NCBI RefSeq assembly: GCF_900096585.1
Contig: NZ_FMYH01000007.1
Span: forward strand, 124,001-188,000
Length of the DNA stretch: 64,000 bases
Direction: 5' to 3'
DNA from: Sanguibacter gelidistatuariae
Lineage (GTDB): Bacteria; Actinomycetota; Actinomycetes; Actinomycetales; Cellulomonadaceae
How positions within the stretch are numbered: the stretch's first letter is position 1; the number at the start of each line of letters is the position of its first letter. Shown piece by piece: positions 1 to 64,000 of the stretch. The position numbers and the translations under genes were made by a program. The notes under the pieces are model-generated. The model searched no databases. It saw nothing but the letters and a program-made list of their open reading frames with translations, and was not told where the DNA came from.

Positions 1-279
1 TACATCGCCCGCCTCGCCGAGGCGACCCGCACCGACTCCGAGACCCGCCTGGGCGTGAGCGTCCGCGGCTGCCTCGCTCTTGTGCGATGCGCCAAGGTGT
101 GGGCCGCGGCCCAGGGCCGGGCATACGTCATCCCCGACGACGTCAAGGACCTCGCGGTCGCGGTGCTCTCGCACCGTCTCGTGCTCGACGTCGAGGCGGA
201 GTTCTCGGGTACGACGCCCGAGGAGATCATCGAGCGGATCATGTCCTCGACCACCCCGCCGTCGGAGCGGGTCGCCTGA
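1..279 (+). CDS. MoxR-family AAA+ ATPase, C-terminal end (partial)
   Basis: This is the 3' end of a gene open at the left edge and read in frame from base 1. About 92 residues remain, covering the C-terminal lid of MoxR-type AAA+ ATPases: a helical stretch ending in ALVRCAKVWAAAQGR, then the YVIPDDVKDLA segment typical of the family. MoxR proteins act as chaperone-like ATPases and usually sit beside DUF58 and transglutaminase genes, as here. The TGA is followed one base later by the ATG of the DUF58 gene, so the genes are co-transcribed. The Walker motifs lie outside the window. Family assignment is secure; the substrate is unknown. Confidence 0.88.
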   Translation, partial: YIARLAEATRTDSETRLGVSVRGCLALVRCAKVWAAAQGRAYVIPDDVKDLAVAVLSHRLVLDVEAEFSGTTPEEIIERIMSSTTPPSERVA

Positions 280-280
280 G

Positions 281-1516
281 ATGACCGACCCAGCAGACGC
301 CCCGCTCGACCGGAGAGCCAGGGCGGTGATCCGGGCGCGTGCCATAGCGCAGACTGTGCGCGCCCGGACCGGGGTCCTCTCCGGCCTGGGCTGGTCGGTT
401 CTGCTGGCTGGCGTCGTCGCGCTCGTCGCGGGGCGCCGCTACGGCTGGGCCGAGCTGGTCGTGGCCGGCTGCGTCCTGGTCATCACGTTCCTCGTCGCGG
501 TCGCGATGACCGTGGGCCGCTCGAGCTACGCCGTCGACGTCGACCTCGCCGACCACTTCGTCACCGTCGGTGAGCGGGCCATGGGCCGGATCGAGGTGCG
601 CAACGCCGGCAGGCGCCGTCTGCTGCCCGCGCACATCGAGCTGCCGGTCGGCGTCGGCGCGGCGAGCTTCGCGCTGCCGAGCATGGCCCCCGGCGCGGTC
701 CACGAGGAGATCTACGCGATCCCGACCGCCCAGCGCGCCGTCGTCATCGTCGGACCGGTCCGCTCGGTGCGGGCCGACCCGCTCGGCGTGGCCCGCCGCG
801 AGATGCGCTGGACGGACCCGGTCGAGCTCTACGTGCACCCGGCGATCGTGACGCTCGCCGGTACCCGCGCGGGGTTGCTGCGTGACCTGGAAGGTCAGGC
901 CACCCGGACGATCTCGGACAACGACATGTCCTTCCACGCGCTGCGCGAGTACATCCCCGGTGACGACCGCCGCAACATCCACTGGCGCACGAGCGCCCGC
1001 ACCGGGACGCTCATGGTCCGTCAGTTCGAGGACACCCGGCGCACACACACCGCGCTGGCACTGTCGAGCGAACGCCCTGACTACGCGAGCGACGAGGAGT
1101 TCGAGCTCGCGGTGAGCACCTTCGCCTCCCTGGGTGTCCAGCTCATCCGGGACGGCCTCGACCTGACCGCCCTGACGTCGACCTCTGACCTGCGCATCCG
1201 CAGCCCCCGGGTCCTGCTCGACGACTGCTCCGCGATCGTGGGCGCGCCGCGCGCAGCCGATGCCCGCGACCTCGCCCAGACGGTGGCCCGCGCGGTCCCG
1301 GGCGCCTCCATGGCGCTCCTGGTCACCGGCTCCGTCGCCAGCCCGACGACGCTGCGCACCTCCGCGGCCGCCATCCCCACCGGCGTGCGCACCGTATTCG
1401 TGCAGTGCGACCCGGGAGCCGAGGTCGGCCTGCGGACCCAGGGCTCGCTGTCCGTGGCCACGCTCGGCGAGCTCACCGACCTGCCCCGACTGCTGCGACG
1501 GTTGGTGACCCAATGA
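281..1516 (+). CDS. DUF58 domain membrane protein
   Basis: A 411-residue protein. The ATG at 281 directly follows the MoxR stop; an open frame reaches back to 80 but only inside the MoxR gene. Two hydrophobic helices lie near residues 28-75. The DUF58 core follows, with the diagnostic PGDDRRNIHWRTSARTG segment around residue 225. DUF58 proteins have a von Willebrand A-like fold and are encoded with MoxR ATPases and transglutaminase-like proteins, probably as one envelope-associated complex. The stop overlaps the next start (ATGA), indicating translational coupling. The biochemical role is not established. Confidence 0.87.
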   Translation: MTDPADAPLDRRARAVIRARAIAQTVRARTGVLSGLGWSVLLAGVVALVAGRRYGWAELVVAGCVLVITFLVAVAMTVGRSSYAVDVDLADHFVTVGERAMGRIEVRNAGRRRLLPAHIELPVGVGAASFALPSMAPGAVHEEIYAIPTAQRAVVIVGPVRSVRADPLGVARREMRWTDPVELYVHPAIVTLAGTRAGLLRDLEGQATRTISDNDMSFHALREYIPGDDRRNIHWRTSARTGTLMVRQFEDTRRTHTALALSSERPDYASDEEFELAVSTFASLGVQLIRDGLDLTALTSTSDLRIRSPRVLLDDCSAIVGAPRAADARDLAQTVARAVPGASMALLVTGSVASPTTLRTSAAAIPTGVRTVFVQCDPGAEVGLRTQGSLSVATLGELTDLPRLLRRLVTQ

Positions 1517-3876
1517 CCCGCACCTCCACGGCCCCCGCACCGCTGCGGACGATCACGACAGCTCTCGCCCGGCGGACCGCGGGTGACCAGCTCATCGACG
1601 TCGTCGTGATGGCCCTCGCGGTGCTCCTCGCACTCGTGCCGCTCGTCCCGGTCTTCGGGCTCTCGGCGGCCGCCCCGGCGATCGTCGGCGGCGTGGTCCT
1701 CGGCGCCCTGATCGCCGCCCTGGCGGCCGTGCGCCGGTGGCCCGTGGTCACCACGATCGCCGCGACCCTCGTCGTCTACGCGGTCTTCGGTGGCGCACTG
1801 GCCGTGCCGTCCACGACCTCCGCGGGGGTGCTGCCTGGCGTCGACACCCTGGTCGCCCTGGCCGAGGGGGTCGTGACCAGCTGGAAGCAGGTGCTCACCC
1901 TCGACCCGCCGCTCGGTTCCACGGGAAACGCCCTCGTCATGCCGTACGTCCTGGGCCTCATCGCCGTGGTCGCGGCGGCAGGCGTGGCCGCCGGGCGCAA
2001 GCACCCGCTGCGCATCCTCGTCGCGCCGATGATCCCCGCGGGCGTACTTGTCCTCTCGATCCTCTTCGGCACGGTCGACCGGACGCTCGCCACAGTCATC
2101 GGCGCCTCGATGGCCGCCCTGCTCGTGGTGTGGGCGGCCTGGCGCCGCGGGCACTGGAAGCCCCGACGCGCGGCGTCGCTCGCGGTGCTGGCCGTCCTCG
2201 CGATCGGCGGCGGCACGGTGGTGGCGCCCCTCGTCGCCGGTGACGTTCCCCGCTTCGTGCTGCGCAGCGTCGTCGTGCCGCCCTTCGACCCGCGTGAGCA
2301 CGCGAGCCCGCTGTCGGCCTACCGGGCGTTCATCAAGAATTCCAAGGAGACGGATCTGCTCGCGGTGAGCGGCCTGCCTGAGGGCGGGGTGGTTCGTCTG
2401 GCGACCATGGACAGCTTCGACGGAGTGGTGTGGAACGTCCTCGGCGACGGCGAGCCCGCCGCGTCGGGGTCCTTCCGCAAGGTCGGGGACGTGATCCCCA
2501 CCTCGGTCACCGGGAGCCAGGTCACGGTCGACGTCGAGGTGCTCGCCCTGGACGGGGTGTGGTTGCCCACCGTCGGGCAGACCACCGAGATCAGCTTCGA
2601 CGGGAGCGATGCCGTGCGGTCCCGCAACGCCTTCCGCTTCAACGACGCGACCGGGACCGGCGTGCTGAGCACGGGGCTGACGCAGGGGGAGAAGTACACC
2701 CTCGACGCGGTGATCCCCGCGGTGCCCAGCGACGAGGAGATCGGCTCCGCGCGGCCCGGCGACGTCATCCAGCCGGCGCCTGTCGGCGTGCCGGACATCG
2801 TGGTCACCCGGTCCTCGGAGGTCTCGGCCAGCGCCACGACCGCGGCCCTCGTCGCCCGCAACCTGGAGACCTACCTGCACGACACCGGTTTCTTCAGCCA
2901 CGGGATCGAGGCATCCGGCGACTACCCGTCGCTGTCCGGTCACGGGGCCAGCCGGATCGCCGAGCTGCTCGGCGCCGACGTCATGGTCGGCGACGCCGAG
3001 CAGTACGCTTCGGCGATGGCGCTCATGGCCAGCCAGCAGGGCCTGCCGGCCCGGGTGGTCATCGGTTTCATCCCGTCCGAGGAGCAGCAGGGCGCGGAGA
3101 AGATCACCTTCACCGGTGACAACATGCAGGCCTGGGTCGAGGTGAACTACGCCGGCGTCGGCTGGGTTGCCTACTACCCGACGCCGCCCACGAACCAGAC
3201 GCCGCAGGAGAACGAGGACCCGGTCGAGAAGGAGCCGCAGCCGCAGGTCATCCAGCCGCCGCCGCCCCCGGCGGACCCGGTGGTGCCACCGAAGGAGGAT
3301 GCCGAGGAGCCGAACGTCGAGGCGAACGACGAGCCCGCGGAGACCGGCGTCGACGTGCGCCGGATCGTGCTCATCTCGACCGCGGTCGGTGTGCCGCTGC
3401 TCCTGCTGCTCCTGCCGCCGCTGTTGATCGTCGCGGCCAAGCGGCGTCGTCGTCGCCGGCGCCAGCGGGCCCTCCACCCCGTCGCCCGGATCAGCGGTGG
3501 CTGGGACGAGGTGCTCGACACCGCCCGCGACCACGGGACGGTGCCGCCCGCGGACGCCACCCGCCGCGAGACGGCCCGGGCGCTGGCCGCTGTCTACCCG
3601 CGGATCCCCGCGACGGCGCTCGCCGAGCACGCCGACGCCGCGGTCTTCTCCGGCGCGCTGCCGACCGAGATGATCGTGACCCAGTACTGGCAGACCGTCG
3701 ACCAGTCGGTCGCGGCGATCAGCTCTGAGGGCACTGTCTGGTCGCGGGTCCGCGGCCGGTACTCCCGGGCCTCGCTGCGCGCGGCGAAGCAGGCACGCAA
3801 GGCCGCCCGGTCCGCGGGTCTCGGGAAGGCCGGGCGGGTGCCGGTGCGGCCTGGACGGGCGGCTACCCGGCGGTAG
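1513..3876 (+). CDS. TgpA-like transglutaminase-domain membrane protein, probably catalytically inactive
   Basis: A 787-residue protein starting in the ATGA overlap with DUF58. About six hydrophobic helices occupy residues 30-260, an extracytoplasmic part follows, then a transglutaminase-like core (about 470-560), a proline- and acid-rich linker, a further helix near 620 and an Arg-rich cytoplasmic tail. The core is recognisable from AEQYASAMALMAS, LPARVVIGF and AWVEVNYAGVGW. The three catalytic positions are not canonical: Ala495 stands where the Cys is expected (GDAEQ for GDCEQ), Gln539 where the His is expected (MQAW for HAW), and Tyr555 where the Asp is expected (YPTP for DPTP). It is therefore likely a pseudoenzyme or binding module of the MoxR/DUF58 complex. 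Its 3' end overlaps a convergent gene by 14 bp. Confidence 0.85.
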   Translation: MTRTSTAPAPLRTITTALARRTAGDQLIDVVVMALAVLLALVPLVPVFGLSAAAPAIVGGVVLGALIAALAAVRRWPVVTTIAATLVVYAVFGGALAVPSTTSAGVLPGVDTLVALAEGVVTSWKQVLTLDPPLGSTGNALVMPYVLGLIAVVAAAGVAAGRKHPLRILVAPMIPAGVLVLSILFGTVDRTLATVIGASMAALLVVWAAWRRGHWKPRRAASLAVLAVLAIGGGTVVAPLVAGDVPRFVLRSVVVPPFDPREHASPLSAYRAFIKNSKETDLLAVSGLPEGGVVRLATMDSFDGVVWNVLGDGEPAASGSFRKVGDVIPTSVTGSQVTVDVEVLALDGVWLPTVGQTTEISFDGSDAVRSRNAFRFNDATGTGVLSTGLTQGEKYTLDAVIPAVPSDEEIGSARPGDVIQPAPVGVPDIVVTRSSEVSASATTAALVARNLETYLHDTGFFSHGIEASGDYPSLSGHGASRIAELLGADVMVGDAEQYASAMALMASQQGLPARVVIGFIPSEEQQGAEKITFTGDNMQAWVEVNYAGVGWVAYYPTPPTNQTPQENEDPVEKEPQPQVIQPPPPPADPVVPPKEDAEEPNVEANDEPAETGVDVRRIVLISTAVGVPLLLLLLPPLLIVAAKRRRRRRRQRALHPVARISGGWDEVLDTARDHGTVPPADATRRETARALAAVYPRIPATALAEHADAAVFSGALPTEMIVTQYWQTVDQSVAAISSEGTVWSRVRGRYSRASLRAAKQARKAARSAGLGKAGRVPVRPGRAATRR

Positions 3877-4582
3877 GCGCGGAGGTCTCCTCGAGCCGGG
3901 CGACCTGCGCCGTCACGGCCGCGAGGACCTCCGGGTGGGCGACGGTACGGAAGTGCCCCATGACCGGGAGATGGACGTTGACGGCCCCCTCGAGCGCGCT
4001 CCCGCCCGGGATGTGCGGGTCGAAGTCGCCGTAGATGCTCACGATCCGCCCGTGGGACGTGCTGTCGCGGGCGAGGTCGACCATGTCCGGGAACCGCGGG
4101 GCCAGGGCGCGGACCGGGCGGGAAGGAAAGCGGGTTGCGTAGACCGACCCGCGGAAGGGCGTGTTCACGGCGACCACGCCGACGACGGCGTCCGTGAGGC
4201 CCGGCCGGTTCAGCAGGTACTTGCCGATCAGGCCGCCCTTGGAGTGGGCGACGAGGACCACCCGGTGGCCGCCCAGCTCGGCGATCCGGTCCGCCACCAG
4301 GCGCGCGGAGGTCTCGAGGTCGAAGGTGTTGAGACCGAGTGCGGGGACCGTGACGACCGGATGCCCGGCCCGGTGCAGTGCCCGGGCGAGCGGCTCGAGG
4401 AAGAACCACGTCTCGTAGATCCCGGGGACGAGCACAACCGGTATCCGGGGCCCCGATGCCAGTCCCGAGGGGTCCCGGGGGCGCAGCAGCCCGCGGGCCT
4501 GACGCCATGTGACATAGGCGTAGTCCGTCCCCCACGCCCAGCCCGCCCGCGCGGCCCGGAGGACCGCCGGGGCCCTGGTCAT
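3863..4582 (-). CDS. alpha/beta hydrolase (lipase/PGAP1-like)
   Basis: A 239-residue protein that starts inside the stop of the upstream hydrolase gene (4-bp overlap), so the two form a coupled pair. The N-terminal strand and oxyanion region VVLVPGIYETW and the nucleophile elbow VAHSKGGLIGKYLL resemble PGAP1/triacylglycerol-lipase-like hydrolases. The segment SIYGDFDPHIP plausibly carries the acid, and GHFRTVAHPE the catalytic His. No clear signal peptide is visible. The substrate is unknown; an ester or lipid is likely from the family. The 3' end overlaps the convergent transglutaminase gene. Confidence 0.8.
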   Translation of the reverse strand: MTRAPAVLRAARAGWAWGTDYAYVTWRQARGLLRPRDPSGLASGPRIPVVLVPGIYETWFFLEPLARALHRAGHPVVTVPALGLNTFDLETSARLVADRIAELGGHRVVLVAHSKGGLIGKYLLNRPGLTDAVVGVVAVNTPFRGSVYATRFPSRPVRALAPRFPDMVDLARDSTSHGRIVSIYGDFDPHIPGGSALEGAVNVHLPVMGHFRTVAHPEVLAAVTAQVARLEETSAPTAG

Positions 4583-5382
4583 CGACCCAGGTGGTCGAGG
4601 ATGTGCTCGGCGACCGCGTCGGAGTGGTCGTAGATGACGGCGTGCGCGGCGCCGGGGATCTCGTCCCAGCGGCCCTGGGCAGGCAGTGCCGCGATGAGAT
4701 CGATCCAGGCCTGCGGAGCGACGTGGTCGTGCGTCCCGCGCAGCACCAGCGTCGAGGCCTCGACCAGGGGCAGTCGTTCCTCGATCGGGTACGCCATCAT
4801 CCGGGGCAGGACCTGGAAGAACCACCACGGTCCACAGCGCAGGTACCCGCTCATCGCGATCCGGCGGGTGCGTGAGGACTCCCGCACGGAGCTCTGCAGG
4901 AAGCGCAGCCCTTGGCGGGTTGTGGACCGCTCCTCGACGTTGACCGGAGGGCCGATGAGCACCGCGTGCGTGGCGATCTGCGGCTGCTGGACGAGCACCT
5001 CGGTGACGATCTGGGCGCCCATCGAGTGCCCGACGAGGACGGGAGCGACCAGGCCCTCGTCCTGGATCCACCGTGCCACCAGGGCCCCGAAGTCTTCGAT
5101 CTCGAGCGGGTGTCCAGGCCGGGGGACACCGGCGAAGCCCGGTAGGTCGAGCAGGTAGACCATGCCGACCTTGGCCAGCGTGAGCGCCAGCCGCTCGAAG
5201 TACTGCGAGGAGACGCCGATCCCGTGGACCAGGACGAAGTCGTGGCGGTCCGCGGAGTCGGCCTCGATGAGCTCGTCGACGCTCGCCCGCCACACCCGCA
5301 GGCACAGCCCGTCGTGGACGACCCGGGTGACGCGGATGTTCAGGCCGTTCGGGGCGCTCGACGCGCGAAGTGTGTGCGGCAC
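4579..5382 (-). CDS. alpha/beta hydrolase
   Basis: A 267-residue alpha/beta-hydrolase fold protein. It shows the oxyanion motif FVLVHGIGVSS near residue 50, the nucleophile elbow VGHSMGAQ near 118, the acid segment LRGTHDHVAPQ near 215, and the catalytic His in GAAHAVIYDH near 245, so the triad is intact. It heads a two-gene hydrolase operon with the next gene (4-bp overlap). The 53-bp gap to the stop of the glycosidase gene upstream could hold a promoter, but none is obvious. The substrate cannot be deduced; the fold covers esterases, lipases and C-C hydrolases. Confidence 0.82.
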   Translation of the reverse strand: MPHTLRASSAPNGLNIRVTRVVHDGLCLRVWRASVDELIEADSADRHDFVLVHGIGVSSQYFERLALTLAKVGMVYLLDLPGFAGVPRPGHPLEIEDFGALVARWIQDEGLVAPVLVGHSMGAQIVTEVLVQQPQIATHAVLIGPPVNVEERSTTRQGLRFLQSSVRESSRTRRIAMSGYLRCGPWWFFQVLPRMMAYPIEERLPLVEASTLVLRGTHDHVAPQAWIDLIAALPAQGRWDEIPGAAHAVIYDHSDAVAEHILDHLGR

Positions 5383-5435
5383 GTGTGACCCTCTCTCGTG
5401 TTCGAGCAGAGCGTAGCGTCCCGGCGGGCGTCAGG

Positions 5436-6524
5436 TCAGCCGCCGAGCGCCACGGTGCCTACGTCGGAGCGCTCGCACACGAGTTCGCCGCTGATCACGG
5501 TCAACCGGGCGACCTGGATCGAGGACCGTCGCTGGGCGTAGGTCACCTCGCCGAAGGGCGCGCCGTCCTGCCCTGGGTGGGTGAAATAGAAGACGTACGC
5601 ATGCTCGGCATCGGCCGGGATGGTGTCCAGCGACACCGCACCGGGCACGATGACGTCCGCGTGCAGTCCGATCGACGTGTCGTCCGGGCGGGTGCCCGGC
5701 CGATCGAGGATGAGGCCCTGCCCGTGCCAGGTCTGCAGGTCGCCCGAGCGGTAGACCCGCTGGCCCTGCCACTCGTCGACGATCATCCAGAAGTACCCGC
5801 CGAGGGCGAACACGTTCGGGCCCTCGTGCGGGCGGCCGGTGATCACCGGGCCGATCGGTGTCCACGTGAACAGGTCGTCGCTGTCGGCCGCGTAGGTGTG
5901 GGAGTCGGCGGCCTCGTTCTTGAACCACATCCGGTAGGCGGCCGTGCCCTCGGGGGCGGCGTCGTCGGCAGCGTTGTCGTTGGGTGATGCGGCGCGGAGC
6001 GCACCGGCGAGCGGGAAGATGCACGCGTCGATGACCTTGTGCGAACCGAGGTCGAGGCGGCTCACGTGGGTCCACGTCAGCAGGTCCGGGCTCGTGTAGT
6101 GCTCGATCTCGCGGTCGTGGCCCGGCCACTGAACCGGTACGCCCCGGATGTAGGAGACGTACATGTGGTATCGCCCCTGAGCCCAGACGATCTCGGGAGC
6201 CCAGAACGTGTTGCGCCCCCACTCGAAGTCGAGCCCCTCCAAGATTCCCCGATACAGCCAGGTCGCGCCGTCGTCGCCGGAGACCGCCACGCCGATGTCG
6301 GAGCCGTGCACCCAGGCGACACCGGGGCCCTCGGCCGTGGCGCGGCGTTGGGTGTAGAACATCCACCACTGCCCGAGATCACGGTTGAAGACGACGACCG
6401 GGTCGGTCGCGCCGTCGAAGATCGGATCGCGGAAGAGCGGGGCGGCGGCCCGGGGGGTCGGGTTGCTCAGGGTGAGCGGTGCCGTCTCGGCGTCGACCGC
6501 GGAGTCGGCTGTGGTGGCGCTCAT
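5436..6524 (-). CDS. five-bladed beta-propeller glycosidase (GH43/GH117-like)
   Basis: A 362-residue protein; the ATG at 6524 overlaps the stop of the oxidoreductase gene by 4 bp. The sequence is a series of short propeller blades: DPIFDGATDPVVVF near residue 33 carries a candidate Asp base, then NTFWAPEIVWAQGRYHMYVS, YRMWFKNE with a candidate acid Glu, and a late GLHADV segment. This pattern fits the GH43/GH117/GH130 propeller clan. No signal peptide is seen, so it acts in the cytoplasm. As third gene of a LacI-oxidoreductase-glycosidase operon divergent from the rhamnose genes, it may release or process a rhamnose-containing oligosaccharide. That role is inference. Confidence 0.72.
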   Translation of the reverse strand: MSATTADSAVDAETAPLTLSNPTPRAAAPLFRDPIFDGATDPVVVFNRDLGQWWMFYTQRRATAEGPGVAWVHGSDIGVAVSGDDGATWLYRGILEGLDFEWGRNTFWAPEIVWAQGRYHMYVSYIRGVPVQWPGHDREIEHYTSPDLLTWTHVSRLDLGSHKVIDACIFPLAGALRAASPNDNAADDAAPEGTAAYRMWFKNEAADSHTYAADSDDLFTWTPIGPVITGRPHEGPNVFALGGYFWMIVDEWQGQRVYRSGDLQTWHGQGLILDRPGTRPDDTSIGLHADVIVPGAVSLDTIPADAEHAYVFYFTHPGQDGAPFGEVTYAQRRSSIQVARLTVISGELVCERSDVGTVALGG

Positions 6525-7744
6525 ACCGACGCGCTGACGCTGAGCCCGAGCTCGACGCGTGGGTCGCGGACCGCGCTCTCGAGCGACGTGGCGAGCAGCG
6601 CCTGCTCGCGCAGCTCGGTCGCGGTGATCCGGCGCCCACCGGCGTCGGCTGAGGCGTAGATCGCCGTGACGATCTCGAGCGGCCTGCGGGCCGAGCTGGC
6701 GACGTCGGGCAGGACGGTGCCTTCGCGCAGGGACCGGTAGGTCTCGCGGATCAGGGGCACATGCCCGCTGGGCTCGTCGTGACCCGGGAAGGCCCAGGTC
6801 GCGGCCTCGGCGGCGTCGACGATCGGGGCCGCCGTGATGCGCCAGTCGGGGCCGGCGTGACCGTAGAGGTGCTCGACCTCGATCGTCGCCTTCTCGCAGT
6901 CGATGCGCACGTGGCTCGTCTCGCGCGGGCACAGCGTCGACGAGGTGGCTGTGGCGACGACGCCGTTGGCGAAGAGGATGGTCGCGGTCGAGGCGTCCTC
7001 CATGGTGGTCGCGCGGTCCAGTCGCCACGTCTGGGCGCTGATCTCCGCCCAGTCGCCGAGCAGGTGGGCGAGCAGGTCTATCTGGTGGATGCCGTGCCCC
7101 AGGGTCGTGCCGCCGCCCTCGGTGGACCACCTGCCGCGCCAGTCGACGGCGTAGTAGCCGGCCCCGCGGTACCAGAGGGTCTCGCACTGGGCGATCAGCG
7201 GCCTGCCCAGCGCGCCCGAGGTGAGCAGCGCGCGCACGTGCGCGGCACCGGTTCCGGTGCGCTGCTGGAAGACGATCGCGAAGGCCAGCCCGGCATCGTC
7301 GCAGGCCTGCTGCATGTCGTCGAGCTCGGCGAGGGAGAGCGCCGGTGGCTTCTCGCACACGACGTGCACGCCCGCGGCGACGGCCTGCAGGGTCTGCTCG
7401 CGGTGCGCGTCCGGGGGAGTGCACAGGTGCACGACGTCGACGTCCTCGCCCGCGAGCAGCTCGGCAAACGTCTCGTAGCGACCGGGGATGTCGTAGGTAT
7501 CGGCGAAGGCCGTGAGCCGTTCGGCGATGCGTTCCGCGCAGGCGACGGTCACCGCGAGCGGGTCCAGGGCGATCGCCTGGGCGTGCAGGTGGGCGACGGA
7601 CCCGGTGCCGATGATGGCCACGCGGATCGGCCGGTCGTGGCCGATCGCGGGCCACGGCGCGGCCGCGGTCGGCGCATCGGCGGGAGCTGAGGCATAGGTG
7701 GCGTAGGGGTCGAAGGGCAGGGTAGGACGTGCAGAGTCAGACAT
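6521..7744 (-). CDS. Gfo/Idh/MocA family oxidoreductase
   Basis: A 407-residue NAD(P)-dependent sugar oxidoreductase. The Rossmann motif VAIIGTGSVAHLHAQAIA lies at about residues 43-60 and the family EKP motif appears as CEKPPALS near 130. The C-terminal half contains GGGTTLGHGIHQIDLL, where the substrate-binding His-x-x-Asp is expected. The ATG at 7744 lies 34 bp after the LacI stop and its own stop overlaps the glycosidase start, so all three genes form one transcript. Gfo/Idh proteins oxidise or epimerise sugars, and some take part in hydrolysis through 3-keto intermediates. Linkage to the rhamnose locus suggests a deoxysugar or glycoside substrate. Confidence 0.82.
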   Translation of the reverse strand: MSDSARPTLPFDPYATYASAPADAPTAAAPWPAIGHDRPIRVAIIGTGSVAHLHAQAIALDPLAVTVACAERIAERLTAFADTYDIPGRYETFAELLAGEDVDVVHLCTPPDAHREQTLQAVAAGVHVVCEKPPALSLAELDDMQQACDDAGLAFAIVFQQRTGTGAAHVRALLTSGALGRPLIAQCETLWYRGAGYYAVDWRGRWSTEGGGTTLGHGIHQIDLLAHLLGDWAEISAQTWRLDRATTMEDASTATILFANGVVATATSSTLCPRETSHVRIDCEKATIEVEHLYGHAGPDWRITAAPIVDAAEAATWAFPGHDEPSGHVPLIRETYRSLREGTVLPDVASSARRPLEIVTAIYASADAGGRRITATELREQALLATSLESAVRDPRVELGLSVSASV

Positions 7745-7778
7745 CGTCGTGTGCTCCGGTCGGGTGGGGCGTGAGGTG

Positions 7779-8822
7779 TCAGGAAGAGCTGCTCGACGCG
7801 CGGACGACAAGCTCGGGCTGGAACTGCACCTGCTCGGGGCGGAACTTCTCGCCCTGCTGATGTTCGGAGAGCAGGAGGTCGGCCGCGCGGTAGCCGAGCT
7901 GGTGGGTGGGTTGGCGGACGGACGTGAGCGGGGTGGCGAGCTCCCCGGCAAAGTTCACGTCGTCGTAGCCGACGACGGCCATCTGACCGGGCATCTCGAT
8001 CCCGGCCCGGCGCAGCGTGCGCTGCACGCCGAGTGCGACGAGGTCGTTCACGCAGAAGACCGCGGTAGGCCGGTCGACCCCGGCGGTCGTGGTCGCGAGC
8101 AGGTGCGTCATCGCGGCCTCGCCGCCGTCGGCGTTGAGTGCGGAGGCGGTGATCTCCACGAGGTCGGCGGTCGGGTCGAGGCCGGCGGACTCGAAGGCCC
8201 GCAGCAGCCCGGCGTAGCGGTCCCCGCACTGACGGATGCTGTGCGCACCGTTGATGAACGCAATCCGGGTGTGCCCCTCCTGGATGAGGTGGTTGCCGGC
8301 CAGCTGCCCGCCTACCACGTCGTTGACCGCGGCCGAGGAGATGTCCGGAACCGGTGAGGTTGCGTCGAGCAGCACGACGTTGACGCCGCGGGCGCGCAGC
8401 TCGAGCAGCGGCTCGATGTCGTCGCCCGAGGGGACCACGAGCACGCCCTGGACGCCGTGCTCCTCGAAGAGCTTGAGGTAGCGGGCCTCGCGCTCGGGAT
8501 CCTCGTCGGAGCTCGCGAGCATGAGGGTGAAGTCGTCCTCGGCGAGACGGTCCTCGATGCCGCGGGCCACCTCGGTGAAGAAGGGGTTGCCGATGTCCAG
8601 GACGATCGCCCCGACCGTGGTGATCGTGCCGGCGCGCAGCTGCCGGGCGGATCCGTTGGGGACGAACTGCAGCTCGGCGATGGCACCCTCGACGCGCTCG
8701 CGGGTGGTCGGTGAGACGCGGTCGGGCCGGTTGAGCACGTTGGAGACGGTCCCCACGGAGACCCCGGCCTTGCGTGCGACATCGCTGATCGAGCTGCGCC
8801 GGCGTGGGGCGGTCGTGGTCAC
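7779..8822 (-). CDS. LacI-family regulator, probable rhamnose regulon repressor
   Basis: A 347-residue LacI-family repressor. A longer frame reaches back to 8951, but the GTG at 8822 has a good ribosome-binding site (GAAAGG) and places the helix-turn-helix (SISDVARKAGVSVGTVSNVL) near residue 11, as usual for the family. The periplasmic-binding-like sensor domain runs to the C-terminus. It is transcribed divergently from rhaM. Operators of the form TGAAMCGATTCA before rhaM (8935), rhaI (9401) and the aldolase gene at 20456 are its probable targets. The inducer is probably rhamnose or an early catabolite; that is inference from context. Confidence 0.87.
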   Translation of the reverse strand: MTTTAPRRRSSISDVARKAGVSVGTVSNVLNRPDRVSPTTRERVEGAIAELQFVPNGSARQLRAGTITTVGAIVLDIGNPFFTEVARGIEDRLAEDDFTLMLASSDEDPEREARYLKLFEEHGVQGVLVVPSGDDIEPLLELRARGVNVVLLDATSPVPDISSAAVNDVVGGQLAGNHLIQEGHTRIAFINGAHSIRQCGDRYAGLLRAFESAGLDPTADLVEITASALNADGGEAAMTHLLATTTAGVDRPTAVFCVNDLVALGVQRTLRRAGIEMPGQMAVVGYDDVNFAGELATPLTSVRQPTHQLGYRAADLLLSEHQQGEKFRPEQVQFQPELVVRASSSSS

Positions 8823-8891
8823 GGTGGGGCCTTTCGGTGAGGGGTGCAGCGGCTCGTCGTTGAGCCTCGCGCGACATGATCCTATCGGCGC

Positions 8892-8946
8892 TTGACCTGC
8901 CGGGATGGTGACCGTACCGTCCCCAGCACAGCAATGAACCGATTCA
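8892..8946 (+). promoter_or_regulatory. rhaM promoter and LacI-type operator
   Basis: A sigma-A-like promoter, TTGACC (8892-8897), 17-nt spacer, TACCGT (8915-8920), is followed by the operator TGAACCGATTCA at 8935-8946, which has the central CG of LacI-family sites. The rhaI promoter has a very similar arrangement (TTGACC, GGGATG in the spacer, CCGTAC at the -10). The operator lies about where early transcription would start, so it suits repression. Confidence 0.65.
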
Positions 8947-8986
8947 CTCACTGTATCGCAGATGCTTGCCCATCAGAGGAGGACTC

Positions 8987-9343
8987 ATGTCCCGTGTGTG
9001 TTTTGTCTCCCAGGTCCGCTCCGACCGGCTCGCCGAATACCGGGAGCGGCACGCGGCCGTCTGGCCCGACATGCTCGAGGCGTTGCGCGATGCGGGCTGG
9101 TCCGACTATCACCTGTTCCTGTCCCCGACCGGCCTGCTGGTCGGTTTTGTGGAGACCGACGATTACGAGGGCGTGCAGGCCGCCATGGCGTTGACCGAGG
9201 TCAACGCGCGGTGGCAGACCGAGATGGGGGAGTTCTTCGTCGCTGACGACGTGCGCCCGGACGAGGGGATGGTCGCCCTGGACGAGGTGTTCCACCTCGA
9301 GGGCCAGCTTGCGGCGGCTGGGCTGGCGACCGAACGGCCATGA
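8987..9343 (+). CDS. rhaM: L-rhamnose mutarotase
   Basis: A 118-residue protein that interconverts alpha- and beta-L-rhamnopyranose. It is recognised by YRERHAAVWPDMLEALRDAG near residue 19, the conserved RhaM/RhaU signature with its catalytic His, and by a length close to the family norm. The ATG at 8987 is chosen because AGAGGAGG stands 5 bp upstream; the in-frame ATG at 8966 lacks such a site. It lies downstream of a LacI-type operator and just upstream of rhaI, which has its own promoter and operator. It opens the plus-strand rhamnose genes. Confidence 0.88.
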   Translation: MSRVCFVSQVRSDRLAEYRERHAAVWPDMLEALRDAGWSDYHLFLSPTGLLVGFVETDDYEGVQAAMALTEVNARWQTEMGEFFVADDVRPDEGMVALDEVFHLEGQLAAAGLATERP

Positions 9344-9365
9344 ACTCCCGCGCGACGGCTCCCGC

Positions 9366-9412
9366 TTGACCGGAGTCGGGATGACTCCGTACTGTCATCT
9401 TGAAACGATTCA
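9366..9412 (+). promoter_or_regulatory. rhaI promoter and LacI-type operator
   Basis: TTGACC (9366-9371), an 18-nt spacer and TACTGT (9390-9395) form a promoter closely resembling that of rhaM. The operator TGAAACGATTCA (9401-9412) begins 5 bp after the -10 element and would cover the start site. The same 12-mer occurs exactly at 20407-20418. Confidence 0.68.
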
Positions 9413-9431
9413 CAACGAGGTGGAGACCACA

Positions 9432-10607
9432 ATGCCAGCACGCGAGCTGAGCCCCCAGGTGCGCGCAGCGCTTCTGTCCCAGACCATTGAGCTGCCGTCC
9501 TGGGCCTTCGGCAACTCGGGCACCCGATTCAAGGTCTTCGCACAGGCAGGTGTCCCTCGTGACCCGTTTGAGAAGATTTCTGACGCCGCACAGGTGAATC
9601 GATACACCCAGGCCGCCCCGCGGGTGTCCCTGCACATCCCGTGGGACCTCGTCGACGACTACGAGGTCCTCGCTGCCCACGCCCGCGACAACGGCGTGAC
9701 GATCGGCGCGATCAACTCGAACCTCTTCCAGGACGACGACTACATGCTCGGGTCGCTCACCAACCCGGACCCGATCGTGCGCAAGAAGGCGATCGATCAC
9801 CACCTGCAGTGCCTCGACATCATGCGTGCCACGGGCTCGACCGACCTCAAGCTCTGGCTGCCCGACGGCCTGAACTACCCGGGTCAGGACAACCTGTGCG
9901 CCCGCCAGGACCGCCTCGCCGAGGGCCTCGCGGAGATCTACGCCGCCCTCGACCCCGAGCACCGCCTGGTCATCGAATACAAGTTCTTCGAGCCGTCCTT
10001 CTACGCGACCGACATCCCCGACTGGGGCACCGCGCTGCTGCACTGCCTGGCCCTCGGCGAGCAGGCCGTCGTCGTGCTGGACACCGGGCACCACGCCCCA
10101 GGCACCAACATCGAGTTCATCGTCGCGCAGCTGCTGCGCCAGGGGCGCCTGGGCGCCTTCGACTTCAACTCCCGCTTCTACGCCGACGACGACCTCATGG
10201 CCGGGGCTGCGGACCCGTTCCAGCTGTTCCGGATCATGCACGAGATCGTCTCGGCCGGCGCGCTCGCACCGGACTCCGGCGTGAACTTCATGCTCGACCA
10301 GTGCCACAACATCGAGCCGAAGATCCCCGCGCAGATCCGCTCCGTCATGAACATCCAGGAGGCCACCGCCAAGGCGCTGCTCGTGGACACCGTGGCGCTC
10401 GAGGCCGCGCAGAGCTCCGGCGACGTGCTCGCTGCGAACGGCGCGCTGATGGACGCCTACAACACCGACGTGCGGGGGCTGCTCGCCGGCCTGCGCGAGG
10501 ACCAGGGACTGCACCCGGACCCGATGGCCGCCTACGCGGCATCGGGCTACGCCGAGAAGATCGTGGCCGAGCGCGTCGGCGGCGCGCAGGCCGGATGGGG
10601 AGCCTGA
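9432..10607 (+). CDS. rhaI: L-rhamnose isomerase
   Basis: A 391-residue enzyme converting L-rhamnose to L-rhamnulose. It belongs to the TIM-barrel RhaI type of Pseudomonas stutzeri and actinobacteria rather than the E. coli RhaA type. Metal-ligand segments are visible: VIEYKFFEP, VVLDTGHHAPG and FDFNSRFYADDDL. The ATG at 9432 follows GAGGTGGAG at a suitable distance; an open frame to 9309 exists only because of GC bias. It has its own promoter and operator, and its stop lies one base before the rhaEW start, so the downstream genes are translated from the same message. Confidence 0.9.
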   Translation: MPARELSPQVRAALLSQTIELPSWAFGNSGTRFKVFAQAGVPRDPFEKISDAAQVNRYTQAAPRVSLHIPWDLVDDYEVLAAHARDNGVTIGAINSNLFQDDDYMLGSLTNPDPIVRKKAIDHHLQCLDIMRATGSTDLKLWLPDGLNYPGQDNLCARQDRLAEGLAEIYAALDPEHRLVIEYKFFEPSFYATDIPDWGTALLHCLALGEQAVVVLDTGHHAPGTNIEFIVAQLLRQGRLGAFDFNSRFYADDDLMAGAADPFQLFRIMHEIVSAGALAPDSGVNFMLDQCHNIEPKIPAQIRSVMNIQEATAKALLVDTVALEAAQSSGDVLAANGALMDAYNTDVRGLLAGLREDQGLHPDPMAAYAASGYAEKIVAERVGGAQAGWGA

Positions 10608-10608
10608 G

Positions 10609-12675
10609 ATGACCAAGACGACAACGACAACGGTCGCCGCCGACCTCCTCACCCGCTCCAACCGGCTCGGCGCGGACCCCCGCAACACCAACTACGCCGG
10701 CGGCAACACCTCCGCCAAGGGCAGCGAGACCGACCCCGTCACGGGCGAGCCGGTCGAGCTGCTCTGGGTCAAGGGCTCCGGCGGCGACCTCGGGACGCTG
10801 ACCGAGAAGAACCTCGCCGTGCTGCGCCTGGACCGCCTGCGCGCCCTCACCGCGGTCTACCCGGGCGTGGACCGCGAGGACGAGATGGTCGCGGCCTTCG
10901 ACTACTGCCTGCACGGCAAGGGCGGCGCCGCACCGTCCATCGACACGGCCATGCACGCCCTCGTCGACGCCGAGCACGTGGACCACCTGCACCCCGACTC
11001 CGGCATCGCGCTGGCCACTTCCGCCGACGGCGAGGCGCTCACCGCGCAGTGCTTCGGCGACGCGGTCGTGTGGGTGCCCTGGCGCCGGCCCGGCTTCCAG
11101 CTGGGTCTGGACATCGCGGCCATCAAGGCCGCGAACCCGCAAGCCATCGGCTGCATCCTGGGCGGGCACGGGATCACCGCCTGGGGCGCCACGAGCGGTC
11201 AGGCCGAGGCCCGCAGCCTCGAGATCATCAACAGGGCCGAGGCCTTCATCGCCGAGCGCACGGCCGAGCTCACCGCACAGGGCACGCACCCCTTCGGCGC
11301 GCTCGTCGCCGACCACGCCGCCCTGCCCGACGACGTCCGCCGCACCAAGGCGGCCAAGCTAGCCCCCGTGATCCGCGGGCTCGCCTCGACCGACGCGGCC
11401 CAGGTCGGACACTTCTGCGACGACGACGTGGTCCTGGACTTCCTGTCCCGCGAACGCCTCGCCCCGCTCGCCGAGCTCGGCACGAGCTGCCCGGACCACT
11501 TCCTCCGGACCAAGATCAAGCCGCTCGTCGTGGACCTGCCGGCCACGGCCACGGTCGAGGAGATCACCGCGCGGCTGACCGAGCTGCACGAGGCCTACCG
11601 GGCCGACTACGCGGGCTACTACGACCGCAACGCGGTCCCCGGCTCCCCGGCCATGCGCGGCGGCGACCCGGCGATCGTGCTGGTGCCCGGCGTCGGGATG
11701 TTCTCCTACGGCAAGAACAAGCAGACCGCGCGCGTGGCGGGGGAGTTCTACGTCAACGCGATCAACGTCATGCGCGGCGCCGAGGCGATCAGCACCTACG
11801 CCCCGATCGACGAGGCGGAGAAGTTCCGTATCGAGTACTGGGCGCTCGAAGAGGCCAAGCTCGCGCGGATGCCCGCGCCCAAGCCGCTCGCCACCCGCGT
11901 TGCGCTCGTCACCGGGGCCGGCTCCGGGATCGGCCGCGCGATCGCCGAGAGGCTCGCCGCCGAGGGAGCCTGCGTCGTCATCGCCGACCTCAACCTCGAG
12001 GGCGCGCAGGCGGTCGCCGACGAGCTCGGCGGGCCCGACGTCGCCATCGCCATCCGCGCCGACGTCACGAGCGAGGACGACGTCGCCGCCCTGGTCGACG
12101 CCGCCGCGCTGGCTTTCGGCGGGGTGGACCTCGTCGTCAACAACGCCGGGCTGTCGATCTCGAAGCCGCTGCTGGAGACGACGTCCCAGGACTGGGACCT
12201 CCAGCACGACGTCATGGCCAAGGGGTCCTTCCTCGTGGCCCGCGAGGCCGCCCGCGCGATGATCGCCCAGGGGATGGGCGGGGACATCATCTACATCGCG
12301 TCGAAGAACTCCCTGTTCGCGGGGCCGAACAACATCGCGTACTCGGCGACCAAGGCGGACCAGGCCCACCAGGTGCGGCTGCTCGCGGCTGAGCTCGGTG
12401 AGCACGGCATCCGCGTCAACGGGGTCAACCCCGACGGCGTGGTGCGCGGCTCGGGGATCTTCGCTGGCGGCTGGGGCGCCAAGCGCGCCGCGGTCTACGG
12501 CGTCGACGAGCAGGACCTCGGCGCCTACTACGCCCAGCGCACGCTGCTCAAGCGCGAGGTGCTCCCCGAGCACGTCGCCGCAGCCGTGTACGCGCTCACC
12601 GGGCCGGATCTCTCCCAGACCACCGGGCTGCACATCCCGGTGGACTCGGGGGTGGCTGCCGCGTTCCTGCGGTAG
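10609..12675 (+). CDS. rhaEW: bifunctional rhamnulose-1-phosphate aldolase / L-lactaldehyde dehydrogenase
   Basis: A 688-residue fusion. Residues 1 to about 420 are a class II aldolase domain with intact metal ligands His126 and His128 (DHLHPDS) and His187 (GGHGITAWG). Residues about 430-688 are a short-chain dehydrogenase with VTGAGSGIGRAIAERLA and the active-site YSATK. By family knowledge the aldolase splits rhamnulose-1-phosphate into dihydroxyacetone phosphate and L-lactaldehyde, and the dehydrogenase half oxidises the lactaldehyde. It lies between rhaI and rhaB with tight spacing. Product assignment is strong because the fusion is characteristic of rhamnose loci. Confidence 0.9.
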   Translation: MTKTTTTTVAADLLTRSNRLGADPRNTNYAGGNTSAKGSETDPVTGEPVELLWVKGSGGDLGTLTEKNLAVLRLDRLRALTAVYPGVDREDEMVAAFDYCLHGKGGAAPSIDTAMHALVDAEHVDHLHPDSGIALATSADGEALTAQCFGDAVVWVPWRRPGFQLGLDIAAIKAANPQAIGCILGGHGITAWGATSGQAEARSLEIINRAEAFIAERTAELTAQGTHPFGALVADHAALPDDVRRTKAAKLAPVIRGLASTDAAQVGHFCDDDVVLDFLSRERLAPLAELGTSCPDHFLRTKIKPLVVDLPATATVEEITARLTELHEAYRADYAGYYDRNAVPGSPAMRGGDPAIVLVPGVGMFSYGKNKQTARVAGEFYVNAINVMRGAEAISTYAPIDEAEKFRIEYWALEEAKLARMPAPKPLATRVALVTGAGSGIGRAIAERLAAEGACVVIADLNLEGAQAVADELGGPDVAIAIRADVTSEDDVAALVDAAALAFGGVDLVVNNAGLSISKPLLETTSQDWDLQHDVMAKGSFLVAREAARAMIAQGMGGDIIYIASKNSLFAGPNNIAYSATKADQAHQVRLLAAELGEHGIRVNGVNPDGVVRGSGIFAGGWGAKRAAVYGVDEQDLGAYYAQRTLLKREVLPEHVAAAVYALTGPDLSQTTGLHIPVDSGVAAAFLR

Positions 12676-12702
12676 CGACGGATCCGCGGGGACGGGACGA
12701 CA

Positions 12703-14313
12703 GTGAGCAAGCAGGACGACGCGGGCGGGGCCGCGGCCTTTGTGGCGGTCGATATCGGTGCTTCGAGCGGGCGGGTGATCGTCGGGCGGGTGCTGGGGGG
12801 GCCGGCGCCGGGTGGGCGGGTTCGCGGGGAGCAGCTGGTCGAGCTGCACGAGGTGAACCGCTTCCCCAACGGCCCGGTCGACGTCGGGGGCACGCTGCAC
12901 TGGGACGTGCTGCGCCTCTACCAGGGCGTCACCGACGGCCTGCGCGCGGCGGCCGGTGAGATCCACACCCGCGGAGACGTCCTCGTCGGGATCGGCATCG
13001 ACTCCTGGGCCGTGGACTACGGCCTGCTCGACGCGGACGGCGCGCTGCTTGCCAACCCCGTGCACTACCGGGACTCCCGCACCGCCGGAGTTTCAGACCG
13101 CGTGTTCGCCCAGATCAGCGCGGCAGACCACTATTCCGTCAACGGCTTGCAGACGCAGCCGTTCAACACGGAGTTCCAGCTCGTCGCGGCGGCCCGATCC
13201 GCCCTGAAGGCCGCCGCGGCGTCACTCCTGCTCATCCCCGACCTGCTCGGGTACTGGCTCACCGGCAAGCAGGTCGCCGAGGTCACCAACGCCTCGACCA
13301 CGGGCCTGCTCGACGTCCGCACCCGCGACTGGTCCGCGTCGCTGCTCGACAGGCTCGAGGAGGCCTTCGGGGGTGAGTCGATGGTGACCTTCGCGGGTCT
13401 GCTGCCGCGCGTCGTCGAGCCCGGGACGATCGTGGGTCCGCTGCGCCCCGCCGTCGCGCATGCGCTGGGCATCTCCGGCGCGGTCCCGGTGATCGCCGTC
13501 GGGTCCCACGACACCGCCTCGGCGGTTGTCGCGGTTCCAGCCAGCGGGGAGAACTTTGCCTACATCTCCTGCGGCACGTGGTCGCTCGTGGGGCTCGAGC
13601 TCAGCGAGCCCGTCCTCAGCGAGGCGAGCCGCGAGGCGAACTTCACCAACGAGCTCGGCGTCGACGGCACGGTCCGTTACCTGCGCAACGTCATGGGCCT
13701 GTGGCTGCTGCAGGAGTCCATCCGGACGTGGAAGGCGGCCGGGCTGCCCGCCGACCTGCCCGACCTGCTCGCAGCGGCGGCCCAGGTCCCCGCGCTGACC
13801 ACCGTGATCGACGTCGACTCCCCGGAGTTCCTCGCCCCCGGAGACATGCCGGCCCGGATCGCCGAGGCCGCCGAGCGGACCGGCCAGACGCCCCCGCGGT
13901 CCCAGGCCGAGACGGTCCGCTGCATCCTCGACTCCCTGGCACTGGCCTACCGGCGCGCCGTGCGGCAGGCGAGCGAGCTGTCCGGGCGCGTGGTCGACGT
14001 CGTGCACGTGGTGGGCGGCGGGGTGCGCAACGAGCTGCTGTGCCAGCTCACCGCGGACGCGACCGGCCTGCCGGTCGTGGCAGGCCCGGTCGAGGGGGCG
14101 GCACTGGGGAATGTCCTCGTCCAGGCGAGGGCGGCGGGAGTGCTCACCGGTGACCTTGCGGCCCTGCGTGCGGTCGGGGCGCGCGGCGTGGCGCTGGCCA
14201 GGTACGAGCCGAGCGACGGCGTCGGGCACGTCCCCGAGCCGCACTGGGCGGTCGCGGAACACAGGCTGGTGACGGCGGCTGTGTCCGACGACGAGGACCT
14301 GCTTCCCGCCTAG
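12703..14313 (+). CDS. rhaB: rhamnulokinase
   Basis: A 536-residue FGGY-family carbohydrate kinase that phosphorylates L-rhamnulose with ATP. The N-terminal phosphate motif VAVDIGASSGRVIVG lies near residue 11, DSWAVDYGLLD near 100, CGTWSLVGLE near 290 (typical of RhaB) and the C-terminal ATP-binding motif VVGGGVRNELLCQLTADATG near 430. It starts with GTG at 12703 after a G-rich ribosome-binding site, 27 bp after rhaEW, and is the last rhamnose gene on this strand. A 14-bp hairpin lies 69 bp after its stop. Confidence 0.92.
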   Translation: MSKQDDAGGAAAFVAVDIGASSGRVIVGRVLGGPAPGGRVRGEQLVELHEVNRFPNGPVDVGGTLHWDVLRLYQGVTDGLRAAAGEIHTRGDVLVGIGIDSWAVDYGLLDADGALLANPVHYRDSRTAGVSDRVFAQISAADHYSVNGLQTQPFNTEFQLVAAARSALKAAAASLLLIPDLLGYWLTGKQVAEVTNASTTGLLDVRTRDWSASLLDRLEEAFGGESMVTFAGLLPRVVEPGTIVGPLRPAVAHALGISGAVPVIAVGSHDTASAVVAVPASGENFAYISCGTWSLVGLELSEPVLSEASREANFTNELGVDGTVRYLRNVMGLWLLQESIRTWKAAGLPADLPDLLAAAAQVPALTTVIDVDSPEFLAPGDMPARIAEAAERTGQTPPRSQAETVRCILDSLALAYRRAVRQASELSGRVVDVVHVVGGGVRNELLCQLTADATGLPVVAGPVEGAALGNVLVQARAAGVLTGDLAALRAVGARGVALARYEPSDGVGHVPEPHWAVAEHRLVTAAVSDDEDLLPA

Positions 14314-14382
14314 GTGCTGCTGGGCTGTCGCCCCGTCGTGTACCGAGCGGTGGCCCGCCGCCCATCCTGCGCTGAGTGCGGG

Positions 14383-14420
14383 CGAATGGCTGGGTTCTCG
14401 ACCGAAAACCCAGCCATTCG
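14383..14420. repeat. 14-bp perfect inverted repeat after rhaB
   Basis: The arms are 14383-14396 and 14407-14420 with a 10-nt loop; the left arm reads CGAATGGCTGGGTT. It lies 69 bp past the rhaB stop and has no T-run, so it is a weak candidate intrinsic terminator or an RNA-stabilising hairpin. The rest of the 219-bp gap to the next gene shows nothing clear. Confidence 0.7.
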
Positions 14421-14532
14421 GCTGCACCCACGGAAGTTGAGGAGGTCTGTGGGAGGACTGCGGTATGTAAACGGGAGGACGTGGGGAGGTGCGGGCTGGG
14501 TGATTGGGGCACCGCTCGTTTACCGTGAAGTC

Positions 14533-15033
14533 ATGACAACGCAACCTGTGGCTGCTTCGCGCCCTGAAGTCACTCTGCGTCGCGTCCGCGGGACCGACCT
14601 CGAAGCGTTCTTCGAGATGGAACGGGACCCCGAGGCGAACTGGATGGCCGCCTTCACGGCCAAGGACCCCTCCGACCGCGTCCTCTTCGACGCCCGCTGG
14701 GCCCTCCTGCTCGACGACGCGCAGGTCACGGCGCGTACGATCTGCGCCGACGGCCTGATCGCCGGGAGTGTGATGTCCTACATCGAGGACGGCGAGACCG
14801 AGATCACCTACTGGATCGCTCGGGAGTACTGGGGCTCCGGGGTCGCCAGCCAGTCTCTGGCCCTCTTCCTCGACGAGGTCACCGTGCGCCCGCTCAACGC
14901 CCGCACCGCCAAGGACAATGTCGGGTCGCTGACCGTGCTGAAGCGGTGCGGCTTCGAGATCGTCGGCGAGAACGAAGACTTCGCGAACGGCCGCGGAGAG
15001 CTGGTCGAGGAGCACCTCCTCCAGCTGGCCTGA
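14533..15033 (+). CDS. GNAT-family N-acetyltransferase
   Basis: A 166-residue GNAT domain protein. The fold is recognised from TLRRVRGTDLEAFFEME at the N-terminus, the acetyl-CoA-binding stretch REYWGSGVASQSLALFLDE near residue 97 and ARTAKDNVGSLTVLKRCGF near 125, which matches the RimJ/RimL-like pattern. The ATG at 14533 is preferred; the frame extends upstream to 14314 without a plausible start. It is a single gene between the rhamnose operon and azlCD, and its 3' end faces a 70-bp repeat. The acetyl acceptor is unknown. Confidence 0.8.
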   Translation: MTTQPVAASRPEVTLRRVRGTDLEAFFEMERDPEANWMAAFTAKDPSDRVLFDARWALLLDDAQVTARTICADGLIAGSVMSYIEDGETEITYWIAREYWGSGVASQSLALFLDEVTVRPLNARTAKDNVGSLTVLKRCGFEIVGENEDFANGRGELVEEHLLQLA

Positions 15034-15054
15034 GGCTGCGGCGCCGCTCGGCCA

Positions 15055-15124
15055 TACGGGGCGTGCTCTTGACTACAGGGCGTGCCATCAAACGCACGTT
15101 TCGTCGTCAAGAGCACGCCCCGTA
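15055..15124. repeat. 70-bp palindromic element, copy A
   Basis: The terminal inverted repeats are 15055-15073 (TACGGGGCGTGCTCTTGAC) and 15106-15124. Between them an inner hairpin pairs CGTGC (15081-15085) with GCACG (15094-15098). Copies B and C have the same length and the same 19-bp arms. This copy lies between the convergent 3' ends of the GNAT and azlD genes, where it could also end transcription in both directions. Confidence 0.9.
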
Positions 15125-15212
15125 CGGTGTCGAGTGGGCGCCCGTTGGGCCGGGCGGCCGTTGGGTCGGGTCGTCGCTGGAGGGCTGGGGAGCTGGGCGG
15201 GTGGGCTTCGGG

Positions 15213-15551
15213 TTACAGCGAGGTCGTCAGGAGGGTGTTGACCAGGACGACGTAGGTCCCGGTCCCCGCGACGATGCTCAGCAGGGCGTTGCGCCGCCAG
15301 AGGTGGACGCCGACGGTCACGGCGAGGGCCAACGCCTCGGGCAACCCGTGCCAGCCCGAGCCGAGCGGCACGGTGCGCAGGGTGTAGACGACGAGGATGA
15401 GCATGATCCCGACCGGCATGTACCGGCCGAGGAATGCGATGTACGGCGACGCGCGGAGAGGCTCGAGGGCCGCGAACGGCAGCGCCCGCAGGGCGAAGGT
15501 GATGACGAGGATTGTCGTGAGCGACGCGAGGATGTAGCCGGCGCTAGGCAT
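15213..15551 (-). CDS. azlD: AzlD-family branched-chain amino acid exporter subunit
   Basis: A 112-residue, very hydrophobic protein with about four membrane helices, matching the small AzlD partner (about 105-110 residues). With AzlC it forms an exporter for branched-chain amino acids. Typical features are the opening GYILASLTTILVITFALRAL and PVGIMLILVVYTL in the middle. The gene overlaps the azlC 3' end by 8 bp, so translation is coupled. The 160 bp beyond its stop hold copy A of the 70-bp repeat and a G-rich stretch. Confidence 0.85.
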   Translation of the reverse strand: MPSAGYILASLTTILVITFALRALPFAALEPLRASPYIAFLGRYMPVGIMLILVVYTLRTVPLGSGWHGLPEALALAVTVGVHLWRRNALLSIVAGTGTYVVLVNTLLTTSL

Positions 15552-16401
15552 GGGACGGACCTACCTCATCGTCGGGTGCCGGGGGTGCCGGGGGTGCCGG
15601 GGAAACTGCGGGTGCGTCGCGGGAGCCCGGTGCGTCGCGGGAGCCCGGTGCGTCGAGGGCATCGCCGGGCGCGGTGCCCTCCCGGAGTGGTCGGCCTCCG
15701 TGCTGGTCGGTTCCGGGACCATAGACGTGGCGCCGGTCGAGCAGGAACCGCACCGTGAGCGCCGCGACGAAGAGGGCCATGGCGACGATGAGCATCTGGT
15801 CGGGGGCGACGACGAGCGCGACCAGCGCCGACAGCAGGGCCAGGATCGGGGACGGCACGTCTCGGGTGACCCGGAACGCATCGATCGTGAGCACGGTGAA
15901 CAGTGCCGTCAGAGCGAAGTCCATGCCACGCGGGATCGACGGCAGCACCGTGCCCAGGAGTGCGCCGAGCACCCCGCCGACCACCCAGTACCCCTGGCAC
16001 AGCACCTGCATCCACAGAATCCGGGCCGTTGTGCGCTCGGCAGCGGGGACGTGGTGGGCGAGGGCGTAGGCCTCGTCGGTCAGTGCGTACATGCTGTATG
16101 TCTTCGCCCACCGGCCGCGGACGGCGTGGAGCGGGAAGGACAGCGCGTAGAAGACGTGCCGGAAGTTGACCAGCACGGTCGCCAGCGCGATCTGGGCGAG
16201 CGGGGTCATCGCGACGATCAGGCCGATCGCGAGGAACTCGAGCGATCCGGCGTAGATGAACACCGAGAACAGCGGCGCCCACCACCAGGCGAGCCCGGCC
16301 TGGACGACGAGCAGCCCGAACGCGATCCCGAGCGGCACGAGGGCGATCCCGACCCCGGCGGTGTCCCTCAGGGCGTGAAGGAACGGTCGAGACGTAGGCA
16401 T
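15544..16401 (-). CDS. azlC: AzlC-family branched-chain amino acid exporter
   Basis: A 285-residue membrane protein with the AzlC pattern: GVGIALVPLGIAFGLLVVQAGL in the first helix, SGSLEFLAIGL-like YAGSLEFLAIGLIVAM in the second, and NFRHVFYALSFPL, the family hallmark. I use the ATG at 16401; a GTG three codons earlier is also possible. The last 45 residues are not membrane-spanning. They are Pro/Ala/Asp-rich and encoded by short tandem DNA repeats (15577-15660), giving two DAPGSR units and three PAP units. This tail looks species-specific. Confidence 0.85.
   Translation of the reverse strand: MPTSRPFLHALRDTAGVGIALVPLGIAFGLLVVQAGLAWWWAPLFSVFIYAGSLEFLAIGLIVAMTPLAQIALATVLVNFRHVFYALSFPLHAVRGRWAKTYSMYALTDEAYALAHHVPAAERTTARILWMQVLCQGYWVVGGVLGALLGTVLPSIPRGMDFALTALFTVLTIDAFRVTRDVPSPILALLSALVALVVAPDQMLIVAMALFVAALTVRFLLDRRHVYGPGTDQHGGRPLREGTAPGDALDAPGSRDAPGSRDAPAVSPAPPAPPAPDDEVGPSHA
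15577..15660. repeat. short tandem repeats inside the azlC 3' end
   Basis: Three near-exact 9-bp units (GTGCCGGGG) lie at about 15577-15602. Two exact 18-bp units, GCGTCGCGGGAGCCCGGT, plus a partial third lie at about 15611-15657. Both unit lengths are multiples of three, so copy-number change keeps the azlC frame and only lengthens or shortens its disordered tail. Confidence 0.75.
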
Positions 16402-16475
16402 GCCAACCACGCTACCTGCGCCGGCCCCTGCTCCCTACCGATCCGACCCACAGCCCGAGACCGCTAGTCCATACG

Positions 16476-16545
16476 TACGGGGCGTGCTCTTGACGACGGG
16501 GCGTGCCGTCAAACGCACGTTTCGTAGTCAAGAGCACGCCCCGTA
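16476..16545. repeat. 70-bp palindromic element, copy B
   Basis: The arms are 16476-16494 and 16527-16545, identical to those of copies A and C. The central 32 bp differ from copy A at only a few positions. This copy stands upstream of azlC and downstream of rnj (both minus strand), so it is not merely a terminator between convergent genes. Confidence 0.9.
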
Positions 16546-16698
16546 TGGACGGGAGTTGTGCCAATAGCTGGGGGGCAGGGGCCGGGCGGCACATAGGTGC
16601 GGGGTGGTGCTCGGGTGGCGGGTGGTGCGGAGGTGGGGCGGGTACCTGGGGAGGGCGGGGCGGCGTCGGGCAGCGACGCGGAAAGACGCGGGACACGA

Positions 16699-16735
16699 GA
16701 GGCGCTGGGGGACCGGATGGTCCGCCCAGCGCCTC
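16699..16735 (-). terminator. hairpin downstream of rnj
   Basis: An 11-bp stem (16699-16709 with 16725-16735) encloses a second 5-bp stem with the loop GGAT. It lies about 50 bp beyond the rnj stop. No T-run follows on the minus strand, so termination strength is uncertain. Confidence 0.55.
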
Positions 16736-16783
16736 GGGTGCTCAGCGCGAGCTCTTCAGCGCGCGCTGATCAGGAGATGCAGG

Positions 16784-18472
16784 TCAGGCGTCGACGACGA
16801 TCGCGTTGACCAACGGCTCGCGGCGGTACTTGCGCTGCAGCCACCGGGAGACGGCACGGGCGATCGTGGCCTCGAGGCGGTCGATGTCCCCGACGTCCTT
16901 CTTCGGGATCTGCGCGAGCGCCTTCTCGATCTCGACGACGGCGTCGTCGAAGGTGTGCCCGTCGTGGACGAACCCGCGGGTGATGAACTCCGGGGTCTCG
17001 GCGAGGACGCCGAGGTCGAGGTCCACGAGCGCGAGGACGGTGACGATTCCCTTGGAACCGAGTGCGAGGCGCTCGGCGAGGGTGTCCTCGGTCGCGGCGC
17101 CCACGGTCTGGCCGTCGACGTAGACGTAGCCGGCCGGGACCTTGCCGACGATGGAGACCTTGCCCTTGAACAGGTCGACGACCGTGCCGTCCTGAGCGAT
17201 GACGACGTTGTTCGCGGGCACGCCGGTCTTGACCGCGAGCTCGCCGTTGGCACGCAGGTGACGGGCCTCGCCGTGGATCGGCATGACGTTCTTCGGCTTG
17301 ACGATGTTGTAGCAGTACACGAGCTCGCCGGCGCTGGCGTGGCCGGAGACGTGCACCTTGGCGTTGCCCTTGTGGACGATGTTCGCGCCCAGATCGGTCA
17401 GGGAGTTGATGACGCGGTAGATCGCGTTCTCGTTACCCGGGATGAGCGAGCTGGCGAGCAGCACGGTGTCACCCTCGTCGACCTTGATGACGTGGTCGCC
17501 CTTGGCCATGCGGGACAGTGCGGCCATCGGCTCGCCCTGGGATCCGGTGCACACCAGGCAGATCTTGTTCGGCGGCATCGACTCGAGCTTCTTGAGGTCG
17601 ACGACGAGCCCCTGCGGGATCTTGAGGTAGCCGAGCTCCTCGGCGATCCCCATGTTGCGGACCATCGAGCGACCGACGAAGGCGACCTTGCGGCCGGACT
17701 CGTGGGCGGTGTCGAGGATCTGCTGGATGCGGTGCACGTGGCTGGCGAAGCTCGAGACGATCACGCGGCGCGGGGCCGTGCGGAACACCTGGTCGATCGC
17801 CGGGATGAGGTCCCGCTCGGACATCGTGAAGCCGGGGACCTCGGCGTTGGTCGAGTCCGTCATGAACAGGTCGACACCCTCTTCAGCCAGCTTGGCGAAG
17901 TGGTTGAGGTCCGTGATGCGCGAGTCCAGCGGGAACTGGTCCATCTTGAAGTCGCCGGTGTTGAGCACGAGGCCCGCACGGGTGCGGATCGCGACGGCCA
18001 GCGCGTCAGGGATGGAGTGGTTGACCGCGACGAACTCGAGGTCGAAGGGACCCTGCTTGGAGTGCCCGCCGGCCGCGACCTCGATCGTGCGAGGACGGAT
18101 GCGGTGCTCCTTGAGCTTGGCGGAGATGAACGCCAGCGTGAGCTTGGAGCCGATGATGGGGATGTCGGCGCGCTCCTTGAGCAGGTACGGGACACCTCCG
18201 ATGTGGTCTTCGTGACCGTGCGTGAGCACGATCGCGACGACGTCCTTGAGACGGTCCCGGATCCAGGTGAAGTCGGGGAGGATGACGTCGATCCCGGGCT
18301 GGTGCTCTTCGGGGAAGAGGACTCCGCAGTCGACGACGAGGAGCTTGCCCTCGAACTCGAACACAGTCATGTTGCGCCCGACCTCGCCGAGGCCGCCGAG
18401 GGCGACGATGCGCAGGGCACCACGGGGCAGAGCGGGCGGGGCATTGAGGTTCATCTTCATTGAGCTGAGCAA
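16784..18472 (-). CDS. rnj: ribonuclease J
   Basis: A 562-residue metallo-beta-lactamase/beta-CASP ribonuclease with endo- and 5'-3' exonuclease activity in RNA maturation and decay. The zinc motif HGHEDH lies at residues 85-90, and NTGDFKMD, TDSTNAEVPGFTMSE, SSFASHVHRIQQ and the C-terminal VHVSGHASAGEL are all present. TTG at 18472 has GAAGGT at good spacing; ATG at 18460 is the alternative. Length matches actinobacterial RNase J. It lies 81 bp downstream of prfC on the same strand, and a hairpin follows its stop. Confidence 0.93.
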   Translation of the reverse strand: MLSSMKMNLNAPPALPRGALRIVALGGLGEVGRNMTVFEFEGKLLVVDCGVLFPEEHQPGIDVILPDFTWIRDRLKDVVAIVLTHGHEDHIGGVPYLLKERADIPIIGSKLTLAFISAKLKEHRIRPRTIEVAAGGHSKQGPFDLEFVAVNHSIPDALAVAIRTRAGLVLNTGDFKMDQFPLDSRITDLNHFAKLAEEGVDLFMTDSTNAEVPGFTMSERDLIPAIDQVFRTAPRRVIVSSFASHVHRIQQILDTAHESGRKVAFVGRSMVRNMGIAEELGYLKIPQGLVVDLKKLESMPPNKICLVCTGSQGEPMAALSRMAKGDHVIKVDEGDTVLLASSLIPGNENAIYRVINSLTDLGANIVHKGNAKVHVSGHASAGELVYCYNIVKPKNVMPIHGEARHLRANGELAVKTGVPANNVVIAQDGTVVDLFKGKVSIVGKVPAGYVYVDGQTVGAATEDTLAERLALGSKGIVTVLALVDLDLGVLAETPEFITRGFVHDGHTFDDAVVEIEKALAQIPKKDVGDIDRLEATIARAVSRWLQRKYRREPLVNAIVVDA

Positions 18473-18553
18473 GTTGTTACCTTCAAACTACTGATGGCCC
18501 GGAAGGGCCGGTCGGTCAAAACAGAGGTCTTTGGGGGCCAGTCGGCTGCCCGG

Positions 18554-20185
18554 TCAGGTGGCTACGAGGGGTTCGAGCACGGCGTCGGGCAGGCGGTTGC
18601 GCACGGAGGTGACGCGCCACCGGTCGGGGAAGAGCGCGAGGTATTCGCCGTCCTCGCGCTGCAGGACCTCGACGCCGAGCTGGGCGTTGAGGTCGGCGAC
18701 CCACTCCGCGGTCGTGCGCAGCGCGATCTGGTACTGCAGGCGGTCGAGGGAGACCGGGGAGTTGAACTCGGTCCCCATCCGGTGCTCGGCGACCTCGAAC
18801 TGCATGGGCCCGACGGCGGCCAGCACGGGCGCCTGGTCCCCGCGCAGGTCGGAGCGCAGCACCTGGACGACGCCTTCGGCGCCGAGCTGCATGACCCCGC
18901 GCTGGAACTGCTTGTACTTCGACACGTCCTTTGCGCGCATGACGGCGAAGTGCTCGGGCGCGAAGGTCGGCAGCGGGGGGAACTCGACACGCTTGTCGAG
19001 GTAGAGGGTGTCGCCCACGCGCAGGTTGGCGGCGTTGACGAGGCCGATGACGTCGCCGGGGTAGGCGACGTCGACGATCGAGCGCTCGCGGCCGAAGACC
19101 TGCTGGGCGTACTTGGTCGCGAAGGGGCGGCCGGTGCGCGCGGAGGTGACGACCATGCCGCGCTCGAAGACGCCCGAGCAGATCCGGGCGAAGGCCAGGC
19201 GGTCACGGTGCGCGGTGTCCATGCCGGCCTGCATCTTGAAGACGAAGGCGCTGAACGGGGCCTCGACCGGCCGGGGCTCGCCCGTGATGGTCACCCGCGG
19301 GGTGGGCGACGGCGCGACGTCGACCAGCACGTCGAGGAGCGCGTGCACGCCGAAGTTCTGCACGGCCGAGCCGAAGAGCACCGGCGTGGTCAGGCCGGAG
19401 CGGAAGGTCTCGTCGTCGTGGTCGGCGCCCGAGGCCTCGAGCAGCTCGGACTCCTCGACGGCCGTCGTCCAAGCGTCGCCCTCCCGGGCGAGCGCGGCAT
19501 CCGGGCCCATGTGCTCCTCGGGGGCGATCGTGGTGCCACCGGCTGTGCGGGTGAAGCGGGTGTACTCCCCGGTGCGGCGGTCGAGCACGCCGCGGAAGTC
19601 GCCGCCGATGCCCACCGGCCAGGTGAGCGGGGTGGGGATGAGCCCGGTGCGCTCCTGGATCTCATCCATGAGCTCGAGCGCGTCCTTGCCCGGGCGGTCC
19701 CACTTGTTGATGACCGTGATGAGCGGGATGCCGCGGTGCTTGCAGACGGCGAACAGCTTCATCGTCTGGACCTCAAGGCCCTTGGCGGCGTCGACGAGCA
19801 TGACGGCGGCGTCGACCGCGGAGAGCACCCGGTAGGTGTCCTCGGAGAAGTCGGCGTGGCCGGGGGTGTCGACGAGGTTGATGACGGCGTCGCGGTAGGT
19901 GAACTCGAGGGCCGCGGAGGTGATCGAGATCCCTCGGGCCTGCTCCATGTCCATCCAGTCGGAGACGGTGCGCTTGCCAGCCTTGCCGTCGGCCCGGCCT
20001 GCTTCGCGGATCGCCTTGGCGTGCAGCGCGAGGGCCTCGGTGAGCGTGGACTTCCCGGCATCAGGGTGGCTGATCACCGCGAAGGAGCGTCGCCGGGCGG
20101 CTTCTGCGAGGACGACGACGCCGTCCCTGCTGGTGGAGGGCTCCGTGGCGGGGACTGCGGTGCTTTCGTGGGTGGCCTGAGGCAC
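18554..20185 (-). CDS. prfC: peptide chain release factor 3
   Basis: A 543-residue translational GTPase that recycles RF1/RF2 from the ribosome. The P-loop SHPDAGKST is at residues 39-47, the switch region contains RGISITSAALEF, DTPGHADFSEDTYR is G3, and NKWDRPGKD is G4 (Trp where Met or Leu is usual). GTG at 20185 is chosen for the AGGAAG five bases upstream; the frame runs back to 21244 but overlaps other genes. The protein ends with the RF3-specific C-terminal domain. It is probably co-transcribed with rnj. Confidence 0.93.
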   Translation of the reverse strand: MPQATHESTAVPATEPSTSRDGVVVLAEAARRRSFAVISHPDAGKSTLTEALALHAKAIREAGRADGKAGKRTVSDWMDMEQARGISITSAALEFTYRDAVINLVDTPGHADFSEDTYRVLSAVDAAVMLVDAAKGLEVQTMKLFAVCKHRGIPLITVINKWDRPGKDALELMDEIQERTGLIPTPLTWPVGIGGDFRGVLDRRTGEYTRFTRTAGGTTIAPEEHMGPDAALAREGDAWTTAVEESELLEASGADHDDETFRSGLTTPVLFGSAVQNFGVHALLDVLVDVAPSPTPRVTITGEPRPVEAPFSAFVFKMQAGMDTAHRDRLAFARICSGVFERGMVVTSARTGRPFATKYAQQVFGRERSIVDVAYPGDVIGLVNAANLRVGDTLYLDKRVEFPPLPTFAPEHFAVMRAKDVSKYKQFQRGVMQLGAEGVVQVLRSDLRGDQAPVLAAVGPMQFEVAEHRMGTEFNSPVSLDRLQYQIALRTTAEWVADLNAQLGVEVLQREDGEYLALFPDRWRVTSVRNRLPDAVLEPLVAT

Positions 20186-20389
20186 TGAACTTCCTGCGCT
20201 AGTTCGACAAGTGTGGGGGTGAGGGCATGCCCCCAGCGGTCCATTGTCCCGCGAAATGTGGGTGCTGGGCGACACGAACGATGTGGCGGGGTTTCTTAGG
20301 TCGGCGCGGGTGGCGCCCCGGACGGGCCGGTGCGGTGTGTCGCGGGGGTTGGGAGGGGACCTACGTCCCGTGGAATCGGTGGCCCGTGT

Positions 20390-20418
20390 TGAGACGATGA
20401 CTATGTTGAAACGATTCA
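20390..20418 (+). promoter_or_regulatory. LacI-type operator pair before the class II aldolase gene
   Basis: TGAAACGATTCA at 20407-20418 is identical to the rhaI operator. A weaker copy, TGAGACGATGAC, lies at 20390-20401, 17 bp upstream on the same helix side give or take. This links the gene at 20456 to the rhamnose LacI regulator about 12 kb away. The rest of the 270-bp gap to prfC shows nothing else. Confidence 0.68.
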
Positions 20419-20455
20419 CTCGCTTCGAGAGTGGCCGATACGATGAGGTGGGAAA

Positions 20456-21121
20456 ATGCACACGACCGCGAGCCGCGCGACCCGTCAGACGCGGGACGAG
20501 ATCCTCTACTACTGCCTCGAATCGGTGCGTACGGGACTCAACTTCAACACCCAGGGCAACATCAGCGTCCGTCTCCCGGATGCCCACGACGGGGCCGACG
20601 CGATCGTCATCACCCCGTCCGACGTGCGCTACGACGCGATGCGTCCCGAGGACATGGTCGTCGTCGGGTTGGACGGGACCGTGCTCGAGGGGACCTTGTG
20701 CCCCTCGACCGAGCTGCCGGTGCACCTGGCCCACTACCGCCGGCGTCCGGACGTGCAGGCGATCGTCCACACCGAGTCGACCTTCGTCAACGTGCTCGGC
20801 GCGCTCGGGCGGCGCATCGACCCGGTGCTGCTCAACATGGTGCTCTACGCCAAGGGGCCCGTCGAGATCATGCCTTTCGAGTTCTCCACGAACGCCGACT
20901 TCGGCCGGCGCAGCGCCGAGCTCATGGGCGACGACGTCAACGCCGTTGTCTGGGGCAACCACGGTCTGCTCGCGGTCGGGGTCTCGCTCAAGCTCGCCTT
21001 CAAGGTGGCCGTCGCGGTCGAGGAGAACGCCGAGGTGCTGCACCGGGCGAGCGGGGCCGGGGTGCCCAACGTGCTCGTCTACGGCGAGATCGACATCCCG
21101 GTCGGGGCGCGGCTGCCGTAG
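20456..21121 (+). CDS. class II aldolase/adducin-family protein with altered metal site
   Basis: A 221-residue class II aldolase of fuculose-phosphate-aldolase size. GNISVRL, ITPSDVRYD, catalytic Glu86 (PSTELPVH), His105 and His169 (GNHGLLAVG) are present. The second His of the usual H-x-H zinc motif is replaced by Glu107 (VHTEST). Spacing from Glu86 to His105 equals that in E. coli FucA (19). Its upstream operator matches the one before rhaI, so it probably belongs to the rhamnose regulon, perhaps handling a related sugar phosphate or acting as an epimerase. Exact substrate unknown. GAGGTGGG precedes the ATG. Confidence 0.8.
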   Translation: MHTTASRATRQTRDEILYYCLESVRTGLNFNTQGNISVRLPDAHDGADAIVITPSDVRYDAMRPEDMVVVGLDGTVLEGTLCPSTELPVHLAHYRRRPDVQAIVHTESTFVNVLGALGRRIDPVLLNMVLYAKGPVEIMPFEFSTNADFGRRSAELMGDDVNAVVWGNHGLLAVGVSLKLAFKVAVAVEENAEVLHRASGAGVPNVLVYGEIDIPVGARLP

Positions 21122-21293
21122 CGGAGTGGGCGGATCCGCCAGTCGGATGGGTGGTCCACCTCCGGCTACCTCCGCCGGTGCCGCAGTACGGGGCAGGGCC
21201 GGGCGGCTGAGCTGGTGCTGTTCCGTTGGCCCGTCGTGAAGCAAGCGGAGGTAGTCGCTTCCCTGCCAGAGGGTCGTCTGGGATGATCAACGG

Positions 21294-22346
21294 GTGACTC
21301 GATACCTTGCAGCTGAAGACCGATACTCCTCCATGCCGTACCGCCGCAGCGGACGCAGCGGCCTGGACCTCCCCGCACTGTCGCTGGGCCTGTGGCACAA
21401 CTTCGGCGACACGACCCCCTTCGAGACCCAGCGCGGCGTCCTGCGCCGCGCCTTCGACCTCGGAATCACGCACTTCGACCTCGCGAACAACTACGGCCCG
21501 CCCGCTGGCTCCGCCGAGGAGAACTTCGGCCGCCACATGGCCCAGGACTTCCGCCCGTACCGCGACGAGCTTGTCATCTCGAGCAAGGCCGGCTACGACA
21601 TGTGGCCCGGCCCCTACGGTGACGGCGGCTCGCGCAAGTACATGCTGAGCTCCCTCGACCAGTCCCTGACCCGGATGGGCCTCGACTACGTCGACATCTT
21701 CTACTCCCACCGCCCCGACCCCTCGGTCCCGATCGAAGAGACCATGGGCGCCCTGCACACCGCTGTGACCAGCGGCAAGGCCCTCTACGCGGGTGTCTCC
21801 AACTACAGCCCCGCGCAGACCCGCGTCGCCCAGCAGGTCCTCGCGGACCTGGGCACGCCGCTGCTCATCCACCAACCGAGCTACTCGATGTTCAACCGTC
21901 ACGTCGAGCTGCCCGACGCCGGCCGCACCGACGACCCGGCCGCGACCGGTCAGTCTCTGCTCGAGACCGTGGGTGACCTCGGCGTCGGCATGATCGTGTT
22001 CTCCCCGCTCGCCCAGGGCATGCTGACCGACCGCTACCTCTCCGGCGAGGTGCCCGCGGACTCGCGGGCCGCCGTCGGGCACTTCCTCAAGGCCGAGACG
22101 GCGCTCAGCGCGACGTACCTCGAGCGGGCGCGCGGCCTCAACGCGATCGCCCAGGAGCGTGGGCAGAGCCTCGCGCAGCTGGCGCTCACCTGGTTGCTTC
22201 GCGACGAGCGCGTGACCTCCGCGCTGATCGGCGCGAGCAGCGTCGCCCAGCTCGAGGACAACGTCAAGGCCGCGCACGCCGCGCCGCTGTCGGCCGAGGA
22301 GATCGCGGCGATCGAGTCCTTCGCGATTGATGGCACCAACCGCTGA
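21294..22346 (+). CDS. aldo/keto reductase (L-glyceraldehyde 3-phosphate reductase type)
   Basis: A 350-residue NADPH-dependent aldo/keto reductase very similar to E. coli YghZ/Gpr: SGLDLPALSLGLWHNFGD, FDLANNYGPPAGSAEENFGR (with the catalytic Tyr), SSKAGYDMWPGPYG, DYVDIFYSHRPD and LIHQPSYSMFNR. The GTG at 21294 is preferred because the N-terminus before PYRRSG also aligns with YghZ (ERYGQM versus DRYSSM). Such enzymes detoxify L-glyceraldehyde 3-phosphate or methylglyoxal-like aldehydes and often sit with sugar genes. The 3' end overlaps the ThuA-like gene by 17 bp. Confidence 0.88.
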   Translation: MTRYLAAEDRYSSMPYRRSGRSGLDLPALSLGLWHNFGDTTPFETQRGVLRRAFDLGITHFDLANNYGPPAGSAEENFGRHMAQDFRPYRDELVISSKAGYDMWPGPYGDGGSRKYMLSSLDQSLTRMGLDYVDIFYSHRPDPSVPIEETMGALHTAVTSGKALYAGVSNYSPAQTRVAQQVLADLGTPLLIHQPSYSMFNRHVELPDAGRTDDPAATGQSLLETVGDLGVGMIVFSPLAQGMLTDRYLSGEVPADSRAAVGHFLKAETALSATYLERARGLNAIAQERGQSLAQLALTWLLRDERVTSALIGASSVAQLEDNVKAAHAAPLSAEEIAAIESFAIDGTNR

Positions 22347-23049
22347 CGCTGTGACCTTGCCCGACGTGAAGCGGGTCCTCGTGCTGTCCGGCCGCGGCCG
22401 GTACGAGGACCCGTGGCACGACATGGCGGCGACCTCGCACCGGGTCGCGACCGTGCTCACCGAGGCCGGCTACGACGTCGTCGTGCGCGGGTCCTTCCCG
22501 AACGCGCTCGACGACGTGGCGGATGTCGACCTGCTCGTGGTCAACACCGGCTCGGGGCGCCCCGACGCCGCCCACGACGGCGACGACGCGCGGTGGGCGC
22601 CGTTCCACGAGGCCGTGCGGGCGTGGGCCGACGCCGGGCGACCGGTCCTGGCCCTGCACCAGGGAGCCAACACCTTCGGCGACAGCCCGCACTGGGAGCG
22701 GATCCTCGGCGGACGGTGGGTGGACGGGGAGTCGATGCACCCACCGATCGGCCCGGCGACGTTCGTTGTCGCCGACCCCGACCACCCGATCGGCGCGCCA
22801 CTCGTCTCGCGGCTGACCGGCGCGGTGACCGCTTTCGACGAACGGTACAGCTACCTGCGGGTGGCCCCCGGCATCGACGTGGTCCTCACCCAGGTGCACG
22901 ACGACGTGGCGCACCCGGTCGTGTGGGCGCACCAGGTCGGGGGAGTGCGCGTCGCCTACGACGGGCTCGGCCACGACGTGCGGTCCTACGACTCGGCCTC
23001 CCGCCGCGCGCTGCTGCGCAGCGAGGTGACCTGGCTGCTCGCGCCATAG
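22330..23049 (+). CDS. ThuA-like domain protein
   Basis: A 239-residue protein with the class I glutamine amidotransferase-like ThuA fold: KRVLVLSGRGRYEDPWHDM at the N-terminus, VDLLVVNTGSGRPD, the central LALHQGANTFGDS where ThuA proteins have a conserved His-Gly pattern, and FDERYSYLRV. ThuA proteins occur in trehalose and other sugar catabolic operons; their reaction is poorly known. The ATG at 22330 overlaps the end of the aldo/keto reductase gene, so the two are coupled. Its 3' end faces DUF2207 across a palindrome-rich 171-bp gap. Confidence 0.75.
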   Translation: MAPTADAVTLPDVKRVLVLSGRGRYEDPWHDMAATSHRVATVLTEAGYDVVVRGSFPNALDDVADVDLLVVNTGSGRPDAAHDGDDARWAPFHEAVRAWADAGRPVLALHQGANTFGDSPHWERILGGRWVDGESMHPPIGPATFVVADPDHPIGAPLVSRLTGAVTAFDERYSYLRVAPGIDVVLTQVHDDVAHPVVWAHQVGGVRVAYDGLGHDVRSYDSASRRALLRSEVTWLLAP

Positions 23050-23074
23050 CGCTGCGAGCGAGCGTCGCGGTGTG

Positions 23075-23176
23075 CCGACCTCGTGAACGGTTCGTCGAAC
23101 TCGTGAACCACGCCCGTTTCTCGCGTGAAACGGCCGGTAGCTCACGAGTTCGGCGGCCCGCTCACGAGTTCGGTCG
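23075..23176. repeat. nested palindrome between convergent genes
   Basis: Outer arms begin CCGACCTCGTGA (23075-23086) and end TCACGAGTTCGGTCGG (about 23162-23177). Inner arms are CGAACTCGTGA (23096-23106) and TCACGAGTTCG (23142-23152). A core hairpin pairs CCGTTTC (23114-23120) with GAAACGG (23127-23133). It lies between the 3' ends of the ThuA-like and DUF2207 genes and may be a bidirectional terminator or a repeat element. Confidence 0.75.
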
Positions 23177-23220
23177 GGGGACCGGGACCGGGACGGGTAC
23201 CGGGAGAGGAAAAGGCGCGG

Positions 23221-25101
23221 TCAGAGGCCGTGGCTTCCGCCGCCGCCGCCACCTCCGCCGGAGAAGCTCGAGCCACCACCGGAGAAGCCGGAACCACCCG
23301 AGGATCCCGTCGTCGAGTGTGACGGGGCGGACGGGGTCGAGGACAGGGTCGACGAGGACGTCTCGGAGAAGCGGTTGATCGTCGTCGCGAAGGCCCCGAA
23401 GGCGAAGGTGTCGGAGGTCGACCAGTACCAGGTGGGACGCTGGACCGCGATCCCCTGGGCCTCGAGGCGGGCGAAGATCGCCGCCCATCGGTCGGCCAGG
23501 TCGTAGACGATCGCGTACGGCAGGTACCGGCTGAACACGTCCTGCCCCTCCTCGAAGCGGAGCTGATTCGCTTCGGCGACGCTCAGGTACTTCTCGAAGC
23601 CGCGAGACTGCTCGTAGTACGCGCGCCCGAGCGCGGTGCGCTGCTTGAAGGAGGCGAACGAGCCGCCCTCTTGTCCCAGCTTCTGGGTGACCAGGCGACG
23701 CGCGTGGATCTCGGAGCCGACCTCCCCGAGGACCGCGCCGAGGCGCGCTGCGAACTCGTCCCTGAGGTCGCTCATCCGGACCGTCGTCCGCTTGCGGAAC
23801 AGGGCCTGCAGCAGGGTGGTCTCGTAGCCGAGCAGGTCAGACTGGGCCGGCGGAGTTGCCACGAGGGTCCAGTCGTTGGCCGGCCTGCCGCTCTTGCGCG
23901 GGATCTCCTCGATGCGCAGGTAGCCGCGCACCGCGAGGTCGATGATCGTCGCCGTGGCATCGCGGCTGCGCAGCGTCTTGGTGTGGATCGCCCCGACCTC
24001 GGCCACACTGAGGTCGTCGGGTGGGGTGAACCGGACCGCGACGGGTGGCTCGTGGGTGACCACGGCGACCGGTGTGCCGGAGCCGGGGGCAGGGATGACG
24101 CCGGGCGGGATCCCTGCATAGGCGAGGTCGCGGCGCTTGCGGCGCAGGGCGAGGGTGCTTCCGCCGATGCCGCCGCCGAGGACCACGATGAGCGCGCCGG
24201 CGCCGATGAGCGAGCCCTTGATCGTCGAGCGGACGCCGTCTGCTGACTTCTGTGATTCGGCCATCCAGTCGTCGTCGATCTCCTCCGGGACGAGGATCGG
24301 GTCGGTGTTGGCGAAGGTGCCCAGCGGGTAGCCCACGGCCAGGGTGAGGTCGGTGTCGGCGGGCAGGTCGGTCGCGCTCGCGGTCACGACGGCGCCGGGC
24401 GGCGAGATCGGGTCGCACGGCGCGCCGTCGGCGGACTGGGTGCAGCGCACCCGCTCGGCGGGGACCGGGGCCGTGACGGTGACGTCGACCTGGTCCATCG
24501 CGACGTGGCTGTCGCCGGTGATGTTCCAGAACAGCTCTTCCCCGTCCGGGGCGTCGGGATCGCCCTCGATCCGGTTGAGCGCGCCGGCGATCCGGTAGCT
24601 GAGCACGTAGGTCTGCACACCGGTGACCCGGACGTCGGAGTCCTCGGGGGCGGCGACCTGGACCTCCAGGCTCCCGCCGTGGTCGATCACGACGACGTCC
24701 GACGGCGCCCCGGAGGGGCTGCCTGCCTCGAAGTCGGAGTACTGGTACTCGCGATAGCCGCCCGCGGGGTAGTCGAAGAGGACGTTGAGGTCCCGGGCGA
24801 AGCCGCGCCCCTCGCGTGAGCCGAAGTCCCACCGGTAGGTCTCGGTGACCAGCACGTCGCCGGAGTCCTCGATCACCAGGTCGACGGCGAGGTGGCGCAC
24901 CTGGTCTTCGCCGGCGCTGCCGGAGTCGGCGCGGGCGGCGGCGGTTCCGGTCAGCAGGAGGACCGCGGCCAGGAGGAGCGTCAGAGCGGCCGCGACGACC
25001 GAGGTGACCAGGACACGACGTCGAGCGACGTGCTCGCTGGGGAGCGTGACGCCGGGACGGCCGGCCAGGTTGCGCGGTGTGCCGAGCAGATTCGGAGCCA
25101 T
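23221..25101 (-). CDS. DUF2207 domain membrane protein
   Basis: A 626-residue protein. A hydrophobic segment near residues 28-55 (VLVTSVVAAALTLLLAAVLL) acts as signal or anchor. An extracytoplasmic DUF2207 beta domain follows (HLAVDLVIEDSGDVLVTETYRW), then a helix near 290-310 (GSLIGAGALIVVLGGGIGG), a basic stop-transfer RRKRR and a cytoplasmic part. The C-terminus is a Ser/Gly-rich tail ending in eight consecutive Gly. DUF2207 proteins are common in actinobacteria and their function is unknown. The tail is typical of the family (LemA/DUF2207 context). It stands alone on its strand. Confidence 0.82.
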   Translation of the reverse strand: MAPNLLGTPRNLAGRPGVTLPSEHVARRRVLVTSVVAAALTLLLAAVLLLTGTAAARADSGSAGEDQVRHLAVDLVIEDSGDVLVTETYRWDFGSREGRGFARDLNVLFDYPAGGYREYQYSDFEAGSPSGAPSDVVVIDHGGSLEVQVAAPEDSDVRVTGVQTYVLSYRIAGALNRIEGDPDAPDGEELFWNITGDSHVAMDQVDVTVTAPVPAERVRCTQSADGAPCDPISPPGAVVTASATDLPADTDLTLAVGYPLGTFANTDPILVPEEIDDDWMAESQKSADGVRSTIKGSLIGAGALIVVLGGGIGGSTLALRRKRRDLAYAGIPPGVIPAPGSGTPVAVVTHEPPVAVRFTPPDDLSVAEVGAIHTKTLRSRDATATIIDLAVRGYLRIEEIPRKSGRPANDWTLVATPPAQSDLLGYETTLLQALFRKRTTVRMSDLRDEFAARLGAVLGEVGSEIHARRLVTQKLGQEGGSFASFKQRTALGRAYYEQSRGFEKYLSVAEANQLRFEEGQDVFSRYLPYAIVYDLADRWAAIFARLEAQGIAVQRPTWYWSTSDTFAFGAFATTINRFSETSSSTLSSTPSAPSHSTTGSSGGSGFSGGGSSFSGGGGGGGGSHGL

Positions 25102-25182
25102 GCCAGCACCTTAGCGGCGCGCGGGTGCGGGGCGCGTGAGGCGTCCGCCGCGCCGGAGCGTGCTGTGGTCGAGCGGGGGGTG

Positions 25183-26394
25183 TCAGTCCCCGGCCAGCCA
25201 CGGCGTCGGGTCGTCCACCACGTCGTCGAGGCTCTGGCGTGCCCCCCCGATCGTCGCCGCGCCGGCCCCCACGGGCGCGCGGCGCACGGTGAACGAGGAC
25301 CACGGCGCCGACAGCACCCGGGTGCCCAGCTCGGCCAGGATCACCGGTCCGAGAAGGTCGGCCAGCTCGGAGTAGGCCCCGCCGAGGAGGATGTCCGGCA
25401 CGTCGATGAGGTTGACGAAGTCGGCCAACGCCGCGCCAAGTGCATGGCCGGCGCGGTCGAGCGCGGCGGTCGCGCGGGCGTCGTCGCGCGCGACGGCACG
25501 GAGCAGGTCGGTGACCGACGACCCGCGGGGCAGATGTGCGGCGCGCAGCACCGCGTCCGTGCCGGCGTACTGCTCGAGGCAGCCGGTCGCCCCGCACTGG
25601 CAGGGCGGCCCGGCCGGATCGACGACGACGTGCCCGAGCTCCCCGCTCCACCCGCGCCCGCCGCGGAACAGCTCGCGGTCGAGCACGATCGCGGCCCCGA
25701 TGCCGACGTCGGCCGAGACGTAGAGGAAGGAGTCCGGCACCTCTGTGGTGGTCCCGGGCACGGGGACCTGGGCGAGGGCCGCGAGCTTGGCCTCGTTGGC
25801 GATCATGATCGGCGCGGTCCCGGTGTGCGCCGCGATGGCTCGGGTGTCGACGGGGGACAGCTCAGCCCAGCCGAGGTTCGGGGCGACGCGCAGCGTCGAT
25901 GTCGCGGAGTCCACCAGCCCGGGGAGGGCGACGCGGACGCCGGCCAGGCGCGCGCCGTCGTGCATGGAGCGGGCGGTGGCGAGGAGGTCGGCGGAAAGCG
26001 TGCCGAGCTGGGCGAGCACGGTCGCTGGGTCGCTCGCATGGAAGTCGCCCGGGACGGTGCGGGTGGCGAGCGTGGCGCCCGAGAGGTCGAGCACGGTGCC
26101 GGCGAGGTAGCCGACGTTGACCTCGAGGCCGAGGCCGATGATGGTGCCGGTGGCCGGGGCCAGCGGGACGGCCGGGCGCCCGGCGCGGCGGGCGGGTGCG
26201 GGGATGAGCTCGGCCACGATCCGGGCCTCGATGAGTCGGTCGACGAGGGCGGAGACGGTCGCGCGGGTCAGGCCGGTCGACGCCGCGACGTCGGCCCGGG
26301 ACGGAGGGGTGGGGGCACCGAAGATCTCCCGCGCGACGAGCGCGATATTCTGCTCTCGCAGCGAGTGCTGCCCGAGCGCGGGGGTTGCGGCCAT
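25183..26394 (-). CDS. ROK-family xylose-type regulator
   Basis: A 403-residue ROK repressor (XylR/NagC type). A winged helix near residues 25-60 ([20 protein letters not shown]) precedes a sugar-kinase-like ROK domain with [25 protein letters not shown] and the zinc motif [14 protein letters not shown]. The ATG at 26394 follows AAGGT; the frame extends to 26430. It is divergent from xylAB with an operator-like sequence between them, so it probably represses those genes in the absence of xylose. Effector assignment is inference from position. Confidence 0.85.
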
Positions 26395-26398
26395 AGTG

Positions 26399-26442
26399 TT
26401 GACCTTACCGGCTTCCGGGGATAAGTTCATCCATACAACTAA
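26399..26442 (+). promoter_or_regulatory. xylA promoter with overlapping XylR-type operator
   Basis: TTGACC (26399-26404), a 17-nt spacer and TAAGTT (26422-26427) form a likely promoter. The -10 element is also the left half of an inverted repeat, TAAGTT-N9-AACTAA (26422-26442), which resembles the TTAGTT...AACTAA sites of ROK XylR proteins. Binding there would block the promoter and could also affect the divergent regulator gene. Confidence 0.6.
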
Positions 26443-26497
26443 TCCGTCGGGTGGGAATGGCCCCCTCGACGGACAGCTCTCGACGAGGAGACCTCAC

Positions 26498-27682
26498 GTG
26501 ACGAACAACTCCGGAATCAACTACTCCTTCGGCCTGTGGACCGTGGGCTGGCAGGGCCAGGACCAGTTCGGTGGTGCGAGCCGTGCGCCGCTGCCCGCGG
26601 CGGAGTCCATCCACAAGCTTGCCGAGGCGGGTGCGTGGGGCTTCACATTCCACGACGACGACGTGGTGCCCTTCGGCTCCGACGACGCAACCCGCGACCG
26701 CCTGCTCGGCGAGGTCAAGACCGCGGCCGAGGAGACGGGCCTGACCATCGAGATGGTCACGACCAACCTCTTCTCCCACCCCGTCTTCAAGGACGGGGGC
26801 GTCACGTCCAACGACCGCTCCGTGCGCCGCTTCGCGCTGCGCAAGGTGCTGCGCAACGTCGACCTCACGGCCGAGCTCGGCGCCAAGACCTTTGTCATGT
26901 GGGGCGGGCGCGAGGGCACCGAGTACGACGGTGCCAAGGACCTGCATGCCGCCCTCGAGCGCTACCGCGAAGGCGTCGACCTGGTGGCCGGGTACATCAA
27001 GGAGCAGGGCTACGACATCAAGATCGCCCTCGAGCCCAAGCCCAACGAGCCGCGCGGCGACATCTTCCTGCCGACCATCGGCCATGCCCTCGGCTTCATC
27101 GCCGAGCTTGAGCACGGCGACATCGTCGGCCTCAACCCTGAGACCGGCCACGAGCAGATGGCGGGCCTGAACTACACCCACGGCCTCGCCCAGGCACTGT
27201 GGGCCGGCAAGCTCTTCCACATCGACCTCAACGGTCAGCGGTCCATCAAGTTCGACCAGGACCTCGTCTTCGGTCACGGCGACCTGCTCTCCGCCTTCTT
27301 CACGGTCGACCTCGTCGAGAACGGCTTCCCCGGAACCCCCGACGGCCCGCGCTACACCGGCCCGCGTCACTTCGACTACAAGCCCTCGCGCACCGAGACC
27401 ACGGTCGGGGTGTGGGACTCCGCCCGCGCCAACATCGAGTCCTACGAGATGCTCGCCCGCAAGTCCGCGGCCTACCGCGCCGACCCCGAGGTCCAGGAGG
27501 CGTTCAAGAACGCCGGCATCTTCGAGCTCGCCACCCCGACGCTCGCGGCCGGTGAGACCGTCGCCGACCTGCTCGCCGACACCTCCTCCTTCGAGGACTT
27601 CGACGCCGACGCCGCCGCGCAGCGCGACTTCGGCTTCGTGCGGCTCAACCAGCTGGCCCTGCGCCACCTGATCGGGTCCTGA
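26498..27682 (+). CDS. xylA: xylose isomerase
   Basis: A 394-residue actinobacterial class I xylose isomerase converting D-xylose to D-xylulose (and glucose to fructose). It shows [15 protein letters not shown] at the start, [10 protein letters not shown] with the catalytic His, [35 protein letters not shown] with metal-binding Glu, [14 protein letters not shown] and [25 protein letters not shown] at 26498 is chosen for GAGGAG just upstream and because family members begin at this point; the open frame continues upstream to 26117 inside the regulator gene. Its stop overlaps the xylB start. Confidence 0.95.
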
Positions 27683-29238
27683 TGACCGCGACCTTGCCGT
27701 CCGTGGGCGGCGCAGCTGATCCGTCGGTCTTCGGGGCGCCCGTCGGTGCGCTCGTCGCTGGGGTCGATTCGTCGACCCAGTCGTGCAAGGTCGTCGTCCG
27801 CGACGCGGTGACCGGGGCGCTCCTTCGCTCCGGTTCCGCGTCGCACCCCGCCGGGACCGAGGTCGACCCCGCCGCCTGGTGGGTCGCCCTCGGCTCCGCC
27901 GTGGCCGCCGCCGGTGGCCTGCACGACGTCGCTGCCCTCGCCGTGGGCGGGCAGCAGCACGGCATGGTGCTGCTCGACGCTGACGGAGAGGTCATCCGCC
28001 CGGCCCTGCTGTGGAACGACAACCGTTCCGCCGGGGCTGCGTCGGATCTGATCCATGACCTGGGTGTGCGCACGGGCGGCTCCGGGGAGCAGGCCTGGGC
28101 CGATGCGATCGGCACCGTCCCGGTGGCCTCCCTCACGGTGACCAAGCTCCGCTGGGTCGCCGATCACGAACCCGAGAACGCCGCCCGGATCGCGGCCGTG
28201 TGCCTGCCGCACGACTGGCTGACCTGGCAGATCTCCGGCGCGGGAGGGGTCCCGGGCGCTGCCCGTGACCTCGGCGCGCTGACGACCGACCGGTCGGATG
28301 CCTCGGGCACGGGGTATTTCTCCGGGGCCACGGGCGAGTATCGGTTGGACCTGCTCGACCTTGCTCTCGGTGAGGGTGCCTCGACGCGGATCACGCTGCC
28401 GCGGGTTCTGGGGCCGGGGGAGTCGGGCGGGTCGGTTGAGGCGTCGGTGCTCGCCGAGGCCCTCGGAGCCGCTGCCCCAGCTGCGTCCGCTGGGGAGCGG
28501 ATTGTGCTCGGCGCCGGTGCCGGTGACAACGCCGCCGCGGCCCTCGGGCTGGGCATGGCGACCGGCGACGTGGCCGTCTCGATCGGCACGTCGGGGGTCG
28601 TCTCGGCGATCTCCGCGCTGCCCTCCGCCGACGGCTCGGGCCTGGTCGCCGGCTTCTCCGACGCGACCGGCGCCTTCCTGCCGCTCGCCTGCACGCTCAA
28701 CGCCAGCCGGGTGCTCGACGGCGCGGCGCAGATGCTCGGGGTGGACCATGCCGAGCTGTCCCGCCTCGCGCTCACCGCACCCGCCGGAGCGGACGGGCTT
28801 GTCCTCGTTCCCTTCCTCGAGGGCGAGCGCACCCCCAACCGGCCCGACGCGACCGGCACGCTGCACGGCGTGCGGCTCGCGAACATGACACCCGCGCACC
28901 TGGCCCGGGCCGCGGTCGAGGGCATGCTCTGTGGGCTGGCCGACGGCCTCGACGCCCTCGTCGCGCAGGGCGCCAAGGTCGAGCGGTTGCTGATGATCGG
29001 CGGCGGCGCGAAGTCCGAGGCGGTCCGCGAGATCGCCCCGCAGGTCTTCGGGCTTCCGGTCGAGGTCCCGCCCGCTGGTGAGTACGTAGCCGATGGCGCA
29101 GCCCGCCAGGCGGCCTGGGTGCTGGTTGGTGGGGGGCAGGCTCCGGCCTGGCCTGCGGCGTCGGGCACCACGGTCCACACGGCCGCGCCCGAGCCGGTCA
29201 TCCGGGAACAGTACGCGGCGGTTCGCGACCTCGTCTGA
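27682..29238 (+). CDS. xylB: xylulokinase
   Basis: A 518-residue FGGY kinase phosphorylating D-xylulose. The phosphate motif [17 protein letters not shown] lies near residue 31, the XylB-type [11 protein letters not shown] near 93, [15 protein letters not shown] near 112, [10 protein letters not shown] near 300 and [20 protein letters not shown] near 438. The ATG shares its A with the xylA TGA, so translation is coupled. A strong 19-bp hairpin immediately follows the stop. With xylA it delivers xylulose-5-phosphate to the pentose phosphate pathway, useful for the xylan-type glycosidases further along. Confidence 0.94.
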
Positions 29239-29244
29239 CGCAAG

Positions 29245-29286
29245 ACGGCCGCTGGCCCCGCCCTCTTGGGTGGGGCCAGCGGCCGT
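29245..29286. terminator. bidirectional terminator between xylB and ohr
   Basis: A near-perfect 19-bp stem (29245-29263 with 29268-29286, one wobble pair) closes on a TCTT tetraloop. It sits 7 bp after the xylB stop and 11 bp beyond the ohr stop on the other strand. A short TTT follows on the plus strand. This is the strongest hairpin terminator in the window. Confidence 0.85.
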
Positions 29287-29296
29287 TTGCGTGCGG

Positions 29297-29719
29297 TCAG
29301 TCCTCGACGACGTTGATCGTGACCTCGATGTTGCCGCGGGTGGCGTTGGAGTACGGGCACACCAGGTGGGCCTGGTCAGCGAGAGACTGCGCCTGGTCGG
29401 CGGGCAGGCCGGGGAGCACGACCTCGAGGGTCACGGCGAGGCCGAAGCCACCGGCCTCGAGCGTTCCGATGCTGACCCGCGCGCCGACGCTCGAGTCTGC
29501 GATCGAGATCTTCGCCGCGCGTGCCACGCTCTGCAGCGCGGAGTGGAAGCAGGCCGCATACCCGGCGGCGAAGAGCTGTTCGGGGTTGGCGCCCTGACCC
29601 GATCCCCCCATCTCGGTCGGGATGGCGAGGGTGAGGTCCAGCCGGGCGTCCGACGTCGTGACGTGGCCGTTGCGGCCGCCTCCGGTCGCGAGGGCTTCGG
29701 CGGTGTAGAGGGGAATCAT
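29297..29719 (-). CDS. ohr: organic hydroperoxide resistance protein
   Basis: A 140-residue OsmC/Ohr-family peroxidase that reduces organic hydroperoxides. The two redox cysteines are Cys57 (AACFHSALQ) and Cys121 (LVCPYSNATRGN), with the family signature NPEQLFAAGYAACFHS before the first. Length is the family norm. The ATG at 29719 lies 26 bp downstream of the ohrR stop, so ohrR-ohr form an operon. Reduction of the enzyme is by lipoylated proteins in known homologues. Downstream lies the shared terminator with xylB. Confidence 0.93.
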   Translation of the reverse strand: MIPLYTAEALATGGGRNGHVTTSDARLDLTLAIPTEMGGSGQGANPEQLFAAGYAACFHSALQSVARAAKISIADSSVGARVSIGTLEAGGFGLAVTLEVVLPGLPADQAQSLADQAHLVCPYSNATRGNIEVTINVVED

Positions 29720-29744
29720 GGGCGATCTCCGATCGTCGGACGGG

Positions 29745-30209
29745 TCACCGGACATCGCCGGTGAGGCTGGTACAGAGCTTGTCGAGCAGCCGGGCGAGGG
29801 TGGCGGACTCCTCGGCATCGAGCCCAGAGCGTTCCGCGAGGGAGCGGGGCACGCCCGCGGCGCGCTGCTTGAGCGCGGCCCCCTCCTCGGTCAGTGCCAC
29901 CCGGACCACGCGTTCGTCGGCCGAGTCGCGGGTGCGGCTCAGCCAGCCGGCGGTCTCCATGCGTCGCAGCAGCGGTGAGAGCGTGCCGCTGTCGAGGGAG
30001 AGTCGTGCGCCGATCTGGGAGACCGGGAGGCCGTCCTCCTCCCACAGCACCAGCATCACGAGATACTGCGGATAGGTGAGGCCCAGATCGTCGAGCAGTT
30101 CGCGGTAGGTGCCGAGCACGGAACGTTCGCCTCGGTAGAGGCGGAAGCACAGCTGGGCGTCCAGGTGCAGGTCGGGCTGCAGGTCGGTTGCCGGCTGGTC
30201 GAGGCTCAT
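29745..30209 (-). CDS. ohrR: MarR-family organic peroxide sensor
   Basis: A 154-residue MarR-family repressor of the OhrR type. The peroxide-sensing Cys21 lies in AQLCFRLYRG, and LGLTYPQYLVMLVLW carries the Tyr residues that interact with the oxidised Cys in known OhrR. The winged helix spans about residues 60-105 (LSPLLRRMETAGWLSRTRD). I see no second redox Cys near the C-terminus, which fits a one-Cys sensor, although Cys145 lies in LDKLCTS and could serve. It is first gene of ohrR-ohr and has palindromic sites just upstream. Confidence 0.92.
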   Translation of the reverse strand: MSLDQPATDLQPDLHLDAQLCFRLYRGERSVLGTYRELLDDLGLTYPQYLVMLVLWEEDGLPVSQIGARLSLDSGTLSPLLRRMETAGWLSRTRDSADERVVRVALTEEGAALKQRAAGVPRSLAERSGLDAEESATLARLLDKLCTSLTGDVR

Positions 30210-30226
30210 TCAATGACTGTAGTGGG

Positions 30227-30246
30227 CAATTAAGTTGTGCACAACT
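30227..30246 (-). promoter_or_regulatory. OhrR-type operator upstream of ohrR
   Basis: Two overlapping inverted repeats lie 18-37 bp before the ohrR start: CAATTAAGTTG (30227-30237, imperfect) and AGTTGTGCACAACT (30233-30246, perfect 14 bp). AT-rich palindromes of this type are known OhrR-binding sites. This is probably an autoregulatory operator. Confidence 0.65.
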
Positions 30247-30366
30247 GATATGCGGCCAGGGCGTGGCTCACGGTCAGGGCGCGGGGCGGCGACGCCGACG
30301 TCCCACGCAGTACGGCAGTACGTCGCGGCGGTCCGTCGCGACGGTCCCGCGGCGATCATCCACGAG

Positions 30367-30430
30367 CGCTGAGTGCGGTCAAACGGTTGCCGGATATCCG
30401 TTTTGGGCAACCGTTTGACCGCACTCAGCG
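30367..30430. repeat. perfect 24-bp inverted repeat
   Basis: The arms are 30367-30390 and 30407-30430, all 24 positions complementary, with one more pair inside. The 16-nt loop contains CGGATATCCG, itself a palindrome. No T-run follows. It lies in the gap between divergent ohrR and the SGNH hydrolase gene, about 50 bp before the latter, so it is not a simple 3' terminator. Confidence 0.88.
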
Positions 30431-30481
30431 GATGGTCTGGGATCCTTGGAGTGCTCTGCAGTAACTACACAAGGACGTGAC

Positions 30482-31138
30482 ATGACGCTGTCTATCAAGG
30501 CCGGCTCGACCGTGCTGTTCATCGGGGACTCGATCACGGAGTGGGGGCGCGACGACGCCGCCGGATCGCTCGGGCACGGCTACGTGCGGATGGCGGCGGA
30601 CGGCTGGGCCGCCGCGCACCCGGAGCACCCGATCACGGTGATCAACAAGGGGATCGGCGGCAACCGGGCCGTCGACCTGCGCGAACGCTGGACGCGCGAC
30701 GCGATCGACGTGGCACCCGACGTCGTGACGATCATGGTCGGCATCAACGACACCTGGCGCCGCTTCGACGCCGACGACGCGACGTCGACCGAGTCCTACG
30801 AGACCGACCTGCGCTTCATCCTCGGGCGGCTGGCCGCCGAGACCTCCGCCCAGGTGCTGTTCATCGAACCGTTCGTGCTGCCCGTGCTGGCTGACCAGTG
30901 GGAGTGGCGCGAGGACCTCGACGCGCGCATCGCCGTCGTGCGCCGGGTCGCGGCCGAGACCGGGGCGACGCTGCTCGCCGCGGACGGCCTGCTGACTGAG
31001 CTCGCCGTGAACGCCGGCGGCAACTCGGGCGGGGAGACCCGCGGCTTCGCCCGCTACGCCGACGACGGCGTCCACCTCACCGACGAGGGCAACGCCGAGC
31101 TGGCGGCTGCCTGGCTGGCCCGCACCGAGGCAATCTAG
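30482..31138 (+). CDS. SGNH/GDSL-family esterase
   Basis: A 218-residue SGNH hydrolase. Block I is FIGDSITEWG with Ser17, block II has Gly60 in KGIGGNRAVD, block III has Asn89 in VGINDTWRRF, and block V has Asp195 and His198 in YADDGVHLTDEG, so the catalytic set is complete. There is no signal peptide, which points to intracellular deacetylation of imported oligosaccharides (acetyl-xylan esterase-like) or another ester. The ATG at 30482 follows AAGGACG. It precedes a carbohydrate island, but a 249-bp gap separates it from the next gene. Confidence 0.83.
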   Translation: MTLSIKAGSTVLFIGDSITEWGRDDAAGSLGHGYVRMAADGWAAAHPEHPITVINKGIGGNRAVDLRERWTRDAIDVAPDVVTIMVGINDTWRRFDADDATSTESYETDLRFILGRLAAETSAQVLFIEPFVLPVLADQWEWREDLDARIAVVRRVAAETGATLLAADGLLTELAVNAGGNSGGETRGFARYADDGVHLTDEGNAELAAAWLARTEAI

Positions 31139-31156
31139 CCTCTGGGAGGCGTGACA

Positions 31157-31298
31157 CGTGAGGCCTGAGCCGTGAGGCCTGACACCGGAATCCAGTACCT
31201 CCGAGCCCAGTCAGTTGCCGAATCGGCCCCGTACGAGAACTGTCGGCGGATGGGCAGACAGACGTGCAGGTAGACAGGCGTGCAGACAGGCAGACAGG
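31157..31298. repeat. short direct repeats before a LacI gene
   Basis: CGTGAGGCCTGA occurs at 31157-31168 and 31171-31182. From about 31254 to 31298 a CAGACAGG-like unit recurs several times. The 249-bp gap otherwise shows only the GAGGAGGGG ribosome-binding site of the LacI gene at 31388. The role is unknown; low-complexity repeat is likely. Confidence 0.5.
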
Positions 31299-31387
31299 TC
31301 GGCGTCGGGCGAGGTCAGCGGCACCCCCGTCAACCTTGGCTCATCGGTGTGTCGTAGGATCGGTGCCTTGACGAGGAGGGGTATCTG

Positions 31388-32479
31388 ATGCAGAAGGTTC
31401 CCACCGTCTACGACGTCGCAGCACTCGCAGGGGTGTCGATCGCGACCGTGTCGCGGGTGTTCCGCAAGCCGCACGAGGTGTCTCAGGCGACTCAGGACCG
31501 GGTGCACGCGGCCGTCCTGGACCTGGGCTATGTGCCGAGCGGGAGCGCTCGCAGCCTCGCCGCGAGACGGGCCGGCGCGATCGGCCTGTGCTTCCCCGAC
31601 TTCGACGGGATCGACGGCGGGCCGGCACCGATCGCCTATGCCGACGGCCCGGTGGACGCGCAGCTCGACCCGCCCGAGGGCGTCGAGCCGAGCGGGGACC
31701 TCTACATCAGCGAGGTCATGCTCGGCACCGAGCTTGAGGCGTGGCGGCACGGCATGGCCGTAACCATCGCGGTGGCGCGGGGGGAGCGGGGCACCGAGAT
31801 CTTCGACAACCTCGCCGGACGCGTTGACGGCATGGTTACGCTCTCGCGGACGGTGCCCGAGCGGCTGCTCGCCCACATCGCCCGGCGCATCCCGGTCGTC
31901 GTCATCGCGGGCCCGCGCGCGGGGGACGAGTACGACCACATCGGCACCGACAACGTCGCCGGGATGCAGGCGATGACCAAGCACGTCGTCGACGTGCACG
32001 GGATCCGCGACGTGGCCTTCGTCGGAGGCCCGGCGGACTCCCCGGACGATCACGACCGCTTCGAGGGTTTCCGAGCGGGCCTGCTCGCCGCGGGGATCGT
32101 GGCGCCGCCGGAGCCGCTGCTGCGCGGTGACTTCACCCGTGGCCACGGCCGGATCCTGGGCCGTCGTCTGGTCGAGGCGGGCCCGGTCCCGCGGGCCCTC
32201 GTGTGCTCGAACGACCAGACTGCACTCGGTGTCCTGGATGCGTTGCTCGCCGCGGGCCTGCGGGTACCCGATGACGTCATCATCACGGGCTTCGACGGGA
32301 TCGACGCCTCAGAGATGTCACGACCGCGGATCACGACCGTCAGGCAACCCATGCGCGAGCTGGGGCGAGCGGCGGTGGACACCCTGCTGTGCAGGCTGGG
32401 CGACCCCCTCATGCCACCGCAGACCCGGACCTTGCCGGTCACGGTGCTGCTGCGCGAGAGCTGTGGTTGCCTCGCCTGA
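31388..32479 (+). CDS. LacI-family regulator of import module 1
   Basis: A 363-residue LacI-type repressor. The helix-turn-helix TVYDVAALAGVSIATVSRVF starts at residue 6, the hinge SGSARSLAARRAGAIG follows, and the sensor domain ends with the common RESCGCLA motif. An insert rich in acidic residues (about 75-115) is longer than usual. It precedes the Opp-type transport and glycosidase genes on the same strand, and a 24-bp perfect palindrome lies between. It probably represses module 1 until a beta-glucan-derived sugar arrives. Effector unknown. Confidence 0.87.
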   Translation: MQKVPTVYDVAALAGVSIATVSRVFRKPHEVSQATQDRVHAAVLDLGYVPSGSARSLAARRAGAIGLCFPDFDGIDGGPAPIAYADGPVDAQLDPPEGVEPSGDLYISEVMLGTELEAWRHGMAVTIAVARGERGTEIFDNLAGRVDGMVTLSRTVPERLLAHIARRIPVVVIAGPRAGDEYDHIGTDNVAGMQAMTKHVVDVHGIRDVAFVGGPADSPDDHDRFEGFRAGLLAAGIVAPPEPLLRGDFTRGHGRILGRRLVEAGPVPRALVCSNDQTALGVLDALLAAGLRVPDDVIITGFDGIDASEMSRPRITTVRQPMRELGRAAVDTLLCRLGDPLMPPQTRTLPVTVLLRESCGCLA

Positions 32480-32590
32480 CCTAGGCGTCCGCACCCTTCT
32501 ATCCTCTCCAGCGGGCCCACGCCAGCCTAGGGGCGGCCCCCGCTGGGCGCCCACAACCGGTCATCGACCTCCGGATCTACGGTTGCGCGA

Positions 32591-32614
32591 ACCAATGTAT
32601 GCGCATACATTGGT
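32591..32614 (+). promoter_or_regulatory. 24-bp perfect palindromic operator before import module 1
   Basis: Every base from 32591 to 32602 pairs with its partner up to 32614; the half-site is ACCAATGTATGC with a central CG. It lies 87 bp before the binding-protein start and directly downstream of the LacI gene. Symmetry, length and place make it the probable binding site of that regulator. Confidence 0.75.
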
Positions 32615-32700
32615 CAGGACAGCAGTACTGACCGACGCGATCCGCACAGTTGCGTACCGCCCGGTCGACGTGACAAAGACGACACGAAGGAGAAAAAGCC

Positions 32701-34362
32701 ATGATCGACGGCACCCGTCGGACGCGTAAGCGCCTGACCTCCGCGCTCGGCCTGGGCCTCGCAGCGGCCCTTGCGCTCAGCGCTTGCGCGGCCCCCGAGG
32801 GTGGCACCGCGAGCACCGCCGGCGGATCCAGCTCGCTCATGCTCGCGGCCGACAACGGCTCCCCGACGTTCGTGAAGAACTTCAACCCCTTCGTGATCGA
32901 GAAGCGCACCACCGCGACGATCATCTACGAACCGCTCATCGTCGTGAACGCGCTCGACGGCAAGGCGACCAACTTCCTCGCGACCGACTACTCCCAGCCC
33001 GACGCCAGCACGATCGTGGCCGACATCCGCGAGGGCGTCACCTGGAGCGACGGCACGGCCTTCTCGGCCGAGGACGTCGTCTTCACGTACAACCTCCTCA
33101 AGGCGTTCCCGGCCCTGGACACGACCGGCGTCTGGTCCCGGCTGGCCTCCGTGAGCGCCGAGGGCGAGAAGGTCACCTTCGAGCTCACCGCCGAGGACTC
33201 CTCCGCGCCCATCGTCGTCCTCGCGGTGCCGATCGTCGCCAAGCACCTCTGGGAGGGCGTCGCCGACCCCGTCACGTTCACGAACGACGCCCCGGTGGGA
33301 ACCGGCCCGTACACGCTCGGCGACTTCAATGCGAACCAGTACAAGCTCGAGAAGAACGTCGACTACTGGCAGGCCGACAAGGTCGCCGCCGAGGAGCTGG
33401 TGCTCCCGGCCGCGAACTCCCAGCTCGACATCGTCAACAACGGCTACGACTGGGCCTACGCCTTCATGTCCGACGTCGAGAACACCTGGGTCGCTTCCGC
33501 TGAGGGCAACGAGTTCTGGTTCCCGGCCGGCGGCACCGTCGCGATCGTCCCGAACCTCACCAAGGCTCCCTACGACGACGTCAACTTCCGCCAGGGCATG
33601 TCCCTTGCGCTCAAGCGCGACACGATCGCCGAGAACGCCTCCGAGGGCACCGTCGGCGCCTCCGGCCAGCAGGGGCTGCTGCTGCCGACCCAGGAGGAGT
33701 GGCTCACCGACGCCATCCCCGACGAGGGAATGGTCACGCAGGACACCGCAGCGGCCGAGGCTGCCTTCGCCAAGGCCGGCTACACCCTCTCCGGCGGCAA
33801 GCTCGTCGACGCCAACGGCACCCAGGCCTCGATGACCATCACGACGCCGAACGGCTGGACCGACTGGCTGCGCGCCGTCCAGGAGATCCAGAAGCAGTAC
33901 ACCGCCATCGGCATCGACGTGAAGATCAACCAGCCGCAGCCGGCCGCCTACTTCCAGGCGATCCAGAACGGCGACTTCGACGTCGCGATGAGCTCCTTCG
34001 GCGGCAACGGCTCGGTCTTCCAGGGCTACTACAACCTCCTGAGCTCTGACTTCAACGAGCCGATCGGCACCACAGCGCCGTCGAACTACCAGCGCTACTC
34101 CAACCCTGAGGTCGACGCGCTGCTCACCGAGTTCCGCGCGACGGTCGACGAGGCCCGCCAGAAGGAGATCGCCGGCGAGCTCCAGGAAGTCATGTTCAAC
34201 GAGGTCCCGGTCGTCTCGGTCTATTACGCGGGCCTGTGGGGCCTCTTCTCCGACAAGAGCTTCACTGGCTGGCCCAGTGCGGAGAACCCGTACATGACGC
34301 CGACGCCGTACACGTCGAGCGCGCTCGTCGTCCTGACCACCATCACGAAGGTGGACAGCTGA
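32701..34362 (+). CDS. ABC transporter substrate-binding lipoprotein, family 5 (module 1)
   Basis: A 553-residue extracellular solute-binding protein of the Opp/Dpp type. The signal peptide ends in the lipobox LSAC (Cys29), so the mature protein is a membrane-anchored lipoprotein. Family-5 features include WSDGTAFSAEDVVFTYNLL, VGTGPYTLGDFN, VNFRQGMSLALKRD and NYQRYSNPEVDALLTEFRAT. AAGGAG precedes the ATG at 32701. Most family-5 proteins bind peptides, but some bind beta-oligosaccharides. The linked LacI gene and glycosidases make a sugar the better guess. A 13-bp hairpin follows the stop. Confidence 0.87.
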   Translation: MIDGTRRTRKRLTSALGLGLAAALALSACAAPEGGTASTAGGSSSLMLAADNGSPTFVKNFNPFVIEKRTTATIIYEPLIVVNALDGKATNFLATDYSQPDASTIVADIREGVTWSDGTAFSAEDVVFTYNLLKAFPALDTTGVWSRLASVSAEGEKVTFELTAEDSSAPIVVLAVPIVAKHLWEGVADPVTFTNDAPVGTGPYTLGDFNANQYKLEKNVDYWQADKVAAEELVLPAANSQLDIVNNGYDWAYAFMSDVENTWVASAEGNEFWFPAGGTVAIVPNLTKAPYDDVNFRQGMSLALKRDTIAENASEGTVGASGQQGLLLPTQEEWLTDAIPDEGMVTQDTAAAEAAFAKAGYTLSGGKLVDANGTQASMTITTPNGWTDWLRAVQEIQKQYTAIGIDVKINQPQPAAYFQAIQNGDFDVAMSSFGGNGSVFQGYYNLLSSDFNEPIGTTAPSNYQRYSNPEVDALLTEFRATVDEARQKEIAGELQEVMFNEVPVVSVYYAGLWGLFSDKSFTGWPSAENPYMTPTPYTSSALVVLTTITKVDS

Positions 34363-34383
34363 CCGGTCCGCACCGGATCGATC

Positions 34384-34430
34384 ACCGGCGGGGTGGTGGC
34401 GCACGTGAGCCGCGCCCCCACCCCGCCGGT
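34384..34430 (+). terminator. hairpin after the module 1 binding-protein gene
   Basis: A 13-bp stem (34384-34396 with 34418-34430) lies between the binding-protein gene and the first permease gene. As it has no T-run and the operon continues, it more likely limits downstream transcription or protects the upstream mRNA, keeping the binding protein more abundant than the permease. Confidence 0.65.
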
Positions 34431-34465
34431 ATGTCCCCTTATCTCCTGACGAAGGCGAGCACCCC

Positions 34466-35446
34466 GTGTGGTATCTCCTGCGCAAGCTTGGCTTGCTGCT
34501 CCTGACGGCGTGGGCCGCGATCACGCTGAACTTCCTGCTGCCGCGGCTCATGCCCGGCACCCCGGCTGACGCGGCCATCGCGAAGCTCGCGCAGAACGGC
34601 CCGGTCGACCCCGCGACCCGCGCGGCCATCGAGGCCCAGCTCGGCGTCCCGACCGGTGACGTCTGGTCGCAGTACATCCAATACCTCGGCAACGTGTTCC
34701 GCCTCGACTTCGGGGTCTCGTACACATTCTTCCCGCAGAGCGTCTCTTCGCTCATCATGAATGCGCTTCCGTGGACGCTCGTCATGGTCGGCCTCGTGAC
34801 GGTCGTCGCGTTCATCTGCGGAACCCTTCTCGGAGTGCTCGCCGCCTGGAAGCGCGGGACCTGGCTCGACACGCTGCCCACCCTCGGCGGCACGTTCACG
34901 TCGGCCTTCCCCTACTTCTGGACCGCGCTCCTGCTGGTCTTCTTCCTCGGGTACCAGCTCAAGTGGTTCCCCACCTCGGGGGCCTACGGACGCGAGTCCA
35001 CCCCGAACATGTCGCTCGCCTTCGTCTCCGACGCGATCGGCCACGCGTGGCTGCCCGCGATCACGATCCTCATCACCTCCCTGGGCGGGTGGATCCTGGG
35101 CATGCGCAACAACATGATCAACACCCTCGGCGACGACTATGTGACCTTCGCCGAGGCGAACGGTCTGCGCAGCCACACCGTGGCGATCAAGTACGCGGCC
35201 CGCAACGCGATCCTGCCGAACCTCACCGGATTCGGTCTTGCCCTCGGTGGCGTCGTCGGCGGCTCCCTGCTCGTGGAGCAGGTGTTCAACTACCCCGGCG
35301 TCGGCTATCTGCTCTACAACGCGGTGACCAACCAAGACTTCCCGCTCATGCAGGCCCTGTTCCTCATGATCACGATCAGCGTGCTCCTGGCGAACTTCTT
35401 TGTCGACATCTTGTACGGACTCTTGGATCCGAGGACACGCCGATGA
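34466..35446 (+). CDS. ABC transporter permease, DppB type (module 1)
   Basis: A 326-residue inner-membrane permease with about six helices. It begins WYLLRKLGLLLLTAWAAITLNFLLPRLMPG, the typical OppB/DppB N-terminus, and has the ATPase-contact loop TFAEANGLRSHTVAIKYAARN near residue 230. The GTG at 34466 follows the post-binding-protein hairpin. It forms the channel with the next permease and overlaps its start by 4 bp (ATGA). It is the first of a coupled series of membrane and ATPase genes. Confidence 0.9.
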   Translation: MWYLLRKLGLLLLTAWAAITLNFLLPRLMPGTPADAAIAKLAQNGPVDPATRAAIEAQLGVPTGDVWSQYIQYLGNVFRLDFGVSYTFFPQSVSSLIMNALPWTLVMVGLVTVVAFICGTLLGVLAAWKRGTWLDTLPTLGGTFTSAFPYFWTALLLVFFLGYQLKWFPTSGAYGRESTPNMSLAFVSDAIGHAWLPAITILITSLGGWILGMRNNMINTLGDDYVTFAEANGLRSHTVAIKYAARNAILPNLTGFGLALGGVVGGSLLVEQVFNYPGVGYLLYNAVTNQDFPLMQALFLMITISVLLANFFVDILYGLLDPRTRR

Positions 35447-36414
35447 CCGTTCCAGCGAATCTCCCGGAGCCCACGGGCTCAACACCCCCTTACCTGACGC
35501 CCGCGGGGGCCGACGGCTCGACGGTCGTCCCGCCAGCCCGCGGACCGGCCTCGCCGCTGCGGGTCATCTCCCGCGGGGCCTCGACGATCTGGAGCAACAA
35601 GAAGGCCCGGATCGGCGTCGTCGTGCTGGCCGTCTTTGTCCTCATGGCGGTCTTCGCGCCGCTCATCGCGCCCTACGGCGCGACCGAGAACGGCTTCGGG
35701 CGCAACCAGGCGCCGTCGGGCGCGCACTGGTTCGGCACGACCGCGGCCGGTGAGGACGTCTTCTCCCAGGTGGTCTTCGGTGCACGGATCTCCGTGCTCG
35801 TCGGCTTCATCGCCGGGTTCCTCTCGACGCTCATCGCGGTCGTCGTCGGCCTGTCGTGGGGCTACATCCGCGGTCCGCTCGCCGACGTCATCAACTTCGT
35901 CGTCAACCTCGTGCTCGTCATCCCGGGGCTGCCGCTCATGATCGTCATCGCGGCCTACCTGCAGAACGGCGGCATGACGATGATCATCTTCGTCGTCGTG
36001 CTGACCGGCTGGGCGTACGGGGCGCGTGTGCTGCGCTCCCAGACGCAGTCCATCCGCGGTCGTGACTTCATCACCGCGGCGCAGTTCTCCGGAGACGGCG
36101 CGGCCCGCATCGTCTTCCGCGAGATCCTGCCGAACATGACCTCGCTCATCACCGGCAGCTTCTTCGGTGCCGCGACGTCGGCGATCCTCGCGGAGTCGGG
36201 CCTGTCCTTCCTCGGGATCGGCGACACGACGACCGTGAGCTGGGGCTCCATGCTCTTCTGGGCCTCGAACTCCAACGCGCTGCTCACCGGGCAGTGGGTG
36301 CTGCTCTTCGCACCCGGCCTGTGCATCGCGCTGCTCGCCACGTCGCTCACCCTCATCAACTTCGGGGTGGACGGACTGTCCAACCCCCGCCTACGGGAAG
36401 GATCTGGACGATGA
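35443..36414 (+). CDS. ABC transporter permease, DppC type (module 1)
   Basis: A 323-residue permease. A Pro/Thr-rich cytoplasmic tail (first 45 residues) precedes the helix IGVVVLAVFVLMAVFAPLIAPYG. The DppC hallmark HWFGTTAAGEDVFSQVVFGARIS follows near residue 103, and the ATPase-contact loop RGRDFITAAQFSGDGAARIVFRE near 205. Both ends overlap neighbouring genes by 4 bp, so permeases and ATPase are translated as a chain. With the DppB-type partner it forms the translocation path for the module 1 ligand. Confidence 0.9.
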   Translation: MTVPANLPEPTGSTPPYLTPAGADGSTVVPPARGPASPLRVISRGASTIWSNKKARIGVVVLAVFVLMAVFAPLIAPYGATENGFGRNQAPSGAHWFGTTAAGEDVFSQVVFGARISVLVGFIAGFLSTLIAVVVGLSWGYIRGPLADVINFVVNLVLVIPGLPLMIVIAAYLQNGGMTMIIFVVVLTGWAYGARVLRSQTQSIRGRDFITAAQFSGDGAARIVFREILPNMTSLITGSFFGAATSAILAESGLSFLGIGDTTTVSWGSMLFWASNSNALLTGQWVLLFAPGLCIALLATSLTLINFGVDGLSNPRLREGSGR

Positions 36415-38153
36415 GCCTGCTCGAGGTCAACAACCTGTCGGTCGTCTACGAACCGCGCGGCGCCGAGCCGACCTACGCGGTCAAGAACGCCTCCTTCTCC
36501 CTCGAGCGCGGCGAGTTCGTCGGCCTCGTGGGGGAGTCGGGCTCCGGGAAGTCGACCCTCGGCTTCGCGGTCACCCGTCTCGCCAAGGCGCCGGCCCGCA
36601 TCTCGGAGGGCACGATCCTCTTCGACGGCCGCGACATCGCGAGCATGAAGGAGGAGGAGCTGCGCAAGCAGCGCCAGGGCGGCTTCGCGATGGTGCTGCA
36701 GTCGGGCATGAACGCGCTCAACCCGGTGCGCTCGATCCGCAAGCACTTCGGCGACATCTTCGCCGCGCACGGCCACGTGCCCAAGAGCAAGCGGCTCGCG
36801 CGTGCCTACGATCTCGTCGAGAAGGTCGAGCTGCCCCGCACGGTCCTCGACCGCTTCCCCGGTGAGCTCTCGGGCGGCATGCGACAGCGCGTCTCGATCG
36901 CCCTCGCGCTCTCGCTCGAGCCCCAGCTCATGGTCTTCGACGAGCCGACCACCGCGCTCGACGTCCTCGTCCAGCACGCCGTCATGGGCACCATCCGGGA
37001 GCTGCAGAAGTCCGAGAACTTCACGGCGCTGCTGATCAGCCACGACCTCGGCATCGTCCTGGAGTCGACGTCGCGGGTCATGGTCATGAGCGAGGGCGTC
37101 ATCGTCGAGGACGGGACGTCCCAGCAGATCCTGCAGTCCCCGCAGCACGCGTACACGCAGATGCTGCTCAGCCACTACGCCGACCCGCGCGCCGAGGTCG
37201 TCGAGGTGCCGGGGCTCGTCGTGCGCGGCTCGACGATCTCGACGACCGGGCACAGCTCGGTCGCCGAAGCCGTCGACGCCGCCTCGCCGGCGCACAGCGC
37301 GACGGCGACCGGTGCGCCCACGGCGCCCGCCCGGCGTCGGGCAGGGCGGCCTGAGGCCACCGCGATCGTGGTCGACGACGTCACCAAGGTCTATCCGCCG
37401 CCGCGCCGCGGCCAGGACCCGGTCACGGCCGTCGACCACGTCTCCTTCACCCTCGAGCAGGGCCAGTCCATGGCCCTGGTCGGCGCGAGCGGCTCGGGCA
37501 AGTCGACCCTCGCCAAGCTTGTCACCGGCGTCGAGCGTCCGACGTCGGGCGCGATCCACTTCGGTGACGCCCGGGTCGACAAGCTGCGCCGCAAGGGGCT
37601 GCGCGAGCTGCGCCGGGAGGTGCAGATGGTCTTCCAGGACCCGTACTCCGCGCTCAACCCGCTGCACACGGTCGAGTACGCGCTCATGCGACCCGTCCTC
37701 AACTACACCGGGCTGCGCGGGGTCGCGGCGCGCACCCGCGTCCTGGAGCTCCTGGACACGGTGGGCCTGACGCCCGTCGAGCAGTTCGCGGCGAAGCTCC
37801 CGCACCAGCTCTCCGGCGGGCAGCGTCAGCGGGTGGTCATCGCCCGGGCGCTCGCCTGCGACCCGCAGGTGATCATCGCGGACGAACCCGTCTCGATGCT
37901 CGACGTGTCGCTGCGCGCCGGCGTGCTCGCGCTCCTGGACGACCTGCGGGTCACCTTCGGCGTCTCGATGCTCTACATCACCCACGACCTGCTCTCCGCA
38001 CGCCTGGTGACCGACCAGATCATGGTCCTCAACCAGGGCCGGGTCGTGGAGTCCGGGCAGACCGCACAGGTGCTCCGGTTCCCCGAGGACCCCTACACGA
38101 TGGAGCTGCTCGAGGCGATCCCGCAGCCCCAGCGCGCGGGGACCGGGCGATGA
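36411..38153 (+). CDS. ABC transporter ATPase with two fused nucleotide-binding domains (module 1)
   Basis: A 580-residue fusion of DppD- and DppF-like ATPases. Domain 1 has Walker A GESGSGKSTL near residue 42, signature LSGGMRQRV and Walker B LMVFDEPTTALD. A linker of low complexity lies at about 270-315. Domain 2 has GASGSGKSTLAKL near 358, LSGGQRQRVVIA and QVIIADEPVSMLD. One polypeptide therefore supplies both ATP sites. The start overlaps the permease stop. The GH1 gene begins 64 bp downstream, so the glycosidases probably share the message. Confidence 0.92.
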   Translation: MSLLEVNNLSVVYEPRGAEPTYAVKNASFSLERGEFVGLVGESGSGKSTLGFAVTRLAKAPARISEGTILFDGRDIASMKEEELRKQRQGGFAMVLQSGMNALNPVRSIRKHFGDIFAAHGHVPKSKRLARAYDLVEKVELPRTVLDRFPGELSGGMRQRVSIALALSLEPQLMVFDEPTTALDVLVQHAVMGTIRELQKSENFTALLISHDLGIVLESTSRVMVMSEGVIVEDGTSQQILQSPQHAYTQMLLSHYADPRAEVVEVPGLVVRGSTISTTGHSSVAEAVDAASPAHSATATGAPTAPARRRAGRPEATAIVVDDVTKVYPPPRRGQDPVTAVDHVSFTLEQGQSMALVGASGSGKSTLAKLVTGVERPTSGAIHFGDARVDKLRRKGLRELRREVQMVFQDPYSALNPLHTVEYALMRPVLNYTGLRGVAARTRVLELLDTVGLTPVEQFAAKLPHQLSGGQRQRVVIARALACDPQVIIADEPVSMLDVSLRAGVLALLDDLRVTFGVSMLYITHDLLSARLVTDQIMVLNQGRVVESGQTAQVLRFPEDPYTMELLEAIPQPQRAGTGR

Positions 38154-38217
38154 CCGGCGCGCCCTGACGGCCCTGGCTTTTCTGACTGCACCGCCCCCAC
38201 AACCAAGCGAGGCACAC

Positions 38218-39387
38218 ATGCTGCACTTCCCGGAAGGATTCCACTGGGGATCCGCGACCGCCGCCCACCAGATCGAGGGCAACAACGTCAGCTCCGACTG
38301 GTGGCGCCGCGAGCACCTCACCGGCTCCACGATCGCCGAGCCCAGCCTCGACGCCTGCGACAGCTACCACCGCTTCCGCGAGGACATGCAGGTGCTCGTC
38401 GACGCCGGCTTGAGCATGTACCGCTTCTCGATCGAGTGGGCCCGCATCGAGCCCGAGAAGGGCTTCGTCTCCCAGGCGGAGCTCGCCCACTACCGCCGGA
38501 TGGTCCTCGCAGCCCGCGAGCTCGGCCTCGAGCCGATGATCACGCTGCACCACTTCACCATCCCGCAGTGGTTCGAGGACGAGGGCGGGTGGCGTGCGCC
38601 CGACGCCGTCGAGCGCTTCGCCTTCTACACCCAGACCGTGCTCCCTGTCCTGGAGGGCGTGGAGTGGGTGTGCACGATCAACGAGCCGAACATGGTCGCG
38701 ATGATGGCCGGCGGCGACGGCCAGGGCACGACCCTGCAGGCCTTCGGCCAGCCCGGACCCGACGTCAACGTCGCACAGACCCTGCTCGAGGCCCACCGCG
38801 CCTGCCGGGCTGTGCTCGCGGAGGCGGGCGACTTCCGCACCGGCTGGACGGTCGCCACCCAGGACTTCCAGCCCGAGCCCGGCTGCGAGGAGATCGCCCG
38901 CGACTACGGTTACCACCGCGACGCCTGGTACCTCGAGATGGCCGCCGGCGACGACTGGGTCGGCGTGCAGGCGTACACCCGCACGAAGATCGGCCCCGAG
39001 GGGCCGCTGCCGATCGCCGACGGCGCGGAGCTGACCCTGACCGGCTGGGAGTTCTACCCGCGCGCCCTCGAGGACGGCATCCGCCTGTCCCACGAGATGG
39101 CACCGGGGGTGCCCGTCTTCGTCACAGAGAACGGCATCGCGACCGACGACGACACCCGCCGGGTGGCCTACATGCAGGGCGCGCTCGAGGGCCTGCACCG
39201 GGCGATCACCGACGGGATCACGGTGGAGGGCTTCCTGTATTGGAGCCTGCTCGACAACTACGAGTGGGGTTCCTACGGCCCGACCTTCGGCCTGGTGAGC
39301 GTGGACCGCACGACCTTCGTGCGGACCGTCAAGCCCAGCGCCCGCTGGTTGGGCGACGTCGCGGCGGCCAACGCGCTCGCCGTCTGA
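38218..39387 (+). CDS. GH1 family beta-glycosidase
   Basis: A 389-residue family 1 glycoside hydrolase, shorter than the usual 440-470. The N-terminal signature FPEGFHWGSATAAHQIEG, the acid/base Glu156 (TINEPN) and the nucleophile Glu304 (VTENG) are all present, as is the C-terminal LLDNYEWGSYGPTFGLV aglycone-site region. There is no signal peptide, so it acts on imported beta-glycosides such as beta-gluco-oligosaccharides. It stands between the module 1 ATPase and the GH94-type phosphorylase gene, 48 bp before the latter. Confidence 0.92.
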   Translation: MLHFPEGFHWGSATAAHQIEGNNVSSDWWRREHLTGSTIAEPSLDACDSYHRFREDMQVLVDAGLSMYRFSIEWARIEPEKGFVSQAELAHYRRMVLAARELGLEPMITLHHFTIPQWFEDEGGWRAPDAVERFAFYTQTVLPVLEGVEWVCTINEPNMVAMMAGGDGQGTTLQAFGQPGPDVNVAQTLLEAHRACRAVLAEAGDFRTGWTVATQDFQPEPGCEEIARDYGYHRDAWYLEMAAGDDWVGVQAYTRTKIGPEGPLPIADGAELTLTGWEFYPRALEDGIRLSHEMAPGVPVFVTENGIATDDDTRRVAYMQGALEGLHRAITDGITVEGFLYWSLLDNYEWGSYGPTFGLVSVDRTTFVRTVKPSARWLGDVAAANALAV

Positions 39388-39435
39388 CCTGCTCTGCCGT
39401 ACTCGCACTCCGACACCTGACTCGAGGGATTCACC

Positions 39436-42400
39436 GTGACCACGCACACCGCCCACCCGTCCGCCACCGACCCTGCCGCGGCAGCCACGGTCCTGCCTGC
39501 CCCGTGCAGCCCCATGAGACCCGCGCCGACGGCGGCGGTGCTCGAGGCGGGGACGACCCGCATCGAGCTCTCGGTGGCCGGTGACGTGCGTGCCATCACC
39601 CGCGGGGAGTCGATGCTGGTCAACCAGTACGTGCCGAGCGAGCACGACGCCATGGTGGGCGGGGTGTTCCTGCGCCGCCACGGCCTGGACGCCTCGGGCG
39701 CCCGCGTCGTCGAGGGCGCGCCGCTCGTCGGCGGACGCGCGGCCGGCACCTTCGCCGCGAGTCCGGCCGGCGCACGCTGGTCGGGTCAAGTGCTCGGGGC
39801 CAGCTACGCGGTGACCCTCACCCTCGATCCGAGCGGTGAGCTGTGGGTGTGGCGGATCGACCTCAAGGCCGCGGAGCCCGAGTCGGCAGGCACCGTCTAC
39901 GATGTCGTCTTCGCCCAGGACCTGGCCCTGGCCCCCGTCGCGACGGCCGTCAACAACGAGCCCTACGTGAGCCAGTACATCGTGCACCACGTGCTCGACG
40001 ACGCCCGGGCCGGGTCCGTCGTCGCCAGCCGGCAGACCATGGCGACCGCGCCCGTGCTGCCGCTCGCGGTGACCGCTCTTGTCGAGGGCGCCCGCGCGCA
40101 CCTCACCGACGGGTTCTCCTTCTACGGCCTCGACGCGAAGGCCGACGGCCGCGCCCATGGCCTCGACGTGCCCGACTGGGACTCGCTCGTCTACCAGTAC
40201 GAGTTCGCCCTCCCGGTCCTGCTCGGACCCGAGGTCGACCTCACCGCCCCGCGCACGGTGCACGCGGTGACGGCCGTCGTCGTGGACTACCGCGGCGAGC
40301 TCGGCGACGCCCTCGACGCCGTGCCCGGGCTGCTCGACCGCGCGGTCGCGCTCGCCGCCAGCGTGCCCGACGCCGCGCCGTCCGCCTTTGAGGCCGCCGC
40401 GCCCCACGCGTCGTCGCGCTCCCTGCTCGTGTCAGCTCCGCTGCTCTCCGGCCGCGACCTCTCCGACGCCGAGCTCACCGCCCTCGGGGCCGCGTCGGCG
40501 CACTCCGACGCGTCGTCCTGGGTCCTCCAGCCCGAGCGCGACCCTGCCGGGCGCCTGCTGTCCTTCTTCACCCCGGACGCCACGCACGTCGTCAGTCGCG
40601 CCAAGGAGCTCGCGGTCGAGCGGCCGCACGGGCACGTCCTCAAGGCCGGCTCCGACGTCGCACCCAACGACAACATCCTCTCCGCGACCGCCTATGCCTA
40701 CGGGGTCTTCGCCTCGCACGTCGTCGTCGGCAACACGACCTCGAACCGCTTCGTCTCCGTCCAGCGAAACCACCTCAACCTGTTGCGCTCCTCGGGGGTG
40801 CGCGCCCTCGTGCGCGCCGGTGACCGGTGGCAGCTGCTCGGCGTGCCCTCCGCCCTCCTCCTCGACCTCGGCGGCGTCCGCTGGGTCTACGCGACCGAGC
40901 ACGGTCGCATCGAGGTGCGCACGACGGCGAGCCACGACGGCCGCGCCATCGAGGTTCGTATCGACTCCGAGCGCCCGCTCGACGTCATCCTCACGGCAGA
41001 CATCGAGCTCGGCGAGCAGTCCTGGACCGCGACCCGAGCTCTCGACGGCCGCGCCCTCGTCTACGCCGCGGACGTCGGGACCGACGTCGCCGAGCACTGC
41101 CCCGATCTCGTCTACGTGCTGGCCAGCGCGGCCGGGCGGCTCGGCGACGACGCGGCGCTCTTCGCCGACGGGCGGTCCCGCGGCACGGGCCTGACCACGG
41201 TGGCCTTCGAGGCGACGACGTCGGCCTCGCTCGTGCTCACCGGCGACCTCGACGGCGCGGTGAGCGCCTTGTCCCTCGCCGAGGGCGTGCTCACCAGCCC
41301 GCTCGACGTCGACGCCGAGCTTGCTGCGCACCGCGGCTACATCGCGGACTACACGCGCAACCTGCGGGTCGAGGGCGAGGGCCGCCTCGCCGAGGTCAAC
41401 CTCCTGCTGCCGTGGTTCACGCAGAACGCGCTCGTGCACTTCCTCGTGCCGCACGGCCTCGAGCAGTACTCCGGTGCGGCCTGGGGCACGCGCGACGTCT
41501 GCCAGGGCCCGCTCGAGCTCAACCTCGCCTTCGGCCACTTCGACGCGGCGGGCGACATCGTCCGCCGGGTGTTCGCCCACCAGCTCCCCGACGGCACCCT
41601 GCCGCAGTGGTTCATGTTCGACGCCTACCGCGAGCGGTACTCCGACGAGGCCCACGGCGACGTCGTCGTCTGGCCCCTCATGGCGCTCGGGGAGTACCTG
41701 TCGGCGACCGGCGACACGACGATCCTCGACGTCGAGGTGCCGTTCTGGGACGGCGAGCTGCGCCGCCCAGGCACCCGCACGGCGCCCATCGCCGACCACG
41801 TGCGTGCCTCCCTGGACTACATCCGCAGCCACCGCGCCCCCGGGACCGAGCTGCTCTCCTACGGTGAGGGCGACTGGGACGACACCCTCCAGCCCGCCCA
41901 GGCCTCGATGAGCCGCGAGATGGCCTCCGCCTGGACCGTGGCCCTGCTGTTCCAGGCGGCGAGCACCCTCGACGCCCAGCTGCGCGGGACTGCGCACGAC
42001 GCGCTCGCAGCCGAGCTCGCGGCCGAGGCGGGGACGATCGCGGCCGAGTTCACCGACCGCCTCGTGATCGACGAGGTGCTCGCCGGCTACGTCGTCTTCG
42101 CCCCCGAGGGCCCGTGGCCCGTGCTGCACCCGAGCGACGACCGGACCGGGTTGTCCTACCGGCTCATCCCGATGACCCGATCGATCATCGCCGGGCTGTT
42201 CACCCCCGAGCAGGCGCTGCACCACGAGAGCCTCGTCGAGGAGCACCTGCACTTCCCCGACGGCGTGCGCCTCATGGACCGGCCCGCACCCTTCCACGAC
42301 GGGCAGACGCGGTTCTTCCGGCGCGGGGAGCAAGCGGCGAACTTCGGCCGCGAGGTCGGGCTCATGTACACCCACGCCCACATCCGCTACACCCAGGCCC

Positions 42401-42954
42401 TCGCCACGCTGGGCCGCGAACGGCTCGTCACCGAGCTGCTGCGGATCAGCCCGGTCGGCCAGTTCGAGCGGCTGAGCACGAGCCTGCCGCGCCAGCGCAA
42501 CTGCTACTACTCCTCCTCCGACGCGGCCTTCACCGACCGCTACGACGCAGCCGCGAACTTCGACCGGCTGCGGGACGGCTCGGTCGGGGTCAAGGGCGGA
42601 TGGCGCGTGTACTCGAGCGGCCCGGGCATCTACCTGCGCCAGCTCGTGCAGAGTGCGCTCGGCCTCGTCGAGCAGGCCGGCGGGGTGGTCATTGACCCGG
42701 TCCTCGCCCTCGAGGACGACGGCCTGACGATCGGCATCGACCTCGCCGGGGCGCACCGCACGGTGCGCTTCCACATCGAGCCGGGTAGTGCCGGGGTCCG
42801 CGTGGAGGCCGACGGCAGGCTGCTGACCGGTGTCGAGACGACGGCGCACTACCGACGCGGCGGGCTCTGGGTTGCGGCGTCGGACCTCACCGGGGTCGGT
42901 GTCCTGGACGTCCACGTCGGCGTAGACCGCAGCACGCTCCTTGCCCCCCACTGA
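39436..42954 (+). CDS. GH94-type phosphorylase, possibly 1,2-beta-oligoglucan phosphorylase
   Basis: A 1172-residue protein with a beta-sandwich N-terminal half and an (alpha/alpha)6 barrel. GH94 landmarks are YSGAAWGTRDVCQGPLEL near residue 680, DGTLPQWFMFD near 720 and GEGDWDDTLQP (811-819), which corresponds to the GDWND segment with the general acid. Its length is far above cellobiose phosphorylase (about 800) and near that of 1,2-beta-oligoglucan phosphorylases of the Listeria type (about 1100). Without signal peptide and beside GH1 and an oligosaccharide importer, it probably splits imported beta-glucans with phosphate to give glucose-1-phosphate. Linkage specificity is inference. Confidence 0.72.
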   Translation: MTTHTAHPSATDPAAAATVLPAPCSPMRPAPTAAVLEAGTTRIELSVAGDVRAITRGESMLVNQYVPSEHDAMVGGVFLRRHGLDASGARVVEGAPLVGGRAAGTFAASPAGARWSGQVLGASYAVTLTLDPSGELWVWRIDLKAAEPESAGTVYDVVFAQDLALAPVATAVNNEPYVSQYIVHHVLDDARAGSVVASRQTMATAPVLPLAVTALVEGARAHLTDGFSFYGLDAKADGRAHGLDVPDWDSLVYQYEFALPVLLGPEVDLTAPRTVHAVTAVVVDYRGELGDALDAVPGLLDRAVALAASVPDAAPSAFEAAAPHASSRSLLVSAPLLSGRDLSDAELTALGAASAHSDASSWVLQPERDPAGRLLSFFTPDATHVVSRAKELAVERPHGHVLKAGSDVAPNDNILSATAYAYGVFASHVVVGNTTSNRFVSVQRNHLNLLRSSGVRALVRAGDRWQLLGVPSALLLDLGGVRWVYATEHGRIEVRTTASHDGRAIEVRIDSERPLDVILTADIELGEQSWTATRALDGRALVYAADVGTDVAEHCPDLVYVLASAAGRLGDDAALFADGRSRGTGLTTVAFEATTSASLVLTGDLDGAVSALSLAEGVLTSPLDVDAELAAHRGYIADYTRNLRVEGEGRLAEVNLLLPWFTQNALVHFLVPHGLEQYSGAAWGTRDVCQGPLELNLAFGHFDAAGDIVRRVFAHQLPDGTLPQWFMFDAYRERYSDEAHGDVVVWPLMALGEYLSATGDTTILDVEVPFWDGELRRPGTRTAPIADHVRASLDYIRSHRAPGTELLSYGEGDWDDTLQPAQASMSREMASAWTVALLFQAASTLDAQLRGTAHDALAAELAAEAGTIAAEFTDRLVIDEVLAGYVVFAPEGPWPVLHPSDDRTGLSYRLIPMTRSIIAGLFTPEQALHHESLVEEHLHFPDGVRLMDRPAPFHDGQTRFFRRGEQAANFGREVGLMYTHAHIRYTQALATLGRERLVTELLRISPVGQFERLSTSLPRQRNCYYSSSDAAFTDRYDAAANFDRLRDGSVGVKGGWRVYSSGPGIYLRQLVQSALGLVEQAGGVVIDPVLALEDDGLTIGIDLAGAHRTVRFHIEPGSAGVRVEADGRLLTGVETTAHYRRGGLWVAASDLTGVGVLDVHVGVDRSTLLAPH

Positions 42955-43040
42955 GAGGCCGCTGGTGCGAGAGCGGTGCCACGTGCGCGCTCTGCCCGCC
43001 GCGCAGGAGGTTAAGGTGATGCCCGACGAAGGGTTGAGGG

Positions 43041-44036
43041 ATGCCAGCCAGACGCGTGACCGCCCGGGACGTAGCCAGGCATGCCGGGGTGTCGCAGAGC
43101 ACTGTGAGCTACGTGCTCAACGACACCCCGAACCAGACGTTCCCGGAGACCACGCGTGCCAAGGTGCGGCAGGCCGCGAGGGAGCTGGGGTACACGCCGT
43201 CGGCGGCAGCGCGGGCTCTGCGTCGGGGAACGAGCGAGTCAGTCCTCATCGTCCTGCCCGACGCGCCCGTGGGTGAGAACTTCGCGCGGGTGATCGAGTC
43301 CATCACCGAGGTCGTCGAGCCGCACGGCTACAGCGTCGTCTACCGGCGGCAGAAGGATGCCCGCTCGCTCTCGTCGCTGTGGCACGAGCTCATGCCGGCC
43401 GCGATCGCCAACCTCGCCGCCTTCACCATCGAAGAGCGAGAAAAGATCGAGCAGGCCGGCATCCCCGTCGTCGCCTCGAGTCTTGACATCGGCGACCCGC
43501 AAGCGCTCAGCGTCCCCCAGATGCTTGTGGGTCGGATGCACGTGAAGCACCTCGTCGAGCGTGGTCACACGCGGATCGCGTTCGCCGCCTCGGCCGACCC
43601 CATGGTCGGGGAGTTCCTGACCCGCCGACTGGAGGGAGTACGTGCCGAGTGCGAGGAACGAGGGCTGCCCGCCCCCATCGTCGTCGCCGTCCCGCTGGAC
43701 GAGGACGCTGCAGCACGGGCGGTCAGCGAGCTCGTCGAGGGGCCCGATCCGGTCACCGCCGTCTCCGCCTACAACGATGAGGTCGCGTTCGCGATCCTCG
43801 CGGGCATGCGCTGCCACGGCCTCTGTGCCCCAGACGACCTCGCCGTGATCGGCGTCGACAACATCTCCTTGGCGCAGTTCGCTGTCCCTCCGCTGACCAC
43901 GGTTGACATCCACGCGGACGCCATCGGCCGCAGGGTGGGTCGACTGCTCCTGGGGCGCCTGAAACCAGAGCTCGCTCTCGCTATGGCGGAGACGCCCGAG
44001 GTGCCCGTAGACCTTGTGCTTCGCCGCAGCACCTGA
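43041..44036 (+). CDS. LacI-family regulator of import module 2
   Basis: A 331-residue LacI-type repressor. The helix-turn-helix TARDVARHAGVSQSTVSYVL starts at residue 7 and the hinge SAAARALRRGTSESVLIVLP follows. The sensor domain contains HLVERGHTRIAFAAS and DDLAVIGVDNISLAQFAVPPLTT. The ATG at 43041 has GAAGGG 7 bases upstream. It is placed between the GH94 gene of module 1 and the binding-protein gene of module 2. A 13-bp tandem repeat just before the latter is its probable target. Effector unknown, perhaps a galactoside or xyloside. Confidence 0.87.
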   Translation: MPARRVTARDVARHAGVSQSTVSYVLNDTPNQTFPETTRAKVRQAARELGYTPSAAARALRRGTSESVLIVLPDAPVGENFARVIESITEVVEPHGYSVVYRRQKDARSLSSLWHELMPAAIANLAAFTIEEREKIEQAGIPVVASSLDIGDPQALSVPQMLVGRMHVKHLVERGHTRIAFAASADPMVGEFLTRRLEGVRAECEERGLPAPIVVAVPLDEDAAARAVSELVEGPDPVTAVSAYNDEVAFAILAGMRCHGLCAPDDLAVIGVDNISLAQFAVPPLTTVDIHADAIGRRVGRLLLGRLKPELALAMAETPEVPVDLVLRRST

Positions 44037-44141
44037 GCCGTCCTGCCCGGTCCTGAGCCGTCCTGATCGGCCGCTGTCGGCTGCGCCGAATCTCCTTCTG
44101 ATAACGACCCTTGTCGCGACGAACATCACGCTGTACGATCG

Positions 44142-44167
44142 CTGATACGTCACACTGATACGTCACA
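44142..44167 (+). promoter_or_regulatory. tandem 13-bp direct repeat before import module 2
   Basis: CTGATACGTCACA occurs twice without a gap (44142-44154 and 44155-44167). The second copy with its flanks (ACTG...ACGT...CAGT, 44154-44169) is also a rough palindrome with a central CG. It lies 84 bp before the binding-protein ATG and 106 bp after the LacI stop, so it is a probable operator for that regulator. Confidence 0.65.
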
Positions 44168-44250
44168 GTAACTCGATGGCTCAGAACCGTTCTCCGGTTG
44201 CGTGGCACGAAGACACCCTGGTCCCCGGGGCCACATCAAAGGAGATGACC

Positions 44251-45780
44251 ATGCGACGAAGCATGACTGCGTTCGGAGTAGCCGGTGTGCTGCTCCTCGC
44301 CACCGCGTGCGGCGGCGGAAGCGACGATGCCGCTGGCAGCTCGGGTGGCGGAGGGACAGCATCACTCGTCCTCGCCCAGTCGGGCATCCCCATCTCGTTC
44401 GACGTCCAGGGCTACGCGTCCGGGCAGCAGACCCAGTACTTCACGGCCGTGTTCGACACGCTTCTCCGTCAGGACGGAGCCGGCGAGATCGTCCCCGGCG
44501 TCGCGTCCGAGTGGTCCTATGACGACACCCGCACGGTCCTTACCCTCACGCTCAACGAGGGCATCACCTTCACCGACGGTGTCGCGCTCGACGCTGACGC
44601 GGTCGTGGCGAACATCGAGCACTTCCGCTCGTCGAGCACTCCCGACCTGTCCAACGCCGTCTTCGTCTCCGCCGTCACGGCCGTCGACCCGACGCACGTC
44701 CAGATCACGCTGTCCCAGCCGGACCCGATGATGCTCAACTGGCTCACTCAGCCGCTCGGCTACATGTCCTCACCCGACTCGTGGGACAACCCCGACGTCG
44801 CGACCAACCCCGTGGGGAGCGGCCCGTACATCCTCGACACCAAGTCGACCGTCGTCGGCTCCACGTACGAGTTCGACAAGAACCCTGACTACTGGGACAA
44901 CTCGTTCGAGCTCTACGACTCCCTCAGCATGAACTACTACGCCGACCAGTCCGCTCTGCTCAACGCCCTGCAGGGCGGCCAGGTGGACGCGGCCTCGTTC
45001 AGCAACTTCTCCTCGCTCGCGCAGGTGGAGTCCGCCGGGTACGACGTCAACACCGCGCAGCTCGACTGGGAAGGGCTGATGCTGCTCGACCGCGACGGTG
45101 CCATCGCACCGGAGCTGGCCGATGTCCGGGTCCGGCAGGCGATCAACTACGCGATCGACAAGGAAGGCATCCTCTCCGCGATCCTCCTCGACCACGGCAC
45201 TGCGACGAGTCAGATCTTCGGTCCCGCCACGGACGGTTACGTCGAGGACCTCGATGACGCATACGTCTACGACCCGGACAAGGCTCGCGACCTGCTCGCA
45301 GCGGCCGGGTACTCCGACGGCATCAAGCTGAGCATGCCCAGCGCCGCGGCACTCGACAGCAGCTTGCTGACCCAGATCCAGCAGCAGCTGGCCGACGTCG
45401 GCATCACGGTGACCTACACCGATGTCGGCACCAACCTCATCTCGGACATCATGGGCGCCAAGTACCCCGCCACCTGGTTCCGGCTCGCGTCGGCAAGCGA
45501 CTGGCAGACGGCGACGTTCGCCATCACGCCTGACGCACTGTTCAACTCCTTCGCGACGACGGTCCCCGAGGTGACGGAGCTTCTCACGACGATGCAGACA
45601 GGCTCTGAGGACGAGGCGGCCACCGCAGCCGAGGACCTCAACCGCTACATCGTGGAGGAGGCGTGGTTCGCGCCCTTCTACTTCGTCGACAACATCTACG
45701 TCAGCAAGCCGACGGTCGACGTGACGATGGCCGCCGACATGGTCGTCCCGTACATCTACCTCATCCAGCCCGCCGCCTGA
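44251..45780 (+). CDS. ABC transporter substrate-binding lipoprotein, family 5 (module 2)
   Basis: A 509-residue family-5 solute-binding protein. The short signal peptide ends in ATAC (Cys20), making it a lipoprotein. The ATG at 44251 has AAGGAG 6 bp upstream; a frame to 44176 has no such site. Family-5 features include VASEWSYDDTRTVLTLTLNEG, NPVGSGPYILDTK, DVRVRQAINYAIDKEGIL and the C-terminal AWFAPFYFVDNIYVSKP. It probably binds the oligosaccharides that the downstream GH3/GH30/GH2/GH51 enzymes degrade. A GC-rich hairpin follows. Confidence 0.87.
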   Translation: MRRSMTAFGVAGVLLLATACGGGSDDAAGSSGGGGTASLVLAQSGIPISFDVQGYASGQQTQYFTAVFDTLLRQDGAGEIVPGVASEWSYDDTRTVLTLTLNEGITFTDGVALDADAVVANIEHFRSSSTPDLSNAVFVSAVTAVDPTHVQITLSQPDPMMLNWLTQPLGYMSSPDSWDNPDVATNPVGSGPYILDTKSTVVGSTYEFDKNPDYWDNSFELYDSLSMNYYADQSALLNALQGGQVDAASFSNFSSLAQVESAGYDVNTAQLDWEGLMLLDRDGAIAPELADVRVRQAINYAIDKEGILSAILLDHGTATSQIFGPATDGYVEDLDDAYVYDPDKARDLLAAAGYSDGIKLSMPSAAALDSSLLTQIQQQLADVGITVTYTDVGTNLISDIMGAKYPATWFRLASASDWQTATFAITPDALFNSFATTVPEVTELLTTMQTGSEDEAATAAEDLNRYIVEEAWFAPFYFVDNIYVSKPTVDVTMAADMVVPYIYLIQPAA

Positions 45781-45788
45781 CTCGGCAC

Positions 45789-45814
45789 GGGGGCAGGCCA
45801 GCAGGCCTGCCCCC
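45789..45814 (+). terminator. hairpin after the module 2 binding-protein gene
   Basis: A perfect 11-bp GC stem (45789-45799 with 45804-45814) and a 4-nt loop lie between the binding-protein and permease genes, 8 bp after the stop. Module 1 has a hairpin at the same place. It probably sets the ratio of binding protein to permease rather than ending the operon. Confidence 0.72.
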
Positions 45815-45835
45815 TCAGCGCTCGGAGGAGCTCTC

Positions 45836-46777
45836 ATGGTCACCTTCCTCGCCCGACGTCTGCTGACCGGCATCGCCATGCTCCTGGTCATCAGTGCCCT
45901 GGCATTCATCCTTCTGTACCTGACCGGCACGGACATCGCCCGCAGCCTGCTCGGTGACAACGCCTCCGCGGAGGCCGTCGCCCTCCGCGCCTCCCAGCTC
46001 GGCCTGAACGATCCGCTCCTGTCGCGCTACGCCGACTGGCTCGGGGGCGCCCTCCACGGCGACCTCGGCACGTCGTGGTTCGGTGGGGCGCCCGTGGTCG
46101 ACGTGCTCGGCTCCCGGTTGGGGGTCACGCTCTCCCTCGTCGTGATCTCCACGCTCATCTCGGCTGTGGTCGCCACCGTGCTTGGTGTCTGGGCGGCCGT
46201 GCGGCGGGGATGGGTCGACCGCATGGTCCAATTTGTCTCTCTCGGGGGTGCAGCTGTCCCTAACTACCTCATCGCCCTCGGCCTGGTGACCCTCTTCGCC
46301 ATCAACCTCGGATGGTTCGCGCCCACCGGGTACACCCGGCCCGAAGACTCCATCGGCAAGTGGGCGGCCTCGATCACCCTGCCCGTCCTGGCACTCACGA
46401 TCGGCTGCATCGCCGGCACCGCCCAACAGGTCCGGTCCGCCATGATCGACGCGCTGCGCCAGGACTACGTCCGCACGCTCCGCAGCCGCGGGCTCTCCCA
46501 TCGCAGCGTCGTCTACAAGCACGTGCTGCGCAACGCGGCCGGCCCCGGGCTGTCGGTTCTCGCCCTGCAGTTCGTCGGCCTCCTCGGCGGCGCTGTGATC
46601 ATCGAGCAGATGTTCGCGGTCCCTGGCCTCGGCTCGCTCTCAGTCTCCAGCACCATCCAGGGTGACATCCCGGTGATCATGGGCGTCGTCATGGTGGTGG
46701 CGGTCATCGTCATCGCCGTCAACCTGCTCATCGACATCGCCCATGGCTGGCTCAACCCGAAGGCGCGTGTCTCATGA
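45836..46777 (+). CDS. ABC transporter permease, DppB type (module 2)
   Basis: A 313-residue permease with about six helices. It opens with FLARRLLTGIAMLLVISALAFILLYLTG, typical for DppB, and contains the ATPase-contact loop LRQDYVRTLRSRGLSHRSVVYKHVLR (near residue 207-230) and a C-terminal helix pair. GGAGGAG precedes the ATG. Its 3' end overlaps the next gene by 4 bp. It pairs with the permease half of the following fusion protein to form the channel. Confidence 0.9.
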   Translation: MVTFLARRLLTGIAMLLVISALAFILLYLTGTDIARSLLGDNASAEAVALRASQLGLNDPLLSRYADWLGGALHGDLGTSWFGGAPVVDVLGSRLGVTLSLVVISTLISAVVATVLGVWAAVRRGWVDRMVQFVSLGGAAVPNYLIALGLVTLFAINLGWFAPTGYTRPEDSIGKWAASITLPVLALTIGCIAGTAQQVRSAMIDALRQDYVRTLRSRGLSHRSVVYKHVLRNAAGPGLSVLALQFVGLLGGAVIIEQMFAVPGLGSLSVSSTIQGDIPVIMGVVMVVAVIVIAVNLLIDIAHGWLNPKARVS

Positions 46778-48582
46778 GCGACCTGACTACCACGCTCCCG
46801 GCCGACACCCGGTCCGCGGACGCGTCCCTCGCCAAGCGGCTGCTGCGTGACCCGCTCGGTCTTGTCTCGCTCGTCTTCCTCGTGGTCGTCGTGCTGGCGG
46901 CCGTGCTCGCGCCCCTGCTCACCCAGCACGACCCCACGGTCGCCGTGCTGGGAGACGTGCTCGCCGACCCCGGCGACGGCCACCTCCTCGGCGGGGACAG
47001 CGCAGGTCGCGATGTCTTCGCGCGGCTGCTCTACGGCAGCCGTTTCAGTCTCCTCGGCGCCGCCCTCGCGCTTGGCGTGGCCGTCGTCATCGGTGGTCTG
47101 AGCGGACTGGTCGCCGGCTATTTCGGGCGATGGTTCGACACCTTGTCGTCTGGAGCTGCCGCCGTCCTCATGGCACTGCCCGGCATGGTCGTGCTGCTTG
47201 CGGCACGGTCCGTCGTCGGCACCTCGGCGTGGTGGGCGATGGCCATCTTCGGCATCCTCCTGTCGGCCTCGGTCTTCCGTCTCGTGCGCCAGACGGTCCA
47301 GTCCGTCCGCAACGAGCTCTACGTCGACGCCGCGCGGGTCGCCGGACTGTCCGACCTGCGGATCATCTTCCGTCACGTGCTGCGCGTCGTCCGAGCGCCC
47401 ATCATCATCCAGGCCGGGTTCATCGCGTCCGTGGCCATCGCGATCCAGGCAGGCCTGGAGTTTCTCGGCCTCGGCGACATGTCGATCCCCACGTGGGGCA
47501 GCATGCTCAACGACGGGTTCGCCCGCATCTACCAGCAACCCCTGCTCATCCTGTGGCCAAGCCTGATGATCGCGCTCGTGTGCCTGGCACTGACCCTCGT
47601 GGCCAACTCGCTCCGGGACGCGTTGGAAAGCACCTCGAGCCCGCGTCGAGCGGTCGCTCCAACGTCCCCCGACGGCGCATCCGGCGACGCGACCGCGTCG
47701 GCAACGAATCACGCGGCGGACGACGCCGGGACGCTGCTGCGTGTCGAGGGTCTCCGCGTCGGGTACGCGATGCCGGACGGCTCCACCAAGGAGATCGTCC
47801 ACGGCATCGACCTCGAGGTGCGCCGCGGCGAGGTCGTCGGGCTGATCGGCGAGTCCGGGTCGGGCAAGACCCAGTCCGCCTTCGCCATCATGAAGCTCCT
47901 CCCAGAGGGTGGCGGCATCCTCGGGGGGCGCGTGCTGTGGAAGGGACATGACCTGGCCCGGCTCTCGGAGCGGGACATGACGAGGATCCGAGGCAAGGAG
48001 ATCGCGTACGTCCCGCAGGAACCAATGAGCAACCTCGACCCGTCGTTCACCATCGGCGCCCAGCTGGTCGAGCCGATGCGGGTCCACCTCGGGCTGAGCC
48101 GGGCCCAGGCCCGCACCCGGGCCGTCGAGCTGCTCCGCCGGGTGGGCATCAACCAACCGGAACGCGTGTTCCGCGCCTACCCGCACGAGGTGTCCGGCGG
48201 GATGGCGCAGCGTGTGCTCATCGCCGGAGCCATCAGCTGCGAGCCGGAGCTGCTCGTCGCGGACGAGCCCACGACCGCGCTCGACGTCACCGTCCAGGCC
48301 GACATCCTCGACCTCCTGCGTAGCCTCCAAGACGACTTCGACATGGGGATCCTGCTCGTCACGCACAACTTCGGCGTGGTCGCAGACCTCTGCGACAGGG
48401 TCGCGGTCATGCGGGAGGGCGACATCGTCGAGCGTGGGTCGACCCGGGACATCTTCGTCCACCACGAGCACCCGTACACGACCCAGCTGTTCGACGCGAT
48501 CCTCACGCCGGAGAACACCCGGCAGCCCTACCGGGCGCCGGACCAACCGACGACCCCCCACACAGAGGTGAGCACGTCATGA
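46774..48582 (+). CDS. fused ABC permease-ATPase (DppC-DppD type, module 2)
   Basis: A 602-residue fusion. Residues 1 to about 290 are a DppC-type permease (HLLGGDSAGRDVFARLLYGSRFS near 69; VAGLSDLRIIFRHVLRV contact loop). Residues about 290-320 are an Ala/Ser/Pro-rich linker. From about 322 on is a DppD-type ATPase with Walker A GESGSGKT (359-366), signature VSGGMAQRV and Walker B LLVADEPTTALD. It needs the downstream ATPase as second nucleotide site. Both ends overlap neighbours by 4 bp. The DNA reads through without a frameshift, so the fusion is real. Confidence 0.9.
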   Translation: MSDLTTTLPADTRSADASLAKRLLRDPLGLVSLVFLVVVVLAAVLAPLLTQHDPTVAVLGDVLADPGDGHLLGGDSAGRDVFARLLYGSRFSLLGAALALGVAVVIGGLSGLVAGYFGRWFDTLSSGAAAVLMALPGMVVLLAARSVVGTSAWWAMAIFGILLSASVFRLVRQTVQSVRNELYVDAARVAGLSDLRIIFRHVLRVVRAPIIIQAGFIASVAIAIQAGLEFLGLGDMSIPTWGSMLNDGFARIYQQPLLILWPSLMIALVCLALTLVANSLRDALESTSSPRRAVAPTSPDGASGDATASATNHAADDAGTLLRVEGLRVGYAMPDGSTKEIVHGIDLEVRRGEVVGLIGESGSGKTQSAFAIMKLLPEGGGILGGRVLWKGHDLARLSERDMTRIRGKEIAYVPQEPMSNLDPSFTIGAQLVEPMRVHLGLSRAQARTRAVELLRRVGINQPERVFRAYPHEVSGGMAQRVLIAGAISCEPELLVADEPTTALDVTVQADILDLLRSLQDDFDMGILLVTHNFGVVADLCDRVAVMREGDIVERGSTRDIFVHHEHPYTTQLFDAILTPENTRQPYRAPDQPTTPHTEVSTS

Positions 48583-49442
48583 CCGAGCCGCTCCTGCAGA
48601 TACGCGACGTCGTCGTGGAGTACCCGAGCAAGGGCTTCCGGACGAAGCCGTTCCGGGCGCTCAAGGGCGTCAGCCTGGACATCCGGCCTGGTGAGTGCGT
48701 CGGCCTCGTCGGTGAGTCTGGTTCCGGGAAGACGACGCTCGGCCGGGCCGTGCTCGGACTCGCCCCGGTCACCGGCGGGTCCATCCGGTTCGACGGGCGC
48801 GAGCTCACCGCGATGAGCTCCCGCGAGCGTCGGGGTATGGGCAGCGACATCCAGGTCGTGTTCCAGGACCCGTACACCTCTCTCAACCCGTCGATGACGA
48901 TCGGCGACATCCTCGCCGAGCCTCTCACCGCCCGCGACGTGGGCCGCAAGGCCGCGCAGGCACGTGTCGCGGAGCTGCTCGAGCAGGTGCGCCTGCCGAC
49001 CGACTCCGTCCGCAGGCTCCCCCGGGAGTTCAGCGGTGGGCAGCGCCAGCGCGTCGCGATCGCGCGGGCGCTCGCCCTGGACCCCCGGCTGATCATCTGC
49101 GACGAGCCCGTGTCCGCGCTGGACCTGTCGACCCAGGCGCGTGTCCTGGACCTCTTTGTCGAGATCCAGGAGCGGACCGGCGTGGCGTACCTCTTTGTCA
49201 CGCACGACCTCGAGGTGGTGCGGCACGTGAGCCACCGGGTGGCCGTCATGTACCAGGGAGAGATCGTCGAGCGCGGCGAGACCGCGGACGTCACCTCTGC
49301 CCCGGAGCACCCGTACACCCAGCGCCTGTGGATGGCGTCACCCGTCCCGGACCCGGTCGCTCAGGAGAGACGGCGCGCCGAGCGCCAGCGCCTCCTGGCG
49401 GTGCAGGCCGAGCAGGACCAGCAGGCAGGTGCAGTCGCCTGA
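48579..49442 (+). CDS. ABC transporter ATPase, DppF type (module 2)
   Basis: A 287-residue ATPase. Walker A GESGSGKTTLGRAV lies near residue 48, the Q-loop in VVFQDPYTSLNPSM, the signature FSGGQRQRVAIA near 150 and Walker B LIICDEPVSALD near 172, all canonical. The C-terminal oligopeptide-transporter extension (EHPYTQRLWMASPVPDP) is present. It provides the second nucleotide site for the module 2 transporter. A 70-bp gap without notable signals separates it from the GH3 gene, which is probably on the same transcript. Confidence 0.92.
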   Translation: MTEPLLQIRDVVVEYPSKGFRTKPFRALKGVSLDIRPGECVGLVGESGSGKTTLGRAVLGLAPVTGGSIRFDGRELTAMSSRERRGMGSDIQVVFQDPYTSLNPSMTIGDILAEPLTARDVGRKAAQARVAELLEQVRLPTDSVRRLPREFSGGQRQRVAIARALALDPRLIICDEPVSALDLSTQARVLDLFVEIQERTGVAYLFVTHDLEVVRHVSHRVAVMYQGEIVERGETADVTSAPEHPYTQRLWMASPVPDPVAQERRRAERQRLLAVQAEQDQQAGAVA

Positions 49443-49512
49443 GAAACCGCCAACGGCGATCCACTGCCCCGATATCGAACACATCTCCTTCCCGCTCCCG
49501 AAAGGCTTGACC

Positions 49513-52017
49513 ATGCCCGAGGACCTCTCTCCCCGCCCGACGACGCCCGACGAGCTCTCGCTCACCTCGACCCGGCTCACCGAGCTGCTGGGCCAGCTGA
49601 CGCTCGAGGAGAAGGTGCACCTTCTCACCGGGTGCGACTTCTGGACCACGTGGCCCATGGAGAAGATCGGGCTCCGCCGGCTGCTCGTCTCCGACGGGCC
49701 CTCCGGGGTGCGCGGTGAGGTGTGGGACGAGCGGTCGCCCTCGCTCAACCTGCCGTCGGCGTCAGCGCTCTCCTCGTCATGGGACACCACGATCGCGCGC
49801 AGGTACGGCAACATCTCGGCGCAGGAGGCCCGCCGCAAGGGGGTCGACGTCATCCTCGGACCGACCATCAACCTGCACCGCTCGCCGCTCGGCGGACGCC
49901 ACTTCGAGGCATTCAGCGAGGACCCGGTGCTCACCGCCGACCTGGCCGCGGCCTACGTGGAGGGCGTGCAGGAGAAGGGCGTCGGTGCGACCCCCAAGCA
50001 CTACATCGCCAACGACTACGAGACCGACCGCTTCACGGCGAGCACCGCGGTCTCCGAGCGAGCCCTGCGAGAGCTCTACCTGCTCGCGTTCGAGAAGCCG
50101 GTCGTCGACGCGGGGGCCTGGCTCGTGATGTCGTCCTACAACGCGGTCAACGGTGTCACCCTGACCGAGCACGAGCTCTTGCGGACCCCGCTGAAGGACG
50201 AGTGGGGTTTCGACGGCGTCGTCATCAGCGACTGGACTGGAGTCCGCAGCGTCGAGTCCGCCGCCGCCGCCCAAGACCTGGTCATGCCGGGGCCGGACGG
50301 TCCCTGGGGGCACGCCCTCGTCGAGGCCGTCCGTGACGGCAGCGTTGCGGAGTCAGCCGTCGACGAGAAGGTGCTGCGGATGCTCCTGCTCGCGGCGCGT
50401 GTCGGGGCGCTCAAGGGCTTCGAGCCGGCAGGGCACGCCGACGCCGAGCCCATGGACGGGATCGCGTTTGCCCGCGAGGCCGCGACCGAGGGCACCGTTC
50501 TGCTTGCCAACGGCGGGATCCTGCCGCTGGACCCGGCCGCACTCACCCGCGTCGCGGTCATCGGGCACAACGCCCGCCAGGCGCGGACCCAGGGTGGAGG
50601 CTCTGCCACCGTGCTCCCCGAGGCGGTCGTAACCCCCCTCGAGGGCTTGCGATCCGCGCTGCCGGGTGTGGACGTGACCTACGCGCTCGGGGCCGTGGTC
50701 CAGCAGGGCATCGCCGAGCTGCAGCTCGCGCAGGTGATGAATCCTGCGACGGCGCAGAACGGGATGCTCGTGCGCTTCCTCGACGCCGCCGGCGAGGAGC
50801 TGTTCCGCGAGGACCGGTTGGCCACCTCGCTCGTCTACTTCGGGGGAGATGCACCGATCGCCTCCGCGAGCACCGTGGAGCTCTCGCTCACGTGGACGCC
50901 CGACGTCACGGGTGAGGTGCTCCTCGGCTTCTCCGCCGTGGGGAACGGGCGCATCGTCGTGGACGGCGCGCTGGTGCTCGAAGACAGTGCCGCGGCCGTC
51001 GGCATGGACCTCGGGGCGAGCTTCCTCTCCCCGCCTTCCGTCTCGGCGCCGATCTCCGTCACCGACGGCCAGCCTGTCGACGTCCGCGTCGAGTTCGACC
51101 TCGACTCACGCGACTCGGCGCTCGCGGGCGTCTTCTCCATCACGCTGGGCCTTGAGCCGGACACCAGCTCGCCTGACGCGCTCCTCTCGGAAGCCGTCGC
51201 TGCTGCCTCGGCGGCCGACGTCGCCGTCGTCGTCGTCGGCACGAACTCGCAGGTCGAGTCGGAGGGCTTCGACCGGACGGACCTCTCGCTCCCCGGCCTT
51301 CAGGACGAGCTCGTACGGGCCGTGATCGCCACGGGTACCCCGACGGTCGTCGTCGTGAACTCGGGCTCGCCGGTGCTGATGCCCTGGCGCGAGGACGTCG
51401 CGGCCGTGGTGCTGGCGTACTTCGGCGGGCAGGAGATGGGCAACGCGCTGGCTGACGTCCTGCTCGGCCTGGCTGAGCCCGGCGGGCGCCTCCCCACCAC
51501 CTGGCCGAAGACGCTGGCCGATGTCCCGGTGCTGAACGTCACCCCCGTCGACGGCGTCGTCGCATACGACGAAGGCGTGCACATCGGCTATCGCGCGTGG
51601 CTCAAGGCTGGGACCGAGCCTGCCTACCCGTTCGGCCACGGGCTCGGGTACACCACGTGGGAGCTCGCCGACCTCTTGGTCGAGGGTGGGCTGACCCCCG
51701 AGTCCGGACCCACGGCCCACCTGTCGGTGACCAACACCGGTGCCCGGGCCGGCAAGCAGGTCGTGCAGGTGTACCTCTCGCGGTCCGAGACCGCCGTCGA
51801 CCGTCCGGTGCGCTGGCTCGTCGCGCACACGACGGTGCGCGCGGCAGCGGGCGAGACCGTGTCGGTGTCGGTTCCGGTGCAGGCCCGCGCGGGCGCCCAC
51901 TGGCAGGACGGTGCGTGGCGCTATGAGCCCGGCATGTTCCGCGTCGAGGTGGGGACGTCCGTCGCGGACCTGCCCCTGCACGCCGACGTGGCGCTCACGC
52001 TCGACCACGTCGTGTAG
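49513..52017 (+). CDS. GH3 family beta-glycosidase with PA14 domain
   Basis: An 834-residue family 3 hydrolase. The N-terminal TIM barrel has DGPSGVRGE, the substrate loop KHYIANDYETDR and nucleophile Asp240 (VISDW). The (alpha/beta)6 domain is interrupted at about residues 410-560 by a PA14-like beta module (MLVRFLDAAGEELF onward), as in KdgA-type beta-glucosidases. A fibronectin III-like domain ends the protein. There is no signal peptide. Candidate activities are beta-glucosidase or beta-xylosidase on imported oligosaccharides. ATG at 49513 follows GAAAGG. Confidence 0.9.
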   Translation: MPEDLSPRPTTPDELSLTSTRLTELLGQLTLEEKVHLLTGCDFWTTWPMEKIGLRRLLVSDGPSGVRGEVWDERSPSLNLPSASALSSSWDTTIARRYGNISAQEARRKGVDVILGPTINLHRSPLGGRHFEAFSEDPVLTADLAAAYVEGVQEKGVGATPKHYIANDYETDRFTASTAVSERALRELYLLAFEKPVVDAGAWLVMSSYNAVNGVTLTEHELLRTPLKDEWGFDGVVISDWTGVRSVESAAAAQDLVMPGPDGPWGHALVEAVRDGSVAESAVDEKVLRMLLLAARVGALKGFEPAGHADAEPMDGIAFAREAATEGTVLLANGGILPLDPAALTRVAVIGHNARQARTQGGGSATVLPEAVVTPLEGLRSALPGVDVTYALGAVVQQGIAELQLAQVMNPATAQNGMLVRFLDAAGEELFREDRLATSLVYFGGDAPIASASTVELSLTWTPDVTGEVLLGFSAVGNGRIVVDGALVLEDSAAAVGMDLGASFLSPPSVSAPISVTDGQPVDVRVEFDLDSRDSALAGVFSITLGLEPDTSSPDALLSEAVAAASAADVAVVVVGTNSQVESEGFDRTDLSLPGLQDELVRAVIATGTPTVVVVNSGSPVLMPWREDVAAVVLAYFGGQEMGNALADVLLGLAEPGGRLPTTWPKTLADVPVLNVTPVDGVVAYDEGVHIGYRAWLKAGTEPAYPFGHGLGYTTWELADLLVEGGLTPESGPTAHLSVTNTGARAGKQVVQVYLSRSETAVDRPVRWLVAHTTVRAAAGETVSVSVPVQARAGAHWQDGAWRYEPGMFRVEVGTSVADLPLHADVALTLDHVV

Positions 52018-52052
52018 TCCCGCACGCTGCCGCACCGACAGAGGAGAGACAC

Positions 52053-53486
52053 ATGAGCATCGCCCAGCACAAGACCCCGTCCGCCGTGGCGGGCACCCCC
52101 ACCGTCCCCACGCGGTGGGTCGTGACGACCGAGTCCGACCCCTGGCAGTCCCGGAAGGCCCCGACGCCGGGACCGATGACGGCGATGCCGGACATCTTCG
52201 TCGAGACCGGGTCGCCCGCACAGACGATCGAGGGTTTTGGGGCATCGTTCAACGAGCTCGGGTGGACCGCGCTGCAAGCGCTCGACGCCGAGCAGCGCGC
52301 AGAGATCTTTGACGAACTCTTCTCGCCGGGGGTCGGTGCGAACCTGACGCTATGCCGCATGCCCATCGGGGCGAACGACTTCTCCCTGGACTGGTACTCC
52401 TATGACGAGGTGGCCGGCGACGTCGGCCTTGAGCACTTCGGGATCGAGAACGACCTCGACACGCTCGTCCCGTTCATCCGTGCGGCCCAGGAGCGCCAGC
52501 CCAGCCTGCGCCTGTGGGCCTCCCCATGGAGCCCGCCGACCTGGATGAAGACCAACGGGCACTACGCCGGCGCGATGCCGATCCCCGGAATGCAAGATAT
52601 CCAGAACGGCCTGGAGCCTCATCAGGTCGGGCGCGAGGGGACGGACATGTTCCGCAGGGAGGAGCCGTACCTCAGTGCGTACGCCGCGTACTTCGGCCGG
52701 TTCGTCGACGCGTACCGCGAGCTGGGCATCCCGGTCGAGATGGTCATGCCCCAGAACGAGTTCAACTCGCCTCAGGTGTTCCCGAGCTGCACGTGGACGC
52801 CGGAGGGACTCGCCCTGTTCATCGCCCGCCTCGGACCCGAGATGGAGCGGCGCGGAGTGGCAGTCTTCCTCGGGACCCTGGAACGTGGCGACGACAGCCT
52901 CGTCCAGCGCGTCCTCGACGATCCCGCAGCCGCCCGGCACGTACGCGGCGTCGGGATCCAGTGGGCGGGCAAGCGTGCCCTGCCGTACGTGCACCGTGAC
53001 AACCCGGACCTGACGATCTACCAGACCGAGCAGGAGTGCGGAGACGGACTCAACGACTGGCGGTACTGCCGCTACGCGTGGACCCTGATGAAGCAGTTCC
53101 TCACGACCGGCGCCAGCGCCTACATGTACTGGAACATCGCGCTCGAGCGCGGCGGGCTCAGCCGGTGGGGCTGGGCGCAGAACTCCTTTGTCACGGTCGA
53201 CACAGCCGCGGCGACGTATACGTTCAACCACGAGTACTACCTCATGAAGCACGTCAGCCACTTCCTCCAGGCGGGCGCCCGCGCCCTCCCGACGTCGAGC
53301 TACACGGGATTCGAGAACCAGGTCGCGTTCAGTAACCCGGACGGCACGGTCGTCGTCGTCATCCAGAACGACACGCACACTGACCGGGCCGTCCGCATCC
53401 TCGTCGACGGGCAGGTCTTCACTCCCACCTTGCCGGCCGACTCCTTCAGCACCCTCGTCCTCCCCTCGGCACCTGCCGAGCGCTGA
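52053..53486 (+). CDS. GH30 family glycoside hydrolase
   Basis: A 477-residue clan GH-A enzyme of family 30. It shows TIEGFGASFNELGW near residue 57, LRLWASPWSPPTWMKTNG near 155, acid/base Glu236 (MPQNE) and nucleophile Glu326 (YQTEQE). The barrel is followed by the small side beta-domain common to the family (VAFSNPDGTVVVVIQND). No signal peptide is evident. GH30 includes beta-glucosidases, beta-xylosidases, beta-fucosidases and endo-1,6-galactanases; the subfamily cannot be fixed here. GAGGAGAG precedes the ATG, 36 bp after GH3. Confidence 0.88.
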   Translation: MSIAQHKTPSAVAGTPTVPTRWVVTTESDPWQSRKAPTPGPMTAMPDIFVETGSPAQTIEGFGASFNELGWTALQALDAEQRAEIFDELFSPGVGANLTLCRMPIGANDFSLDWYSYDEVAGDVGLEHFGIENDLDTLVPFIRAAQERQPSLRLWASPWSPPTWMKTNGHYAGAMPIPGMQDIQNGLEPHQVGREGTDMFRREEPYLSAYAAYFGRFVDAYRELGIPVEMVMPQNEFNSPQVFPSCTWTPEGLALFIARLGPEMERRGVAVFLGTLERGDDSLVQRVLDDPAAARHVRGVGIQWAGKRALPYVHRDNPDLTIYQTEQECGDGLNDWRYCRYAWTLMKQFLTTGASAYMYWNIALERGGLSRWGWAQNSFVTVDTAAATYTFNHEYYLMKHVSHFLQAGARALPTSSYTGFENQVAFSNPDGTVVVVIQNDTHTDRAVRILVDGQVFTPTLPADSFSTLVLPSAPAER

Positions 53487-53521
53487 CGACCAGCACCCCC
53501 ATCGACGATCGGAGACACCTC

Positions 53522-55939
53522 GTGGCAGGTACGTCCTTCAACGACAGCTGGTCCTACCGAGCCCCCCTGGGACCGTTCGCGGCGGCCAACGGCGAGGGCA
53601 GCAACCTCACGCCCGTGCGGCTGCCGCACGACGCCTTGCGCGACGCCGAGCGGAACCCTGCGGCGCCCTCGAAGGGCGGTGGAGCGTACTACCCGGCCGG
53701 TGCGTACTCGTACCTCAAGACCTTCGACGTCCCCGCGGGCTGGGCCGGCAAGATTGTTCGCCTGGAGGTGCAGGGCGCGTACCGCCACGCGATGGTGTTC
53801 CTCAACGACGAGTACGCGGGCAACCGCGCCGACGGCTACGCCCGCTTCTTCGTGGACCTCACGCCCTACCTGCGGTTCGGCGCCGAGAACACGGTGCGCA
53901 TCGAGGCGCGCTCAGGGGAGGACTCTCGCTGGTACTCCGGTGCGGGTCTCCACCGACCCGTCGTGCTGCACGTCGACGAGCCCGTGCACGTCGTCCCGGA
54001 CGGGGTGCGTGTCACGACCGTCCGCGTGGAGGACGACCAAGCCGTCATCGAGGTCGCCACCACCGTCGCCAACCGCGGGCTGACGACCGCCTCCCTCACC
54101 GTCACGACCGACGTCTCCGACGCCACCGGCGCACGCGTCGAAGGGGATGCCACACCGCTGACCCTCGCCCCTGGTCGGACCGGCGTCGTCCGGCACCGTC
54201 TCTATGTGGCGGACGCCGCCCTGTGGAGCGTCGACTCGCCGTCGCTCTACACGGCACGCACCAGCCTCGGGCACCCGGCCGAGGACGTGGTGACCACCTT
54301 CGGTGTCCGCACGGTGACCGTCGATCCCCGCAAGGGGCTGCGGATCAACGGGGAGGCCGTGCTGCTTCGTGGTGCGTGCATCCACAGCGACAACGGACCG
54401 CTCGGTGCCGCGTCGATCGCCCGCGCCGAGGAACGCCGCATCACACTCCTCAAGGAGGCAGGCTTCAACGCGATCCGCTCTGCCCACAACCCCGCCTCGC
54501 CGTCGATGCTCGATGCATGCGACCGGCTCGGCATGCTCGTCATGGACGAGGCCTTCGACATGTGGACCCGCGGCAAGACCCCGTACGACTACGCGCTCGA
54601 CTTCCCGCAGTGGTGGGCGGCCGACCTGGAGTCGATGGTCGCCAAGGACTACAACCACCCCAGCGTCATCCTCTACTCGATCGGCAACGAGATCGTCGAG
54701 GTCGGCACCCCGCACGGGGCCGCCCAGGCCCGGGACATGGCCGAGCACATCCGTGGGCTCGACCCCACGCGCCCGATCACCAACGGGATCAACGCAGCTC
54801 TGGCCGTCATGGACGAGCTCGCCGAGATCCTCGAGGCCGACCAGGGGCTCAACGAGATGATGAGCGACATGGGCGAGGGCATGAGCGCCATCGGTTCGTC
54901 CGAGGCGGTCACACGGCGCACGGCCGAGTCGAGCTCCGTGCTGGACGTCCTCGGTCTCAACTACGCCGACGGTCGCTACGCGCAGGACGCGGAGCTGTTC
55001 CCGCACCGCGTGCTCGTCGGCTCCGAGACGTTCCCGTCGCAGATCGGCAGCCTGTGGCCCAAGGTCCTCGCTCACCCGAACGTTATCGGCGACTTCACCT
55101 GGACGGGCTGGGACTACCTCGGCGAGGTCGGCATCGGTGCCACCGCGTACCTGGAAGACCCCGACGCCGTGGCCTCCCTAGAACGCGAGTACCCCTACCT
55201 CACGGCGTGGTGCGGGGACCTCGACATCACCGGCTGGCGCCGGCCGATGTCCTACTACCGCGAGATCGTCTTCGGACTGCGCACCCAGCCCGCGATCGCC
55301 GTCGTCCGCCCCGAGCGCCACGGCCACACGGTGACCATGCAGTCCCCCTGGGCGTGGAGCGACTCCGTGTCGTCCTGGACGTGGCCGGGCTACGAGGGCG
55401 CGCCCGTGACGGTCGAGGTCGCGGCCGACGCGGACGAGGTGGCTCTGTTCCTCGACGGGACCGAGGTGGCCCGGGGACCCGTCGGCGCCGCACGGCCGAT
55501 GCTCGTGACCTTCGAGACCGTGTACCGCCCCGGTGAGCTCACCGCGGTCGCCTACCGGGCAGGCGCCGAGACCGGTCGCGCCTCGCTCGTGTCGGCACAA
55601 GGCCCGACGGCGCTCGTCGTGAACGCCGACCGTGCCACCCTGTGGGCCGGCGACACCGACCTCGCCTACGTCGCGATCGAGCTGCGGGACGCTGCAGGCA
55701 TCCTCGTGACCGGTGCCGACGTGACCGTGGCCGTCGACGTCACCGGCGTCGGGACGCTCGCCGGGCTCGGGAGCGGCAACCCCACGACAACCGAACGGTT
55801 TGACGCTGTGACCCGCACGACGTTCGACGGACGGGCGCTCGCGGTCGTGCGCCCCACCGGCGAGGGACTGATCGAGGTGACGGTCACCGCGGAGGGCCTG
55901 GGGGCGGCGGTCGTCCTGCTGGAGGTCGTGCGGCCCTGA
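53522..55939 (+). CDS. GH2 family beta-galactosidase-like enzyme
   Basis: An 805-residue family 2 hydrolase. The N-terminal jelly roll (VPAGWAGKIVRLEVQGAYRH) and immunoglobulin-like domain precede the TIM barrel with RGACIHSDNGPLGAA, acid/base Glu390 (YSIGNEI) and nucleophile Glu502 (VGSETFPS). C-terminal beta domains of the DUF4982 type follow (PVTVEVAADADEVALFLDG). GTG at 53522 follows GGAGAC. It is likely a cytoplasmic beta-galactosidase or related exo-enzyme (beta-glucuronidase is an alternative) acting on imported side-chain oligosaccharides. Confidence 0.87.
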   Translation: MAGTSFNDSWSYRAPLGPFAAANGEGSNLTPVRLPHDALRDAERNPAAPSKGGGAYYPAGAYSYLKTFDVPAGWAGKIVRLEVQGAYRHAMVFLNDEYAGNRADGYARFFVDLTPYLRFGAENTVRIEARSGEDSRWYSGAGLHRPVVLHVDEPVHVVPDGVRVTTVRVEDDQAVIEVATTVANRGLTTASLTVTTDVSDATGARVEGDATPLTLAPGRTGVVRHRLYVADAALWSVDSPSLYTARTSLGHPAEDVVTTFGVRTVTVDPRKGLRINGEAVLLRGACIHSDNGPLGAASIARAEERRITLLKEAGFNAIRSAHNPASPSMLDACDRLGMLVMDEAFDMWTRGKTPYDYALDFPQWWAADLESMVAKDYNHPSVILYSIGNEIVEVGTPHGAAQARDMAEHIRGLDPTRPITNGINAALAVMDELAEILEADQGLNEMMSDMGEGMSAIGSSEAVTRRTAESSSVLDVLGLNYADGRYAQDAELFPHRVLVGSETFPSQIGSLWPKVLAHPNVIGDFTWTGWDYLGEVGIGATAYLEDPDAVASLEREYPYLTAWCGDLDITGWRRPMSYYREIVFGLRTQPAIAVVRPERHGHTVTMQSPWAWSDSVSSWTWPGYEGAPVTVEVAADADEVALFLDGTEVARGPVGAARPMLVTFETVYRPGELTAVAYRAGAETGRASLVSAQGPTALVVNADRATLWAGDTDLAYVAIELRDAAGILVTGADVTVAVDVTGVGTLAGLGSGNPTTTERFDAVTRTTFDGRALAVVRPTGEGLIEVTVTAEGLGAAVVLLEVVRP

Positions 55940-55986
55940 GCAGTGCGTCCGACAGACAACCAGAACTCATCCACGAAAGGCATGGA

Positions 55987-57507
55987 ATGTCACTCCACAT
56001 CGACCCCACCGCGACGATCGGTCGCGTCAATCCTGCCCTCCACGGGCAGTTCATCGAGTTCCTCGGCTCGTGCATCGACGACGGGATCTGGGTGGGTACC
56101 GACTCCACGGTCCCTCACACGGGAGGTGTGCGCCAGGGAGTCCTGGACGCGCTCGTCGAGCTCCAGCCACCCGTGCTGCGCTGGCCCGGCGGCTGCTACG
56201 CGGACACGTATCGCTGGCGGGACGGGATCGGTGACCCGGCCCAGCGGCCGACGACGTACAACGAGACGTTCGGGACGAGCGAGCTCGACGATCACGCGTT
56301 CGGCACCGACGAGTACCTGCGACTGTGCGAGACGATCGGCGCCGAGCCGTGGATCAACGTCAACATGATGAGCGGCAGCGTCGCCGAGATGCGCGACTGG
56401 ATGGAGTACTGCAACCGCGACTCCGGGACAGACCTCTCGACGCTCCGCGCCCAGAACGGGCACGCGGACCCCTATGGCGTGCGCCTGTGGGGCATCGGCA
56501 ACGAGGCCTGGGCCGGCGGCGGCATGATGACCCCGACGAGCTATCTCGACGAGTACCGGCGCTACGCCGCTGCGCTCCCGCGCTTCACCGCGAGCGTGCT
56601 CGATGCCCCGGCGGCGTACCCCATCGCCAGCGGACCGGACGGCAACAAGCCGCTCGAGCGGGTTGCGTGGACACGTGACTTCTTCCGGGCTCTCGCGTCC
56701 TTCCGTCAGCCGCCGATCTCCGGGTACGACCTGCACTTCTACAACTGGAACATCGACCACGAGAACGACTCCCCGACCCGCTTCGACGAGGAAGGCTGGG
56801 ACCGTGTCATCCAGTCGAGCCTCGAGCTCGAGAAGGTCATCCACGAACAGTGGCAGCTCATGCAGGAGGGGCTCGCGCTCGTTCCTGAGCCAGAGTCCAG
56901 CCTCGACACGAAGCTGGCCCACGTCGACCTCATCGTCGGGGAGTGGGGCAACTGGCACCGTGACGCGTTCTATGCCCGCCCAGCGCTCTACCAGCAGGTG
57001 ACCATGCGTGATGCGATCACGACCGCGCTCACCCTCGACATCCTCCAGCGCAACTGCGACAAGGTGTCGATGGCGTGCAACGCCCAGACGGTCAACGTGC
57101 TCAACTCGCTCATCCTCACGGAGGGGGAGTCGACGATCCTCACCCCCAACTTCGACGTGTTCATGATGTACAAGGCACACCGAGGCGCCATGGCGCTCAC
57201 CGTCGACCCCGTCGATGCGGTGAGCGGTGCGCACGCCTTCGCCTCGGTGACGCAGGACGGCATCCTCGTCAACCTCACGAACGTCCACATGACTGACGAC
57301 GTCGAGGTCGAGCTGACCTTCCCGTCACCCGTACGCCTCGAGTCCATCGAGACCCTCCGGTCCGACGAGCCGACACGGTTCAACTCGGTCGAGCATCCCG
57401 ACGCGGTCCGCCGGTCGACGACACGTCTGCAGACCGGCGACACGCTCTCCCACGTCGTGCGCCTGCCGGCTGGGTCCGTGAACGTCGTGCAGGTCCGGAC
57501 TGCGTGA
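55987..57507 (+). CDS. GH51 family alpha-L-arabinofuranosidase
   Basis: A 506-residue family 51 enzyme of usual length. PVLRWPGGCYADTYRWRDGIG lies near residue 58, acid/base Glu173 in GIGNEAWAGGG and nucleophile Glu319 in LIVGEWGNWH, and a C-terminal beta-sandwich closes the protein. It removes alpha-L-arabinofuranosyl groups from oligosaccharides of arabinoxylan, arabinan or arabinogalactan. There is no signal peptide. GAAAGG lies 7 bp before the ATG at 55987. It is the last gene of module 2 and directs interest to arabinose-decorated substrates. Confidence 0.92.
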   Translation: MSLHIDPTATIGRVNPALHGQFIEFLGSCIDDGIWVGTDSTVPHTGGVRQGVLDALVELQPPVLRWPGGCYADTYRWRDGIGDPAQRPTTYNETFGTSELDDHAFGTDEYLRLCETIGAEPWINVNMMSGSVAEMRDWMEYCNRDSGTDLSTLRAQNGHADPYGVRLWGIGNEAWAGGGMMTPTSYLDEYRRYAAALPRFTASVLDAPAAYPIASGPDGNKPLERVAWTRDFFRALASFRQPPISGYDLHFYNWNIDHENDSPTRFDEEGWDRVIQSSLELEKVIHEQWQLMQEGLALVPEPESSLDTKLAHVDLIVGEWGNWHRDAFYARPALYQQVTMRDAITTALTLDILQRNCDKVSMACNAQTVNVLNSLILTEGESTILTPNFDVFMMYKAHRGAMALTVDPVDAVSGAHAFASVTQDGILVNLTNVHMTDDVEVELTFPSPVRLESIETLRSDEPTRFNSVEHPDAVRRSTTRLQTGDTLSHVVRLPAGSVNVVQVRTA

Positions 57508-57592
57508 CTTCCCGGCATCTGCGGGGCACCGCTTCCGGGGTGGGCGAGAATGGGTCGTCAGATGATGGCTGGAGAAGCGGGAAGGGTCACTG

Positions 57593-58711
57593 ATGTCTCA
57601 ACGACGACCGGGACAACCGGGACCTCGTCGCACCGATCGTTTCCACCGACAGGTCCCTGCGGAGCAGCCGCCCCACGTCGTCGAGACACCGCACCTGACC
57701 CGGTATGTCACCGACGGGCGTCCCGCGCGCGAGCCGGAGGGGACGTCGGTGGCCGAGGCGCTGCGCTTTTGCCAGGGCGACGCGAACCGGATGGCCATGT
57801 TCTTCTACCCGGCGCCCACACGCTCGGGAATCGCGGAGCTCGCCGATGCCTGGGATCTGCACCCTCTTCTTCTCGAAGACCTGCTGAATGCCGGTCAGCG
57901 TCCCAAGCTCGAGCGCTACGGAGACGTCCTTTTCCTGGTAGCGCGCTCGGCGCGATACATCGACGAGGCGGAGGAGGTCGAGTTCGCAGAGTTCCATGTC
58001 CTCGTCCGCCCGGGCGCCGTGGCTGTCCTGTGCCAGGACAAGCGGTGGATCGACGGAACCGACGGGAGCGACTTCGACGATGAACAGAAGGCTTCGGTCG
58101 ATCGACGAGAACGCACGTTGCTCGCGGACGAGAGCCTCTTGAAGCTCGGGCCGGAGGCGGTGGTCTACCGGCTCCTCGACGCGATCGTCGACGGTTATGG
58201 TCCGGTCCTGCAGGGGCTGGCTATCGACAAGGAACAGATCGAGAGGCAGGTCTTCAGCGGAGACGCGGCTGCTGCGGAGCGGATCTACCGACTCAGCCAG
58301 GAAGTCATCGATATGCAGCATGCTGTCTCGTCGTTGACCGACGTCCTCGACGCGCTGCGGGCGGGATTCGACAAGTACGAGATTCCAGGCGAGCTCCGGA
58401 CGTACCTGGACGACGTCTCCGACCATCTCACCCGAGCCGCTTCTCGGACGTCCGAGCTCCGCGACGCGCTCTCCCAGATATTGAACGTGAACTCCACGTT
58501 GGTGGCTCAGCGCCAGAACGAAGACATGAAGAAGATCTCCGGGTGGGCAGCGATCCTCTTCGCCCCTACGCTGATAGCCGCCATCTACGGGATGAACTTC
58601 GACGTGATGCCCGAGCTGCACTGGGCGTTCGGCTATCCGATGGCGATCGCCCTGATGGTCGCTTTCGCCGCACTGCTCTACGTGATCTTCAAACGGAGCC
58701 GGTGGATGTAG
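57593..58711 (+). CDS. corA: CorA-family magnesium/cobalt transporter
   Basis: A 372-residue divalent-cation channel. A large cytoplasmic N-terminal domain with long helices is followed by two C-terminal membrane helices. The signature GMN is at residues 333-335 (YGMNFDVMPEL), after helix ISGWAAILFAPTLIAAIYGM, and the protein ends in the basic FKRSRWM. The ATG at 57593 follows GAAGGG. It is an independent gene, convergent with the isomerase gene 35 bp away, and has no evident tie to the sugar modules. Confidence 0.92.
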   Translation: MSQRRPGQPGPRRTDRFHRQVPAEQPPHVVETPHLTRYVTDGRPAREPEGTSVAEALRFCQGDANRMAMFFYPAPTRSGIAELADAWDLHPLLLEDLLNAGQRPKLERYGDVLFLVARSARYIDEAEEVEFAEFHVLVRPGAVAVLCQDKRWIDGTDGSDFDDEQKASVDRRERTLLADESLLKLGPEAVVYRLLDAIVDGYGPVLQGLAIDKEQIERQVFSGDAAAAERIYRLSQEVIDMQHAVSSLTDVLDALRAGFDKYEIPGELRTYLDDVSDHLTRAASRTSELRDALSQILNVNSTLVAQRQNEDMKKISGWAAILFAPTLIAAIYGMNFDVMPELHWAFGYPMAIALMVAFAALLYVIFKRSRWM

Positions 58712-58746
58712 GAACGGCACCTCCGCGCCTCGACCACGGTGGCTTC

Positions 58747-59658
58747 CTACAGGTGTGGCAGGACCAGGGCGGTATAGCGCTCGGCGACCGTCCGGATGAC
58801 CGTGTCCCCTGCGGTGTCCCAGATCTGCTGGTTGAAGATCTCCACCTCGATGTCGCCGGTGTACCCGGCGGTGGTGACCCAGCGTGTGATGGTCGGGAAG
58901 TCGATGTAGCCGTCGCCCATGTACCCGCGGGAGAGCAACGGGTCCGCGGCGAGCGGCAGGATCCAGTCGCACACCTGGTAGGACGCCAGGCGTCCCTCCG
59001 CTCCAGCCCGCTTGATGAGCGACTCCAGAGCGGGGTCCCACCACACGTGATACGTGTCCACCACGACGCCGACGACGTCCCCCGGGTGCGGGGCTGCCAG
59101 GTCGAGGGCTTGTCCGAGCGTGGAGATCACGGCGCGGTCTGCGGCGAAGATCGGGTGCAGCGCCTCAAGAACGATGCGTACGCCGTGCTCGGCGGCGAAC
59201 GGGACGAGGTCGGCGATGCGGTCGGCGACCCGCGCGCGGGTGGCCACCAGGTCCTTGGCCGCGTCACGCTCGGCGGTCGCGTCGGCCGAGTACCTGCGGG
59301 CCGGCAGCCCCGGCCCCGGGTTCGCGTCCAGCCCCCCGACGACAAACACCAGCTCGGAAGTCCCCACGGTCGCGGCCTCGACGATCGCGGCCTTGTTGTC
59401 GGCCAAGGCCGAGGCGATCCCGGCCGGGTCGGAGGCGGTGAGGAATCCGCCGCGGCACAGCGAGGAGACGCGCAGCCCGGCGTCGGCCACGATCTTGGCC
59501 GCCTTGTCCGCACCGACCTCCTGGACCCGGTCGCGCCACAGCCCGACGGCACCGTACCCGGCGCGGGCCGCGCCGTCGACGGCCTCGGCGAGGGTGAGGA
59601 GCTTGGTCGTCGCGGTGTTCAGGGACAGGCGGGACAGGTCGGGTGCGCCGGAGGTCAT
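58747..59658 (-). CDS. sugar phosphate isomerase/epimerase family TIM-barrel protein
   Basis: A 303-residue AP endonuclease-2/xylose-isomerase-like TIM barrel. Metal-ligand segments are visible: VLEALHPIF, VVDTYHVWWDP and DIEVEIFNQQIW. The ATG at 59658 is preferred; the frame continues to 59709. It is divergent from an SDR and FAD oxidoreductase pair, and two LacI-type operators lie between, so the three probably serve one pathway. Such proteins isomerise sugars or inositols, and some cleave 3-keto-glycosides. The substrate is unknown. Confidence 0.8.
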   Translation of the reverse strand: MTSGAPDLSRLSLNTATTKLLTLAEAVDGAARAGYGAVGLWRDRVQEVGADKAAKIVADAGLRVSSLCRGGFLTASDPAGIASALADNKAAIVEAATVGTSELVFVVGGLDANPGPGLPARRYSADATAERDAAKDLVATRARVADRIADLVPFAAEHGVRIVLEALHPIFAADRAVISTLGQALDLAAPHPGDVVGVVVDTYHVWWDPALESLIKRAGAEGRLASYQVCDWILPLAADPLLSRGYMGDGYIDFPTITRWVTTAGYTGDIEVEIFNQQIWDTAGDTVIRTVAERYTALVLPHL

Positions 59659-59744
59659 CGTCGAGTCCGTTCGGTGGTCGGGGTCCTGGCGTCTCGCCAG
59701 GGGCGGCACCGCCGCGAGGGCCGACGACGCACATCAGCGCCCGA

Positions 59745-59758
59745 GGAAGGCGCTTTCC
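59745..59758. promoter_or_regulatory. LacI-type operator 1 in the isomerase/SDR divergent region
   Basis: GGAAGGCGCTTTCC is a 14-bp palindrome with one mismatched pair and the central GCGC of many LacI-family operators. It lies 87 bp before the isomerase start. No LacI gene is adjacent, so the regulator is encoded elsewhere. Confidence 0.65.
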
Positions 59759-59820
59759 GTTGAGCATAGGACCGCCGTGACGGGCACGTCAACAAGTTGC
59801 GACCCGTTCGCTCCTCGGGA

Positions 59821-59836
59821 GGGAAAGCGCTTGCCC
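59821..59836. promoter_or_regulatory. LacI-type operator 2 in the isomerase/SDR divergent region
   Basis: GGGAAAGCGCTTGCCC is a 16-bp palindrome with one mismatched pair, with the same core as operator 1, 76 bp away from it. The pair could bind one tetrameric repressor that loops the DNA and controls both directions. Confidence 0.68.
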
Positions 59837-59933
59837 AACGCTTCGGATTCTGGGACGATGGCGGGCAGCACACGGCGCGCTCGCGCCGTCGGACAGGCCC
59901 GCATCGCCGGGCGCACCCAGAAGGATGGCAACG

Positions 59934-60731
59934 ATGCCCAAGGTCGCACTCGTCACCGGTGGAAACCGCGGAATCGGGCTGGGTATCACGCGCCGGCTGC
60001 TCGCCGACGGCTACGCTGTCGCGATCCTGGCCACCCGCCCCGAGCCCACGGAGCTCCTCGACGAGCTCCGCGCAGGCGGGCCGGACGGCGGCCCGGCCGA
60101 GGTCCTCTACGTCCAGGGCTCGGTCGCCGAGCTGGCCGACCACGACCGCTTCGTCGCCGCAGCCCTGGAGGCCTGGGGGCGCATCGACCTGCTCGTCAAC
60201 AACGCCGGCGTCGCGCCGTCGGTCCGCGCGGACCTCCTCGAGGCCGGCGCAGAGAGCTTCGACCGCGTCCTGGGCATCAACCTGCGCGGCCCGTACTTCC
60301 TCACCCAACGCGTCGCCAACGCGATGATCGATCTGCGCGGGGAGCGCAGCGACGCGACCGGCGACGAGAGCCCCGTCGGCACCATCATCAACGTCTCCTC
60401 GATCTCGGCGACGGCCGTCTCGACCAACCGCGGCGAGTACTGCGTGTCCAAGGCCGGGGTGTCCATGGGTACCCAGCTCTTCGCCGTGCGCCTGGCCCCC
60501 GAGGGGATCGTCGTCTACGAGGTGCGCCCCGGCGTCATCGCGACCGACATGACCGCCGCCGTCACCGAGAAGTACGACACGATGTTCGCCGACGGGCTCG
60601 CCCCCAACCCCCGCTGGGGCCGCCCCTCCGACGTCGCCGGCGCCGTCGCGATCCTCGCCTCGGGGCAGACGCCGTACTCGACCGGCGAGGTCTTCCACGT
60701 CGACGGCGGCATGCACATCCCGCGCCTGTAG
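59934..60731 (+). CDS. short-chain dehydrogenase/reductase
   Basis: A 265-residue classical SDR. The cofactor motif VALVTGGNRGIGLGITRRLL starts at residue 4, NNAGVAPS lies near 88, the catalytic Ser is in NVSSISATA, and the Tyr/Lys pair is in EYCVSKAGVSM. It ends with GEVFHVDGGMHIPRL. It is often labelled 3-ketoacyl-ACP reductase, but the gene context favours a sugar or polyol substrate. The ATG at 59934 has AAGG upstream; another at 59925 is possible. The FAD oxidoreductase gene follows after 44 bp. Confidence 0.85.
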   Translation: MPKVALVTGGNRGIGLGITRRLLADGYAVAILATRPEPTELLDELRAGGPDGGPAEVLYVQGSVAELADHDRFVAAALEAWGRIDLLVNNAGVAPSVRADLLEAGAESFDRVLGINLRGPYFLTQRVANAMIDLRGERSDATGDESPVGTIINVSSISATAVSTNRGEYCVSKAGVSMGTQLFAVRLAPEGIVVYEVRPGVIATDMTAAVTEKYDTMFADGLAPNPRWGRPSDVAGAVAILASGQTPYSTGEVFHVDGGMHIPRL

Positions 60732-60775
60732 CCCAGCGCACTCGTCCCACCACCCTCGCCTCAGGAGAACCTCCC

Positions 60776-62995
60776 ATGTCCGACCAGACCCACTCGCCCC
60801 AGCCCGCGGGAGACCACTCGGTCAACGCGAGCTACGACCTTGAGACTGTGCGGATCGCCGGCTTCGACGTGCCCGTGGTGTCGGCGAACACGGTCATCGT
60901 GGGGACCGGCTCGGCCGGCTTCTGCGCCGCGGACCGGCTGTGGGAGTTCGGCCAGGAGGACATCGTCATGGTGGCCGACAAGGTCAACGCGGGGTCCTCG
61001 CGCAATGCTGGCTCGGACAAGCAGACGTACTACAAGATGACGCTGTCAGGCGGGGACGGTGACTCCGTCCGGGAGATGGCCCAGACCCTCTTCTCCGGCG
61101 GGGCGATGGACGGCGACAACGCGCTGTGCGAGGCGGCGCTGTCCGCCCGGGGCTTCCTGCGCCTGTGCGAGCTCGGCGTGCCCTTCCCGCAGAACCGCTT
61201 CGGGGAGTTCGTCGGCTACAAGACCGACCACGACCCGCGCCGCCGGGCGACCTCGGTGGGGCCGTACACCTCGCGCTCGATGGTCGAGCAGCTCGAGAAG
61301 AAGGTGCACCGCAACGGCACCCGGATCTATGACCGGTGCCGCGTCGTCGACGTCCTCACCCGCGACATCCCGGCCGGCGCCGGCCGGACCGCCGCCGACC
61401 TCGCCGACCTCGCCGGCGCCGCTGCGCCCGCCGAACCCCAGCGCGAGGTGGTGGGGCTGCTCTGCCTGCGCACCGACGTCGTGCACGACGGCGCGCAGAG
61501 CCCCTACGTGCTCTTCCGCGCGACCAACCTCGTCTACGCGACCGGCGGACCGGCCGGGATGTACGCGACGTCGGTGTTCCCCAACGGGCAGTGGGGCGCC
61601 TCGGGGGCCGCCTACCGCGCCGGGGTGCACGGCAAGAACCTCACCGAGTGGCAGTTCGGGCTCGCCTCGACCAAACCGCGGTGGAACGTGTCGGGCACGT
61701 ACATGCAGGTCATGCCGCGTTTCGTGTCGACCGACGCCGATGGCGGTGATGAGCGGGAGTTCCTTACCGAGACGATCCCCGACTATGGCCGCCAGCTGTC
61801 GATGGTCTTCCTCAAGGGCTATCAGTGGCCCTTCGACATCCGCAAGGCCCTCGACGGCTCCTCGCTCATCGACCTGCTCGTCTACCAGGAGACGGTGCTG
61901 CGCGGGCGCAAGGTCTACCTCGACTTCACCCGCAACCCGATGCAGCACAAGCTCGATCCGACGAAGATCTCGCCCGAGGCGCGCGCGTACCTGGCCAAGG
62001 GTGGCGCGCTCTTCGGCACGCCCATCGAGCGGCTCAAGCACATGAATCTGCCCTCCTACGAGCTCTATCTCGGCAAGAATCCCTACGTCGACCTCGCCAC
62101 GGACTGGCTCGAGGTGGACGTGTGCGCCCAGCACAACAACGGCGGGCTCGTCGTGGATGCCTGGTGGGAGTCCAACCTCGCCGGTTTCTTCCCGGTGGGC
62201 GAGGCCGGCGGCGCGCACGGCATCTACCGCCCCGGCGGCGCGGCGCTCAACTCTGGGCAGGTCGGGGCGACCCGCGCCGCCCAGCTCATCGCGGCGCGGC
62301 GCACCCGGGCGCCGCTCGACCTGGCGCCCTTCGCCGAGATCGCCGGGCCGCTCGTGGAGTCCGCCGTCGCCCTCGTCGCCGGCGCCGCCGCACGGGTGGT
62401 CGCCGGTGCGCCCGACAACACCGGGGACCTGCTGCGCGCAGCCAGCTCGCTCATGAGCGAGAAGGCCGGCCCGGTGCGCTCGGCCGAGTCGATCACGCAG
62501 GCGCTCGCCCAGGTCACGCGGTGGCTGGCGACGTACGACTCGCTCGTGGCCGCCGATCCCACGAGCCGCCGCTCGGTCGATCGGACCTTCCTCGTCCGCG
62601 ACATCATGACCACGCAGTACGTGTACCTCTCCGCGATGGCCGACTACGTCGCGCACGGGGGCCGCAGTCGGGGGTCCGTGCTGTACACCGATGCCGCGGG
62701 GAGCCTGCCGCAGGTGGGCTTCGGTGACGCGCCGGCGGCCGAGCTCGACCTGCCGGAGATCTTCCGTTTCGCCCTGGACAGCGGCGCGCTGGACGACGTC
62801 GTGCAGGAGGCCGCGTGGGCGGGTGGCGGCGAGGCGGTGCGCGGCGGGGAGGCGCGCGGCGGCGTCGGGCCCGGCGATGGCGACGCCGCAGGCGAGTGCA
62901 GCTTCACCTGGCGCCCGGTACGCCCGATCCCCGAAGACGACGACTTCTTCGAGAACGTCTGGCGCACCTACCGAGAGAACCAGAACATCTTCTGA
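60776..62995 (+). CDS. FAD-dependent oxidoreductase of the fumarate reductase/succinate dehydrogenase flavoprotein type
   Basis: A 739-residue flavoprotein. The dinucleotide motif VIVGTGSAGFCAADRL lies at about residue 40-55 and RNAGSDKQTYYK near 78. LVYATGGPAGMYATSV sits in the middle, and the C-terminal FAD contact FPVGEAGGAHGIYRPGGAAL near 465 resembles FrdA/SdhA-like proteins. It lacks a signal peptide. A Gly/Glu-rich insertion of about 25 residues precedes the last 40 residues. AGGAGA stands before the ATG at 60776; the very long upstream frame is a GC artefact. Coupled to the SDR; the substrate is unknown. Confidence 0.82.
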   Translation: MSDQTHSPQPAGDHSVNASYDLETVRIAGFDVPVVSANTVIVGTGSAGFCAADRLWEFGQEDIVMVADKVNAGSSRNAGSDKQTYYKMTLSGGDGDSVREMAQTLFSGGAMDGDNALCEAALSARGFLRLCELGVPFPQNRFGEFVGYKTDHDPRRRATSVGPYTSRSMVEQLEKKVHRNGTRIYDRCRVVDVLTRDIPAGAGRTAADLADLAGAAAPAEPQREVVGLLCLRTDVVHDGAQSPYVLFRATNLVYATGGPAGMYATSVFPNGQWGASGAAYRAGVHGKNLTEWQFGLASTKPRWNVSGTYMQVMPRFVSTDADGGDEREFLTETIPDYGRQLSMVFLKGYQWPFDIRKALDGSSLIDLLVYQETVLRGRKVYLDFTRNPMQHKLDPTKISPEARAYLAKGGALFGTPIERLKHMNLPSYELYLGKNPYVDLATDWLEVDVCAQHNNGGLVVDAWWESNLAGFFPVGEAGGAHGIYRPGGAALNSGQVGATRAAQLIAARRTRAPLDLAPFAEIAGPLVESAVALVAGAAARVVAGAPDNTGDLLRAASSLMSEKAGPVRSAESITQALAQVTRWLATYDSLVAADPTSRRSVDRTFLVRDIMTTQYVYLSAMADYVAHGGRSRGSVLYTDAAGSLPQVGFGDAPAAELDLPEIFRFALDSGALDDVVQEAAWAGGGEAVRGGEARGGVGPGDGDAAGECSFTWRPVRPIPEDDDFFENVWRTYRENQNIF

Positions 62996-63021
62996 CCCGC
63001 CTGGCAGGCTTGCCGGCAACA

Positions 63022-63091
63022 TACGGGGCGTGCTCTTGACTACGGAACGTGCTGTTGAACGCACGCCCCGTAGTCAAGAGCACGCCCCGTA
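63022..63091. repeat. 70-bp palindromic element, copy C
   Basis: The arms 63022-63040 and 63073-63091 are identical to those of copies A and B, and pairing extends three more bases inward to 22 bp. The centre is more diverged but keeps the CGTGC/GCACG inner hairpin (63048-63052 with 63061-63065). It begins 27 bp after the FAD oxidoreductase stop. Confidence 0.9.
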
Positions 63092-63230
63092 CCGGGTCGA
63101 CGGGGGTGGCCTTGACCTCCGCGGCGCGGGCGAGCGAGGGTCGACGGGCGGAGGGGGAGCCCGGTCGCACCCAGGTGTTGTCCACGTCACAGGTCGGGGA
63201 GTCCTTAAGGCCTACGCCCCGACACGTCCA

Positions 63231-63249
63231 TGAGGTTAGGCTTACCAAA
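63231..63249 (+). promoter_or_regulatory. DtxR/IdeR-like iron box
   Basis: The 19-mer TGAGGTTAGGCTTACCAAA agrees with the consensus TTAGGTTAGSCTAACCTAA at about 15 positions. It lies 52 bp before the siderophore-binding gene, a fitting site for iron-dependent repression. Confidence 0.75.
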
Positions 63250-63300
63250 GAACCTCAGCGGGGCCGTGTGCCCCGGAAGCTCATACCGGAAGGCTCTCTC

Positions 63301-64000
63301 GTGTCCGCCTCATCCCTGCCCATCGCCCGCGCACGGCGCGCCCTCGTCGCCGCGACCACCGCGGCCCTTGTGCTCGCGCTTGCGGCCTGCGGGTCCTCCG
63401 ACGACACAGACGGTGACGCGACCCCGAGCGGGTCCGCCGCCAGCGACAGCACCGACGCCTTCCCCGTGACCATCACCGGGGCCCTCGGTGAGACCGTGAT
63501 CGAGAAGGCACCCGAGCGTGTTGTCACCCTCGGCTGGGGCGCCGACGACATCGCAGTCTCCCTCGGCGTCATCCCCGTCGGGACCGAGGGTGACACCTGG
63601 GCCGGCGACGCAGATGGCTACCACCCGTGGTTCCGCGAGGCCGTCGAGGCCGAGGGCGCCGCGCTGCCCGAGACGATCACCATGTACCCCGAGCTCGACG
63701 TCGAGGCGATCATCGCCCTCGAGCCCGACCTCATCCTCGCCCCGCAGTCCGGCATCAACCAGGCCACCTTCGACCAGCTCTCGGAGTTCACCAACGTCGT
63801 CGCCTACCCCGACGGTCCGTGGATCACCCCGATCGATGAGCAGATCACGATCGCCGCGACTGCGCTCGGCAAGAGCGACAAGGCGCAGGGCCTGATCGAC
63901 GGCATCGACACCACCCTGAGCGCCGCCGCCGCCGATCACCCCGAGTTCGAGGGCAAGACCATCGCCTACGTCGCCGCCCAGGAGCTGGGTACCCTCGACG
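63301..64000 (+). CDS. iron-siderophore ABC transporter substrate-binding lipoprotein (partial)
   Basis: The 5' part of a gene running off the right edge; 233 residues are visible. GTG at 63301 follows GGAAGG. The signal peptide ends in the lipobox LAAC (Cys30). The mature part has the FecB/FepB-type TroA fold start: VTITGALGETVIEKAPERVV, LDVEAIIALEPDLILAPQSG and VVAYPDGPWITPIDEQI. It binds ferric siderophores outside the cell for import by a partner permease, presumably encoded just beyond the window. The upstream DtxR-like box supports iron regulation. Confidence 0.87.
   Translation, partial: MSASSLPIARARRALVAATTAALVLALAACGSSDDTDGDATPSGSAASDSTDAFPVTITGALGETVIEKAPERVVTLGWGADDIAVSLGVIPVGTEGDTWAGDADGYHPWFREAVEAEGAALPETITMYPELDVEAIIALEPDLILAPQSGINQATFDQLSEFTNVVAYPDGPWITPIDEQITIAATALGKSDKAQGLIDGIDTTLSAAAADHPEFEGKTIAYVAAQELGTLD

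Follow-up and report, generated by a model that had tools for sequence, protein, structure and literature searches.

Three 70-bp palindromes lie within a window of 64,000 nucleotides from the Sanguibacter gelidistatuariae genome (the whole stretch of DNA that was analysed), which raises the question of what kind of element they are and how such an element could be copied. The following features of the window bear on this question:

15055..15124, unstranded: A-family 70-bp palindrome, copy 1, between the convergent GNAT acetyltransferase and azlD genes
15055..15073, plus strand: 19-bp unit U (outer half-site and spacer) of copy 1, defined from the sequence and a 19-bp period scan
16476..16545, unstranded: A-family 70-bp palindrome, copy 2, flanked by the 5' end of azlC and the 3' end of RNase J
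23075..23173, unstranded: F-family palindrome with four CGAACTCGTGA-like half-sites at a 20-bp period
30367..30430, unstranded: B-family palindrome of 64 bp with CGCTGAGTGCGG arms
63022..63091, unstranded: A-family 70-bp palindrome, copy 3, 26 bp past the stop codon of a FAD-binding protein gene

The coordinates, lengths and all six identical 19-bp arms reported by the first-pass annotation were confirmed, as was the location of two copies on either side of azlCD (the GNAT–azlD gap for 15055, the gap from azlC to the RNase J 3' end for 16476). The gene identities beside these two copies were assigned with Pfam, and the gene limits come from a simple, non-standard codon-bias caller script. The arms are exact in 6/6 cases, while 0.03 arms (with up to three mismatches) are expected by chance. 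RNA folding of the six strands of the three window copies gave −49.7 to −65.7 kcal/mol (z −9.0 to −15.3), with base pairing extending to the last base. A search of the window against Rfam gave no match reaching the gathering score. The supposedly variable centre is constrained, since the inner arm is the outer half-site (TACGGGGCGTGC) again, 19 bp further in, so that each copy contains four half-sites. The A-family anatomy consists of half-sites of about 12 bp, two direct and two inverted, 19 bp apart and with a short loop between them. In copy 1, the half-site recurs inward from 15074, and the right side carries both in inverted form. As terminal inverted repeats, the window copies have outer arms that are exact over 19 bp; overall, the arms are imperfect and 31 bp long.

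Searches of six Sanguibacter genomes at E up to 0.1 located A copies at 17 places in S. gelidistatuariae, 18 in a second genome (G004) and 15 in S. suarezii, and 15 of the 17 S. gelidistatuariae copies are exactly 70 bp long (one is 69 and one 71 bp). The family had been described as three copies, with the argument that only three copies genome-wide and identical placement in all relatives would speak against mobility; the count of 17 overturns the former and removes that objection. Related copies are thus present in two of the five other Sanguibacter genomes, and the remaining three gave weak matches alone (E 0.003–0.03). A sequence model of family A (R1) had no match at E 1e-5 among 296 further genomes from the order, in a search that used stricter filters, scored few candidates and also lacked the copy-bearing G004 and S. 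suarezii among its matches. A pattern scan for the A sequence over the genomes' contigs returned three S. suarezii stretches and nothing else. Since the exact A sequence was not found outside the genus, we traced the class through its architecture and its partner gene.

All 17 S. gelidistatuariae copies are located on contigs C13 and C17 (1.30 of 4.04 Mb), with dnaA at C17:437133, and the probability of this clustering, with neighbouring copies merged into 15 groups, is 4e-8. The sister families described below have no such bias, with 17/48 and 12/28 of their copies on these contigs. Both observations are in line with a role of the A palindromes as sites of an origin-domain protein that organises the chromosome. 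We consider this highly unlikely, as the positions of some A copies differ between species, three of the six Sanguibacter genomes contain only weak matches, and the association of the sister families with nuclease genes would be left unexplained.

Analysis of the gene context covered 48 placed copies from the 50 places in the three genomes (C6:45666 and C10:53170 of S. suarezii were left out). None of the 48 is contained in a called gene; one of them shares 2 bases with the end of a gene. In co-directional gaps, the copy is closer to the upstream stop codon in 24 of 26 cases; convergent gaps hold 16/48 copies compared with 87/507 (copies treated as independent), and divergent gaps hold 6/48. 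The copies are thus extragenic and mostly behind genes. Transcription terminators or mRNA 3'-end stabilisers, kept by selection and formed into families via gene conversion, would account for this position behind stop codons, the excess in convergent gaps and the strength of the window-copy hairpins (−50 to −66 kcal/mol). However, a four-T run just outside either end was found in 0/48 copies, and a terminator does not need the 19-bp direct repeat. Two palindrome-free orthologous sites in S. suarezii and the matching pairs around nuclease genes, some of them upstream, also argue against this explanation, which we regard as improbable.

Comparison of the 17 S. gelidistatuariae copies with the S. 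suarezii stretches analysed placed 11 on both sides and one on one side, leaving 5 unplaced, and revealed both filled and empty orthologous sites. At the site of copy 1, the palindrome is absent from S. suarezii; the site of copy 2 contains a 70-bp palindrome of different sequence (A', C8:96816), and that of copy 3 contains an A-type copy (C8:155130). The gaps at the two palindrome-free sites are too diverged to fix junctions, and neither a target-site duplication nor an excised form was seen. Taken together, family A is supported as a dispersed, lineage-specific and extragenic REP/MITE-like element. The earlier suggestion of a REP/MITE-like element is supported by these properties (17 copies and two palindrome-free S. 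suarezii sites), whereas a MITE in the strict sense is unproven, with no target-site duplication identified. MITEs lack autonomy, are small and end in long inverted repeats, and family A resembles them in its small size and terminal inverted repeats; it differs in that no same-ended transposase was found and that the gene beside the sister families encodes a nuclease.

Families of short extragenic palindromes that are dispersed in a lineage, with copies beside the enzyme gene, are described for REPIN/REP-RAYT (TnpA-REP) systems (PMC3116915, PMC3733652). Family A is similar in forming multi-copy extragenic palindromes (17 copies), and its sister families adjoin an enzyme gene. A classical REP/REPIN moved by a RAYT, a Y1 HUH transposase, would fit the extragenic, lineage-specific hairpin of about 70 bp. 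The Y1_Tnp model (PF01797), which was positive in 5 of 14 control genomes, had 0 matches at E 0.001 in the whole S. gelidistatuariae genome, so the idea of a RAYT-type partner raised by the first-pass annotation finds no support. Furthermore, no unpaired GTAG or CGTC tag was found in the window copies or in the examined flanks, and we give this origin hardly any weight. The class also differs from REPIN/RAYT in having an AbiEi-like and Vsr-like nuclease in place of the Y1 HUH transposase, no GTAG tag and four half-sites at a 19–20 bp period, and it was found here in Sanguibacter's order (Micrococcales under NCBI taxonomy). CGTC-tagged REPs form dispersed families apparently without a dedicated transposase (PMC3733652); they consist of 8–9 bp stems, the CGTC tag and a short tail, in contrast to the 31-bp imperfect arms of family A without an unpaired tag. 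Unlike them, the sister families of A have an associated nuclease gene.

The sister palindrome families flank genes whose products combine an AbiEi-like N-terminus with a Vsr-like (MTES_1575/DUF559) nuclease C-terminus. A DUF222/13E12 nuclease, the initial guess for the partner, was dropped because the palindrome-adjoining genes proved DUF559-like. In S. gelidistatuariae, palindromes of families D, E and F are located on both sides of nuclease genes and those of A' and B on one side, and in S. suarezii those of C, D, F and A' are on both sides. The two sister families of the window are among them: F-family copies flank nuclease genes at S. gelidistatuariae C12:110638 and S. suarezii C21:288557, and a B-family copy adjoins the gene at S. 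gelidistatuariae C11:284855. The S. gelidistatuariae nuclease gene at C10:192579 has no palindrome between genes. Among 15 Sanguibacter loci, at least one palindrome was found in 15 (14/15 is fairer, as that of L184 sits inside a called gene), with palindromes on both sides in 9 and a matching pair in 7. This set was drawn from 22 matches, excluding the duplicate L185, its fragment L193, and partial L178, L188, L190, L191 and L194.

The nuclease genes of other genera are likewise associated with palindromes. A palindrome lies within 700 bp of 19/26 nuclease genes and 70/468 control genes (Fisher, 3e-10), and a matching pair is present at 9/26 and 0/468, respectively (7e-13), the control genes all being from Sanguibacter contig C17 and none from the compared genera. 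The 26 loci are those of L195–L222 (28 loci) except L210 and L217, which were dropped as shorter. They contain 29 palindromes within 700 bp of the gene compared with one in the outer flanks, and 7 of the 26 genes have no nearby palindrome.

Profile analysis revealed the identity of the protein, a stand-alone protein of about 300 aa. AbiEi models matched 6/6 members (best 5.5e-14), and this AbiEi-like N-terminal half is probably DNA-binding. The C-terminal half corresponds by profile to a Vsr-like PD-(D/E)XK nuclease, as 6/6 members match the MTES_1575 profile (E up to 0.5; best 4.2e-8), and residues E187, D218, E229 and D231 are kept in at least 34 of 37 proteins. Solved structures gave weak profile matches (best E 0.078). 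In single-protein Pfam searches, the D protein and an A' fragment had no match at E 0.001, two A' proteins had none at 0.01, and one A3 member scored below both curated cut-offs. PMC3710099 presents MTES_1575 as a domain with the Vsr fold within giant HEPN proteins, in contrast to the stand-alone protein beside palindromes found here, and the main text of that paper contains "palindrom" 0 times. In the nuclease tree, A' proteins group with A', D with D and F with F, while B, C and E form one group, and the nuclease clades agree with the palindrome families. The nuclease loci are often at the same place in two species, so the nuclease genes themselves look stable.

The AbiEi-like half would also suit palindromes that are binding sites of the nuclease, as an operator or for self-marking in defence, and that were spread by ordinary duplication. 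The four half-sites suggest a multimeric protein, and some nuclease genes have upstream copies. Nevertheless, the dispersed copies are mostly behind unrelated genes and not in promoters, many nuclease genes have copies on both sides, and near-identical copies are dispersed (five of family D in 70 kb). We therefore favour this possibility little.

The explanation that we prefer, with a probability of roughly 0.6, is that the three copies belong to a lineage-specific, miniature and non-autonomous palindromic family, A, of a class with cognate AbiEi-Vsr nuclease genes; many sister families have such a gene, with copies of their own family on one or both sides. The AbiEi-like half would bind the half-sites, and the nuclease may nick or cut the palindrome or its extruded hairpin. 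Repair or strand transfer could then copy the palindrome into new sites, and copies would be kept mostly behind genes, where insertion harms little. The system would parallel REPIN/RAYT but use an unrelated enzyme. Several findings speak against this explanation: the copies in divergent gaps, the nuclease genes with no palindrome nearby, the weak single-protein Pfam results, the failure to see a target-site duplication or excised form, and nuclease genes that look stable.

For family A itself, the candidate enzyme is the A' nuclease encoded at C13:103851-104738, some 19 kb to the left of the window; alternatively, its enzyme has since been lost. An A' palindrome lies beside the nuclease gene in S. 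gelidistatuariae (C13:103392) and also in S. suarezii (C8), where the A' protein is encoded at C8:59228. No TACGG-type (A) ends were found on nuclease genes in the 21 inspected of the 22 Sanguibacter match loci, and G004 has 18 A-like copies, yet palindromes of a different family flank its single nuclease gene. Agreement of the A consensus is 41/70 positions with the A' element adjoining the candidate gene and 40/70 with a D element, which makes the pairing of A with a nuclease ambiguous; 2000 random palindromes reached at most 38/70. For the S. keddieii counterpart of the A' nuclease locus, an 18-kb stretch gave no match to that region, and hence no empty site is readable there.

Matches to the nuclease family (E up to 1e-20) are present in 234/297 genomes of the order. 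No relative was found in viral contigs, and nine plasmid records contain distant relatives (at most 35.1% identity); the few that are annotated are named hypothetical, DUF559 or AbiEi proteins. A literature search, with preprints and most subscription journals outside its scope, returned no account of palindromes tied to AbiEi-Vsr nucleases among the papers listed. The position of the sister families beside these nuclease genes, in this and related bacteria, points to a class of miniature mobile DNA that is little known. More broadly, we see about an even chance that stand-alone AbiEi-Vsr nucleases copy widespread mobile palindromes in the order, such that a REPIN-like life style was invented a second time with a PD-(D/E)XK enzyme, enzyme and half-site co-diverge at a fixed locus under an unchanging 70-bp/19-bp-period geometry, and older families give way to newer ones at shared sites behind genes. 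If true, this would provide a role for the protein family, explain many repeated intergenic palindromes of these bacteria, offer a second, independent case of how tiny palindromes spread and stay tame, and make the DNA target of many such nucleases predictable from sequence alone.

The class occurs in many genera of the order, and its commonest plan is a half-site of about 12 bp in two direct and two inverted copies at a 19–20 bp period around a short loop, with a length of about 66–79 bp, or 98–112 bp in some members. Family A, at about 70 bp and with each arm carrying a 19-bp direct repeat, belongs to it. Gene-flanking palindromes at 14 loci of the genus and 28 of the order, 54 in total, include 38 with a 19- or 20-bp direct repeat despite differing half-site sequences; 39 passed a rough shuffle test, and one period-16 row with an arm too short for the shuffle was dropped. 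When contig C17 was scanned for the 70-bp plan without regard to sequence, 20 places emerged at the 19-bp period, 0 in one shuffle, and 0–4 at each of the eight remaining periods in the range 15–23. Among the 20 places, at least 609418 looks like chance. In a genome of another genus (G032), the 21 arm matches of one family form 9 pairs with a single spacing, and two of these pairs flank the nuclease gene of that family.

The three palindromes recorded by the first-pass annotation were confirmed in the sequence, each 70 bp long with exact 19-bp arms:

15055-15124, A-family palindrome
16476-16545, A-family palindrome
63022-63091, A-family palindrome

An A copy consists of TACGGGGCGTGC-TCTTGAC, another TACGGGGCGTGC-like half-site displaced 19 bp toward the center, a central 8-nt loop (TTCAAA-like in many copies), and inverted versions of both half-sites. 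In the alignment of 16 copies selected by arm similarity (13 from the source genome, G000, and 3 from S. suarezii), standard pairs occupy 93.3% of the pair cells. Both-sided changes occur at 7 of 31 pairs in this alignment, and they carry little weight as evidence, because 17 of 500 shuffles attain as many and the copies were picked for arm similarity. In several inner stems, C-to-T (or G-to-A) runs lie beside the loop-proximal GCACG (CCCC, TCCC, TTCC, TTTC), forming G.T pairs on one strand only.

The A palindromes are one member of a class of families, and a palindrome scan of contig C17 of G000 revealed the following others.

Sister families from the palindrome scan of C17
B and C: CGCTGAGTGC arms, about 64 bp
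D: GGTCGTCTAT
E: CGATAGGTG
F: CGAACTCGTGA, about 103 bp

An arm search located B/C-like elements at 48 places in G000 and 17 in S. suarezii, and at none in the other four Sanguibacter genomes. The F pattern gave 38 matches in G000, which we count as 28 places since outer and inner arms can match separately. A intergrades with A', a related 70-bp palindrome of different sequence, as at C17:167599 and S. suarezii C8:150636. A sequence-blind scan of Sanguibacter stretches (70 bp, 19-bp repeat) recovered A, A', D, and relatives, one of them in G003. The 70-bp element of 19-bp period at C17:354520-354589, inside a 4.3-kb called gene, is the sole one of 20 C17 scan matches within a called gene. Five nearly identical D palindromes lie within 70 kb of C17 (89869, 91087, 97143, 153815, and 159580), two of which surround their nuclease gene, and this looks like a recent, local spread. 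A degenerate B-like palindrome (TGAGTGCGGGCGAATGGCTGG..., 86% complementary) lies at 14373-14430 of the window, and another dispersed family (CTCATGCCCGTGGCGCGCC) was observed in G003 (1730213, 3656178, and 3660870).

DUF559 matches in S. suarezii sit between palindromes of the B/C-like and F-pattern sets, and one in G000 adjoins a B palindrome. A profile (A3) built from six palindrome-adjacent DUF559-type proteins gave 22 matches in six Sanguibacter genomes, with the flanks of 21 inspected.

Nuclease loci in G000 and S. suarezii and their flanking palindromes
G000 C17:90097, D on both sides
G000 C12:240876, E on both sides
G000 C12:110638, F on both sides
G000 C11:284855, B upstream
G000 C13:103851, A' upstream
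G000 C10:192579, no palindrome between genes
S. suarezii C10:154224, C on both sides
S. suarezii C21:288557, F on both sides
S. suarezii C7:9109, D on both sides
S. suarezii C8:59228, A' on both sides

The nuclease genes of G001, G003, and G004 are flanked by palindrome families of their own, and among the 21 inspected flanks no class palindromes were found at five partial matches or in G002. The G001 loci at 30232 and 3519473 (L181 and L185) share the same flanking palindromes near both ends of a single-contig genome, and may represent a duplication or overlapping contig ends. At G003 3301962 (L182), a palindrome related to the CTCATGCCCGTGGCGCGCC family adjoins a nuclease-like gene carrying a stop codon.

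Outside the genus, 234 of 297 genomes contain A3 matches at 1e-20. Among 26 of these loci, taken as the top E-value match per genome with palindromes disregarded in the choice, a palindrome lies no more than 700 bp away at 19, versus at 70 of 468 control genes from C17, and a matching palindrome pair is present at 9, versus at none of the 468. A 19- or 20-bp repeat is present in 38 of 54 nuclease-flanking palindromes; the geometry persists despite sequence change. In G032, from another genus, one family yields 21 arm matches; nine pairs at one spacing account for 18 of these, two of the pairs flanking the nuclease gene at C7:89747 and the others lying elsewhere.

In the nuclease protein, PADLOC AbiEi models match the N-terminal half of all six members and both A' proteins, while the C-terminal half matches MTES_1575 (6/6, best 4.2e-8) and DUF559 (6/6, best 4.8e-4) with E-values allowed up to 0.5. 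Pfam searches of single proteins assigned no family to the D protein, an A' fragment, or two A' proteins. Four acidic residues, presumably the catalytic residues of the Vsr-like fold, are conserved in at least 34 of 37 relatives. In the nuclease tree, like groups with like for A' (support 1.00), D (0.97), and F (0.98). B, C, and E share a single clade (1.00), and the palindromes of this clade do not have the 19-bp repeat. One nuclease locus is common to G000 and S. suarezii (both sides) and G004 (one side), and its flanking palindromes have three diverged sequences: the enzyme seems to diverge in step with its site.

The gene-palindrome association, geometry, placement, and co-divergence are observed; in the mechanism inferred, the AbiEi-like half would bind the palindrome, the Vsr-like half would cleave, and repair or transfer would copy the element. 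Vsr-type enzymes act at T.G mismatches, and, speculatively, the inner-stem G.T pairs of A would suit such an enzyme. Against this mechanism, no nuclease gene of A's own was found among the inspected loci, and the assignment of A to a nuclease is ambiguous, its consensus agreeing with the A' element next to the candidate gene at 41 and with a D element at 40 of 70 positions. REPIN/RAYT systems work alike, but the present system differs from them in enzyme and tag. The RAYT-type partner raised in the first-pass annotation was not borne out, with no Y1_Tnp match in the genome. No published account of palindromes with these nucleases was found in literature excluding preprints and most subscription journals.

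A covariance model, scoring 150 first-look candidates per genome, placed A at 17 sites in G000; G004 has 18 and S. suarezii 15. G001, G002, and G003 together yielded just five matches, all weak (E 0.003 to 0.03). At E 1e-5 with stricter filters, G000 was the sole scorer among 297 genomes of the order. All 17 places of G000 lie on contigs C13 and C17 (1.30 of 4.04 Mb; dnaA is on C17), a bias absent from B/C and F, which are evenly spread. None of 48 A copies lies within a called gene, with one overlapping a gene end by 2 bases. These copies occupy 16 convergent, 6 divergent, and 26 co-directional gaps, versus 87, 138, and 282 of the 507 gaps of C17 (convergent excess, binomial 0.005), and the upstream stop is the nearer gene end for 24 of the 26 co-directional copies. 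No copy checked has a T-run directly outside its ends. Judged by eye, and by Pfam for the six window neighbors, the neighbors in G000 look like ordinary genes without a common function.

Eleven A copies of G000 could be anchored on both sides in S. suarezii. Seven face an A or A' element, two share a region with three elements in G000 and one in S. suarezii, and two (139055 and 805061) face no element; conversely, S. suarezii C8:101507 has no counterpart at 21121-21293 of the window. Two of the seven (140476 and 932880) are A in G000 and A' in S. suarezii, and near the equivalent of 932880, where the preceding gene is presumably galactokinase, G003 carries yet another palindrome (109 bp, 3661519, placed by interpolation). 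Two D sites of G000 face F elements in S. suarezii by one-sided anchors. The comparison is suggestive of palindrome families being replaced at the same sites.
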